A stretch of 64,000 nucleotides of DNA from Clavelina lepadiformis (Eukaryota; Chordata; Ascidiacea; Aplousobranchia; Clavelinidae). Under the pieces are notes generated by a model. The model was not told the origin of the DNA. It saw only the letters and a list, made by a program, of their open reading frames with translations, and did not search any database. The stretch covers positions 15,624,001 to 15,688,000 of the forward strand of contig NC_135242.1 of assembly GCF_947623445.1 (NCBI RefSeq), written 5' to 3'. Each line of letters starts with the position of its first letter. Position 1 is the first letter of the stretch. The position numbers and the translations under genes are program-made. Below are positions 1 through 64,000 of the stretch, piece after piece.

Positions 1-284
1 CCTTAGAACTGAAGCGAGTGTGCAATATGGCACACACATGCGATGAGTCAATTCGACTGCTGAATCTTGGTCCAGCAAATCCATTCCCGTACGAAGGCTT
101 GCCAAAGCATATTGAAGACGAGAATCGTATTTCAGGCGTTTATCGGGGCAAAGAAATTCGTCGGAGAGATCCTTACAGTCAAACTTCCCGTCGCAGATTT
201 GTTCCCTTGATAGTTTGGCAGCGTCATGGGAATTTAGACATTTAAAGCACGTAGTATTTTTTCCGCATTCGTACTCAATTGCTT
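1..284 (-). CDS. LDL-receptor class A domain exon of an unidentified gene, cut by the left edge
   Basis: Read on the minus strand, this exon opens after a good acceptor (pyrimidine-rich stretch ending in AG at 286-285) and stays open to the window edge. Its first ~45 residues form an LDL-receptor class A module: YECGKNTTC, then a cysteine, then the hallmark ICDGKFDCKDLSDEFLC with the acidic calcium-binding residues. About 45 further residues follow, with two cysteines (MCVPYC), and match no domain I recognise. LDLa modules occur in secreted and cell-surface proteins (lipoprotein receptors, serine proteases, matrix proteins), so the product is probably extracellular. I could not find the neighbouring upstream exon between 300 and 2400, and the downstream exons lie outside. 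The gene identity is unknown. The domain call is secure; the exact exon start is likely but not proven. Confidence 0.72.
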
Positions 285-2407
285 CTGTTAAAGCAAAAAA
301 AGAGCCCATATAGGTAGAATTCAATCATATAATAGCTTTACGCTGTTAATTTTCATAATTAAAATGTCGGGACAAAATCTTTCAACGGAGAGTAAAATAG
401 CTAATGATGTAGCAGTAACCTATTAACATCCGTATACACATGCATTAAAAAACCAAAAAGACTTACTTCTTCCCATCGAAGTTCGAAAACTCAAGCAGAA
501 AATAGCTATTTTTAACAACATCTTAAACATTTTCTCTGCAGCAATCTGCAAGGTACTAAGGACGTCAGCTCGTTTTACTGGTAGCGACAAAAAATTACGT
601 TTGAGTGGGCGAAGATTTGTGGCAAATTACAGTTTAAACTTTGCCGCGTGACGGTTTACGGTTATTTATAAATAACCTACGTAAACCACATCTGTAGCCT
701 AAAGACACAGGGTGTTAGGAATCGTGTGGTAGGTTACTGTGACACCAACAGAAATATAGTACTACCTGTTGAATATAGATCAATATAAGCTTTTAAATTA
801 GCAAATCTTTTGTAGAAAAAAAATTTTTTGTCTTTAATACCCTTTTCTTTCTAACAGAAGTTCGTCTTCAAGAAAAATAAAACTATTAAATCAAACAAAA
901 TGAATAATATTTGATCCATTCTGTTCTTCGCCTTATTTTATTCCAAGAAAGAAAAATTTCGACATCGACTTATGGACTGGTGCTGTAAGTCAAAAACTCA
1001 TCTGAGCTACCACCATGAATTTAAAGTTCAGTTTCAGGCCTGGGGCAAAAAGTAACTGTTTTTCTGTGAAGGGAGCGCGGAGACAGCAATCTTGATGTCA
1101 CTAATTTACCAGACCTATAGGCTCGGCCCAGGTCAGGGTTGTTTTCTCCGGTGGTATCACAACAAACAGTTGCGAAGTTTAATCCCAATTCTGCACGCAC
1201 ATTATTGTTATGAAAACAGCAAGGCAGTTTCCAAAGATCACATCAGGGTATTTTCGACGATAGTTGGCGGCATTTTACTGTAATTGTCAATTTGCCTTGT
1301 TTTTACACTAACCAACAAACTAATGTTTATTTCAAGTAGACGCTTAATTGCATAAAATAAGTCATTTCGTTGGAAGTGCTAACGCCTTTACGATGAACTA
1401 TAGATTCAGTTTATCACCAATTAGAAACGATTGATCGTATTTTGAAATAAAAAAAAAAACAAATAAAACCGTTAAAGCAGAAATATGTGATTAAAGGTGT
1501 TATACCTTTTTTTCTTTCCGACACACACATTTTCCCTGCAAAATGACCGCGGGGGTGTGCGTCATAGCTTGGTTACAAGCTAAAGCACGCAAACTGGGTT
1601 AGGTTTTTAACCGACAACATGCTTCAAATCATAGCTAAACTAGCTAAGCTGCAACAATAACGTATCTCCGAGAAATCAAAAAAAACCTAAGGGTCGATTC
1701 AGACAACGAAATATTGACAACTTGAGCGCAGATAAAAGGGAATATAAATTGACTTTAGTTACGGAACTGGAAACGTCGAAACTGTACAACGAATCTATAG
1801 CAAACCTCGATACGAAAATGTAATAGACATACCTTCAAAATTTATCGTTCAGCTAAAGTTTAATTCACTAGTTTAAAGAAAATAACAAATTTTTAAACAT
1901 AAGTTTTATAACAAGTTATTGTATAACGAAGTTCAAATGTTAACAACAACACCTGAAGTCGCAGTTAAAACGCTATTGCAAATAAAAAATGTTACACCAG
2001 AGTCAAGTGATCAACTAAACTTTAACTTCAGCAAAATTTTGGGCGTGGTCATCACAAATCAAACGAAAGCTCTACAATCTCATAGTACTTCTTAAAATAA
2101 TGGCATAAATAACAACTTCCATAATCATTCACCAATTGTGAGCAATAATGTGATGATATAGCTACGAAGGCTAGCGACAAATGTTTACCACAGTTCTTTT
2201 CGTTTCATTCCTATATTTTTTCTTGAAAGTGATGCCATTTGGCTAATTCTGCAACCAAAAACATCAACGTTGGTAGCAAACAAACCTTGAGCCTTCACCA
2301 ACAACATCTTCAGAACAATCTCTGAAGAGATAGAATGATTTCTCACATTATCCGACACCGCTTCACAGTAATGTTATCAGCAATTCCGAGCTTGTTATAT
2401 TAGCAGG
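285..2407. other. Non-coding stretch between the LDLa exon and NOL10
   Basis: No reading frame here resembles a known protein. The longest open frames are about 60 codons and lack coding character. It is probably an intron or 5' region of the minus-strand LDLa gene plus the NOL10 3' flank. I see no repeat with clear termini. Confidence 0.5.
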
Positions 2408-5400
2408 CTACTTGAAGAAAGGCGTTTTTCGGACACGCTGGCGCTGTAATTTCTGTGCTGGACGACGAACTTGTCTTCTTTCTTCCCGGTGTTTCTTTTC
2501 GTCTTCAGAACGCGTTTTCTCCTTGTTTTCCTTAAAATAACACGTTCAGGGTATATTTCTACACGTGGTATGGACCTCATTCATGCCAGGTAAAGTAAAA
2601 CGAAAACGTACCTTTTTAATGCGAAACGTTGCTTCTTTGCCTCCCATCTTGTTCTTAGAAGACACCAAAAAAGATTTTTCATTTTCCTCCTCTTCTATGC
2701 GCTCTTCTAAAGAGCTGCAAACAAATTAGGGACAATTAGTGGATTCGATTATTGCCCTGCACTGAATGGTCCGTGTGCGCCAACTGGTGGTGTTTGCCGC
2801 ATAAAGCTAAAACCCATTTCCTTAAAATGTGTATCAAAACTTGGCTTGAAAAGTTTTACAGAAAAAATTTTCTTAGATTGATAATTAATTTAAAAATAAA
2901 TAACTTTGGTCTCTTGTTTAGTTTACTTAATGAATGTGAGACACAGACACATGCTCGGAGAAGAGCGTGTAGCCACCAGCAGCAAATCAGTGTACATCAC
3001 TATACAACACAAATAACTTATCTACAGCCTTGAATTTTCACAAAAAAAAATAAAGTGGATGATCTTGATCTGTACCATGATTTAAAAATAACAACAAAAC
3101 TTATCGAAAAAGACATTACGTTTAACATTATGTCTCACTCACTTGATTTTTCGTTTTTTATCATTTTGTATTTGATCGTTGTAAAACGCGTCAAGGTCAT
3201 CAAGAGTCGCAAACATATTTCCCTCAAGATGTTTATCGGATTTAATTTCAAACATCCTCGGCTCGGCAGATGTATTTGATTTGCCAATGATACGCTTTTT
3301 CTTGAGTTTGTGTTCCTTCACATAAACGTAGTTTGCTTTAATTTTCCAGAGTTAGCAATAAACTAACTCTTTTATTAAATGTAGTTCTCTTATTAACACA
3401 AATGTGATGAAAAATGGACTCCAAGATGCTTAGCAGTACACTTTTGCAAATGAAACATACTGATTTTGCTTCTGCTATCCACTTTCGACCTTCCTTTTGA
3501 TCATCATCAGATAACTGATTCTGCTCGTCATCGGACTGTGTTGTTTGAGTTTTCTTTTTTGAAATCTGTTTTTCAAATTGTTTTGACACAACTGGATTCA
3601 GAAGCTTAAACTCTTCAGACTCTTCATCAACTTGGAAACTAGGATCTTCGAAAATAGCCTTGAAGCGGGGATCGCTGAGAAGATTGGTGGCTTCTTTCTA
3701 TGACAACAGGCATAAACTTGTGTTATAAAGTATAATTGCGTAGGAAGGATAAATTATTTCCTAGTCCAAGAACATTATGGTACATAGACTGATACCTTCA
3801 TCTTCTTTTTCTTGCCACTGTTCGGTTCCTCCTCGTCAGCTCTGCTCAGCAAGCGATCGGCAAGGTTCCTGTTCACTTTAGGAAGTTTCTGGAGAAAGGG
3901 TTCTAATTTCAAACCTTGCGGTTTTTATTATAGTTGTGGTCGTAATTACCAAATGAAACTAACAAAAATCTTGAGCGGAAGAAAAAACTTACTTTCAATT
4001 TAACTCTGTTTTCTCTTGCCTCTTCTATTTTATCAGCTATCTTTTTTTTTCTGTATTCTCTGCACACAAAGATAATTTTTGTTATCCATAATACAGACTG
4101 GTTTTGTTTGTGTTCAGTGTTCACATGAATTCCAATATGCTTATTCATCACTAGTGATATTCATAATAGTACAAAAAAAGGTTAACAAAATTTCACTGAA
4201 ACCTACTTGTATGCAAAGGGGTTTGCAATAGAGAGAGCTTTGTGGTAAAGTCGCATATCAACAAAGTATCCATGCATGTAAGCTTTTAAAAGCGATGTCC
4301 CAACAAGATTTGTCAGACCTTCAGTTATAAAAAAGATTACTCAATAGAGTTTCAGAGCATCTTAACTTTATTCACTACCGAACCAATTTTTTTTTCAAAT
4401 TCTTAAGCTGATGATGATACATAACAGATGCAATCATACTGATCAAAGAAGGAACGTGGCCAAAGCAAGACTAAAACGTCCATTGCTGGAATAGGTTTAT
4501 TTCTGGACCAATTTGATGCTATTCCTATAGCATTTCTTTTCATCTAATCGCAGTTAGTCTAATTCCTTTGTCAACTTTATTACAACCTTGATCTACAATT
4601 TTTGCCCTTTGAAGCATGTTAATCACATTGTTAAGTATTTTTATTATTGTTATTTCATACCTAAATTTGCAACATCTTTCTGTGTCAAGAACTTGTAGTC
4701 ATCATACATCTCTTGTGTTGGATTTTCTTCCAGCTCTTCAGTTAAATTGTCCAGAAACAAGCACCACTTCGGTGCTGGACCAAGCATCTACAATGACAGA
4801 GAATTTTGCAGTTAAACTTACTAAAATACAAGCGTCATAAAAAATGAAAACTAAGTGCAGGTTACTTTAAATTTAGATTTTAATTATCTTGGGTTTTGTA
4901 GAAGAGATATATACATATTCTATTTTCAAAATGCTTGTTATATAGGAAACTCAGCCATAGATAGCAACACCAAAATAATCCCAATACACAAGTGATAGCA
5001 TGAGTTTGGGTATTACCATTAGTACTGAATAAATTTGTAAAAAATCTTTTTGTTAGGACTGTTACTGCAAAGTTTGAATTATTTCGTCATAGGAATTAAG
5101 ATATAAAATATTAAAATAAGATTAAATATTAAAAAAAGATAAATATATTTAATTTTTTTACATCTTGAATTTCTATTTCAAAATGCCTTTTCAAAATAAA
5201 AACTATTGTCTACTAAGCTTAACATACAGGTATGAAGTAAGATCGAATTTTTGGAGATTCGTTCGCAAGGAAAAATAAACCGGTTCCCTTGACAACATGT
5301 AAATCGTTGATATCAGATTCCAGTTCAACAGCAGTAACAGCTTCACCCTTGATTTAAATAACAAACGCACGTACTACATTATAACGAAAACACTTTAACT

Positions 5401-8170
5401 GAAGTTTAGGTAAATGAAACACACCATTAAAAGAGCCAACAAACCGTAGTTTCATTCCAAAACTTAACAGCACGTGCGTCAGATGAAATAACCATATTAT
5501 TTTCTTCATTGAAATCTATTGAATGTATAGGAAGGTCATAGCGATGATCTTTTACTATATAAGGTCGTTGACTCCTTATATCATATAAGAGAACCTAAAA
5601 ATTATTAACTGCCTCGTTATGCTTCTTCTCATCTTGTTTTAAGCTGAAACCCCAAACTATGTTAAGCTATTTCATGATGAAAAAACAGAGTTCAATAATG
5701 AATGGATTTTAGAAATCAACCTCAAATTAGATATAATTGTCACATATATTATAATAGATTCCTTAAAGTAAACTTGAGGATTAGGATACAAAATAACTTG
5801 TATCTCTCTATCACCATAAAACAATGCTCCTACCTATCTTGTATAATCACACGAAACAACTTACATGCCCCGTGCTAGTTCCAACTGCCATGTGCAGGGG
5901 ACCTTTAAACTTTAAGGAGGACACTTTCACATTTCCATTACCTCTGCAAAAACAAAATTAAATTAAAGAGTAAATATTTTTCACAAAGTATTAGGGAGTA
6001 TATAAAGGGGTAACCGAATAGCTAAGTTACTTCATAAGAGCAATACTAACTCCATTATCGATGAACTTAAACCAAGGTTACAGTCCAAAATGCCAGCTCT
6101 ACACTTTGAACGTGGATCCCAACATTCTATTCGTCCATCTATTCCTCCAGTAATTAACAAGTGGTGAAACTCATTCAGGGTGCAAACGTTTAACTCTCTG
6201 CATGATCAGCCATAACAGAAACCTTTTAGCTTTGTGATAATATGGATAGAAAATTCAAAACTGTTTTTATACTAAGCAAGTCTTAATTATAAACAACCAA
6301 GAACACAATGGGTCTTACGGTGATTGGGTCTCAAAAGATTTTAGGAATCTTCCCTGATCAAGATTCAATCTGTACACTTCAGACCTAAAAATAAATCTCT
6401 TACAAATTGAAGTCACAATTGTACATCCTATTAAACTACCGGTAAATGGTTATAGAAAGATAAGATGGTAAAGTATACCCTGCTCCAACAAGCATAAGGT
6501 CACAATTAGCAGGATGGTAAGCTAAGTCACGGCCAAATTTTGGAATGCGTACGGTGTAATGCCGTCCTTGTTGTGTGTGTAATTCAACAGTTCGATCATT
6601 CAGCAGAAACACAAGCTAACAAACAGATGTGGAATAGTGTTAAGAAATTAGATTATAATTTTTACGGCAAGATTTTCTGATGAATAAAGCAAAATATTTT
6701 CAAAACGTGGCATATACATTTCTTTTTGTCCTTTTTTTACCTGTGATTTGGTTGTACTTATTCCAATATATAGTGTAATTAGTATCTTTATTCTTTATAG
6801 AATTTTTTAAAATTTCAACCAAATCGTCATATTAGATCCTTGTAAATGGACACATACTTATACTAATAACATAGTAATATTATTATCACCATGATAAGCT
6901 CAATAATTCCATCAAAAGAATAAGTCTGCAAATTTTTTCTAAAGTTAACTCAAAATGCTGTTGATTTGTTGAATGCATTTGCTGTACAAACTGGGGCACA
7001 TAAACAACGCCCTACATTAGTGTTATGGCCACCTGAAACAGGGCTCCCGGCCCGTATGGGGTTCTTTTACGGTGGTTTTTCTTTTTCCATCCACTGATGT
7101 ACAGCATTGAACCGGTTTTCAATCATCTATTGCTTGAACACATCACCTGCTTGTCTGCTTAACTTTGCTTTTTGAACTTATGTTTCGTGGGTAATTATGG
7201 GTTTAGTGGCCTTCCCGAAATCAAGCCCATTCATTACAATTCGTACGTGGCCAAAAAAAAAACAATCGAACATGAGGTACCATGGTCCATCAAACATGTG
7301 AACACAAAAATTGACAAGAAAAAGACTTAATTTCTGTAATGATCTTATTCATTTGATGGAATTAAAATGGACATCCTCTTGTATTTGGATAGAATACCAG
7401 TAATATGTAAACCCACCTTGGAATAATCTTCAGACAGCACATCAAATTTGACAACTATAAGTTGGATTCAAAAAGTAAATAATGTAATGATTTGCTTTGC
7501 CACTACATGATTTCAGATTATATAAGCTGGTTGAGATTGGTATGCAACTATGCAAATTATAACTTTTACTGGACGTAACTCTTACAAAATTTAATTTACC
7601 TTCTGCATCCAAACATCTTTCGAATTTTAAAGACAAATCTTTCACATCATAACACCTCACCCTTGGTTTGTATGTACCTTAAAATATAAACAAGTTGGAA
7701 AAACAAAATTCTGATCCAACTGGGAAGAGAGACACTAAAAGTGTTCAGACAAATCATACCAACCTGTTGCAAAAATATATTGTTGATCAGGTGACATCTT
7801 TACATTAGAACTGACCGTTGGCATTTCAAAGTCTTGGATTAATTCAATTCGCCTTCGCAAGTCGTCATCTTTTTTCAACAATGAACGCTTCCTTTTATCG
7901 CTGATAAACTGCAAGTATTGAAAATTTTTGACATAAATTATATAAACTTCACTTTGTTTCTGTGTAGCACAAAAACTAAAACATGTTGCTGAATAACTTC
8001 CAATAAAAGTTAGCTCAAAACCTAAAAATGCCAATTCATTTATTATGTTCATATAAAGTAATACAAAAATTGCTTATTCAACTACAATAATGCTTCTCAC
8101 TTACCTCTGGCAAAGATTTTCCGCAACTTAAATTATATATTTTGATGTTGTTAGGGTTGGACACTTGCAT
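2408..8170 (-). CDS. NOL10: Nucleolar protein 10 (NOL10/Enp2), complete, 18 coding exons
   Basis: NOL10 (yeast Enp2) is a nucleolar WD40-repeat protein of the small-subunit processome, needed for 18S rRNA maturation. Coding exons on the minus strand (high to low): 8170-8105, 7908-7764, 7677-7600, 7454-7417, 6615-6479, 6384-6319, 6197-6082 (or 6073), 5941-5865, 5594-5445, 5347-5228, 4787-4661, 4318-4207, 4059-3993, 3888-3796, 3697-3461, 3315-3143, 2714-2612, 2530-2408. All junctions are GT/AG and keep frame, giving about 675 residues; human NOL10 is 688. The start reads MQVSNPNNIKIYNLSCGKSLPE, the family start. Residues ~25-360 are the beta-propeller (RRRIELIQDFEMPTV, RIPKFGRDLAYH, GRIECWDPR, MAVGTSTGHVLLYDIRS). 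A NUC153 motif follows near residue 465 (LLSDPRFKAIFEDPSFQVDEES). The C-terminus is charged and coiled-coil-like, ending in a basic tail. Least certain are the exon 7 donor and the exon 16 acceptor. Confidence 0.96.
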
Positions 8171-8299
8171 AATGTTTTGCACATATACAGTTAAGCAAAT
8201 AATATAAAATGTTGATTTAATGAACAACACTGTAAATAAGAACCAAATGAAAATTTACTACAAACTAAGGAATGCAATTTGTTGAAGTAGGCCATAGTA

Positions 8300-8622
8300 C
8301 AGGGGTGGGCAACATACGGCCCGCGACGGGATTTTGAGCGGCCCGCAGACAGTTTCCGGTCTTACATGATAATGTGGCCTGCGGCACCATTCTGCCGCAA
8401 TCCCTGTATTGCGTCACTGAATAAGTCCAAGTTTGCCAACCTGAGAAAGATGGCCATAAATCTACTTGTTCTGTTCGGGTCTACATACATTTATGAGCAA
8501 ACATTTTCGACCATGAACATTAATAAGACAAAGCTGCGTTCCAATCTATTCAGGAATCCGGCCCGCCAAGTACTTCATTTTCTCATATCAGGCCCGCCGA
8601 CCGAAGAAGTTGCCCGCCCCTG
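8300..8622. mobile_element. hAT-derived non-autonomous element (323 bp) with 8-bp target duplication
   Basis: The element starts CAGGGGTGGGCAAC and ends in the inverted form (right end reversed reads CAGGGGCGGGCAAC), one mismatch over about 14 bp. It is flanked by perfect 8-bp direct repeats CCATAGTA at 8292-8299 and 8623-8630, the hAT signature. Inside, on the plus strand, is a broken piece of transposase: residues reading LVLFGSTYIYEQTFSTMN then NKTKLRSNL match the C-terminal dimerisation region of hAT transposases of the ZBED/GTF2IRD2 type. It is thus an internally deleted copy that cannot mobilise itself. It lies 130 bp upstream of the NOL10 start codon, so it may sit in that promoter or 5' UTR. 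Confidence 0.9.
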
Positions 8623-10521
8623 CCATAGTATTTGTATGTAGTGTCTTGTGAAAACAACACCACATACGTAGCTCAAGCTCTAATCGTCTATTAATTATTT
8701 GTGGCAACTGTGGTCAAAATACAACTCTTCAGTATGGGATTCCATCAAATTTCTCATAACATTTACAACAAATAATGATACACAATTACAGTTGTAGTTA
8801 CACATTTTACAGTCCAAATTTAATATTTGCAGCATACAAATGCAGTTGGTGTCTTGAAATGCACTGGAGTGAAAACAATTTTAATCGCCAAAAACAGTGG
8901 GAACGTAAGGAACAAAACAAACGTGCTCTTTCCTTTATAGGAGAATGTAAGCATGTGCGATGCTCTTTTTTCATTGATGAGAGAGGGAGACAAGAGCAGT
9001 TGTGTGGTAGTTTGAATGCCACTTTAAAATAAACCACAGTGAAGAGTGTGGCACCAGCACGTGAGTTTCATCACAGTACACACCGAACATTTTTATCTTC
9101 ACTCCCTTTATAATAAATAAACAAAGAGTTGAGGCTTCAGTACACACCATTACGCTTAAAATTTGAGTCTTTGAATGCACGATTTCACGTCGAAAACTGC
9201 CCTAATTTACACTTGTATATTGGAATTTCGCTTAGTTTCACCTCCGAGATCTCGGTGAAAACTGCCATATTCTGCAGTCAAGAATACAGGTTTAGCGCAA
9301 TCAATAAAGAACATGCTCAAGAGCAACATATTAATTCATTAAGAGGAAAAATGACAAAACAAAAGTGCTTAACACATGCAAAATGCCAAAAATGGCAATA
9401 ATACATCTGTGCTATATTTAAGATAGCAAGTTACCATGGCCACTATAAACCAATAACATGGTAGATATGTTCTTAAATTAAACAAAATATACGCAAGAAT
9501 AAAAATTCCATATAAGAAGACATAGAAAGCACGCCAAGAACATCAAAGATAGCATATCTATTATTATTAGCAATCTGAATAGATTATAGCCTAACTTAAA
9601 TACAGTCATCACTCGTCACTAATATGTTTAAGTGCACAACATAAGGATGGTTAAATAAAACCGTCCAAAAATACTCTTATGCCTAGGGTACTACTGTAGT
9701 CCCAGACTGCAGAGTATGAACGTTTTCAGCAAAATCTTGGGTGTGTCAAATTATTAAAAAGGACAAGTGCGGACTTATTCAAACCCAAAATAAATTGAAA
9801 ATTGAGTGCACAGAAGTTTTGTCCAAGTCATTAAGTGCAATATAACGTACATTAAGTGCGGCACAAAAGCTCATGAAATGCAGTATTTAGTACGGGTATG
9901 CCTAACTATATATCTAGTCTGGGTATAGTCTAGCACTCTAAACCTACCATCCTATATGGCCTGCAATCACGGCATGAACCGGAATCTCGCGTATTTCATA
10001 TTTTGATCTAAACACTTTCATCGAGGTCTTCATATTTTAGTCATAGTTTATAGTTTCCAACTATGAGTCTGTGGCATGTGACATGTGACGTGACATGGCC
10101 AACCTCCGAGCCATTAGGCTACCCTACAATTACCATGCATGTTTGCCAGCACGTGGACCTGGTTAATTCTACGCAGGTAGCCAAACAAAAATTTATGAAA
10201 AACCCTACAGTAAGCTTCAAAACGTGCTAAACTACACATTAAATAATAAACAGTACAAAAGCAGTTTTTTAATAACTTCCATTTTTAACGTATTAAATAC
10301 GTCAAAGAAACATAGAAAATTCCGCTCTGCAATGCCACAAAAAGGACTAACTTCAGCGCAAAAGATTCTCGATTGGCAACACCAATCTCTTTTTTCCCCA
10401 CCGCTTGGGGTTACACAACCAGCTGGGTGTACTCATGCGTATCGTCTTTAATAACAAATGTTTTAATCTAAACATTCGTAGGTACTGTAATACAACGTAG
10501 GAAGTAAAGAAGACGACTTTG

Positions 10522-10634
10522 AATACCATAAAGTTGCAAACAAAGCAACTAGCGCAGGAAACATAAAAAATTACTAAATACATAATAAATTATGTTTCCT
10601 GCGCTAGTTGCTTTGTTTGCAACTTAATGGTATT
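10522..10634. repeat. Near-perfect 44-bp inverted repeat with 25-bp loop
   Basis: Arms at 10522-10565 and 10591-10634 are reverse complements at 43 of 44 positions; the single mismatch lies in the ccataaag/ccattaag segment. The loop, 10566-10590, is AT-rich. If transcribed it would form a long near-perfect hairpin. No protein frame explains it, and I see no flanking target-site duplication that would make it a clear transposon. Confidence 0.9.
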
Positions 10635-11373
10635 TGTAGATAAACTAAGACGATTCCGGAAAGTCGGATTAGCCACTCTACCATTAAAGTAGAAGTAATC
10701 ATAACAGGATTGTAACAGGTAACCAAATCATTTGTATGAATTGTTTAAAAGCGAAGTTTAGCGTATAGTATCACTAAATCTCTATTTTCGAACAGTCGAA
10801 CTGAGAGAAGTCTCTGCAGTGCACGGTTTCAACAGGCGATAATTCTTTGTCGCTCGAACCCGGGTTGCTGAATTTGTTTTTTTTGTGGCAGTGCAAGTTC
10901 TGATAGGCACACATTCGTGACATTTTAAATTTGTTGTATTATTGCTATTTTGCCCGAATTTGGAACTGTTCACCAGAACGTATATTTACGAGGCAGGCAC
11001 GCTGACCGTTCTGCCAATGTTTTGAGCTACATAGCTAAAGGTTCGGAGCACAAACAGTTTTTTCATTGAAATAACCTGGTAAAAGATCCTATGTCTAGTT
11101 ATTGTCTGCTGATAGACTACTCTAACTCTGTGTCTGTCAGTTGGCTACAAATTGCGACGAATATGCTCGCAAGTGAAGGCGTTTATTTCAACTTATGTAC
11201 ACGTTTTATCGCAAAATAATTAAGCGAGTCGCGTCTTGAAAACTGCCGTTTTACAAGTTTTATCAGAGTTCGTTTTCACCAAGTCCGTCCGACAGTCGTC
11301 CGTTCTGGTGATTCTGTCACCGATCTCTGTCTCTTTCCGGTCGCTAATAAAAGTGGCGAAAATGGCAGCATGC

Positions 11374-11419
11374 ATTTAGCTTTGTCAAGTCAAGAGAGAA
11401 ATTTAGCTTTGTCAAGTCA
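11374..11419 (+). repeat. Short tandem duplication
   Basis: The 19-bp string atttagctttgtcaagtca occurs twice, 27 bp apart, separated by agagagaa. It is a simple local duplication with no evident function. Confidence 0.8.
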
Positions 11420-14222
11420 GTTCGGCTGAGAGTGTTGGTAAAGCAACAGCTTTTCTTAGTACTGCTATTTTTTTTCTGCTAGATTAGCATTAAATATGAG
11501 ATGTCGCAGTGATTTAATGGTTTTACATCTAGTTTTAGTTAACTAAGAATTTGCGTTTTTATTTAATATAGTATCGTGCCTTATTCGAATGTTCTTATCT
11601 TTTCAATATTTCAGCCGGTTTGTCTTAAGAGAAGCTGAGACCTGGCTTAAACACCTGCGTTTTACGTAACATAAAAGATGGTGCAATGTTATTAGAAAAG
11701 ACCACCTAAGCCGCTGCACCTTAAGTTAAAAATACCCTTTCGAATGAAAAAATTGTTAACAAATGTTCCGGCGTTGAAAACCAACATCAAGAAATGTCTT
11801 TAAAATTAAATTTGAAATTACCAGCAGTGTGCTTGCAGATTCAAATACCATAAATTAACAAAAAATCAAATCTTTCATAGCTAAAGCGCACCCGAACTGT
11901 ACTTCCACTTGATGTCGTTAAAGAGCTAAGCAGGCTGGTATTAATTTCCTCATCCCACGAGTCTGTATTTACACAGATATTTCCAAAAATGGAAAAAACG
12001 ATCCTATTTATCGTAGGATGTTTTCTCATTTATTAAAATAATATAGATTATGAAGCTATCGAGCGAGCTTTCGCATTTATCGTATGGTTTGCTTTAGGCT
12101 ACCCAACAAATGGTAACAGATTCATCAAACACGAGTCGCAAGTCGATTTGTTTACCTTTTAAGACTTAATCAAATCATAAGTCAATGCAAGTCAGGTCAT
12201 TCAACGAGTAAGTTAAGACTTCCGTCAAGCCAACTCAACTGAAATTTGAAGCTAAACCACACAAAAAGCATACGTATAGGTCTACCGTTTTTGTCACAAA
12301 AATCTTTAAAATGTTTAAAATCTATTTTGTTTTTGCTACCATCGTACGTTTTCGTAGACAAGTAAACTTAATTTTAAGTTACATTTTAATGTGTTTAGAC
12401 AAACGGGAGAGAAACTTGTTTTACCTTACAATTTTCCTTGAGGAAACATCTGCCATCGAGCATCACAAGTTTTTATTGCGAGCATCTCTTCTATAACAGA
12501 TTTGCGAGTAGGCCTACAAACTGAATTCCACCATTGTCCTTATACCCCATGCAGATATGCTTGCGCTAATACTTCAATGGCCTAATGGTGTTTGCACCAA
12601 TAACACTTGTCTTCATTTTTTAAAAGCGTGTAGTCCTACACCAAGATCAAACAATATATAGGCTACAACGTTCATAAACGCTTTTGAAAAACTTAGCATT
12701 TATGAACTTTGGCTAGAGAAAAGTTTAATGGCCATTTTTTTAAGATAGGTTACGGAAATTGTTTATATTAAGTAGTTATTCAGTTTTCATCTTATGTCCT
12801 TTTTCGGACGTCGATCAGTCACTAGCACTTCGAAAAACAAACTAACGAACTCAAAAAAACATGTCACAAAAACTACTTACTGCTCAAGGCGGAGATATCA
12901 ATTAATATTTGTGTCCATGGTGACAAGGAATTATATGATTCATAAACTTGTTAATTATTAACATCTCCGGAAAGATGGCAAAACATAAGCAACCCGCAAT
13001 TAAATAAAAGTGGGTTCAAGGTGCACGGGATGAACAGGTAAACTCGTGAGAATTGAATAATTCTTATAATGCGCTTGCGCATATATAAGCTTTTACTGCT
13101 CACTTGATCGATAACATAACGATTCTTTGTCTGCTCTTCGTGCAGGTCGGATTAAAGTAATGGACCAACGTGATAAGATTTCCGACTTGATCCTACAGTT
13201 GGGTAGTTGTGTTCCACAGTCACTTTTCTTGATCATCACCTCAGAGTTTATTAATACGTTGAAACGCAGTGTCAATCAATCAATTATTGTATTTTTTGTC
13301 ATTGTCGCAGTGTTTGGGACAAGAAATACTATTAGTTGTTGATAGCATTTGCTAATGCATGGGTAAATGGCAGTGTTTGTACCGCACATGAAGATGCACT
13401 AAAAACTGCAGGTATTTATTCGCTGATAACAACAATAGCACTGCCGCAGTAAACCCAATCCTGTCAATATATAGCAGAATCTTTTGTCGGGCGCATTATA
13501 CAGTACACTGTTTCAGCAATTTACAGTGGAAACTGAACATTTGTTTAGGAAATTTTTTTTATTTTGTAAGAACTTTTTTAAGAAAGTGTAAAGGACTCTT
13601 TCTTGAAAACTAAGGAAGTCTAATATCGGGTGAACTAAAAATTGATAAACTTTTCACAGTTAAAGCTTTCTTTCTTGTTTCGTATTGTACAGTAGGTTTT
13701 ATGATTGCAAGTAACTAAATGAACTGTAGTTTGGAAGAACTTCATGTTTTGATTAGCAGAGGAACTGAGTACAAGAAACTTTTACACCGTCAAAAAGTTG
13801 CGCCAAAATTAAAGAAACCAAAGACTGACTTATAGGAGAAGCTTCAATCCAAATCTTCTGATAAAAATAAACGTAAGCTACATTAAAACACAATTAGTTA
13901 AAATATGTATATAATGTTTTCGAACAGAAACAAACTGCAAGTGGACTTTGTAAGGCACAACAAAATGTAAAGTGGCCACATCCGCAAAAAAGGTAGTTTC
14001 ATAACTCTTGTGGAAAGTGAAGGCATGTTCTCGCGATATAGTTCAATTGATTTGTATTAGAAACAACTCTTCTTATTTGATGTAAGCACCGGTACTTTGT
14101 TGCCGGATTAAGCTGTGCGTAATTACAATTTATCAGAGTTAAATCACCTCAAAGTAAACGAATATATGCAGGCGTCAAGAAGTCTCGTCCAAAAGTTAGT
14201 TCTCAGCGTACTTATCTCTACC

Positions 14223-14248
14223 CAGGTGCGTTGGCGCCGTGGTGTCTG
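14223..14248 (+). promoter_or_regulatory. E-box/Smad composite module M1 in the Id-A promoter
   Basis: Order on the plus strand: CAGGTG (14223-14228), 4 bp, GGCGCC (14233-14238), 5 bp, GTCTG (14244-14248). The second half fits GRCGNC(N5)GTCTG exactly, the BMP-responsive element bound by Smad1/5 (or Mad) and Smad4 (or Medea) and, with the final G, by Schnurri. It lies about 325 bp upstream of the Id-A TATA box. The match is seen directly; BMP responsiveness is inferred. Confidence 0.75.
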
Positions 14249-14351
14249 GCCCAGTCGTGTTGCACACACCTCAAAGACCGCAATCTCTCGCTTTTTAACC
14301 GATTTTCTCTTCCCCTTTAAACGGGCAATTCGACGCCTTTGTTTTCGCTTC

Positions 14352-14379
14352 CAGGTGCGTCTTGGCGACGCCTAGTCGC
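14352..14379 (+). promoter_or_regulatory. Degenerate E-box/Smad module M2 in the Id-A promoter
   Basis: Order: CAGGTG, 6 bp, GGCGAC (14364-14369, fits GRCGNC), 5 bp, GTCGC in place of GTCTG. It has the same orientation as M1, 129 bp further towards the gene. The altered last half-site could weaken Smad4 contact. GGCGAC and the following GTCGCC also form an inverted pair. Confidence 0.5.
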
Positions 14380-14554
14380 CAGTGTGGGGTAAATAGTGTG
14401 AGAGAGATTTACGCGGAGAGGCTAAGCGCACGTGCGGTGGTCGTTGAAAACAAGGATACAAGTAATGACGAAAGTGAGACAGGGTGGAAAAACTTTAAAG
14501 AAACAAATAATCTTCTCCTCTTCCACGCAAAGCAAACGTGAAGAAAAAAGAATT

Positions 14555-14578
14555 TACGTGACGTTCTGGGTATATAAA
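14555..14578 (+). promoter_or_regulatory. Core promoter of Id-A: CRE-like site and TATA box
   Basis: TACGTGACGT at 14555-14564 contains a CRE half-site (TGACGT). It is followed by the TATA box TATATAAA at 14571-14578. Transcription would start near 14600, leaving about 70 nt of 5' UTR before the ATG at 14673. A CACGTG E-box lies further up at 14429-14434. Confidence 0.7.
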
Positions 14579-14672
14579 CACGAGCATTAATTGAAAATTT
14601 TATATCTACACGCCAGATTACGAAGTCAGCTAGAATATTGCACAGTAATCGCCCGAACTGCTTATCTATAAA

Positions 14673-15062
14673 ATGGTGAAAGCAACAGCTGTCAAGACTA
14701 ACTCTTCAGGCACTCTTCGTAAAGTAGCTAAATCTTCAATGGCAATTCGACGTGATGAAGACTCAGACGTCAAAGAATTGCTCAGCAAATTGCGATCGAT
14801 CGTTCCCACAGAAAGCGATGATGTATCGGCTTTGGATATTGTTCAAAACGCCATCTACTACATACAAGACTTAAACGATCTGCTAGCTCAGGCCCGCGAA
14901 GAAGTTTCTTCAAACGTCGAATTTTCTGACGATGAAAAGGAAAACAAAGACTCCTTCAACGCTGTTGAAACTCCGCTGTTTACGGTGCCAGATGTGTTTG
15001 CCAGCGGCAACAAGACACACTTCAATTCGGCAGCTGGTCTTCATCCAACTCCTGTCTGCTGA
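14673..15062 (+). CDS. Id-A: Id-type HLH protein without basic region (single exon)
   Basis: The 129-residue product begins MVKATAVKT, and a single exon covers it from ATG to TGA. Residues ~31-73 form a helix-loop-helix: helix 1 DVKELLSKLRSIVP, a short loop, helix 2 VSALDIVQNAIYYIQDLNDLL. This matches vertebrate Id proteins (helix 2 EILQHVIDYILDLQ). The segment before helix 1 lacks the E-R-x-R DNA-contact residues of bHLH factors, so the protein should dimerise with class I bHLH proteins and keep them off DNA. The C-terminal half is acidic and serine-rich (SDDEKENKD, a plausible CK2 region) and ends PTPVC. Id-B shares the MVKA start, which supports the chosen ATG. The promoter carries BMP-type Smad modules, consistent with known Id regulation. 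Orthology to a particular vertebrate Id cannot be assigned. Confidence 0.93.
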   Translation: MVKATAVKTNSSGTLRKVAKSSMAIRRDEDSDVKELLSKLRSIVPTESDDVSALDIVQNAIYYIQDLNDLLAQAREEVSSNVEFSDDEKENKDSFNAVETPLFTVPDVFASGNKTHFNSAAGLHPTPVC

Positions 15063-16435
15063 AGAAACTTCACCAGTCCTAACGTCAGACAAAAAATGTC
15101 GTGATGGCTTCTATTCGCAAAAATCAACTTCTGCTGGTAGACGTGAGAGTGAATAATCCATTCAAAAAGGCGTTCTCCAGTACGTATAGGATGTGAGGAG
15201 ACCAAGTTGAAGGAAGGCTCAAGAGTTGCCCCCACGAAATGCGGGGTGTTCGAACAATCGTGACATCGTAAAGATGACTTAATTCTAGAGACTTGTCTCA
15301 TCAAATGTTTCATGTGACACTATATTTTTCGGTTCCTGCAGGAAGTGCTGTGATTAATTATAGTGCATTATGTTGATGTCGTTTTTCTCAAAAAATTTCA
15401 CATCGTGCCTAAAAACTATATGTTGCAATAATCCTGTTTTTTATGCAATACAAAGTGTATTTTATTAAATCAGACAAAAGAAAGAACTTTGTTTGGTGTG
15501 TCTCGGTATAATAGGAAACATATGTTTATGCATAGGTCAGCGTACAGATGTAAGATGGCAAAATCGGCGTTAAACAGTTGTCTCCAATACTTCCACTGCA
15601 GTTTTGTCATCTTAAAAAAGTTTAACACTACAAAGTTGAGATAAGTTAAATGATCGACACGATAGGGTATATTTATCAGCTTTCCGCATATGGCAAATAA
15701 ATTTGTTAAGGACGCGGTTTAAGTTTTAATCGAAGAAAAGTTAAATTTACGTTATCTAAGCTTAGCGGTAAAAAGACGGAAACTATAGTGTTCCCTTAGG
15801 CTTATATAGACATTCGTTCTGATATTCGTATAGACTACAACGTCAGCGGTTGTACAGTATACAAAACGATGATGTCGTTAAATACCTGTAGCAAATTCAC
15901 ATTCTAGACCACACCTGCACTTGGAAATGTTATTTTCTTTGACAATTTTGTGGGTAGGAAAGTGCTTAATACCAGTGATCTATATGCTGAAAATTTATGG
16001 CTATCATCAGAACGTGTTTCTCGTTAAACGAACCCAATTTTCGTTATATATAATTAACTTATACTTGTAAGTAGGGAGGTTACAGGCCATTTACTGAATT
16101 AAGTTTATTTATTTTCTGCTAGGTTAGTACAAATGTTTGAAATGCACGAAATTTTAAGACAGCGTCGGTGCCACATACGATACACGTCATTATCATATTA
16201 CACGTCAATTTATGAGAGGGGTCAAAATATTTTTTGCCATATACAGATCGTACAAACTTTATTAATATAGTCAGTATATACGGCTATAAACCGTTTTGTT
16301 AACAAACCGATAAAAATCAATTTTTTACCATCGATAGTCGTTTAACAATTCGGGCAAAAAGTTACTTCAAAAGAGAATAAAAGAAACAACAAGAAAAGGA
16401 GTGACGAGGCGCGGCTACTCTCGTAAACAAAGGAG

Positions 16436-16463
16436 CAGACTTGCTGGCGTCGACTCGCACCTG
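16436..16463 (-). promoter_or_regulatory. E-box/Smad composite module M3
   Basis: On the minus strand: CAGGTG (16463-16458), 6 bp, GACGCC (16451-16446), 5 bp, GTCTG (16440-16436). The Smad part fits GRCGNC(N5)GTCTG exactly, using GACGCC rather than GGCGCC. It lies 1.4 kb beyond the Id-A stop and could act as an enhancer for Id-A or Id-B. Confidence 0.7.
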
Positions 16464-17385
16464 GGTAATTTGTTAGCACATGTGCACACAGTTGATTGAG
16501 ATTCCGACGCGTAGTTTGTGCAGATGGGAACTCATAACTGTTTAGTCACTTTGTTAAATCACACAAAGCTTTGAGGTAATATATCGCATCACGAAAAACT
16601 CCATGCCGTTTTGACCAATATGAAAGATACTTTTGTACTCTCGCACCTGTAAGCCGTTTCGCCTTTGTGAAATGTACTTCAGTTTAACCTTTGCAAACCC
16701 CGTAAAATTTACTTTTCTCATCGATCCTTTGTAACAGTAAGTAAAACGTTGCAACATAATTACCACGGTTTGAATTTTATACATCGTTCAGCGTATGTTT
16801 GTAAATGTTACCATATTTCTTACCTCAGTGTTTTTGTTTATATAAATAGTGTAGCAAAAATTATGTTTAGTACTTGACATGACAATCTTTTATTGCTTCC
16901 AAGTTAATTCATTTGCGCTGTTCTCGTTTTAAAAATATTTTGAGTTTAAATGAATGCAGGAAGTATTAAATAATAGCATATTACTCATCAACTGCGTGTA
17001 ATTGACACTGCGTATGCTGTGATATCAGTATAAGAACACAATACAATGTCGTTTTGTCGGAATGCAAAACTTGATTACTTTTTCCAGATAATATTTACCA
17101 ACTTGCAAATTTTTATTTAACCGGTTGATATTTTTTAGTTAACAAATGTAAACCTTCATATAGTTGAAAGCCGAACCCAAACAGACAAGAAGACAATGAC
17201 TTTGAAAGCTATAAATCCGAGTTTTGAAAGTACAAATTTTTAATATTATTCTGACGATTATCAACGAGGTGTTATGATCACAAAGTACTAATTCTGATGC
17301 TATGTCAAACTTATTTTCGACGCCACCAAGTCGAGCTATGCAGAGGCTAAGAAAAGCCGGGATTGGCAACGAATTACTACGTCCC

Positions 17386-17413
17386 CAGACAGGTAGGCGC
17401 CCAAAAACACCTG
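17386..17413 (-). promoter_or_regulatory. E-box/Smad composite module M4
   Basis: On the minus strand: CAGGTG (17413-17408), 6 bp, GGCGCC (17401-17396), 5 bp, GTCTG (17390-17386). This is an exact GRCGNC(N5)GTCTG match, 0.95 kb from M3 and in the same orientation. Confidence 0.72.
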
Positions 17414-20400
17414 TAGGTAAATAGTTGAAATTGAAAAGTCGACAATGGTTGATAGCGTCTCCGCTTTTCTGTCACACAAAAGAAAACTTTTACTCTCGAA
17501 AAAATAAAGTGACGAGGAAAGCTAACCGACACGTGGTCTTATTCATGTGTGATTGGTAAACATTTTTCTACAAATTAAAAAATAAAATCGCATCATTAAA
17601 ATTGTTACTGAATAGTTTAATTTTTATTATCGAATCACCTATACTAATTTTGCAAATAAAAGTATAGAAGATGTTTACTTGGCGTAACATTTTCAAAACT
17701 GTATTTCAAAATCCATGAACCAGAAGTTGTCCAAAATCATATGTTGAACAATACCAAGAATAGCTTGCATAATAAACTTTTCTGTCCGACAGTGTGGCAC
17801 CATCTCGGTCGACATTCGAAAATAATACGATATCATGACAACAATACATGATGGCGTGTATAAAAAAGGCCGTCAGATAAAAATAACAAATTTGAGCAGA
17901 CTGGCGAGTGTGTGGGAAAGGTGTACGGTAAATAATCGGTTCATATCATGATAATTTATAACCCGCTTTCCATCACAGGAACCGCAATTACAACTATTTT
18001 ACGACACGGTAAGCGGCAGATGGTGCGCGTGTGGGAACCTTTCGCTGTTACGTATAAAACGCGAAAGAGTTATCTTGTCCAGGCAAAATTGTCAACAGTG
18101 TAGGCGCGAAATATCCTTGCTGAACTATCTACATAAACATACTGCTATCACCAATGTGAAAAAAATATTTGCATTCTTAACAAAATTTGTGACTTCAAAC
18201 AGGATGGTAAAACCTTTCTAAAACATATTACTCCGTTTTTCATTTTGTTTATATATTGTTTGACAAACATTATATAGTAACGATGAAAATTATTTTTATG
18301 TACCTATTTTAACAATGTAAACTATTTTAATTAACGATTTAAAAAAAACATAAAACTTTATATATTCGAAATATTTTGACACTTAATCAGTTTACCTTGT
18401 CCACAATAAATTTCGTGTAGTTGCAGTATACTAACTGCTTACGTAAATTATACTTCTTAAAATGTTAAATGTAAGCTGGCTTTGTTATATAAAATCAAAT
18501 TAAAGATGGCGATGGGTTTAAATTTCATAGGCATTTGAACTGTAGCATTTTGAAAACCGGCTTTAATTGATCAAAAGAGATTAAAGCAAAGATTTATGTA
18601 GTATTTTATTTGCTGACGAAGTCTCAGATTAACCAGCAACTGATTACTTTTTATATTTTTTTGTGAATATCTTTCGGACGCAAAAGTTGGTATTGCAAGC
18701 AAATAAGGCAATACAGATCTATAGAGAGAAACTTCTTTGAAGGAAAACTTTGTCATAACGGTATAAATCGGCACATACACAAGAATTCGTCAAAGTAAAA
18801 TCTCTTTCGAGGTATGAAAAAGCCGTGTGTGAAGTACAGCCGCTTGTCTATATTCTATAGACGCGTTTGGACCTGCAGAGTAAACGCCAGGTGGAAAACG
18901 AATGGGAAAAATCGAAGGTTTGTTGCGATAATCGATCACAACATTCAACATGCCGGGTTCCCAGCAATTTTCGCACGGTTAAAGAAGAGATTAGCCGTGT
19001 TATAACACACCTTTTATCATTATGCAATGTAGTTAATCTATTTATCTTTTGTTTTTTAGAATTGGCACCATAACGTCATAGCGGAGAATAAAAAGAGATT
19101 TAAATGATTAAGTTCGAACGTTCTAACCATTTTCGAAATTGAAAACATGTTTATCTTCATCATTTATTCATCAAGTAAAAACAAAATTGTTTTTCGTAAC
19201 ATCTTCAATAAATCTTAATATTTTTATTATGTTTTTTGATTATAAAACAGGCCGGGGCCTATATACAATTAACACACAGAGTGTCACTGTTTCATAGTTT
19301 GTCATAGCTTAACCGCAACACTCATTTATCTATACATAGGCCCGCATAGTGTTTCCATCATCGTGAAACAATAAACGAATGTTGTTTATGGCGTAATAAT
19401 TGCGAGCTACGTCCCATTGGGCCACCTATTGATGAGCTAACAAGATTGAGCAAGAGAATAATTGCTTTCAAACCTATATACCTCAGCATAGTTTCAGCGT
19501 GGGAAAGTTATGCGAAAGCGACAAGGGGCAGCTGCAAGGCGGATGGGAAAATGACACTGCTGTAAGGACATCGCGTGCCCCACGCTTTCTGTTTATTTTG
19601 CTTTCTCTACAACCACAGTTATCAAATCTTGTTAGCGAATCGACGCTCGCCTTTTATTTGAAAACAAATATACACTGTGCACATGAATTATGGATCAACT
19701 GTATGATGAAATAACGGTCGCAACTTTTTTGTCGCAATCATATATTGATTATAAAACTGTAGATAAAATCAAAATTGCATAAGTTAAACGTATAAGATAT
19801 GTATAACTGTGCATTTCCAAGTAACAATAACATTTCAACACGGAAGAATTTTTACTCTTGTTTACAGTATAGACATATTTGCTAGCATGAAAGTATGAGC
19901 AGCTTGAAACAATCAATAGTTGTAAGCAATAATGAACGATCAAAACAGGATACCCATTGCTTTGGCACTTGACTACGTAATCAATCGGCTTTGATCTGAA
20001 TTCCCAAGACAGTTGCAAAGTATACAGTAAAACTTTGTGTGAACGGAACTATAGTTGAAAAAACTTTTTCTCCCACTCATTTTAGACTGGGATATTTTTC
20101 TTGATCACCTGCTTTGCTTGATATCGATATGTCCCTGGCGTGCCTATGGCCTATCTTAATCAGCCCTTGCTTTCAGAAACAAGCCATGAGCTGGAGCACA
20201 ATTTCTCCTTCTCTATGACGTAATTAAACCACACAATTTTTCCAATTACACGGTTCTTAAGGGGAAAACGTTTTGAAATTGTTAAAATGAAAAACTGAAC
20301 TATACGTCACACAAAATAGGAACAAGAATTATGGGAATAATGACAATTATGGATCATTACAAAATAGGCATTATGCAGAAACGCCAAGGACATTACTTTT

Positions 20401-22285
20401 CAGCGCAAAACTTTCTTGGCGGACGTGATTTTGTTCTATTGCTTAATAAACAAATTGAACTATATTTAGTCCTTGGTTCACAATAACAAATGATATGTTT
20501 TAAATAAATTGGACAATTTCGTTAATTACTTTGCGTCGACTTTTTTGCTTTACTCGGTCGTATAATATTTGCTTATAAAAGTTATATTTGCGGCCAACCT
20601 GAACCAAGAAGTTAGAAAGATACTTGTTATGTGGTGACGTCATTATAAACGAAAAGCAGATGTCTGGCGTGTGAGAAAGTTCGTATAATGTACACACGTA
20701 TATACAGACGATTAAAAAAAAAAGATAAATTTCACTTAGCATTCAAAATTAACGCTTGTTTTTTCTTCTTTAAAGTAAATAAACTTTGTATGCTTTACAA
20801 ATTTTGAAAACGGTTTAGGGCCGTTTGTTCCGCTTCCAAATCTGTTAAACCAAAGATTTATACTACAAGAGTTCTTTGTATTTAAGCTAAAAATCGATCG
20901 TCGAAAGAAGCATTACAGGCGATTGAACCATAGGAAATACACTATTTAAATCGCAAGTTTCACACACTCTTCAAAAACATATAGACTGAATAGAATTGTA
21001 AAAACGATAAGTTCTTGGTATATTATGTTCATTCGCTTCATTGCACTAAAACAGTTTGGAACCCAGCTTGAAGCGGATTGGCCTGTCCAACGCTAATATT
21101 TATTACTTAATAAACTCAAACGACCCGCTTCATCAAGGCACTTTTCAATTCATACTGACTGCCCAAAACAAACGTTTATAAAACATGTTAGTTATAAACA
21201 AAATTTATTAGGTGGTTTGGCAAGATTTTTCGCAAAACTTTTGTTGGTATACCTGGCTGAAAGGCAATTAAAGTCATAACAGTTGTCGTGTACAACTGTT
21301 ATCAACAACATTTATAACGCGTCGCGTCAAAGTTAAATACGTCAACTAGCTATCATCGAAATGTTTTAACATATATACGATTTAGAGTTATGTTATAAGT
21401 AAAATAAGCACATCGAAGGCACGATATACAACTTTTTTTGGACTTTGAAATGTTTTGAATGAGGTGTTGTATAAACAATAGACCTACTTTGATTGTTGTT
21501 TTGATATGCAAAGTTTTTCAGATACATTTCTTTTTGAAATAACGCAAATGTTAACAAGTTGAATAAAAATTTTGATATCGCACGGTAAAAACTATCTCAC
21601 GTAGCATGCATTCCTAAAAACCGGTCATCTTGGTTGGAGTTTTTCTCAGTCAATCTAACCCTTGAAGCAAAATTTGTCAACAATTTCACTCTCTATATGT
21701 ATACATGAAATTTAATTATTTCTTATGATTTTGGAAAGACCTATATGTAATAAAGCCTTTCTGTGCTGTATAGAATAAACATTGGAAGCACGTGAGTGTA
21801 TTTCATATACCGAGTGATCCGTTTAAGTAAGGCACTAAATGGTGAACGTCAGATATACTAAACGAAAATATACATTAAAGTTAAAATATAACACATTTTC
21901 TATAAAAATAACTTTATAGGGAATGATCAGCGGTAAAATTACAGTACAAAAGCACAAAAGGGTTGTTCGCCCATGGAGAACAAATGTTGGCACATCGTAT
22001 ACAATCCTATAAGGCCACTCAGAATGTATAAAAGAGGTTATCAAGTGTTTTTATCCACAAGGCACGTGGGTGTCGTCATTATTTACGTCCAACAAGCATG
22101 CGTTGTTTCGTAACGTTAGTCTGCGCCCTTTACCAACAACTTCAACTTTTCCATCCTGCTTACGCCACTTGATCCAAACGCTTGCATATATGATGAATGA
22201 TACGGGAATAACTTCAAGGAGGTCTATGCTGGATCCTTGCCTATATGATTGCTCGGTACATCAAAATCAGTTCAGATCAATCAGA

Positions 22286-22913
22286 TCAGTTTGGAAGCTT
22301 TGGATGAAGTCTTGTTTCGGATAAAGTATTCTTTGAAATAAAACAAACTTTCAAATTAAATTGGAACACCAAGAACGTATAATTTATAAACCATTAATTG
22401 AAACTGTGTTGAAATGCTCAAAACAAAAATAAACTTACTACATTCGTAACGTCGCGGAAAGATATTTGCGAGTTTTTGTTAACTGCTGGTTGACAAACAA
22501 GCCCGTTGTTGTCAAATTGGAGTGGAAAAGAACCGGAATAAGCACCGGGATGCTGATTATCGAGCATTTTATGGAGGTCGTTGATGTAATCTACTGCATG
22601 CAATACGATGTCTAAACTGGAAACGGGTTTTGCTTTGCATGATGGAATTACTTCTCGCAACTTTTTGTACAGCAACCTGAAGAAAATTAATACCATTATA
22701 AAACAAGCAAAGATAACGCTTTAAAGAATATATCGGAATTCTACAAGCAAATACATACCTTAGTTCTTGTCGTTTCTGCAGCTTACTAGCCTCTTTGAAG
22801 CAAATTTGATTTCTTTTGTCCACTTTGCCTATGCAGTCAAGTTTTTTGGCTTGCTTGGCGGCACGATCGTTAGATAAACTCATGTTCTCGTGTAAGGGAC
22901 TAGCCTTTACCAT
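22286..22913 (-). CDS. Id-B: Id-type HLH protein, three coding exons
   Basis: Exons on the minus strand: 22913-22759, 22676-22439 and 22330-22286, all GT/AG and in frame, giving 145 residues. The start MVKASPL parallels Id-A. Residues ~46-91 form the HLH: helix 1 ELRLLYKKLREVIPS, a short loop, helix 2 VSSLDIVLHAVDYINDLHKML. The first intron interrupts the codon for R52 at the start of helix 1. The segment before helix 1 (FKEASKLQKRQ) has lysines but not the bHLH E-R-x-R contact pattern, so an Id-like dominant-negative role is expected. The last exon (14 residues, ending LHPKLPN) is inferred from a strong donor (GTA|GTAAGT) and a plausible acceptor. Without it the protein would end a few codons into the intron. 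Being spliced, Id-B differs from the single-exon copies A, C and D. Confidence 0.9.
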
Positions 22914-22974
22914 TATTGCAATCTTATACAAGCTTCTCCAATTGACTCGAGAGTGGTGATTTCAAACATCGCGT

Positions 22975-22981
22975 TTATATA
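22975..22981 (-). promoter_or_regulatory. TATA box of Id-B
   Basis: Minus strand TATATAA, about 62 bp upstream of the ATG at 22913. This spacing places the start site near 22945 and leaves a short 5' UTR, supporting the ATG chosen. Confidence 0.65.
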
Positions 22982-24104
22982 ACAGGCAGGCATCTTCTTC
23001 GATGGCAACCGACCCTTTCTCTAACAACAAAATCTTTTTTCGAAATACTATTACGTCATATCGGAACAGAATGCCATGTTTAAATTAAGCAACAGAAGAG
23101 AGGGTGCGAAATGAGAGAATTGCGTCCAAAGCTGATATTTGACTTGGCCGACATGGCCCTGTTTGACCATAAGCGGCCTTATTGCCATCTCTTTGAATTG
23201 TTGTGGATTACGATAAATCCGACATTGTAATATACCCAGTCTCCTCTCTGATCCATCTTCAAACGTTTTGACACAAAATAAGCTTATTATAAATTCCTCC
23301 AACAAAAAATCAAACAAGAAATCCTGGTCGCAGCACAACACTTGTAAATTATATTTTGATGAACTATCACTACGCCATTATATAAGCTATGCTTTTGAAT
23401 GGAATTATGTACAGTATGTAAGCCATGTCTATGTCGCAAACATTGCAAGTTTTTCCAAAACCATGAGCAGCGTTTTACAAAAACGTCTAGTTTATATACG
23501 TGGGTTTCGCAAATTTGTAATGTGCAAACAAGCGTTTCAAACTCAAAGGCAGGTTGGTAATTATTTGCAGGTCATTATTAGTCTTGTAATGTATTTCGTT
23601 TTCACTCCCTTTTCCCATGTGATTAGCTATCAACTCCACGATATCATGGCAAAGGTTTATTGTTGTTTTCAGCATTCAATTGCAATTTTCTCACGGAAAA
23701 ATGTTAACGCCCCTTGCCTAAAGCATTATGATTTAAATAGTCTATGACTCTATGTTGTCTCACAAGAATAAATACTGTAACTTGTGTGATTTTAGTAATA
23801 GAAATATAAAAAATAGCACTTCTAAAGTGCTTACTAGTGAAGTTTAACTAACTAACTCCATAGGCTATAAACGATAGATGACGTAGATAAAAATGGTCAG
23901 CATTAAATTTTGTGTATACGGTAGCCCACTATGAGACTATAGTACGGTAGTTGACCTAACAATGGTAACAAACATTTCATTTAAAGCTTCTTGAACAAAT
24001 GGTAGCATTAAGCAAATTCAACATTTTTAGGTTTGAAGATTTCGAAGATGCTTTCCACGGTTTTGGATTCTAAAATTATTGCTCAACATTTAGTAAATTT
24101 GGAG

Positions 24105-24112
24105 AAAAAAAA
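24105..24112 (-). terminator. Pol III T-run after tRNA-Lys
   Basis: A run of T on the minus strand (A on the plus strand) begins about 7 nt past the tRNA 3' end, the normal RNA polymerase III stop signal. Confidence 0.8.
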
Positions 24113-24118
24113 GTTTAG

Positions 24119-24191
24119 CGCCCAACGTGGGGCTCGAACCCACGACCGTTGGATTAAGAGTCCAACGCTCTACCGACTGAGCTAGCCGGGC
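24119..24191 (-). tRNA. tRNA-Lys (anticodon CTT)
   Basis: On the minus strand the 73-nt sequence folds as a standard cloverleaf. The acceptor stem is GCCCGGC with GTTGGGC, allowing G-U pairs. The D-arm is TAGCTCAGTCGGTAGAGC. The anticodon arm TTGGA-CTCTTAA-TCCAA carries anticodon CTT, and the T-arm is GTGGG-TTCGAGC-CCCAC. The discriminator base is G. The A and B boxes (TAGCTCAGTCGG, GGTTCGAGCC) are intact, there is no intron, and a T-run follows the 3' end for Pol III termination. It reads AAG codons. It sits alone between Id-B and Id-C. Confidence 0.97.
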
Positions 24192-24940
24192 GACGGACAT
24201 CACGCATCCAAAACTTTTACTTAAACAAAGACAATTCGTTGCATCGGTTATAACGATCGTTTAGTTATTTAGTAGACTAGGATTTAAAGATCAATAGCTG
24301 GTGCAAGCTGATGCGGACTAAGTAAGGCTTAAACATGAAGAAAATTAATACTTAAAGGTAATTCAACCTTGCAACTCAAATCTATTGACACATAGTTTCA
24401 CTTAAAATACTGATTAAAGTTTAACTTTTTACAGATAGCTTTCACATTGCCAAAAATACAGAAAAATAACATTTAATTTGATGATTTTAAATCTATAAAA
24501 GTTTATGTAGTTACTAGTTAAGCCTACTGGTTTGTGAAGGATTGGTTCGTTATTTACGCTCGGAATCTCAGAATCACAGGCAAAAAAATTCAGTTACTTA
24601 AAAAACGAAGTGACACCGTATGTAAGTTGTACGTACACTACGTAACTTATTGTTAAAAGTAGGCTGTTAGGTGTTAGAGAATGGGTATGCAAAAAGTTGA
24701 CTTTACCTATTTTAAGTTTTATAGGAGTTTTTCCTGGTGAAATAGTGGTAGCATTAAAAAATCGTCATAATTATAAGTCGCCGCGTGTAAGCAAACCTTG
24801 AACAGATTACGTGTCCGCAAAATCATTGAAAGTTGAAAGTCCACACCTGTTTTCGCGTTAATTCGATTAAAATTCATGTGTTATGATTACAAATAACACT
24901 CAGAACATAATCCAATGTTAGCCTGACTGTACGTTGACAA

Positions 24941-24973
24941 CAGGTGCACAATTAACCAAGTTGTACGCACCTG
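24941..24973. repeat. Imperfect palindrome of two CAGGTG E-boxes
   Basis: CAGGTGCACAA on the left mirrors TTGTACGCACCTG on the right around an AT-rich centre. The pair is therefore two inverted CAGGTGC E-boxes about 21 bp apart. There is no GRCGNC site, so it is not one of the composite modules. Confidence 0.6.
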
Positions 24974-25880
24974 GTGGAATAACAATGACATTTTTACGAC
25001 ATCATATACTGTAGGTGATAGGAGAACACTAATCAAAAAACCACGGCGATTGAAACATGATCGCGTGTGTAAAAATAGTCGAGTCGCATTTTTGTAATTG
25101 TTCACGTCAGACAAATATCCCATTGACCGAGTATCGGTTTGTAATTATCGGTTCGTTCCCTGTCCTGCACTTTGAACGCACTTGCGAAGAAATCACGTTT
25201 CGGGTTTAATTTTGGGCAAAGTTTTTACTTGTAGAGGAGTTCAATTTTGGAACATAGTCTATACTCTATATAATCAAATGCCAAGAAATCAAAGAGTGTT
25301 GTAATTTTATATGCCAAAGTGGCAGTTTTGCGAAAACGATTTTTAGTTAATATCCTTTCAAATTCATTTTGCCATATCTCTTTCTGAGTGTGATCCTTTC
25401 GAAACCTACAATTGAACACCCGTGGAGTACAAATGGTCGCACCAAGTAAGCTTAAACCAACTTTGAACATCTGGTCGTGGACCAAATATCAACAACGTTG
25501 TTGAAATTCATAGAAAAAACCAAAAGGCAATGAAAGAGCTTTTTAAGAAGCAAAGGACGCAAGACAATATTGTTATGAAATAGCCTTTTGCTGTTCCTGC
25601 GTCAGGTTATTCTAGAAATTTAATCTAAACGAGTTTCTTATCAAAGCTCTATTAAAACTGGGTTAATAATCCTATTAATACGGAATAAACGTGGAACTTG
25701 TCTTATAACAAGCTACCTCGGATTGGAATCGTATAATCTACTGAACATCATACGTTTTTGCTAGAGAATTAAAATCATCTAAAATAAACGTAGGGTGTAT
25801 GGCACGATCCTTGAAAGGAAAAGCCGGTCTAAAGCCTAACGCCCAGACCAAAGTATAAGAGCTTACACACTTGACTCACA

Positions 25881-25906
25881 GAGACCGAGCGGCGCCTTTG
25901 CACCTG
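25881..25906 (-). promoter_or_regulatory. E-box/Smad composite module M5
   Basis: On the minus strand: CAGGTG (25906-25901), 4 bp, GGCGCC (25896-25891), 5 bp, GTCTC (25885-25881). Spacing is identical to M1 and M7. The last base is C instead of G, which in flies would favour Smad activation without Schnurri recruitment. It lies 2.9 kb upstream of the Id-B TATA box and in the same orientation as that gene. Confidence 0.7.
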
Positions 25907-27437
25907 GGTTGATGAGTTGAAGGAAAACCATAAATACATGTGGTTGGTGAAATCCATGCTTTCTGGGAAGGGAATTTTTTATCCATTCTTACTCGCTTTT
26001 AAATGTGGGAGTTAGCTGTTTTGTAACCATCATCTATCCATCATCAGCGCTTAATTATGTATAGTTTTGAGTATTGCAACTCAAGTGCATATAACATAAA
26101 GACACGTTAATAGAAAACTTTCAAGAAATAGGCTAGACTGTATGCTGTTAAGTTACAGTTACTACTGTGGAAAATTTTACATGGAACCGACGTTTCAAAC
26201 TTTGAAATGCATACTAAATGTTGTTGGATTTGGAGTTGCAGTTCCTATTTTATCTCGCTGTAATGGTTAACATTTTATTTTTCCTCTCTCCCGCAGAAAA
26301 ATGACAAAAAATAAACAATATTACACGAAATCTATTTTTAACCTTGAAGAAGTTTTGTTGCGTCAGTCCATCTTTTCCAATAATTAACTATAGCATCTTT
26401 GACTTATATTGTATTGTGTGTATGTATGTGTACGGATATGTGTATATTGTATTGTATCATACTGTTTTGTATTGTACGTATTTATATTGATATCTTCGAC
26501 TACTGAAATGTGCATATTCAGTACTACAGTAATTACTTATTGCAGATTTAAAACCACAGTTACCGCCTTATAGGAAGTAATTTACTCATTAAACATACGT
26601 TAGCCTTTCGCTCTGATTTTCTAGACGAGAGAGCACTTTACACCATAAACAATTCCCACGAATACGCAAGTGCGCTAAATGTCATTAGGTGCAAATATCC
26701 GGTTTAAAATAGCGCAAAATGGCACTCATCCGATTACCATATTCTAAGGATGAAAGTAACAAGAAGGAGACCGTGAAAGTTGAAGCACACTATAGTGAAT
26801 TTCGTTGGATTTGATTTACTTGCGCTTGACTACTTCTCAGCTTACTCGGGCGCTGCATATCCGTAAGACCTTCTTATTCCAATAATTACTTTAAGTTGCC
26901 GTTCTGTATAAAAACGTTTTTATGAAACAGCTGCATTTTCAATAAACACTTCTGGAAAGACGAAGGTAACTAAGATTTTTAAAAGGATCGGTAGAAATTA
27001 AACGCAAGCTTTTCTTCGAAAATAACGTTCATATAAGAAAACTCTGGCGCCATCAGTAACGAACACCACAACTAAATTAACAAAAGCGTATCATAAAAAA
27101 ATTATATTGGCCAACAACCGTGCATAAATTCCTATAATAGCTGTTCAGATAATCATTTAATTCAAAACCATATATACTGTATATAAATTGCTTCAAAGTG
27201 GATATATATGGAAAGAGTTTTAGCACATAAGCCGCGATTATCCATTTTGTTTAATACTTCAACAAATAAATGTTCGTTAGAAGAATACGTAATTTTGAAA
27301 AGTTTTTCTCGACCACCTGCGTTCAAGATAAAAAAGAAATAGTTTTGCCAACTCTTTTCACTTTAAGTGAGCGTCATCGGGCAGGTTTGCGGGGTGGCAG
27401 AGACAGCAAGACCAAACAACGTAAACGCCAGTTTGAG

Positions 27438-27465
27438 CAGACTGGCTGGCGCCAGGCAGCACCTG
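27438..27465 (-). promoter_or_regulatory. E-box/Smad composite module M6
   Basis: On the minus strand: CAGGTG (27465-27460), 6 bp, GGCGCC (27453-27448), 5 bp, GTCTG (27442-27438), an exact GRCGNC(N5)GTCTG match. It is 1.55 kb from M5, same orientation. The 15-mer tttgagcagactggc spanning its CAGAC end recurs at 17891-17905. Confidence 0.72.
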
Positions 27466-30400
27466 TAAGTACACAGCCCTTTAAAGAGGCCGTTAAATTC
27501 TGCCATTAATTTCCAAAGTAAACACGCACGAACAAATTTGATCGGCTTCAAACAGGTGTTTTAAGCTTGCTTTTGGATAAGCAAAACACGCGTATGCTTA
27601 CAACGAATGGAGACTTTTGGACAATCTACGTCATACAAATATTTGTCGTGTTCAATTTGCCGCCTTGGCCAAGTACAATGACCGCTTTGGTTGCTGTTGT
27701 CATCAGGTGAATAATTAATCACCTAATTGTAACCAGAGACAAAGAAATAACATTATAAATCTACGTTTAATTCAGTATAACAATAAACGGTTACGCATAC
27801 AATCATAAATGGTATATATACAGTATATATAATCAACCGACAACGTTGCTTCGTTTTTGACATGTCTATCAACTGCTTGAAATTGAGAAATCAGCACGCA
27901 TATAATAACGAGAGTGAAATACAGGAATTGCGAGTAGCTCCGAAAGTCAAGTTTTCGGTAAGTTATAACAATTTACAACCGAGGCGCATTACTCTTTAAA
28001 CTGTTTCTAAAAGCTTCTAAACCTTTTAGTGGCATCACCTGGTCAGACATAATAGTATGATATAACATAATTAAACTATTAATAGTCCTTTGTTCGTTAT
28101 ACGGTCATCTGCTACGAAATTGTCCCACACCTGGTGAAATATACAATGGCGCCAGTTGAGTGGCGAATCCAGGCCATATCATTTGTTTGATTTTAGCTAT
28201 AATTACCAATTCCGGAAACAATCGCATTTTTGATTTGTCCAAGTATGGCGTAAAAGTCAGCAAAATGGATCAGGCATTTTGGCCTCCCGGTACCAGCTGT
28301 TTTAGCACATCCAGAAACTTACAAAGACGTTTAAATCAACTTCGTTTGTGTGCACAGCAGAGATAGCTTCAAGACAATGCTGTTATTAATGGCTTGCTTT
28401 CTCTTAAAGAGGCAGTCGTCCAACAAAAGTGTAATTATAAGGTCCGTATGCCTGTTTACACTACTAGGAAAGCGTATTGTTTTCTAAAATAGAAAATTTC
28501 AACGAATAGCTGTTGTATAGTCTTCAACCGTTCAACGCTGTCAGTTGATTTTGCCAGATCCATTTGTTAAAACTCGGACAGCTGAGCGTTCAATGCTGTT
28601 TAATCAGCTGATTCCAGTTTAAAATCTCGCTCGAAAAAATTGCTTTTTCCCAGCACGCAAAGTAATGTTGAATTTCACAGAGATTGTATTTGAAACAGAA
28701 AAATTATATTATAGGAGACTGTCAAGAGTTTTTCACTTATCCTTCACCATATACTTAAGAATGAAATCTATACAGGATTGTGACACATACCTCATGTAAT
28801 GATTTTGCGTTTTTAATGACGTGTTTGCGTTATGTCGCGCCGCCCTTATACGGTTTAAGCTACTGGACTGAGTAACCCATGTAATCATATTGAAACGATG
28901 TATAACAACCACAGTAGATTACAACGTTCGCTGCAGCTCAATTACCAGCATCCTTCCCGCACATATATTTTTATGTAAATTTATAATGAAGTGAATATCT
29001 TTATAGAAACCGTTAGATACGTTTTTTGTGCTATATCCAGTTAAAATGAAGAAATCTTTCCAGGTAAAACTAAAAATTACGGATAAGCTAACGATTGTAG
29101 TGTTTTTTATTCTATCTATACTTAGATATAGTTTACGAGGTTTCATCATTTTTCTTTTATTTGATGCAGTCACGTTTTAAATGTTGGAATGAACAATATA
29201 CAGTATCATATGCAGGCTCCTGTATAATAAGGTTTTCGTTAAAATAGCATGATATATGTTTCATAAGTCAATCCAACCACGGTCAGATCAGAGTCAATGG
29301 ACATTATGATTTAATTTCGAGAAAAGTATATACAGGGCTATATATTATTTTATGTCACCTTGCGGTCCATCTCGCAAACGACCTATAAGTTATTGACCTC
29401 TGCCGACAATGTTGACAAAACTAGAATTTTTGTATAATTTCGAAATAGATTAGATGCTCAAATAAAAAATTGGACCTTTTGGACTTAAAAGGACTTCAAA
29501 AATTTAAAACTTTAAGTATTGTGAAAGCATTAATGTATATATTGAACGTTTGTAATAATTTCCTAAAATATGTTTGCATTTTTTAATTTATTCCCTCTAA
29601 CATATAATAACGTTGCTTTAGATTCATCGCATACTTGATAATGAGCGTCATGACTTACCAAATTAAATGCCAGCAGTTATACGTATCGACTCATTATATC
29701 TATTGCTATATCAAATGAGATGTTGATGATATGATGTTACGTATTTACAGAAGTTCCTGAAACAAATTAAGCGGATTTGGTCTCGTATGGGTTTAAATTG
29801 TTCATTAAAATAAAAAGTGATCATGAAGACGTTGAAAAATCTTGCCACTCGTTCTCTACGTAAGTGAACCACGCTTAAGAAAATTGTGATTAAGAGAACC
29901 AACGAGAAAAATGCATAAACAATCAAACAAAACGATCAGGAAAGGGTATTTTTTGGTTGAAAAATCGCTTACATTTCTATATATACAGGACCAAACTTGA
30001 CTCGTGAAAAAAATTGCTTTTCATATTAACATGTCATGCATCGTGACGTATTAAAATGTTAAAATAGTAGTGCAGTAATTTAAATAAAATTTAAATTACA
30101 GATTTCAATCAAATTTACATAAAAAATGAGGTTTTGGCGCTTACGAAGTTAACGTGATATTTTCAAATATGGTAATTTATCAAGTTTTCGCCTCTTAAAA
30201 GGGTCGAATTGATCGCAATGAAATTTACCGGGGTTGAGCTTTCGGAGGATGGTAGTTTACAGTATATTTTGCTTTTTACAAATTAATAATGTATTACCTA
30301 TAGCTTTTTATACTTGTGAATGCCTGTCTATGAAATCAACTTTAACTACAAAGATACTTCAGTAAGAAGGATTGAGATTCCCTATTTTGTCAGCTCACAA

Positions 30401-33400
30401 AGAAGGATTGGATCACCTTGAAAACAGTAGTCATTGTAACAACAGTGTGAATCAAAATGTCATAAAACGTGGTTACAGTGTAACATTTCCAGTAAGAAAC
30501 CTTCTTAGGCTTCGAATTATTAATACCTCTATATGTCATTCACTGAGGAGAAATTACACCGATAACACGTATTAAATTTCGCAACGATTAGATCTTCTCG
30601 CTTTACAGATCTACAAAAAAGTTTAGTAGAGACCCGATTGCCGTCACAAGTAAAATGACCAATGCTGTTATGAAAACCCTTGTTTTCTTCTGTAGGATCA
30701 AAAGTAGACGCACAAGAAAGATTGACCAATTAAAAATAGCTCACCTGCTTTTAAGAATAATGCGCGCTGTAGCACGTATAGAGCTATATTATATAGCTCG
30801 ACAATACATATATTAATAAAACATTAGAATAACATAAACAACAAATACCATAATCGCATATAGTTAGCCATGTAGCCTTGTGATCAAGTTTTGTTTGTTT
30901 TAGGAATTATTTTTCGTGTCATTCTCAATTTTTTCAAGCCTTTCGAATTAGTTTATAGCGCAATAAATTACGTGACGATTTCCCCTTGGCAACTAAATGA
31001 TCCGTGTGATGTTACCGAAACCGCTAACTCGCAACCAGCAAAACCTAATCATTTATACTGCTATAAACTGATGTTAAACTGAGTGCGTTCTCACGCGTCC
31101 GCCATCTGTCCCAACGGTTCATGGTAACGTCATAATCGATGGTTCGTTGGGGAATGGTTGGAGTTCCCGCCTAAGTTTTCAATCACATTAGAAAGTTGAA
31201 TTGTTTGTGTGACTACGAAAAATGTTGTTTCACAGGATGCTCTGGGGAGTTACTTCAACACTATTAGCAGCTGGCAATGACGTGTTTCCTATACTAATTC
31301 CGTATTTTTCCTATCATTTTCTACAAACTTCTTATCGAAAGCTTTGATAAGGTTTGAACTTCTCCTGGCGTGCGAAAGTTTAACAGACCATGTTTATGTA
31401 ATACTGAACGCTCAAAGCAGTTGTTAACCAATGTTTAATTTTTCTATTTTGTAAATTGATGTTATCTATTCTAAGCGTACAGTTGATGTTAAACGCGAGG
31501 CGGAAGGTTATCTTGCGGAGAATGACTTAAATAAAATAAAACTAAATGAAAGTTACCTATATGATCAATTAAGGGCGAACGTGATCTAGCCTATATTTTT
31601 ATGGAGTTTTGTAACTGACCAAACTGTTCAACATTATTTACCACTTTTCAGTTCAAAATTGTGTATTTTTGTACCTTTTTTACAAACAAAAAAACGTATT
31701 TCCTACACTTACAAATATATACGATACCAAACAAAATTACAGTCTGGGCCTGCATAAAACACTGCTGTGTGATTTTAAGTTCGTGTTAATTTAGCATATG
31801 CATAGAGCAACATTTTCGTGAGGTAATATTTTTATCATAAATGAAATAAGCTGAGCGGAATCTTTACTTTCATCTCAGTTAGCTCAGTGTTTGCGCGACT
31901 TGGTCTAAAGCTCTTTGCTGTCACTTGGCGGTAATTCATTACAAAATTATAAATCGATTTTCCTGTAAATTTGGTCGAATAAACGTAAATCTTGAAGTAT
32001 TATTTATCTAATGATGAGCTGGCAAATATCAACCAACTCACAACCGAACCTAGTTTCTAAGCAACAAAAAATGAAAATGCAAATTGTTTACAAACTTTTA
32101 CCCTTCTTTTTTCACGGAATGTTAGTCATATTGATAAAACAATTTTGTAAAACCAAAACAAAGCTTTATTTTATAAACACCAGATAAGATTCCATTCGTT
32201 TATAAACGTCTGTCAAGAACTATAATCTATATGCAACTGAACTGATTTAATTTTTCAACTTTCAGTTAGTATTTATGAAGTACTGGCCTTACAATAGTTT
32301 AATTATCTGTAATCACTACGTTCAAAACTAAACACTATATATATTGAAGGTATAGGGCTTGTGCTAAGTTAATATATAGATTTCTGTTACTTTGCAAGAA
32401 CATTGTTTCTTGATGACAGGTTTACAGTGAGCGATAACGAGTAAACGTATTTGATTTTATTCAAAAAATTTTGTTTGTTGTTCCTTCGATTCTCGATGTT
32501 TGTTGGTTATACCAACATTTTTCAAATTCTTGGAACTGATGAAAACAAGAATATATTTGTTATATATAGTATATAATCCAAGCATATAGCCAAGAATTCA
32601 ATTATAAACATATACGATAGGCAAGCCTGATGGCCTATAGGAATTTTGTAAGGTTCATTACATAATTTGTAACAGGATAGGCTATCACTATCAGTAAAAA
32701 GCAATGAATGAAATTTGAATAGACCATTAGTAAGTGAAGTCTGGATGTGAAATTGTACCAATTTTCGTGGTTACGTGAATTAAGACTAGAAGTGAATAGT
32801 AACAAAAAGTTTTGATGGTCATAGAAAAATTGCTCTTCTGCTTTCCTCAAAGCCATTTTTCACGGTCGCGGTGTTTTTAGCATGATTTGCTAAGCTTAAC
32901 ATTTCTTTCCATGAATATGAAGACCTACCTTACCCTAGTTCTTATTTATGGTAGGCAACAAACTTACAATGGAATATTTAGGTGGTTAATCACTTTTTGA
33001 CAAAATTTATTTGCACAACAGATTGAAAAGAATCACCAGCAGTTATCTTAATTTGATTTTTTGCAGCAGCTTGTTTACGTCAAAATTTTTGCTGTGCGCT
33101 CCTACTCCTCAATTGCGATAGTTAATTATCTCAGGAAAGACAAGATTCCGCTGGAATTTGAAAAATTTACGTTCTTAGCATTGGTTATGAGCCTATCACA
33201 TTTGATTTCCACGTGAATGCGTAAAAAGTTTCTGATAAAAAAGTTCCGCCAGGAACTTTATCGATAGTCAACGACTTTTGGCGTTTAGGACTGTGACTTT
33301 GGAACAGGGATTTTCGACTTTATGCAAGTGCGTTTCACAATTTACAACCGTGTGTATAGTCAATAACGAGTTTGTATTAGATACCGGATAATATTTTTGT

Positions 33401-35805
33401 TACATCAACAAAAAAACGCTTTTGTTTCATGTACAATTAGCTCCTGTTGTTGAAGGCGGCAAATGAATATCAAGCAAAGCGCAATGTCTATAATTTGAAA
33501 TTGGCCGAATGTTCCGCACAGAAAGCAAACTTGAATCTTCAAAAAGAAGGAATGTTTTGAAAATGGCGGTATGTTGGCAAAAACAAACATTGTAATTTTT
33601 GTTCTGTCAAGCTGTATACAGAGCATGAGTATTTTATACCTATAAAACACGTAGCCTATGCAATACGAAAACAATAAAAATACAATTTTAGTAAAGCTTT
33701 AATTAAATAGAAATGATAAAATATTAGCTAACGGATATTAGTTTAGTTTTCCTCTTTTGTCTTCAAGATCATTTTAATACGTTTATTTGTAGGATTATAA
33801 TTAATATGAGAAAAGAAACTGTAAGGCAAGATGTGATGGCTTAACATCATTTGACATTTGTGATGGTATTAAGTTTAAGTAAAGGGGGAAAGCCGGCAAG
33901 CGTGGCACTTACGAAGCAGTCGACGGAATTACCATCAGTCATCAAATGTCTGCTGGGACAAAAAACGGGTGGCGGGAAATTCAAAAATCATATTCGGGAA
34001 AGACAGATGTACCCCAGCTGCCACACGTTGGACCAAATCGAACCAGCGTTGTAGCGCGTGCCAGCAATCTCATATGTTTCTCTGTCGTAGAACAGCTGTC
34101 ATACTCCTCAAAAGAATTGATTCTGATAAAATGTTTCCATATTCAATCAGTGCTTGTAATAATTTTGATTTTTGGCGGCAATCTTTCAATGTTCGTTGAT
34201 GCGGCTAATAAATTTAGACCCGCGCGTTGCCTAGCGGTACTTTGTTCTCGGGTACGGTTAGAATATATAATATTGTTAGTAGCAGCTGCACAGAATACAC
34301 TAAATAGTTCACAAGTTATCTCTTATACTATAGTATAGTTGTGATACAATAAGAAATGTAATTTTACGAAAAGTGAAGCTACCGTTTTTATGACTCAAGT
34401 ACATTATTATATCATACGCAGTAAACGCTGGTTTGAGTGAGGACAAGACGAGCGGGAACATTTCCCCACGATTGAAAGCAGCTGCTGTTTATTTGCATGG
34501 AAAAGTCACATACCCGATATGCGATACACGCCTCGCTGACTTAAACCATTAATGTAACATAAGGATGGCGAATTAACTCCTTCTGTAGCAGTCTGTTTGT
34601 TTTGTTAATGCAAAATCATGTTCACGTTATAACGGCATCACAAATAATTATATTTATTATATGTTGTGTCCTCCAAATTTCTTCACGTGTCAATTACTTT
34701 CAGCAAAACCAGGTGTACGTTCCGCGTGTAAATGTTTCATTTGTGCTGCGTTTAGTGCTCCAGCAAGTGTTTAACTGATGAAGAGAAATCGAATAGGCCG
34801 GATGATAAACTTGTTACAGACAGCATAAACAATCCAAAATCTTACACCTGAATACATTTGTTTTAGCACAAAAGATAAGATAATGATAACACTGAAGTCT
34901 TCATTTGCGCTGAAAGTTCTTGCAATCTTTTTTTTCGATATTGTTGTACTGTATACGTTGTACACATTTGCCCACAAAAAACGAGTTTATTTTTAATGTT
35001 TAAGACAATTTATTAAATGTAGTTCAGTTTTGATTTCTGTGACAATATTCACGCTTATATAATCCACCGCATGCAATTGATATGTATTGAAGATACAGAA
35101 TATTGCTAAATTATATTTAGTTAGTATTTTTCTCTGCACGTCGTGTATTTAAAAGACATATCTTGAGACAGGCAAAACCAATGTCATTATAAGACAAATG
35201 TTACGTCAAACATTAGCGACACATATCGTTAACGATAAAAGCCTATATACAGTATAATGTGGATTCTTCACGTTTGATTCCCAGCAGTGTTGAAAGCCAT
35301 ATGCTAACGTGGATTGCATGCAACTGTCACTTTTCCAGCAACTGCAACATTTGGATAAGCAACTGTACAGCTTTTCAACATGTGTGGTTTTATAGTTTTC
35401 TGTTACAGCAATAGAAAAACGCCATTTGCCATTACGTTGGTGATTAAACCTACAACTGTCGTTTGCTTGGTATCCAGATTTCGTATAATTTTCAATGAAA
35501 TATAAGATGAAATAAGCAATGGACAAAGGAACACTTAAAATAAACTTTCGAACTACACACCGACGAAAGAGAGTGCAATTTCTGAAAAACATGGAATACA
35601 TAACGAATCATTGTCACGTCGATTCGTGCTATATGGAGCCTAAATCCGCACTAATACTGAAAATTGATGACCTAGACCGGAAAAGCAAAAAGCGGTTTGA
35701 AATTGGCGCGCACGAAATTGTCTTTCAATGAAGCAGAACTGATTGCCATGTAGAGCGTATTTGCGTTAATTGTGCTTCTTGCAAAGCTAGCCTGTGGAGC
35801 GGAGG

Positions 35806-36488
35806 CGTGGGAACAGAATCATTTATATAAGTTATCATTTACTATGTCCCCATAATCTGATTATCGGTAGAACATTTTCTCCCGTGCCGATAATACGTCA
35901 TATAACGAAACCAGCCATCATCATGGCAGGTGACACGCGAGTGGGGGAAAAGCAGGTTTGTTTCTGTCTGCTGTGTGATAAAAAAAATCAAATCTATTAT
36001 TGCATGACGTTTAAAGACGGACCAACGGCTGCTTTAGGTTTGTCGTTGCTTGATCAACACCTGTTGAGGACAACGTCATAAATTTTTACTTCGGATGCTA
36101 TTTGTCATCACTATTTTAAAGCCATGAATGTATTTTGTTGTTATAAAACATATATCGCAAAACCGCAGTGTTGTTTGTGACTCAAACCAAAACGCAAGTT
36201 AAGTTAGAATATCTTAACCCAATTGTTCAACAAAATTTACACCATTTCATTATTTGATATGTTTACCAGTTGGTTAATGTAAACACGTTACAAGAAAACA
36301 ATAGCGTCTGGATATAACGAGATCATACCGTTATAGTTTTTCTGTTATAGGATTCCAGCTGCGTGCATTTTATCGCTTCTAATACAATGCTTAATCTTGT
36401 ACTTCTTTGTTTCAGGCAATTATTTTATATTGTAAGAGATCGTGAGCGACAGACATCGCCGGGAGCTTGTGTTTATCTGGTGTGGGAA
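35806..36488 (+). promoter_or_regulatory. Two Su(H)/CBF1-type sites upstream of Id-C
   Basis: CGTGGGAA at 35806-35813 and TGTGGGAA at 36481-36488 both fit YGTGGGAA, the consensus of the Notch effector Su(H)/RBPJ. The second is about 75 bp upstream of the Id-C TATA-like box. Single 8-mers are common by chance, so function is inference. Confidence 0.4.
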
Positions 36489-36561
36489 ACAGCATTGTAG
36501 TTTGATAACAATACAGCAGAACCAGAAGAAGGGAAAAAAGAGACGTTCATCGCCTTCGCTT

Positions 36562-36567
36562 TATAAG
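36562..36567 (+). promoter_or_regulatory. TATA-like box of Id-C
   Basis: TATAAG is followed by GGGG, 79 bp upstream of the Id-C ATG. A pyrimidine-AG acceptor-like string (tacgttttcag, ending at 36607) lies between it and the ATG, so a 5' UTR splice or a trans-splice acceptor is also possible. Confidence 0.5.
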
Positions 36568-36640
36568 GGGAACTGTGACGCTGCAAATTATTCCAATACG
36601 TTTTCAGGGAGCAGACGACGACAGCGAGCTACTGTTTAAA

Positions 36641-36967
36641 ATGGGAAAGGCACATTGCATTAAAGTGAGGTCATCTGACAGCAAAAATAAGAAGTTTCTT
36701 TCAACATCACCAAAGTCGTTGACGATCTTAAAGAAGAAAAACGAAGAAGCTGCCATATCTAATTTACTGAAGGAACTTAAATCAACCGTTCCAGCTTTGC
36801 ACAGCACCCCAGAGAGTGATGTGACGTCACTGGATATAATCCAACAAGCAATCTTCTACATTCATGATTTGTGGACTGCTCTGGAGGATGATGAGGACGC
36901 TGCCATGTCCGGTTTTGACTTGAAAAAGCATATAAAAAATCTTAAATCTCCAAAAGCTGTTTGCTAA
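36641..36967 (+). CDS. Id-C: Id-type HLH protein (single exon)
   Basis: The 108-residue product begins MGKAHCIKVR. It has a lysine-rich N-terminus, then an HLH at ~38-82: helix 1 AISNLLKELKSTVPAL, loop HSTPESD, helix 2 VTSLDIIQQAIFYIHDLWTALED. Helix 2 is nearly the same as in Id-A and Id-B (SLDI followed by AxxYIxDL). Lysines precede helix 1 (ILKKKNEEA) but the bHLH arginine/glutamate contacts are missing. The short acidic-then-basic tail ends SPKAVC, echoing the PTPVC end of Id-A. An upstream in-frame extension of 22 codons exists, but the TATA-like box at 36562 and the gene-like ATG context favour 36641. An AATAAA poly(A) signal is at 37401-37406. The expected role is sequestering E-type bHLH partners. 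Confidence 0.92.
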   Translation: MGKAHCIKVRSSDSKNKKFLSTSPKSLTILKKKNEEAAISNLLKELKSTVPALHSTPESDVTSLDIIQQAIFYIHDLWTALEDDEDAAMSGFDLKKHIKNLKSPKAVC

Positions 36968-39900
36968 ACATGGTATACCTCCCGTATATCATCTACGTAA
37001 CAAAGGTATAAGCGTCGTTTTCAGTGCTTTATTATATTTATCAATTTAATTATTATAAATATCTTAATATTTTGCATATTTTCGGTATCATCCAGTTCAT
37101 ACTGATGAATATCTATTTCTGTTCAGATTTTACACAAGGTTGTAAGACTGGCAGCAAAGGCTTTTCGGTTGAAAATCGAACATGTTTGGCGACTGTTTAG
37201 GGCTTCTGAACACGAGTTGTGAACACGCTATCGTGTCGTTGATGATGTTGGTCGCTTATAGAAAGAAGAGAGAAAGGCGCCGGCATTTGTTTATTTTTCT
37301 CGAGTTTTGTTTTTTATTGCATATTGCGTTTTGTTCGTATTGTGGATCATTGTGTTAAATAGTTTTGTTTTACCGGTTTGAATTTTCACTGTGTTCTTGC
37401 AATAAAAAAGACCGTCATGACTAGAAATCAATACGCCTGACAGCTGGTGCACAGTTTTTAAGGGGTCACCTTACTGGTCACCCTGACCAGAACAAAATTA
37501 ACCAAATCCAAAAATTCCAAGCAAAAATACAAAACCAGATTATTCAAAACCTAAAACTTCCATCCTGGAATTTTTCCGCCTGGAATGCCCTTTATCCATC
37601 TGGAATTCCATCTTGGAATTGTTAAAAACAAGGAAATAACAGACCGTAGAAATTTTCAAATAAACAAGATTTTCCCAATATACAAAATATAATTCTTAAA
37701 TCCGGTCGGAATCTTGAAAACTAGAGCAGAATATATTGCAGAAAACGTTGTACTTCGACGAGATCTCTGGAGTCGGCAGTCGCACCGGTGAAATGCTGAG
37801 CAAAACGTTATGCTGGTGTGCAACAATCTTTAATTAGACTATTGTTTAACTAGGCTATTAGAATAGTCTGTCGGTAAGGTGGATGAGACTAAATAATTCT
37901 GATCCAGGTCCACAAACACTTGATTGGATTTAAGTACTATAGCCACCGAGTACCATATTTTGCGTGGCGTTTTTAACCAAATCGGTGTGCCGATGTGCAA
38001 GCTGTTTTGCACGTAAAAAGTCTGGTGTGGACGTGACGTAGGTAGGCTACTCAGTAGTCTAGCTAATTCTAACATCCTATAGCTGACATCTGGCTAATTT
38101 TGAAAACCTGTTGTGTTTGGGAAGTAATTCTCAACAGATCGGTTGATGAGGGTACGCTAAGATACATGCCGGTAACTTATTTATACCGTATATATCGATA
38201 TGGTTTGCACGTTCAGAGGACACTAGATTGGGCTATCAACTTTTTTGGAGAAAACCTCACAGGGTGAAAAACGTTCAAAAAAAGCATTTGTAATTGAAAA
38301 AAATTGTTATAAAAGGTTTTTGAAAATTAAATTAAAAAGTTAATTGAAACTAAATTTAAAACAACTTCCCAAAAAACTTTTATTTACGACAGAAATTTCA
38401 AAAAGTTTTCTGTAAAAAATTTTTACAATTAAAAAAAATAATACCGAAATATTTCAAAAATTACCGCAAAGTATTTGTAAATCCGTGTCGGCCATTATGT
38501 TTATGAGTGACTTATACATACTCACAAATACAGCACAAGATATTTTACCAAACAGGAATTCTTGCATAGATGATAAGCGGGAGATGTAATGTAAACTTAA
38601 ACTTTACTTAAATGCATAACAGGAGTGTTTTGGGTTAGTCACGTCTAGTTTTCAGTTAGTGCATTTGTTCAGATGATGCTAGAATATAGATGCTATACGT
38701 GTTAGCTGAGTCCAGATTACCATATATTTACTCAATTATAAGCCGCAACTGATAATCATCATTTTTGGAGCTTACGTTCAAGAGTGATTAGCTTAAAATC
38801 AAGGCCTAAATACAGTATTGTTGTTGTTGGCCAGTGCGGTAACTGATATTTGTCGCAAAGACACGATAGCTTTATGGTAATAGGATTTTCAGTATGGCCT
38901 GTAGTCTAATGTAACCTATATGAAATCTTCCTATGTTGCAAACAAACGTTATTTCTTGTAGTATAACTTATTCAATACAAAACTTATATAAGCGTTGTCC
39001 GGACTCATATCAAATACTGTATAATGTATATAGTCGCCGAGCTATATTTGTTCTACAAACATTGCATTTGTTTTACATAGTGACGTTGTAACCGTAATTG
39101 CCACCAGCCGCGTTGATATGGGTATAGCAGATTTGCGATTTAGTGTGATGCATTTTTGACAACAATTGCTTTTCCACTAACTAATATTAGGCAATTCTTA
39201 CTGAAAGGTCTTTTTGATATATGAAGTTCACTTGTGTTAGGTTTAACCCCTTACACTTTTAACGCTGGGTTTCCATTTGCTGTTTAGCTATAACATTTTA
39301 AACGTTAGTATTACAAAAATTTATGATTCAATCATATCTCCTATAACTTATCCTCGTATAGTAAAAAGCTCTTGATTCTTGAAAATATGATATAATATTT
39401 TTTTGAAATAAATAGCTTATACAGAATTGTGAATTGGAAGTGTTTCTCTGGTTTAAATTCAAATGTGTGATACACGAGAAAAGTGAATAACTTGAATATA
39501 AAAAAAAACTTGCGTTACGTGTGCTTGAAAAAAACTTGTGTTCACCAGCTTGCATAACTTTCATACATATAAATTGGATCTCCCGTTGAACATTGTACTC
39601 ATCCAGCTTTTTAAACCGTAAATAAATGCCGTACCCAGTGATCTACTTTACGTAGAACTGTATAAACGCGCAATCCTTGAATACTTCGGAGCTAATTATA
39701 AGAAAACGCAATGAGGACACATAAAATTTATTTTACGAAGTTTGCTTTTACCATTTTCAAAATAAGAAATATACAGTATTAAGCACAGGAATCGTAACGA
39801 GTAAAAGCATGATTGATTGATTTTGTTTTGCTATACTTCAACTGACTAAAAGAGATTTTATCAATAAAAACGTATATAGACTTTATAAATTACCAAGAAA

Positions 39901-41721
39901 TTGTGTGCATACGTTTTTTATAACTTAACTATAAGCAGATAAGCAAATAAAGTAGGATAGGATAAGTCTTTCTAATTTAGCCTGAAAATCGATACAACAA
40001 TTCGGGACATGTAGTCATAGCACGTAAACAAATAAACAGGTAAGAAGTATAGCATGCACGAACGGAAGGTTTTATTCTTATAAGTGATAAAAGTTTCTTT
40101 GTAACTAGAGATACAAAGATTTAGATAAGCCTCGCGACCGTAGGGCGCCAGTCAGAATATATTTCACTTTATTTAACTTGCCTGTGCCGCGCTCCTGGTC
40201 AAAGAGCTTATTATCTGAACCTTAATCGATTTATTGACACCACACGCAAAATGAGACGCTTTCAAAGTTTCTACACCAGACCAGCGACCCACATACAAAA
40301 TACCTTTGTTGTCCATGGCGCCAGGATTCAGATTAATGCTTTAAAACATTTAGTAAAATAGGCCTTTCATTAGGAATTGCTTTGTTTGAAATTATCACAG
40401 CAAAGTTGACTTCATTCTTTCAGGAAAAAAGAAATAAATCCACTCAATATGCCATGAGCATGGGAAAATCACAAACAATGCGTACGTTAGGGTAAAAACC
40501 ATCAAATTCTTTCTTGAAAACACGTCTGGTGGTTTTAGTAACTAATTAAGCAGCCACACAATTATAGGTACTGACGACAAAGCAAATTAATATAGTACAA
40601 GTCGCCTTCAGTCATTGTGCATCACTCGAACATCGAAGAGAATGGCGACATATGACGCTGAGTTACTTATTCACCTGGCAAATAAGATCACTTCCGAACA
40701 CTCCCACTTTTTAGGAGGTCCGGGAGTGCCTGCCCAGCTGTTTTAGAGTGGGAGTCTGAAGCGAAACAAGGAGAGTAGCCGCTCCTCACACATTTGGTTC
40801 TATATGCAGACAGCTGCGGCCCAAACGCACCTGATTCGCTGTGTAACGAGATTTTAACAGTCTGATTAAGTAAGTATTCTTAGTACACTGCATGGCGCTA
40901 AGCTATTTCGCTTATCTGATACGTTCTTACTCAGCAAATATACAGCATATATGTTTCAAATCGGAAGAACAAGTTGTACTTCTAGGCTTTTGTGTGCTTA
41001 TACATCCTTTCAAAAGTATTTTATCAGCAAAGATTAAGCGATCAACGGGCAGCTTTAAATCTTTTTGAGAATGTCTAACTCCGTATCTGTGTCGTTAAAC
41101 TTTGAAGAAGCTTGATAAACAGTCATTACTAGGGCGGAGAAAAGCTAATTTATGTTAGATGAGTGGAGAATAAACATTTGATTTATCGATTAATCAAATG
41201 CTGTTGCGCGAAAGAGTTTACACAACTTTGCGTAACCAGATTTTCTGACGCCTCTTACGAAAGAAGCTTATACAATACATAATGGTAAATTTTGCAAAGC
41301 AGTCATGAATTTTACAAGTAACACGAAAATTTTTTATAAAACTTACTGTGAATGAAACGAAAAACCGATGTTTATTGTCAAAATAGGTATAAAATGTGTC
41401 ATCTTTTGCTTTTAATTTATCTCATAGCTGTTGTTTTCACTTAAGAGATAATCTGTATGACCTTAAGTCATTGCCGATGTGTGTCAGGTAAAACACGCCC
41501 ATACGATAACTCGAAACGAAAAACAAAGTTTGACTTTTTATTTACGAATTTCATAAAATTATCGAAATGTTTTGATATTACAGGCGTGTTGGATAATATG
41601 TGTAAGCCATAAGGTGAAAGTTCCATCATATCGAAACATTTTAACGCATGTGTACGCGTAAATTGGCTTAAACAAACGGCGGCCCATTGGTTGTGCTTCA
41701 CCTAAGTCTGAGGTTAATAAC
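36968..41721. other. Non-coding interval between Id-C and Id-D
   Basis: The first ~440 bp is the Id-C 3' UTR to the poly(A) signal at 37401. Later come short imperfect repeats around CTGGAAT (37557-37620), an A/T low-complexity patch (38275-38470) and degenerate module M8 (40807-40833). No further gene is recognisable. Confidence 0.5.
40807..40833 (-). promoter_or_regulatory. Degenerate E-box/Smad module M8
   Basis: On the minus strand: CAGGTG, 5 bp, GGGCCG, 5 bp, GTCTG. Order, orientation and the 5-bp Smad spacer match the other modules, but the central hexamer is scrambled relative to GRCGNC. It lies 0.9 kb upstream of M7. It may be a decayed copy or a chance match. Confidence 0.3.
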
Positions 41722-41747
41722 CAGACAGTATGGCGCCTGCACACCTG
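41722..41747 (-). promoter_or_regulatory. E-box/Smad composite module M7 in the Id-D promoter
   Basis: On the minus strand: CAGGTG (41747-41742), 4 bp, GGCGCC (41737-41732), 5 bp, GTCTG (41726-41722), an exact GRCGNC(N5)GTCTG match with the same spacers as M1. It lies about 350 bp upstream of the Id-D TATA box, nearly the M1-to-TATA distance of Id-A (325 bp), though in opposite orientation to the gene. Confidence 0.75.
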
Positions 41748-42094
41748 AGCCATTATAACTCTTCGAAAACTTTGTAACGAAGAAGTTTCAGACACTGCCG
41801 AAAATATAAGGGAGAGAAAACCTTTACCTGCTCTTTAACAGAAAGCAGATAAATTATTTGCTGGTATAACTACACAGTATAGAATCCCAAATGAAGGTTA
41901 AATGCTTTTCAGTAAGTTGGTGTTATATGAACGGTAAGTGGATGTAAATGTTTAGTAAGAAAAACCGTAACCTTAGGGTAGTGAAAACAAACGTTTAGAT
42001 TTTATTCAATTAGTCATTGAAAAGTATTACAGGGTCATAAGGTCGTGACCTACGCATAGAAAAAGTTGTACAACGAAAATGCTTTCTGAGTGAC

Positions 42095-42101
42095 TATAAA
42101 A
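42095..42101 (+). promoter_or_regulatory. TATA box of Id-D
   Basis: TATAAAA lies 157 bp upstream of the Id-D ATG at 42252, implying a 5' UTR of about 125 nt. Confidence 0.6.
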
Positions 42102-42251
42102 ATATACTAATAAATAAATAAACCCGACTTACTAAGCATAAGCAATGGTATATAGCAATCGTCTGTCAGCGATTTTGAGAAAGTCAGTGTTTTTATTTTG
42201 ATAGCTTATGTCCTTGCCTTTATATTTTATTGTGGTGTAAATAGAATAAAA

Positions 42252-42764
42252 ATGCCTGACTATTGCGAAGTGGACAAAAAAAATTGCATCGGAGTCAACA
42301 ACGACATCGCATCGCTTAACATCATATCGTTTCCTTTGTTTCAAGAAACCAGAGATGAATTCTCGTCACAGTTTAGCCAACTTTACTCAAAGTTAAAGGA
42401 GATTGTGCCGCTATGCGAAAGCATTACTTCGCTTCCCCAAGAAGCGCAAAACTTACAAAAGACTTCTGAAGAAGAAGCGCTCAACGTTGTAGAAAACACT
42501 ATCACGTACATTAGTTTTCTACAAGAAATAATTGACGTTTTCGACAAGGAAAGTACCTGCAAAGTTTGTCTCACTGACCAAACAGACAATAAACCTTATT
42601 TTAAAGCTACTGCCGAATACTGCCATTCAGATCAACAGCAAGACACTGCCCCTTTGCTGGTCACAAGCAATGAACAGAGGGCGGAAAAAAATGTGGTTAA
42701 CAGCAGTAACAAACAACACATCCGAGATTCGCCGATTTCAACATCAGGAAATACGTATGGTTAA
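42252..42764 (+). CDS. Id-D: divergent Id-like HLH protein (single exon)
   Basis: The 170-residue product begins MPDYCEVDKKN. Helix 1 is at ~38-53 (SSQFSQLYSKLKEIVPLC), close to vertebrate Id (CYSKLKELVP). Helix 2 is at ~73-97 (EEEALNVVENTITYISFLQEII), with the hydrophobic register kept but the SLDI signature lost. The loop between them is unusually long, about 20 residues (ESITSLPQEAQNLQKTSEE), against 8-12 in the other copies. No basic region precedes helix 1. The C-terminal 70 residues are polar and low in complexity, with no recognisable motif. AATAAA is at 42849-42854. An ATG 54 bp upstream is in frame but gives a hydrophobic leader unlike any Id protein. It is the most diverged copy and could have different partners. 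Confidence 0.85.
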   Translation: MPDYCEVDKKNCIGVNNDIASLNIISFPLFQETRDEFSSQFSQLYSKLKEIVPLCESITSLPQEAQNLQKTSEEEALNVVENTITYISFLQEIIDVFDKESTCKVCLTDQTDNKPYFKATAEYCHSDQQQDTAPLLVTSNEQRAEKNVVNSSNKQHIRDSPISTSGNTYG

Positions 42765-44005
42765 GCGAGACTTATGAGCCAATACTTTAATTAGAATGAT
42801 TTGTTTTAACTGTGTGTGTTAATGAAATTCATATAAATACCGTTCCGGAATAAAATATTACTTTTTTGTAAATTTTTGGCTTCTTTGTTTAAAAGGTAAT
42901 TGCTTATACCGAGGTTAATGTAGAAAATATATGAAAGAAAGCAACGGGCAATGAATAATGATCATGTATATTGTTGTGAAACAGCTGTTGTGCTTTGTTT
43001 ATAGCTTAGGCTATTAAGACATTTGACTACGTTATACCTAAAAGTTATTTTACATTGGCAGTTAGAAGCTAAACTTGATAGGTCACATATCCATGATAAA
43101 GCCGTTGTGGTGATGAACATCAGTTAGGCTACTAGCGTATTCTTCATAACTTAAATAATGCAAAGTGGTTTTCTCAGACAGAAGTTGCACTTGAACAGCA
43201 GAGTGAGAGAAGTAATATAATTTCACTTACGGTGGTCGTAGATAAATCAACCTCTTTATATAGTTAAGGATAAGGGAGAATCAAAATTCTGACCTTAGAG
43301 AGAAAGAAAAAATGCACTTACAGAAAAAAAGTTGCCGGAGCTCAAATACCGAACATAAGTCGTTAAATATTGTTCAAACAATACATTTTTATTTTGTGTT
43401 AAAGAAGATCGGAAGATGTATACATGCTTTAAATCAGGTTCACGAATAAATAATTTAACTCTTTGCTATTTCGTCAACAACAAACAAGTATATATGTAGG
43501 CTTAAACTTAATAAAAGTTGCCTATTAAAGATCGGAAAAAACTCTTATAAAATATACAAGTCAGTGGAACGCTCGCTTCTCATTTCGGCTGCATCGCCGA
43601 TGCAGGAGCCAATAAAGTTTATCATATAGATAACACCGATCTACGAAAAATCTTTGTTTATCTTGATTTGACTTTGAGACCTGTTTTGAGACAATTAACG
43701 GCGCTGAGTCAAAAAATAAAATAGGTTTATATTTATCAAATGTCGCTTTTTTCCTTAGAAAAAAATATGGTGATTATATCATCTGTTATTTGCACTCACC
43801 TTCTCGGAAATGAAGCCGTACTGTTGTGTCATCTGTTGTGGTATTTTTTGTTATAACTGATTACAATATTTTTGGCTATACCAAAAGAATGACTGACAGT
43901 GACACAACAGAAATTGTAGATTCGTATTACGTATGATTCCAGGTCGATTCAAGCCATGAACAGCTAAGCCCAGGGCCACTTAACCAATGTCTGTGGGTAG
44001 CATAG

Positions 44006-44105
44006 TTCTTTGGTTGAAATGTCGTGGCTTAAACGTCTGTTGGTTGAATAGTGGTGGGTTTAATTGTCCTGGCTTGAATCATCCATTGGTTGAAATGTCC
44101 GATCA
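44006..44105 (+). repeat. Imperfect short tandem repeat
   Basis: The string ttggttgaaatgtc recurs with variants (ttggttgaatagtg, tggcttaaacgtc, tggcttgaatcatcc) roughly every 20-25 bp. This looks like a decayed minisatellite. Confidence 0.5.
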
Positions 44106-45161
44106 TTGCTACAAATATGGCTGGCAGGTTTATGTACACGCTATGACATTAAAACCGCTTATTCAGAAATCAGCTGAGAATTTGTTAGCAGATAAAAGAT
44201 AACCGCAGAACCTTCTGTTTGTGCTATAGTTATCACATGCTACCTTATATATTTACTGTCAAAGCCACCATAATGATATCCTTGTTAAAGCACAGGCTTT
44301 TCCTGCCAGGGTATATATCTGATAAATCGTCTTTCTTCATATGTCAGGCTAAGCATTCTTTTTTAGCGTTCTTGCCAACAATTCGCCGCGTCAGTGAAAG
44401 CTTAAGCTTGCAAGATAAAAAGAAGGATTGTTGGAATCTATTGTACTGAGTGATGGTTAACTAAGCTGACTTAAATGATTTAACCCAAGCTTTTTTAAAC
44501 AGCTTTCTTGGCTGTTTATCTCGAAACTGCAAGAAAAGAATTTTCTTTAAATTGGAACTATAAGGTTACATTTTACCGAAATAAGGTAAACTAGCTCCTG
44601 CAATGTACATTCGTTACTCCCTTTGGTACATGGATTGTTATACTGCAATAACACTGATGGACTTAAAATGGGTTTGACTAAATATAAATTTGAACATTGG
44701 AGACACTTCATCGAAAGCTTCAAAAAAGCCTAAAATGTGTGTTATCGCGTATTGGGAATAAGCATGGATCAGTGCCGATTGAAGCTTTAATATAACTGAA
44801 AAAAACTACAAAAACATCAAGCTTGTTTTAGAGTTATACTGAAACATCGAGAGAACAACGGGAACATATACGTTTAGGTATCAAAATGATCAGCTTTCTT
44901 CCCCGACAATATGGTGGTTACACAAAGTACCCAAATTTCCTCTGATTTTGGGATAGTCCAGATAAAGTTCAGCATGGAACAAAACAAGGGTGGCCTACAA
45001 GGAACAGTAGTGGTTATGGAGAAGAACATTATAAACAAGCCGTTGGTAGGCTAAATGATGTCATTTTCCACCACTTTTTATAAAGTTTGTTTTGATAAAA
45101 AAGATATATGAAGACTTCTGTAGATCATAATTGAAATTGCTCTGGTTTAGACTTATGCATA

Positions 45162-45502
45162 CCGTGTTTCTCCGAAAATAAGACATTATTTTTCGCTTAA
45201 AAATATGACACTAGGGCTTATTTTAGGGTATGTCTTTTATTTTCATTTATAAAATACAAAGTTAAGATTTATGTTTATTCAAAAATGATCATATCGTCGT
45301 CCTCTGTAATGTCTTGGATGACACTAGATTCCAAATTTCCAAAGAAGTTTTCATGATCGTGGCGTGACCCTCGCGTAGCTTCATGTCATTGCACTTTCGT
45401 ACTATTGACTAGGTTTTATTTTAAAGGTAGGGCTTAGTATAAATTTAATTAATTAATTAATTTTCGAAATTCAGGCTAGGTCTTATTTTCGGAGAAACGC
45501 GG
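45162..45502. mobile_element. TA-flanked inverted-repeat MITE (Tc1/mariner-like, 341 bp)
   Basis: The left end CCGTGTTTCTCCGAAAATAAGA and the inverted right end agree at 21 of 22 positions. Both ends abut a TA dinucleotide (45160-45161 and 45503-45504), the target duplication of the Tc1/mariner superfamily. No transposase frame is present, so it is non-autonomous. A TTAA tandem run lies near the right end. Confidence 0.82.
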
Positions 45503-46023
45503 TAGTAGGTTAAGCTACAGTGTACACTACATTGTGCCTATGAAACTTGTTCAGTAAGGACACCGTGCGGACAAAAAATAATGGCATATATTATAACATG
45601 GCGGCGTTTGAATTGATTCCAAGTTACCTTTATCAAAGAGGTTATATTTTCCTTGCCTGTTGTTTATTTATACGTTTGTTCGTCTGTCTGTTTACAGCAT
45701 TACTCAGTACCTGCCAGGTTATTTCCAGCATCTATGCTGATAAGAGGTGTTTATTCGAAATGCCCACGGAGACCGAGAGAGACACAAAGAGCGTTAACTG
45801 AGTGAATCTCCGAAATCAACAGATGAGTTGTCTAAGCTAGTCATGGTAATTGCAACTTATGTATTAGACGTCTTATAAGCAGTAGTACTACTTATGTTCT
45901 TAGTTATTCGTAATATTGAGAAAGTGTAAAGCACCTAAGCCACCTATAATAAAAAACCTTTTCTTGTGAGCTATTTCTGTTGTAATACAGTATTAAAACC
46001 TTTCGGCTGACTATAGGTTAGAG

Positions 46024-46218
46024 CAGGGATGTCCAACCTGCGGCCCGCGGGCCACAGTGCGGCCCACCTGAGATTTTTGTGCGGCCCGCTAGTCATTTTC
46101 ACTACAAAAGTATGTACTTCATGTACCCATTTTTCTTGAAATTTAATAGGTTTTGCGGCCCATTCAATTATTTCAAGTGACAATACGGCCCACTATAATA
46201 AAAGGTTGGACATCCTTG
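46024..46218. mobile_element. hAT-type MITE (195 bp) with 8-bp target duplication
   Basis: The left end is CAGGGATGTCCAACCT and the inverted right end is CAAGGATGTCCAACCT (one mismatch in 16). Perfect 8-bp repeats GGTTAGAG flank it at 46016-46023 and 46219-46226. The interior repeats CGGCCC strings and has no coding remnant. It is the same superfamily as the elements at 8300 and 56956, but the termini show it is a different family. Confidence 0.9.
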
Positions 46219-47436
46219 GGTTAGAGTATTCTGACCGTACGCAACAATAGAGTTAGATAATTCTACAGGTAAATTAAGTTAAGATATCCTCTTAAGTCAA
46301 AAGTTGTTCTTCAAGTTCCTGTATTCGTTCTATATGTAGGTTATAATGTATTAGTCATAACTAAACTAACACTTTATTCCTAACGATCACTGAACTTACA
46401 CACTACCCTTCAGAAATGATGACCCATTTTTATAGTCTTGTTTATTCAATATAAAGTTGAGTTGTTTAATTTGTCGTCTTATTAAAATACTCTTTCATGC
46501 TTGGGTCGTTTGCTCATTCTTTTATGTCTTTTTGTAGCCTACAACAAATGTCTTAGTTTGGGGCTGGTATTAGGTTGTAAGTATTAAACTTATTCCCAAA
46601 TTTCAGAAATTAAAAATATTGGTTGAGATATTTGCTAATAGTGATTCACTCCAATCTGTTAATTAGCGACCAAAAATGCCAGTAATTCTGACTTTGTTCT
46701 TCACAGTATGTGACATCTAATACAGCAATAGTTTTCAAACATGAAAGTTCTTTTTATATTCCGGTAAATTATACTGTACTAAAAATCCGTAACCATGCAA
46801 CAAAAGGGCTCTTAGGAAGACAGAAGGGTTCTATTATACTGATAACTATAAAAGTTGATAAAGTTACGACCACTTCTGTATTGTACACTTGATTTACTTT
46901 AAGCTTCCATAAACATGAAAACTCCTTGCGGTCGAAGATAATACAAGTATAGGCGATCCTGGTCACACACTGCGGTACAATAGCGTATATACCGCATTAC
47001 AAGGGATGCATTAACTACACTGACAAAACTATATCTACCTTTCAAATCAATTTTTTGAGTTATGTGATAATAACTTAACAGTTAAATATTGACATGGGCT
47101 ACACCAAGCTTTCAGCAAATTCTTAAACATTTATTTATAGTCACAACTTGTATTACTAGTAGCAATCTGCTGAAAAATAGTCCATATCATACCCAAACAT
47201 AACATACATGTTTAAATAATATCTCACTGTATTTTATTGTTTAAATTAATCTGAACAACACAAAGACGAAATGGTATAACTTTCATCCATGGTTCCATTA
47301 TGTAACAGTTCCAGAGTAGATATTAATCATCAAACTTGAAATAATAAACAAAAGTAATTACTAATTAGATAATGGCAATCACCAAAAATATAATTAAAAC
47401 TAAAGAATTATAACTTAGAGTTGAAATTGCTTTATT

Positions 47437-48096
47437 ATACCATATTGTTGCAAGAATGACAACAAGCTCAAAGAATTTCATATTTTATTAAATACTGACA
47501 AGAGTGACATCGACATGAAAAGTTTCAGACCTTACACTGATCCTTTCTCATGACTTCAGAGTAAAAAGTTATTAATTGCTGAAAAGTGCAATATACAAAT
47601 GACATGGTGTGATAATCAGGAAAATGTTTCATCCACAGGGATCATGATATGATCGTACCACAGGTAGTGGTATGGAAAAATTCATGAGACCTTAATCATC
47701 AAGCAAAAAACCAGTCTTGGTAAACAAATTGATGAAAATGAGTCTTCGTTTTTGTTGAAAATCTTTGCTTGGTTTCATTTGTTTGCTCTGTTTGTTAACG
47801 TTCACTCTTTTTCACACCCCATCCTATCACGGTCATTAATGTCCCACCTTATCAATTGTTGTGGTTTGACCTCAGTGACTTCATTGCGCTACCTGTAGTA
47901 CAACCTTATCCTGATCCCTGTGGATGACAGGTTTCTAGTTTATCACACCTTGTTTATCATTTATATATTGCAATTTGTGCATATAGTAACTTAATATTCT
48001 GAGGAAGGACTAGTGTAAGGTCCGAAACATGTCAGTATTTTCGAAAATATGAAGTTCCCTGCACTTGGAGTCATTCTGGCAACAATTTGGTATACT
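47437..48096. repeat. Foldback repeat with imperfect ~220-bp inverted arms
   Basis: The left arm (about 47437-47672) and right arm (about 47884-48096) are imperfect reverse complements. Shared segments include ccctgtggatga, ttatcacacc, gtgtaaggt followed by gaaac, gtcagtattt, and gcaacaa followed by tggtata. The right arm holds CTGAGGA, a GGAC/GTCC stem and GAAAC (47999-48028), resembling a hammerhead core. It starts 85 bp past the COX6C stop codon. It is probably a retroelement-derived or foldback element of unknown family. Confidence 0.7.
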
Positions 48097-48180
48097 AAAG
48101 AATTACTTTGAAAAGCAATGGATCAGAGCATATTTTTAAATACATACCAGCTAAAGAAAAAAAACTGTAAACCAGAAACT

Positions 48181-49351
48181 TCATTCTTGCCAAGACGCTT
48201 TAACGCTTTTGAACACACCCATTTCCTTGATTTTCTCATACTCTTCTTCAGGATTGTGGGTACTGTAATACGCTTTGACTTTTTTCATCCGGCGAAACAT
48301 AGTTGCATACTGAAATAAAACAACTATCGGTGATATGTTTTGTTGATTGGTCACTATGAAAATGTAAACATCAGTATCCTTAGGTGGCATTTGGAGTTAA
48401 TATCAAATGTACTTGTCTACATAGAGATACAGTACTTACAACCATCGATTATGGAAGGATACCTAGCCATTCGTAAAATATTTTTTGGTTTTGCTAAAGC
48501 TCTGAATTCATCCATTATACCACAACAATCATTGAAAAAGTTGTTACCATTTACACAGCGGCCGATTTAAGAAATTTGTGTGCAATTGAGATGATAATCT
48601 AACATGTGCTAAAACTAGGGTTGTCATCAAACATAAGGACAACTAGGAAACAAGATAAGATTAAGAAGAAATAGTAGTTTCCAAACGGAATGTATTCATG
48701 CGATGCGTCAATTCAATGCAAAGGACTTGACTGTCTTTTCACTAACGCTGTTAACTTACAGACGATAATCTAACATGTCCTGTAAGTCTATAACCATATC
48801 CTGAATCTAAGCTTTTCAAAATCTAACTTTTAACTTCTCATCCTTAGAAAAGGATGCTTAACCAAAAGAGATATGATATTAAAGACATCCACAACAAATG
48901 GGAGAAAAGCTATTACCAAAAGTGACATCAAAGTTTTTAGAAATATCTGAATACACAAATCATCTATTTATCTCATAGATGAAGCAACTAAACAACTAGC
49001 CAAACAAATGTTCCAGAAAGCTAACATGGAAGAATAAATATTTTTATCACTTAACTCCTAAGCTTCTGCAACAATCATAAGCATATTTAATCATTTTATT
49101 TACAATAAAGAAACTTAAAAATATTTTTAGGCCTTTAAATAAATATTTTTAGTGTAAAATACATTAATAGCTATAGCTTGTAAACGTAAAATACTAACCA
49201 ACACCGAACCAAATACAACAAAACACATTGCAGCTGCTGGAACAGACTGACGACTGATAGTTTGAATCAGAGTTCCTCTCATTCCTTCAGGTTTTGGAAG
49301 TGGCCCATTGGCCAATGGAGCAATTTTGCCTGTGTTGGTAACACTTGACAT
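48181..49351 (-). CDS. COX6C: Cytochrome c oxidase subunit 6C, two coding exons
   Basis: Exons 49351-49199 and 48309-48181 (minus strand) join in phase 0 through GT/AG sites into a 93-residue protein. COX6C is a small nuclear-encoded subunit of respiratory complex IV in the inner mitochondrial membrane. Evidence: KPEGMRGTLIQTISRQSVP aligns with the mammalian start region (KPRMRGLLARRLRNH). A single hydrophobic membrane span follows (AAAMCFVVFGSVLYATMF), then a charged intermembrane tail with KKVKAYYSTHNPEEEYEKIKEMGVFKSVK, which matches the family's end FEEMRKAGIFQSVK closely. About 20 extra residues precede the MRG motif and five follow SVK; mammalian COX6C has 75. The intron is 889 bp. A further non-coding 5' exon is possible. 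The family call is firm. Confidence 0.93.
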
Positions 49352-49984
49352 TGTTCTAATTTATTTTTTGCAAAGTTTGTATCGAAACCTATGAAAGGAA
49401 CAAGGCATTTAATTAAAAATTAAAAATATGTTTTAACCAAGTAATTGGCAAGCCAATGTCAATAGGAAAAGGAAATATTTTAACAAATGTTCTCAGACAA
49501 TCAACGTTGCAAGACCTATGTGCTATAAAGAATAAACTTCTTTCTTGGTGGCTACACACAAGTGTTAGAATCTTGAAGAACTCTACACCACAAAAACATC
49601 ACCCTCTTACCTCTGTAGAGTGTGGCTAAAATGGCAAACTGACGAAGATTATGCAGGTTCTCATTAGTTTGAATTGTGTTTTGCAAAACTATTTGAATAT
49701 GCAAATGAAGATAGCACTCGCATCTAAGTTTGTTGAAATTTTTAGCAAAAAAATGAACATCGCATATGGATGTACATGCATACAATAGAGATCATTATAT
49801 GCACTGTCAAGGCAGAAATTAGTAACGAAACAAGAATTATAATACAGTATATAGCTAGAATAAGACACGATTTCTTGCATTTGAAAAGCAAGTAACTATC
49901 GCCATTTATACTTTATAGCCTATGATTTTAGCATAGTAGCCCAACTATCCACATTATAAGTAGTTAATGATTTTATTGGTCGTG

Positions 49985-50410
49985 ACAGAAGTCAAGTCAT
50001 TTAATGACATTCCCAAGTCAGGTCGAGTCAGTACCGTTTATCAGGTCAAATCCAACTCTTAACTAATGCCAAGTCACAAACAATACACCATTTATGATTT
50101 ATTTTTTGCTTTACGTTGATAATAAACGCTTTCTGAATTTTTCGTAACAAAATTATTGTAAGCATAAAATCTAATTTTATCCATTTCTGATGCTCTTGCA
50201 TATTCAATAGAATGTATTACGTACTGATTTTTGAATAAATTCTTTCACAAATATGGAAACCGATTTGAAATAATTTCTTTTGGGACTCGACTCACGTCAG
50301 CTGAAATTTCCATGTTAACACGTGTCAAGTCAAACCTTTTAAACAATAAGACACACGTCAAGTTTTTCCTAAAACCTGACTCAAGTCAAATCATTGACTT
50401 GAGTTTTTCA
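49985..50410. repeat. Dispersed AAGTCA-rich repeat
   Basis: AAGTCA or its complement occurs many times in this stretch (for example near 49990, 50010, 50325, 50350, 50385). A similar AAGTC-rich patch lies at 12130-12230. The pattern suggests a decayed repeat family, but I could not define its ends. Confidence 0.4.
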
Positions 50411-52997
50411 ATCTCTGATTATAAGATGGAAGTAAAACCACCAAACACCCAGAAAACACCCCACAAAATAGCTTTATGTTATTCCATTCGTAAACTCGTT
50501 TAAATGCCTGACATCAGCTGACTACCCGTCTCACCGATTGATATTGGTAAACGACCCTAACAAGCCTCACGGGAGAAAAATACGAATTTTTTCCAGGAAT
50601 TTGTTAATATCTCCATTATTTCATAACCCTTCGATATTGTAGTAACATCGTTGGAAAGCCCGCACATTTCCAGGAAAGTCAAGAGATTTCAGAGTTTTAT
50701 TAAGTTACGAGCTAGTATATTCGGCGGTGTCAATTCGACACTTGGTGTTGAGCATGGTTCAAGCGCATAACTGATCAATGGGAAGTTGTTGTTGCAAAAT
50801 TCATTTTAGTAAATTTAGTGGTCATGTTTAATGGTTAATTCAGTAATGGATGATTGACTAATGATAGGATGTATTTTTAATTAAACAAGTGTTGTGTTTA
50901 ATAAAATTTAATTTAATTTTAAATAAATTAGTTTAATAAATTACATTGTTTAATTTGATTAAACAATGCACATACAATCTGTATGTGCATTGTGTGACCT
51001 TGGCTCTAAGTAGTTTAAGCTTAGTCCTTAAAACTGTATACAGTTTTATTAGGCCTATTTCGCTTTTATAATGAAATTTCATTTATATTTTCAAAATCAG
51101 CATTTTTTTATCTTTTTTTTAGAAAAGAGGTTTAAATTGGCTTCAGATCCCATTTAAATTATATATACCTACTACTATTTTCTTGATGGACACACAAAAC
51201 ATTCTATTCAAACTTAATCCAAATACCTTAGTCATCCATATTGTTTTTGTTATTGTGAGGTAACAAGAGCTGCCAGCTTCATAACAATTTTGGCATGATA
51301 GCGAGCAACTCTCAAGCCTCAATTCGTAATGAGTACAATATTTGGAGTGCATGTTGATGAATGTCATGCGTGCAGGTTCGACACTTTCCACTATGGACAA
51401 GGCCAGACCACAAACGAGCAAAATGACCTCTCACATTGGAACGTTTGCTAAGGGTGTGAAGCATAATATTTAATTACACATAAAGGCCTAATGGCTATTA
51501 TTTCATCTTCATTATGTGGAGGATTTCTCACCCAAAAATAGTTAACTTCCCAATCTGGGCAAACGCAAAAATCAAAGGTTTCACGTAAGCACAATTTACG
51601 TGAATAATTTTCTAGTTTAATGCATAAAAAGACATCTGCGAATAATGTAGAAAAAAATTGAAACAAATTAGTGAAAAATGTTTCATGTATTGACCTATTT
51701 AAACCGGCTTTTATTGGTATTTGAATATGAACGTGTAAAATGACAGTAAACCAGCCGAATAACGCTAGCTTTTTACAGCCCTTTCCAATCCCCTGATTTT
51801 TGCCGTTCTGCCTATATCCAGACTGCAGAGTATGGCAAGAGCGCATCCACGATCATTTTTCTAAAATAGCATTGCACACACAGCAACAGGGCAAACCGGT
51901 GTCTCCAAAAAAAGGCAACATTAACTTTTTCTCTGAATCATACTGCAAAACTACCGTTAAAAATCGAGATCTTTAAAAAACGGGAAACACTGATTTTTTC
52001 CCCCTGATTTCTATCGCACCTTGCTTACACAAGCGTCGGGCAGCAATGGACAACTAGGCCTAGGTCTTGTTCCAGTGTTATAAAGCAGTAACCGTAACCA
52101 CAGGCAGATGGGTCGGCTACATTGTGTAGACCTTAAGTTCTATAGGCTGAACAGGCTATTATAACGAACAGATTTTTAAGTTTCTACAGTGTAAACTTTT
52201 GATACACGCGAGTGCAACGATAAAGGCTCACAACAACACAATCATCAAACTGAAAGCGTTTAACCCATACAAACTAACAAACCTTTGCGATTTGACCTTG
52301 GATGGACCACCACGCAGCACAACAGCAACTAACCTGAATCAAGTCAGCAAACACTTTCTGGCAAACAATTTTGAAAGTTGTATAAACAGGGTTGCCATAC
52401 CGTTCTTATTTCTAAGATTTGTCTGAGATTTTAAAGGTCCGTGTCTTAGAAAATATTTTCGTCTTTTTTTCTACGAAATGTCCTTATTTACACTTACGTC
52501 CTTATTGTCGTCTTATTTTTAGGGCAGAGGTTCGTGTTTTGGGCATTTTGACATCTTTAGTATACCATTTTGTACCAAAGCGATACCAAAATTAAGAACA
52601 TGCAGATAGTGTCTCGTTTTTTTTTAGGAACATTGGTTGCTTTCTCCTGTTGTGCACTGTTTAAGGTGACATTTGTCTTTCGTTTCCTAGTCGTGCTTAT
52701 TTATGAGTTGAGACCCATGGCAACCCTGTGTATAAAACACAGACGACCCCTAGAATGGAAAACTAGCTTAATACAAAAACTTTATGAGACAAGAAATTTA
52801 CAAATCGAAAATACTAATAACAGTTTTAACTAAAATGTAAAATTTATTTTAACGAACCAACCAATGACCTCAACTCCGGGGTAGAGTCTTTTTAACGCAG
52901 GTTAGAATAAGAGAGAGAAAATGATTATGCTCGAATGATTTTCAACTTATAGGATGAAGCTTGTTGAAACTTTTTTCTGCAATTTAGAAGAATAGAA

Positions 52998-53020
52998 CCT
53001 CTCTCTGTCTCTCTCTCTCA
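52998..53020. repeat. CT-rich microsatellite
   Basis: A run of CT dinucleotides with one interruption. Confidence 0.7.
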
Positions 53021-56000
53021 TTCTTACCAGTGATAAAAACACTCCAACCAACTGCGACAGAGTATTTTAAAATATTTTCAAAATTTTAAATTTCGGAAGG
53101 GAACGATCAACGTTTAAAATCTTTGCCAGATATCAAAATCGACTAAATATCCATTAGTTAATTAGTCTAAAGAGTAGCTTATAAGCAATTTTATAATCTG
53201 TCGTTCCTTCTAGTCACTACTCACAACTGTGTCTGCTGACATTTATCAATTATATGACATTCTTTATCCTCGGACTGAGAAAAGTCTTTGCACGATTTAA
53301 ACCCTGCAATGATTACTCATTGCTCAAATCCCACTTCCCGAGCTAACGCTTACCAAACATTTTCTTTTTTTGTTTTCGGATTTTTTTATATCGTAGCCTA
53401 TTGCCCGAATTTAGAACTGTCGACCAGGTCCACTGAACAGGAGCAAGTGGCGTTACTTTACTGACATGCGATTTTGTGTGCACACTGAATGCGATTGCCG
53501 CACGTCAACGCATTAGAAAGCAATCGCACCGAAATCAAGATGTTTGTTTTTTTGCATCGATTCAAGGTGGTCTTGCAGCCTTGTAACTGGTGCAGGCACC
53601 TTTTACGTTTATTAACGGACAACCAAATGTCTAAAGTTCTTTCTAAGATTTGTTTAGCATTGCTCGATCTTTTTTGCAAGCAGAAAAACTTGCACTCACT
53701 TCATCTTTCTTCGTAAAACTTGAAATAACCTAATCTAAAAAGTGTATTAATTTACCTTTTTACCCCTATACATCCATAACCTACCGTCTACTGAACACTA
53801 CGTCGTCCAAGTAGGCCTATTCGGTTAACCTGGCAATCGTGTATTTGGCAAGGAATTGAGAAAGAGTGGTAGGGCCTCTATCTACACCAGGAATGACTGA
53901 AAATATGACTACTTTATTGCATACCTCCTGCATACTTTATATAAACCAAAACGATACTGGAAAGCTTCTACATTTGACAACAACACAGCAAAAAGCAATG
54001 TTGGAACCTTTCACATCAGCAATGTTGGAACCATTTTCAAAGTGGATGGGCCCACTGGGGTATCAATATTTTGTCGAAGTGGGCCAACATTTCAAAAGTT
54101 TTAAAGATTTATTTTATTTGCCTCGGCAGAGCAAAGATTTTACGCTTCAAAAACCTGCAAGACGCCTCGAAATGAAATGTATTAACAATTTCTCTTATTT
54201 TCGCCCACATAAGCAACAGTAGTTAACTAATTCTGAAGTTCACTATTCAGACGCCGTATGAAACAATTAGACAAGTTTTTGATAAACTAAGCTTGATGAT
54301 CCATATACGCAGGGGAAGGTCTGGTAAGTTGGATAACAAAAATTTAAAGCGCTACATATCAGGCAAAACTTTGTCCAATATAACGAAATCAATTTTGTTA
54401 GACAAGTTTGTTGCTAAATTTGTCGGTATGGCTTTATTGTTACTATACTTTCCTTTAGCGAAGGATAATTGAAGAATTTTGTGTTTTGCACATTTGGCCC
54501 AACGTGCATATTTCGATTTCAAGTTAGGCCACTACCATTGTAGATTAAGCCACAATTTAAAGGTTTGGTCTTTTTTTCTGCGTATGCTTATTTGCAACTA
54601 CTTTATTTCGAGAAAACGTATAGGAATAGGCATATTAACTTTTACTGTGAGGAATTGTGTTTGCTAATATCATTTTTAATGCAAAATCATCTTTCTAGCT
54701 TCTTGTATATTTGTCCATAAGGAAAAATGCTTAACAAAAAGTCTAACTGATTTAAACGACGAAATGAATGGTTGAAAAAATAGAAAAACTTAACATAACA
54801 GGACATAACAAAATAACATCAATAAAATGCTTATACGAAAAACTATGCAGCTCAATAAAAGCTGCAAAGATGTAATAGACCGACCGATAAACTTGTATTT
54901 ACAGCAAACTTTTTGCAATTAGCCTTACAGCAAAAAGCCTTTCTTGCTGTGTCGCGAGTAGGCCTCCATCAATTATATCTCGCTTAGTATTTTCAATTAT
55001 GTCGAGCCGTTTGCCCTTAAAACAGTGAAAGCAGACGAAACGTACCGAAGCGAAACAACAAAAATCTATCAAAAAAGTCATGGCTATTTTCCACACCAAA
55101 GTTTGATTACTTCAAAAAGTCATAATTGCTTTTTCAACACAAATCAAAATTACATTATCTTCAACATGATGAAGATACAGCTAATTAATCAAACTGTTAT
55201 TTGTAAAACACTTACTGCTATGTGGTTAAAAAACACTTGAATGTAACTTGGCCCAGCTTGCATACTGCAACGTCATGTCGGTTTTGCTTAGACTACCAAA
55301 AACAGACTATGGCCTGCGGCCCTGCGTATTTTGAAATTTGAATCACAGCGTCAGCACGATCCAGTGGCTACTCAATTCCTGCCTCGACGTCCAGTTTCGC
55401 AATAGCAGCTTTAACTGAGCAGATGTTAAAATTTTCTCGTAACGTCATCAATTGCAGCCTGCTGATTTTGAGTAGCAGCTTGCAATTGGTGATTGCACGT
55501 GATTGCTGATCGGTATAGCACACTGATGTTGGTGACGTCATGTAGTTGCTGATTAGTGATTTTAAAGAGGCAGGGTCGTATTGTATTGTTTCTTTTTCGT
55601 AATTGTCTGTAGGGGAACGAGAAAATAAAATGTTAATCATTACAGCGTGATAAAATGACAATTTTTAACAATTACATCTACAAACAATCAGCGGGAAAAA
55701 TCAGCCAAGCCCAAAAGGCGTAAAACGTGCAAGAACATAAGTTAATGTTATACACCAAATGATGAAGAGGAATCATGGTTAGTGACAAATAAGTTACAAA
55801 AAATTACTACAGAAAAATAATTCCCACAAAAATAGGTAACGAGTCATATAAAATTGGACATTGAGGCATTGTCGTAACTAGGCTATAATTAAGCTGATAA
55901 ACCAGACCAGTAAAGATACACTTATATTATATGACATGGTAATCAGAAGAAAGACTGTTATTATTGTACAGCAGACTGCGGTTTTCATAATCGAAGTAGT

Positions 56001-56955
56001 AATTGACCAGCTGCTATTGGTAATGTGTAACGCTAAGCTACTGTCCATGACGTAATGAACAGCAGACTTTCGAAGCTGAGTAGTATCCTACTGTTGATTG
56101 CTGCTCTGTAACTGAAAGGCCATTGTTGGTGACGTAATGAGCAGCAGACTGTGATTGCTCGGGTAGCGCCCGGCTGTTGATTGCTGCTGAAAACTGACCA
56201 ACTTACCGTTTGTGAATATAACTTACGTTATCCTAGCTTACACAAGCAATCTTAAAATATATTTTTTCTAAAAAGCAATACAGAAATCAGCTGCCCACTT
56301 TGCTGAAAAACTAGACTGCTATTGTTATTGATTACGTCACGAACTAAGCAGGGTGCTATTGGAAAACAGAAGGCTGTTGCATGCGTTCTTCTCATTACGA
56401 CCCCGCCTCCAGTTCCGGTTGCAGAAAATAAAATCACACGATGCCAAGTTACTTCATAATTTGAATTTGACTCCGTTTGAATAATAAAACACGTGTTATT
56501 GTTTTTATGAGTTTTAAGATAAATTTGTCAGAACTTTGGTCGCGGGACTCCTTGCCACTGCGGTGATCTTGCCCCGGTTACCGAACTATATTTTGTGCAA
56601 GGTCCGATCTTCACACAATTTTTATTTTTTGTATAGTATTATTGCTCAATTTAAAACTGTCCACTGAACATAGCAGCAAGTGTCGTCAATGCCTTAACAC
56701 TAAACCAATTCTACGTATTGGTTTTACAGTGGTCATTCCCGTTTAACCAATGATACTTTGTGTAGCATCATTGGTTTAATTAACCAACGGTTAGTAGGTA
56801 GAGTAGAACATCGTCTGTTCGCTTAAGTTGCCGCATATCGCTTGGGTCCCAGCGGAAAGTATCAAGTTCGGCTAAGTAGTCGTCGTCTAACTCGTCTATT
56901 TGCTTAACTTGACACCATTCTTGCTAGCCTACTATGATAAGAATTAGGAGTAGGT

Positions 56956-57416
56956 CAGAGGTCGGCAACCTTTAGCATTAAAAGAGCCAATGTTCCCAAG
57001 TTTATTTAAATTAAGACCTATTCGGAGCCATAACATGTAACTGTCGAGTTGGCCACTAAAACAAAAGGTAATTATAGCCTACACTTCATGCAGAATTTCT
57101 TAAAATTTTTGCTTTGTACATGCGAATATTCTGTAATTTCAACAAAAAAACCCGACTATTAAACACAACACTTTCAAATAATCATTTATTCCACCCAGCT
57201 AATGCGATATTTGCTTCTGAATTTCACTGCACAGCACATCTACATTAGCTTGATAAGATGACACTTTGAGTTTCATCTGGGACTGCAAGCTCTCATCTGT
57301 TAGGCGTGAGCGTTGTTCATTTTTTAAGTAATAAGTAAGTAAGTAAGTCACGGGAGCCAGAGCAGAGGGCTGAAAGAGCCGCATGCGGCTCCGGAGCCGC
57401 AGGTTGCCGACCTCTG
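56956..57416 (-). mobile_element. hAT-derived non-autonomous element (461 bp) with 8-bp target duplication
   Basis: Perfect 16-bp terminal inverted repeats CAGAGGTCGGCAACCT are flanked by perfect 8-bp duplications GAGTAGGT (56948-56955 and 57417-57424). On the minus strand a transposase fragment remains: NEQRSRLTDESLQSQMKLK followed by VSSYQ matches the hAT C-terminal region downstream of the dimerisation core. A GTAA tandem repeat interrupts it. It is an internally deleted copy that cannot mobilise itself; perfect ends suggest recent insertion. Confidence 0.92.
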
Positions 57417-60400
57417 GAGTAGGTAGTCAGAACTTTAAAATACTTTGTCAGCGTGGTTAAATGGCAAACTTAACCTGCTATGACTGCATTACAGCTATAT
57501 CGCTGTCTGCGATCCTTGTTAACGTAACACAATCTTATTGTACGTCAAAATGTATATTTATGAAGGACCCGGAAACTTTGTCATTTTAGACTGTTTTTAT
57601 CAGTTGTAATTTTCCTACAGTTAACCGTGCTACAGTCAATTGAAGCGGCCTAACCAAAATTAATTCGTCATTACAGAATGACGATGAGAATAAGACTAGC
57701 TATAGTGAATAAAGAATGTCGTTTTTAATGCGCAGTTTTGCTTTTGCTGTGAGTGGATGGTCGTTTTCTGTCTTCAAAAAAACATTAAGGAGGTTTGATT
57801 GTAGCAGCTTAGGGCTGTTAGATAGGCTATACGTGATAGTACCTGTTAAGTAGATTTCAACCAATCAATCCTTTTAAATTTTGTCAAAAGCGCGGTAGAG
57901 ACGAAAAAATCAAGCCATTTGCTACTAGCACTCGCCAATGAACGGGAAAAGAGACAAAGCTGAGAAGGCTTAAAAGTTATTCAAAAATAATTAATGTGAT
58001 AATTCTGGGATTAATTAGCACGGCCACTAAACCCATTTAGGCTAGAAGGCTATTCTATGTACAAAATGTAAACCTTAAAATCTCGACAGGCATTAAGTTT
58101 CAACGAAAAACAACTTACGGAGTTTTTAATCTGTAGTACCTTATCAAATGCAACAAAAAATTCGATTTTGTGCTGCTTGCTAAAGTCGCCACTTAATTTT
58201 GTTCCCTTTGAGGTGACGACTTAGGCAAATTCTACTCTACTGTACTACTTAGTTTACTTAGTAATCGTTGATTTAACTCTACAGACCAAACCCCGGTAAT
58301 ATTTTGTGTTAAGCAAAGGACGATAACAAAAAGCCTTTGTGCTACGAAGGCAACGTTAAGGCGAATCTGCTGCTAGTGGCACTATCTGACTGTCCGATGT
58401 CTGAGGCCACGCTGCGGAACTATAATAAGTGGTTGGCCGAATTGAACCTTTTGTTTTCATTTGACACTTCGCAGCTGGAGGTGTTGCGAAGATGGTTGTA
58501 GTCTTGTATAGGCCTAGACTTTAGTTGGTTGTTTTAGTTCTCCTCCAACTCGAGTATCGAACAAAACATGATTTTTCTTTAAATGTTAGTACCAGTTTTA
58601 TATTACTTTTATCTGACATTGTAGGTATTCAAGTACCAGTGTAGGCTATACTTGTAATAACCTAAAAATCCTAAATGTATATGCTTTTCTGTTTTATCGA
58701 TAGCTCTTTTTCAATCCATACTTTGTCAGTTTGTTGAGTGTTCTATTCTCTGTTTAGGAATACCACATACGATACTAGTATGTTAATCTACCCTACAGCA
58801 TTAGGCTAGCCACAAACCCACACAGGTATAGGCCTATGGCTAGCTTTTGGATAGCTTTGCAGTTGCCAGCATTGCTGCCTGTTGGCGAAAGCTACTAGGC
58901 CTAGTGTACTAGTGCACAACCAGATGACGTCACATTTTGAGTACCTGGGGTCAAGGCTAGTACTGTATACAAAGGTACCGGTATCCTGTGCATAGTTGTA
59001 CACTTGTATAGGCTATATAACTATAGACCCAAGTTACTTTTGTTATTCAAACATATGTAACTTTCTGTGAGACAAAGTAGACGTTTTTATTTTTATGGAA
59101 GCCAAAAAGTTTTAACATAGGCTCATAGCCTGTAACATACCTGTAGGCTACAGTATGTCATATACCCTAACCCACAAAGATGTCAGAATGAAATTGACAA
59201 ACTTTGTTCGCCGAAGAAGTCAAAGTAGTTTGTAATGAAAGTATTACATCAAAATATTATATTTAAAACTTCTGTTGACCTAAAAATATAAATATGCGTC
59301 AAAAATTTACATACACAAAAATCCGTTGGCATAAAAATTGCGTTTGCATGTGTTTTTTTGCCATAGATCTTCAGTGGAAAAGTTCAAGTCTGGCTTCTAG
59401 TCTGGCGTAAAGGTATTGGTAGGTATCCAGCATGACTACTAAGGGTATTGGACTGACTGGCTGACTCGGTCTACTGATCTAAGTAGCGGTTTTTTTTATG
59501 AAATTTAGTCTAATAGGCTAGCACACTTTTAGTACAACAATGCACAGCTATGTAGATGAATTGCAAGTGTGAATAAGTAGGGCTATGCATTTAAAAGCTT
59601 AAATTCATTTTTACTTATGTTGAATCAATTGTGGTCACAGTTTTTATCTGGTATGTACTCTGTGACTACTGCGCAGCTGAGATAAATTTCAAGTACACTT
59701 TTTGCTCACTTGAATTTATATAATTACATCCTCAATTTGTGTGTCAAATAAATAGCCACTTAATAGTGTTAACTTAAGATCATAAGATAATATATACTGT
59801 ATGTATCCAGGCAATTTCATCAGTTACTTTTGCAGGCCAGATGGCAGAGTATTGCAGTTTTTACCGAAATCTTGGAAATGCAAAAGCAAAATTTTGGTGT
59901 GCAGTAAACTAACTGCAATCACTTATAGCATAACTCGTGGTCATTGTAGAAAAGGCATGGCTTTTTATACTAGAAAATGAAGAAGAAAGAGTAGTGTCTC
60001 TCTTCAAGTCTGGCCTGTTTTAGAGACCACTTTTTCAAACCCAGTGTGCTTTCCACATAAGTTATACTGAAGATTTTTGGCGTGACCTATGGTCAAGCAC
60101 TGGAAACTCAGTTTGATCCTGGCGTTGCACAGAGCAAATACACGTCTTGGTGCAACTGTATTGAAACTATGGCGACTGCAAACTCACCTTGTTGTTACGC
60201 TTTTTCTCTTCTCTTTTCCCAGTTTTGCAGTCTTCAGGCGGTGAAATTTGCTTCAGTGGCTGTGACCAGTGTTGAAGACAAATTTCTGGCTGTAGGCAGG
60301 TCCATGATCATGTTGAGTCAGTATTGCAGACCATGTTCCTGTCTGGGTGCAGGTGGAACAGCTTAAAAGTAAAACAGTGGATCATGAGAATGACTTGCTC

Positions 60401-60753
60401 TATAGTTAACCTTCCACCTTGAAATCAATCTTGCTCATGAGAGAAGAGGGTAATTGTTTTGGGTTCAATGCAGTGTAGATCAAGTGTTTAAGGATTTTAA
60501 AGAAGACGGAAAATATTTTGGGTAATAGCAGTTTGGGTACAGTAGTGGCTTCTGAGTGGTTTTTGGCTCATGACTACAGGGGCACTTCTTCAGATTTTAG
60601 CAATTTTGTGGTGTTGCAAGCATTTGGATAGGAAGTTACAAAGCCTAGACTTTTTGGCAAGTCGAACTTGAACGAAATTTCCAATAAACAGCTTTGTAAA
60701 CGGTTGTTGTTTTTTTTTCAGGACAGGCACAAGTTAGAGATCAATTTTGTAAG

Positions 60754-63700
60754 ATGGATGATTTAGGAGCAGCTTTTTTTGATCTGCCATCCTCATCTGC
60801 ATCATACTCATTAGGTTCTGGCTCTACATTATCCAGCAATAACTTTGGAGCGACATCTTCGATATCACCTATATCCACAATGAACAATAGTAAAAATGTT
60901 TTGCAAGACCAGGTTATGGATTTTGACTCATTACTTTTTTCTGGAACATCATATTCTAGTTTTGATGGACACTCACCTTTACAAACAAGCGGAATAAAAC
61001 AAGAGTTAACTGCTAACCACGAATTGTCTACAAACGCAAGTCAATCGTACGAGATGAAATCACTGAATACATATAACGATACATCCCTTGATTTTATGCT
61101 GGAACATACCAGTTATGCAGAAGTTAAAAAAGAAATAACAGAGGAGGACCTTACCAACACATCGGATAGCCATGTATCAGTAACAACAACAGAAAAACCT
61201 GTCAATTTTGCTGTTATGGATTCCAATATGATAAAAGTAACTCTATCAAAACCTTTAACCATAAAGACTATACCCGGTTCATTATCCACTGTAGCAGCAT
61301 CAAGTTATCAGACAACTTCCGTTTCTCATGTAGCAACTATTTCAAATATGCTGGAAAACAAATCAAATATTGTTAAAGTTGAACCTGATTCAGCTCATCT
61401 CAAAATTCGAAATGATGCAGAGTTAAAAAATGTTGGTACTATTTGATTGAAATTTAGTTAAAGATTTGTAGCCTAAGCTTTGCTGAATAATATTATCTGC
61501 ATTGATACAACTTACTAATTCAGGAATTTTTCAGAGACACCCCATGCGCAATCTAACAGATCCTACCAATCTTAGAATTATTGTTTGCAATGTTGTTGCG
61601 TCATTTCGTGTTCGATGTCATCTCAATCTTCGACAAATAGCCATGGAAAGTATTGATGTCGTATATAAAAGGGAATCCCAGGTATATTAATGTCCTATTA
61701 GTGTTTAATATGTGGTATTAAAAATAAACTTTTGATGCTTTCAGTAAGTTAAACGCTTTAAGTGTATGAGCAGGATACCAGTTAGTTTAGTGTGCTGCAA
61801 AGTAGCAGTTGTAAACCACTGTTACAAATTACAAGAGATTAAAATAAGTAAAATTACACTAATTTTACACTACTGGACGATTGCGAAAAAGTGTCGACTT
61901 CGGCAAACAGGCAAAAACATACCGATCGGAACCTAACTCAACTATGAGGTGACATTGTGACAACCTTATGCTGTCAGAATAAAGGTTCCTATTCACACAG
62001 TTAAAATGAGTTAATACTTTTCCTAACTCGGTGATTTCTCAACCTTTGGTAGACAAAGGTTTTCCAGGTGGCATGCAAGCAGCCAAGCATCTTCCGAGTC
62101 AAATGAGAAGTATAATGTCAGATGTTTAGCTGAACATGGCATCCACATAACGACAATGGCCAGTACCACTGTTTCTCAGCACTATTGTTTTCTCCCACAA
62201 ACCACTTTTTGAGGCCATGTGCGTTATTACATTGTCATTTATCACATGTTATTGACTAAGATTCCTCATTTGGCTCTAACTATTGCAGTATTAATTACAA
62301 TCAAAGCTTCAGTAGCAAAGTGCTACTACAAAACCAGACATAACAGAGCATTGTTTAATCGAGTTGTAATAGCAAACTGAGGTTGCCTACTTTAGGGTTC
62401 GCCCATTTTGGGTGGGCTCTGCAAACGTTTCCATAAAATTCTGACCCTCTTACTCTTAACCTAATCCTAAATACACCACTGTTCCTCAGCTACGGTTTTT
62501 CTCTTCGTAGGAGTGTGAGCATGGTTCTCAGGCATGATGGCCATTAAGTCCAAAAGAGTGAATCGTTTTGCTGAACATGGACATAATTTGCGATGCGCGT
62601 AGGCAAAGTCAAGACCAGCTTGTAGAGAAAAAACAGTTGGCAACCATCATATTAAATTGTTTTTTTTTTTCTTTGTAAATTAATTTGTGGTGTAGTGGTG
62701 TATTTTTTTTGGAACCAAGTTGTACAAAGTGATAGTAAAAAAACTGCCTAGTAGTCTGCACAGGGTATCCCACTTACCATCCATGGGTGCTTACAATAGG
62801 CATGAGAGTACAACCTAGAAATGGGCAATTACTTGGTACCTACAGTAATTAAAAGTTCCTAAGTTAATGTGAAACTTGTTTTGTAATGTTTATGCTCAAC
62901 TTTTCTGTCGGCTATGCCAACAGGCAATTTTGATACTGCGCAACATAACTGATTTATGATAGTGTTATCTTCCAACTTACTTCAATTTGACAATTTTTAA
63001 TTTTAAGAACATTAATGCACACAAATAAGTTCTTATTGTGGCTTCAATTTGCATCTCCAATTTATTCAGCATAAGGAACTTATTCTTTTGAATATGATCT
63101 ATGTAAAATTTAAGCTGCTTCTATTTTCAAAACAAATATTGTAGCTCTTTACTGGATTGAAGGTCAGCTATAAAAAAGACTTGTTAGGAATAAATGTAAT
63201 TTTATGTAAATAGACTGGTAGTTACATTTACCAACTGTGTATGGGAAGATGTGTGTACCTAATGTCCTAATTCACTTCCTGCTTCATATGCTGAAGTGAT
63301 TTGTTACTGTTATGTTATGACTGAAATAAAATATTTTCAAATATGCTGATTTAATAGTTCTATTACACATTTTTCCATCATCAGTTTTGATTTAATTTTT
63401 TGTATGTTTTAAAGCACCAGTAAGAATTACAACAGTGATTAATTATTGGGCTGAAATATGCCTATGTAAACAGATAAGAACTTCATAGTTAATCTAGTGG
63501 TACTTTTTGTATGGCTTTTAGCTTGCCTAAGTTGTTATTTATGTTAATTGTAATAAGCGAAGTAGATTGTTTTTATATATGATATATTGTGCATATAATT
63601 ATTATACTACTGGGTCGATAAGCATTGCTTACCAAAAAGTTCAGAAAGACAGCTCAAACTTGTGACCTTAAGAAATGAGTGTCTCTTTAACACTTACCAC

Positions 63701-64000
63701 ATAGTTTAAACGCACAGAAAAAGTAGTCTACCAGCGGAACCAGACAAAATTAAACCTGATAAAATAGCCTGCAAAAGCTTTAAATTGACTAATAAAATGT
63801 GTGATAACAACAGAGAGCATGACGTGACCATTGTTTATTATTTCCTAGAAAGTGGTAATGAGGATGCGCAAACCCCGATGTACTGCTTATATCTGGTCAT
63901 CTGGTAAGATTGTATGTACAGGATCAAGTTCCGCTGAAAATGCTAAAGAGGCAGCAAGGAAATTTGCAAAGAGATTAAAAAGAGTTGGCTTTAAGGTTCG
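60754..64000 (+). CDS. TBPL1: TBP-like factor (TLF/TRF2) with long N-terminal extension, partial at right edge
   Basis: Coding exons: 60754-61435, 61524-61681 and 63849 onward; introns are 88 bp and 2.17 kb, in frame. TBPL1 is a TBP paralogue that binds TFIIA/TFIIB and drives transcription from some TATA-less promoters. The core begins near residue 240: NLRIIVCNVVASFRVRCHLNLRQIA, then VVYKRESQKVVMRMRKPRCTAYIWSSGKIVCTG, matching vertebrate TLF (RTRCHLNLRKIALEG, KPRITATIWSSGKIICTG) rather than TBP. The window ends within the first TBP repeat. Exon 1 encodes ~227 Ser/Thr-rich residues absent from the 186-residue vertebrate protein. They include acidic-hydrophobic MDFDSLLF (55-62) and SUMO sites at K82, K125 and K208. 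An acceptor at 60720-60721 just before the ATG implies a 5' UTR intron or trans-splicing. The exon 1/2 junction has an alternative (acceptor at 61534 with an upstream donor); the frame is unchanged. Confidence 0.93.
61682..63848 (+). other. Large intron of TBPL1
   Basis: Bounded by CAG|GTATAT and TTTCCTAG|AAAG. No other gene or clear repeat is visible inside. An AATAAA at about 63327 could support a shortened transcript but is probably incidental. Confidence 0.7.

Follow-up and report, generated by a model that had tools for sequence, protein, structure and literature searches.

The 64-kb stretch of Clavelina DNA analysed here, which we call the window and to whose positions all coordinates refer unless a contig is named, carries four open reading frames (ORFs), Id-a to Id-d, in keeping with the original prediction of a tunicate Id cluster around a set of composite regulatory sites. 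Id proteins block cell-fate factors. The HLH match exceeds the Pfam cut-off of 20.7 bits in two of the four ORFs: Id-a (14673–15062, plus strand; 129 aa), which scores 21 bits and whose nearest solved structures are those of ID-1 (a weak match, E 0.4), and Id-b (22418–22913, minus strand), which has at least two exons with the HLH in the second (23.4 bits on 22418–22696), a visible GT donor and AG acceptor, and an ATG at 22913. Id-c (36641–36967, plus strand; 108 aa) falls just under the cut-off at 19.1 bits, and a search of solved structures returned no close chain for it; Id-d (42252–42764, plus strand) resembles Id but is divergent, its loop carrying an insert and its HLH match being weak (13 bits). 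Judged by eye, a bHLH-type basic region is absent from the Id ORFs, and the four genes look like tandem paralogues.

Distributed among these genes are six copies of the arrangement CAGGTG-N4/6-GRCGNC-N5-GTCT. All six of the predicted sites were found again by a pattern scan of the window, the intervals first proposed being one base longer because they covered the base 3′ of GTCT. Three lie around Id-a: a1 (14223–14247, plus strand; N4, GGCGCC), 450 bp upstream of the Id-a ATG, and a2 (16437–16463; N6, GACGCC) and a3 (17387–17413; N6, GGCGCC), both on the minus strand and downstream of the gene. Two more, b1 (25882–25906; N4, GGCGCC) and b2 (27439–27465; N6, GGCGCC), are on the minus strand approximately 3.0 and 4.5 kb upstream of Id-b, and the last, c2 (41723–41747, minus strand; N4, GGCGCC), stands 529 bp upstream of the Id-d ATG and 5.1 kb downstream of the Id-c ATG, so that the nearest exact composite to Id-c is about 5 kb off. 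In every case the E-box is on the same side of the GC site, as had been claimed, with a spacer of 4 bp at three sites and 6 bp at three. The GC site is GGCGCC in five copies and GACGCC in one, which makes the base left free in GRCGNC a C throughout; N5-GTCT follows in sense orientation in 6/6, and the next base, expected to be G or C, is G in five (completing GTCTG) and C in one. Measured centre to centre, the GC site lies 10 or 12 bp from the E-box and 10.5 bp from the other Smad site. Two further degenerate copies were also borne out: a1b (14352–14378, plus strand; CAGGTG-N6-GGCGAC-N5-GTCG), 321 bp upstream of the Id-a ATG, where GTCG for GTCT is the one mismatch, and c1 (40807–40833, minus strand; CAGGTG-N5-GGGCCG-N5-GTCTG), which is more degenerate in both its GC site and its 5-bp E-box spacer. 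A seventh GRCGNC-N5-GTCT, absent from the earlier list, lies just before the first composite (14171–14185, plus strand; GGCGTC-N5-GTCT) and has no E-box.

The original prediction had limited the full pattern to the Id cluster within the 64 kb, considered it improbable by chance there, and named a genome-wide scan as the check. Scanning the 209-Mb assembly, we found six matches, all of them inside the 27.5-kb Id cluster, against a computed expectation of about 0.27 copies in the whole genome; a reversed-pattern control gave no matches genome-wide, and 100 dinucleotide shuffles of the window gave none either. The pattern is not equally common elsewhere, and the description of one “syllable” reused across the Id locus applies to the genome as a whole; the earlier observation stands, stronger than first claimed. 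The Smad half by itself, GRCGNC-N5-GTCT, has 768 copies genome-wide (1091 in the control). The seven of these that fall in the window span 14171–41747, where approximately 0.10 would be expected in 27.5 kb. Its GGCGCC-N5-GTCT form has 51 copies in the genome, five of them in the Id cluster against an expectation of 0.007. CAGGTG lies 4 or 6 bp upstream of all five cluster copies and 0–30 bp upstream of none of the 46 others (Fisher P = 4e-7), seven of which look like copies of one repeat at C8:5.78–5.93 Mb, leaving about 40 independent controls. Considering all seven cluster copies of GRCGNC-N5-GTCT, CAGGTG is common to six and the runner-up 6-mer to four; the best 6-mer never exceeded four in 5000 random anchor sets.

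The GRCGNC-N5-GTCT half, predicted to be a BMP/Smad-type element, matches the published ID-type composite of vertebrate ID genes (PMC11907993), and it is from this motif that we infer Smad binding. The GC site is either GGCGCC or the GACGCC of Xenopus id3, and the six sites are located at Id genes as the vertebrate examples are; the vertebrate ID1–ID4 and Xenopus id3 elements (GRCGCC-N5-GTCTG) share with them the Smad sites, the 5-bp spacer, the orientation, and the gene family (PMC11907993, PMC3439458). A more specific likeness to mouse Id1 holds in part: PMC11907993 gives the ID1 element as GGCGCC-N5-GTCTG, whereas according to PMC3439458 the mouse Id1 fragment resembles, but differs from, the Xenopus id3 element. 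What sets the Clavelina sites apart from the vertebrate ID-type elements, as those are described in the main text of PMC11907993 (where E-boxes and bHLH factors go unmentioned), is the CAGGTG 4 or 6 bp away on the GC-site side in 6/6 and the sixfold reuse of the motif at one locus. The ID-type Smad composite is thus already known, and the CAGGTG at a near-fixed distance is the addition; in the open-access literature searched, we found no description of an E-box fused to an ID-type element. According to PMC11907993, the ID-type composite with only a minimal promoter responds to BMP6 in human-cell reporters, and a partner factor is therefore not generally required; any change to GGCGCC reduced reporter activity, and the GACGCC site at 16437 may for this reason be weaker. 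The same source found the sixth GC-site base essential (a base already fixed in the pattern as originally proposed) and lists GATA and SOX as factors near sub-optimal composites.

Other known systems resemble the Clavelina sites to varying degrees. The Drosophila Mad/Medea/Schnurri silencer (GRCGNC-N5-GTCTG) is fitted by all six with GTCT and by five with GTCTG; the fly element is not known to carry an E-box. That element represses via Schnurri (PMC11907993), and in Clavelina activation would be expected instead, since vertebrate and Phallusia Id genes behave so. The Drosophila activating element AE (GGCGCC-A-N4-GNCV) shares the GC-rich Smad site and a GNC half-site at 5 bp, but its full sequence occurs in 0/6 composites, the V position being T in all; an A directly follows the GC site in 3/6 composites, and in two of the five with GGCGCC. 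E-box factors and Smads reportedly act adjacent to one another on PAI-1 (TFE3/Smad3, with constrained spacing) and on CAR and E-cadherin (Snail1–Smad3/4); the PAI-1 composite is said to involve TGF-beta Smads and a different E-box, and none of the three is reported to be a BMP ID-type composite or to belong to an Id gene. At the HAMP promoter, a BMP-RE and ATOH8 E-boxes act on a single BMP target, with E-boxes that are CACGTG and no fixed composite described in the available text of PMC4232863.

Expression of Id genes in the ascidian Phallusia is induced by BMP2 and abolished or reduced by a BMP inhibitor, the BMP-responsive genes being Id.b, Id.c, and Id.e (PMC9238270). We put at slightly better than even (a probability of roughly 0.52) the reading that BMP–Smads act directly on the Id genes through the six sites, in co-operation with a partner at CAGGTG that is likeliest an E-protein dimer and would make Id output self-limiting. 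Phosphorylated Smad1/5 and Smad4 would occupy GRCGCC and, across the 5-bp spacer, GTCT(G), in the manner of vertebrate ID genes, and the CAGGTG-binding factor would sit about one helical turn from the GC site; because the sites are spaced by about one turn, all three proteins could share one face of the helix, allowing joint binding or co-activator recruitment. The likeliest partner would be a TCF3/4/12-type E-protein dimer, with or without a proneural bHLH factor, although the CAGGTG sequence also suits Snail and ZEB. Id transcription would then respond to BMP and free E-protein jointly, and Id protein, by removing its own activator, would close a self-limiting loop that might match Id dose to E-protein in the BMP-patterned neurogenic epidermis. 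E47 prefers CAGSTG and shows synergy with ASCL1 on CAGGTG that is partly reversed by ID2 (PMC6126921). In Drosophila, Daughterless sets the level of Emc, apparently via protein stability (PMC5915177), and this, like the distance of about 5 kb between Id-c and its nearest exact composite, counts against our reading. A stricter version of the proposal strikes us as improbable: a cis-encoded thermostat that arose in this lineage, in which each BMP element has merged with an E-protein site at a distance of about one helical turn and Id silences its own Smad element. BMP would in that case drive Id only where unbound E-protein exists, Id would remove that E-protein, and the tripartite element would be a strict enhanceosome reserved genome-wide for a single locus.

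How Smads choose their targets is a long-standing question, as single sites are weak and common, and recruitment to most sites has been argued to need context-specific co-factors (PMC11907993). The present arrangement suggests that the Id genes combine BMP input with that of another factor. With six copies at a single locus and unrelated flanks, the Smad-plus-partner motif also constitutes a natural mutagenesis set for the bases and spacings that are kept. Such elements can be electroporated into ascidian embryos, which makes the ideas of joint input and feedback directly testable; both bear on Id dose versus proneural bHLH factors in the BMP-patterned neurogenic epidermis.

One alternative, which we hold to be a serious possibility if somewhat short of even, is that a single ancestral Id enhancer element was copied along with the genes, so that the repeats were inherited and not acquired one by one. 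Being a statement about origin, this may hold alongside the reading of BMP elements with a partner. The genes look paralogous, as noted, and an element could persist while its surroundings diverged; yet separate sites have no flank homology (identity in 30-bp flanks averages 0.27 and 0.24), several sites surround one gene, and spacer lengths vary. Shared 8–10-mers in 200-bp flanks are no more numerous than in random sets (their counts fall under the random means) and reveal no further syllable, and masked 400-bp flanks gave 12 weak between-site hits, one of them the a1/a1b overlap, against a random mean of 10.6 and maximum of 22. With flanks and spacers unrelated, the copies are unlikely to stem from a recent duplication or from a mobile element. 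A 92% match between the a1 and a1b flanks was discarded as homology, the two sites being 129 bp apart and the flanks the same DNA. An inverted 17-bp block common to 16406–16422 and 40771–40787 (E 0.04) was given no weight, random sets averaging 10.6 matches at E up to 1.

It is doubtful, in our estimate, that CAGGTG is instead read by a Snail/ZEB family repressor that competes with or binds Smads at the same BMP element, keeping Id genes off where the repressor is present, for example in mesenchyme or muscle lineages. CACCT(G) is the ZEB core site, ZEB2 binds phospho-Smads and reportedly represses Id2 in immune cells, and primary Zeb2 targets have E-boxes close to Smad motifs; however, Id2 falls rather than rises in Zeb2-depleted embryonic stem cells (PMC10048071). 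At 24941 and 27704, away from the composites, the cluster has two convergent CAGGTG/CACCT pairs suited to ZEB bipartite binding, but among the composites themselves a second CACCT half-site is present within 60 bp in two of six and absent within that distance in four. Snail, which would do without such a half-site, stays a candidate. A repressor alone also leaves the fixed spacing to the Smad sites unexplained.

Far less credible is the notion that the E-box is an independent input, CAGGTG being merely frequent in Id enhancers and its position beside Smad sites having no mechanistic meaning. CAGGTG is indeed dense across the cluster, with 26 copies in 28.3 kb (14.0–42.3 kb) versus eight in the other 35.7 kb (4.1 times denser), and the 18 copies outside the eight composites are still 2.8 times denser than in the rest of the window; the Smad half alone, moreover, suffices for a BMP response in human-cell reporters (PMC11907993). 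Against this, at the cluster CAGGTG rate the chance of finding CAGGTG at three allowed spacings in six of seven Smad sites is approximately 5e-17, every composite in the window keeps the same E-box orientation and side, and neither alternative arrangement searched genome-wide occurs in the cluster (flipped E-box upstream, three genome-wide versus six in the control; E-box on the GTCT side, seven in each). Chance or a dispersed repeat can be set aside almost entirely: no support for it was found beyond some selection bias from a pattern picked by eye, all six genome copies occupy one locus with non-homologous flanks, and the published ID-type motif, chosen by others, is already concentrated here.

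Relaxing the pattern leaves this picture largely intact. Outside the cluster, one-mismatch forms number eight with N4 (control 11) and three with N6 (control nine), and with CANNTG allowed there are two 4-bp forms (control one) and one 6-bp form (control seven), the cluster matches remaining the six CAGGTG composites. A search of the window alone for a flipped E-box on the GTCT side gave none. Without GTCT, CAGGTG-N4-6-GGCGCC has 14 copies genome-wide, five in the cluster and nine outside, the latter somewhat above the control of four. A possible second target at C8:18.39–18.41 Mb has two ID-type sites and one CAGGTG-N6-GGCGCC; its 672-aa ORF gave no Pfam match, and we base no conclusion on it. 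In the 25 of 46 non-Id GGCGCC-N5-GTCT sites inspected within 32 bp, CAGGTG is on neither side, and three have some CANNTG upstream. Three of the seven matches with the E-box on the GTCT side are copies of one repeat, and one of the 46 non-Id sites, at C7:20158111, has CAGGTG on its GTCT side.

The composite site CAGGTG-N4/6-GRCGNC-N5-GTCT, which joins an E-box (CAGGTG) to a Smad half (GRCGNC-N5-GTCT), is real and exclusive to the Id locus in the genome of the aplousobranch ascidian Clavelina lepadiformis. All six predicted copies are present in the window sequence with the proposed grammar, starting at 14223 on the plus strand and at 16437, 17387, 25882, 27439 and 41723 on the minus strand, and the base following GTCT in each is as originally described. 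A search of the whole assembly, whose 95 contigs add up to 209,060,895 bases and in which the window occupies C3:15,624,001–15,688,000, returned the full pattern six times in 209 Mb, with all six matches inside the 27.5-kb Id cluster; the predicted confinement to this cluster thus holds genome-wide. Genome-wide numbers for repeats are minimum values. The reversed full pattern, our control, has no match in the 209-Mb genome, and the full pattern did not occur in 100 dinucleotide shuffles of the window. The Smad half itself has seven matches in the window, from 14171 to 41747, where shuffles expect 0.14; the seventh, at 14171 (plus strand), has no E-box.

Across the genome, GRCGNC-N5-GTCT occurs 768 times versus 1091 for its control, so the motif as such is not enriched; the cluster holds seven copies versus 0.10 expected per 27.5 kb. 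The motif described by others, GGCGCC-N5-GTCT, has 51 genomic copies (control 34), and five of these lie in the cluster versus 0.007 expected. CAGGTG stands 4 or 6 bp away from all five, and 0–30 bp upstream of none of the 46 others (Fisher P 4e-7). When the E-box spacer was widened to 0–30 bp, nine matches were obtained (control 3), namely the six composites and three sites elsewhere with spacers of 2, 0 and 20, none of which has GGCGCC; chance expectation among the 761 outside sites is 2.8 at the base-composition rate of CAGGTG, or 6.3 at the rate observed in the window.

Flipping the E-box gives three genomic matches (control 6) and placing it on the GTCT side gives seven (control 7), with none in the cluster in either case. 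Any CANNTG at 4 bp occurs five times (control 1) and at 6 bp four times (control 7), the cluster's three at each spacing all being CAGGTG, and outside the cluster, copies with one mismatch are no more numerous than the controls for them. To allow for the post hoc choice of CAGGTG, we looked up to 30 bp to each side of the seven Smad sites for the most widely shared 6-mer: this was upstream CAGGTG, at six of seven. Among 5000 random draws of seven anchors, the top 6-mer was never common to more than four.

The Smad half matches GGCGCC-N5-GTCTG, known from human ID1/2/3 as the ID-type composite, motifs of this type having been found in Smad1-bound regions near ID1-4 (PMC11907993). In the ID-type reporters described there, BMP activation requires exactly 5 bp and GTCTG in sense orientation; any change to GGCGCC reduces activation, which is lost altogether when the last C is changed. 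The base left free in the original pattern (GRCGNC) is C in all six composites; the sites that depart from it are 14171 (GGCGTC) and 14352 (plus strand; GGCGAC), a one-mismatch copy of the composite. Composite 16437 carries GACGCC, as does the Xenopus id3 element (PMC3439458). The composite, most likely cis-regulatory, joins the known ID-type BMP element to a fixed CAGGTG. In Phallusia, Id.b, Id.c and Id.e are expressed ectopically under BMP2, and the inhibitor DMH1 causes loss of Id.b ventrally but not dorsally, loss of Id.e and lowering of Id.c (PMC9238270). Taken with the motif match, these responses make direct BMP control of the Clavelina cluster genes likely.

The cluster holds four Id-type ORFs. 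Id-a (14673–15062, plus strand) and Id-b (22418–22913, minus strand, at least two exons) have Pfam HLH matches above the cut-off, and Id-c (36641–36967, plus strand) falls just under it. Id-d (42252–42764, plus strand) is the divergent one: an Id-like ORF whose HLH match is weak and whose HLH loop is interrupted by a long insert, possibly a decaying or lineage-specific paralogue. As a genome query, Id-a matched itself, Id-c (E 1e-4), Id-b (E 0.6) and, non-significantly, two sequences outside the cluster (E 0.2 and 0.6), and did not recover Id-d; with Id-a as sole query, no Id gene was detected outside the cluster, at a sensitivity too low to exclude one. With the E-box taken as the far end, five of six exact composites face the nearest Id gene; composite 41723 faces Id-c, away from nearby Id-d, and we give orientation no weight. 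The cluster also contains a tRNA-Lys (CTT) gene (24118–24191, minus strand), and at 60754–61446 in the window a 230-aa ORF is rich in serine, resembles transcription factors in composition and has no Pfam match.

The E-box spacers (CGTT, CGAGTC, TTTTTG, CAAA, CTGCCT and TGCA) are unrelated, as are the N5 linkers; the 30-bp flanks have mean identities of 0.27 and 0.24, weak matches are about as numerous for the 400-bp flanks as for random window pieces, and no other short word is common to the surroundings beyond random sets. Only the element's own bases are therefore held in common, which speaks against recent duplication and a mobile element and fits strong selection on sites gained repeatedly or inherited anciently. 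A 17-bp near-identical block adjoins two composites in opposite orientation (16406–16422 and 40771–40787); random pieces also match weakly.

As to the E-box factor, the distances from E-box to GC site (10 or 12 bp) and from GC site to GTCTG (10.5 bp, both centre to centre by arithmetic) are each about one helical turn, so that three proteins, an E-box factor and two Smads, could sit on the same DNA face. E-proteins prefer CAGSTG, and on a 7xCAGGTG reporter E47 and ASCL1 synergise, an effect partly reversed by ID2 (PMC6126921). In ascidians, Ascl1/2.b is expressed together with Id.a in midline epidermis, and midline sensory neurons express Atoh1/7 and Atoh8, with Id.b probably excluded (PMC9238270). 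These observations favour an E-protein dimer at CAGGTG, through which Id would limit its own activation. Against general transcriptional feedback, Daughterless sets the level of Drosophila Emc, apparently by acting on the stability of the protein (PMC5915177). The idea of a tripartite element calls for caution: in human-cell reporters the ID-type composite suffices for a BMP response (PMC11907993), so the E-box may modulate or limit that response instead of making it possible.

The CAGGTG sequence would fit Snail as well as an E-protein, and the two cannot be told apart on this basis. ZEB2, a binder of CACCT pairs and of phospho-Smads, reportedly represses Id2 in immune cells, but stem cells depleted of Zeb2 show a drop in Id2 (PMC10048071); a second CACCT lies near only two of six composites. 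Two convergent CAGGTG...CACCT pairs elsewhere in the cluster (24941–24973 and 27704–27724), both with AATTAA a few bases past the first CAGGTG, could accommodate a ZEB-type factor with bipartite binding, or E-proteins in pairs. CAGGTG density in 14000–42300 is 4.1 times that of the remaining window; the ratio is 2.8 (18 of 26 copies remaining) without eight composites, namely the six exact sites, 14352 and a more degenerate site at 40807 (minus strand); for CAGCTG the ratio is about 2.

Outside the cluster, E-boxes paired with GC sites but lacking GTCT (CAGGTG-N4-6-GGCGCC) are slightly in excess, at nine occurrences versus four of the reversed pattern used as control. The region C8:18.391–18.411 Mb is a possible second BMP-regulated locus: there, 159 bp separate two ID-type GGCGCC-N5-GTCT sites, and at a distance of about 10 kb CAGGTG-N6-GGCGCC-N5-GCCG lies close to a 672-aa ORF that has no Pfam match.
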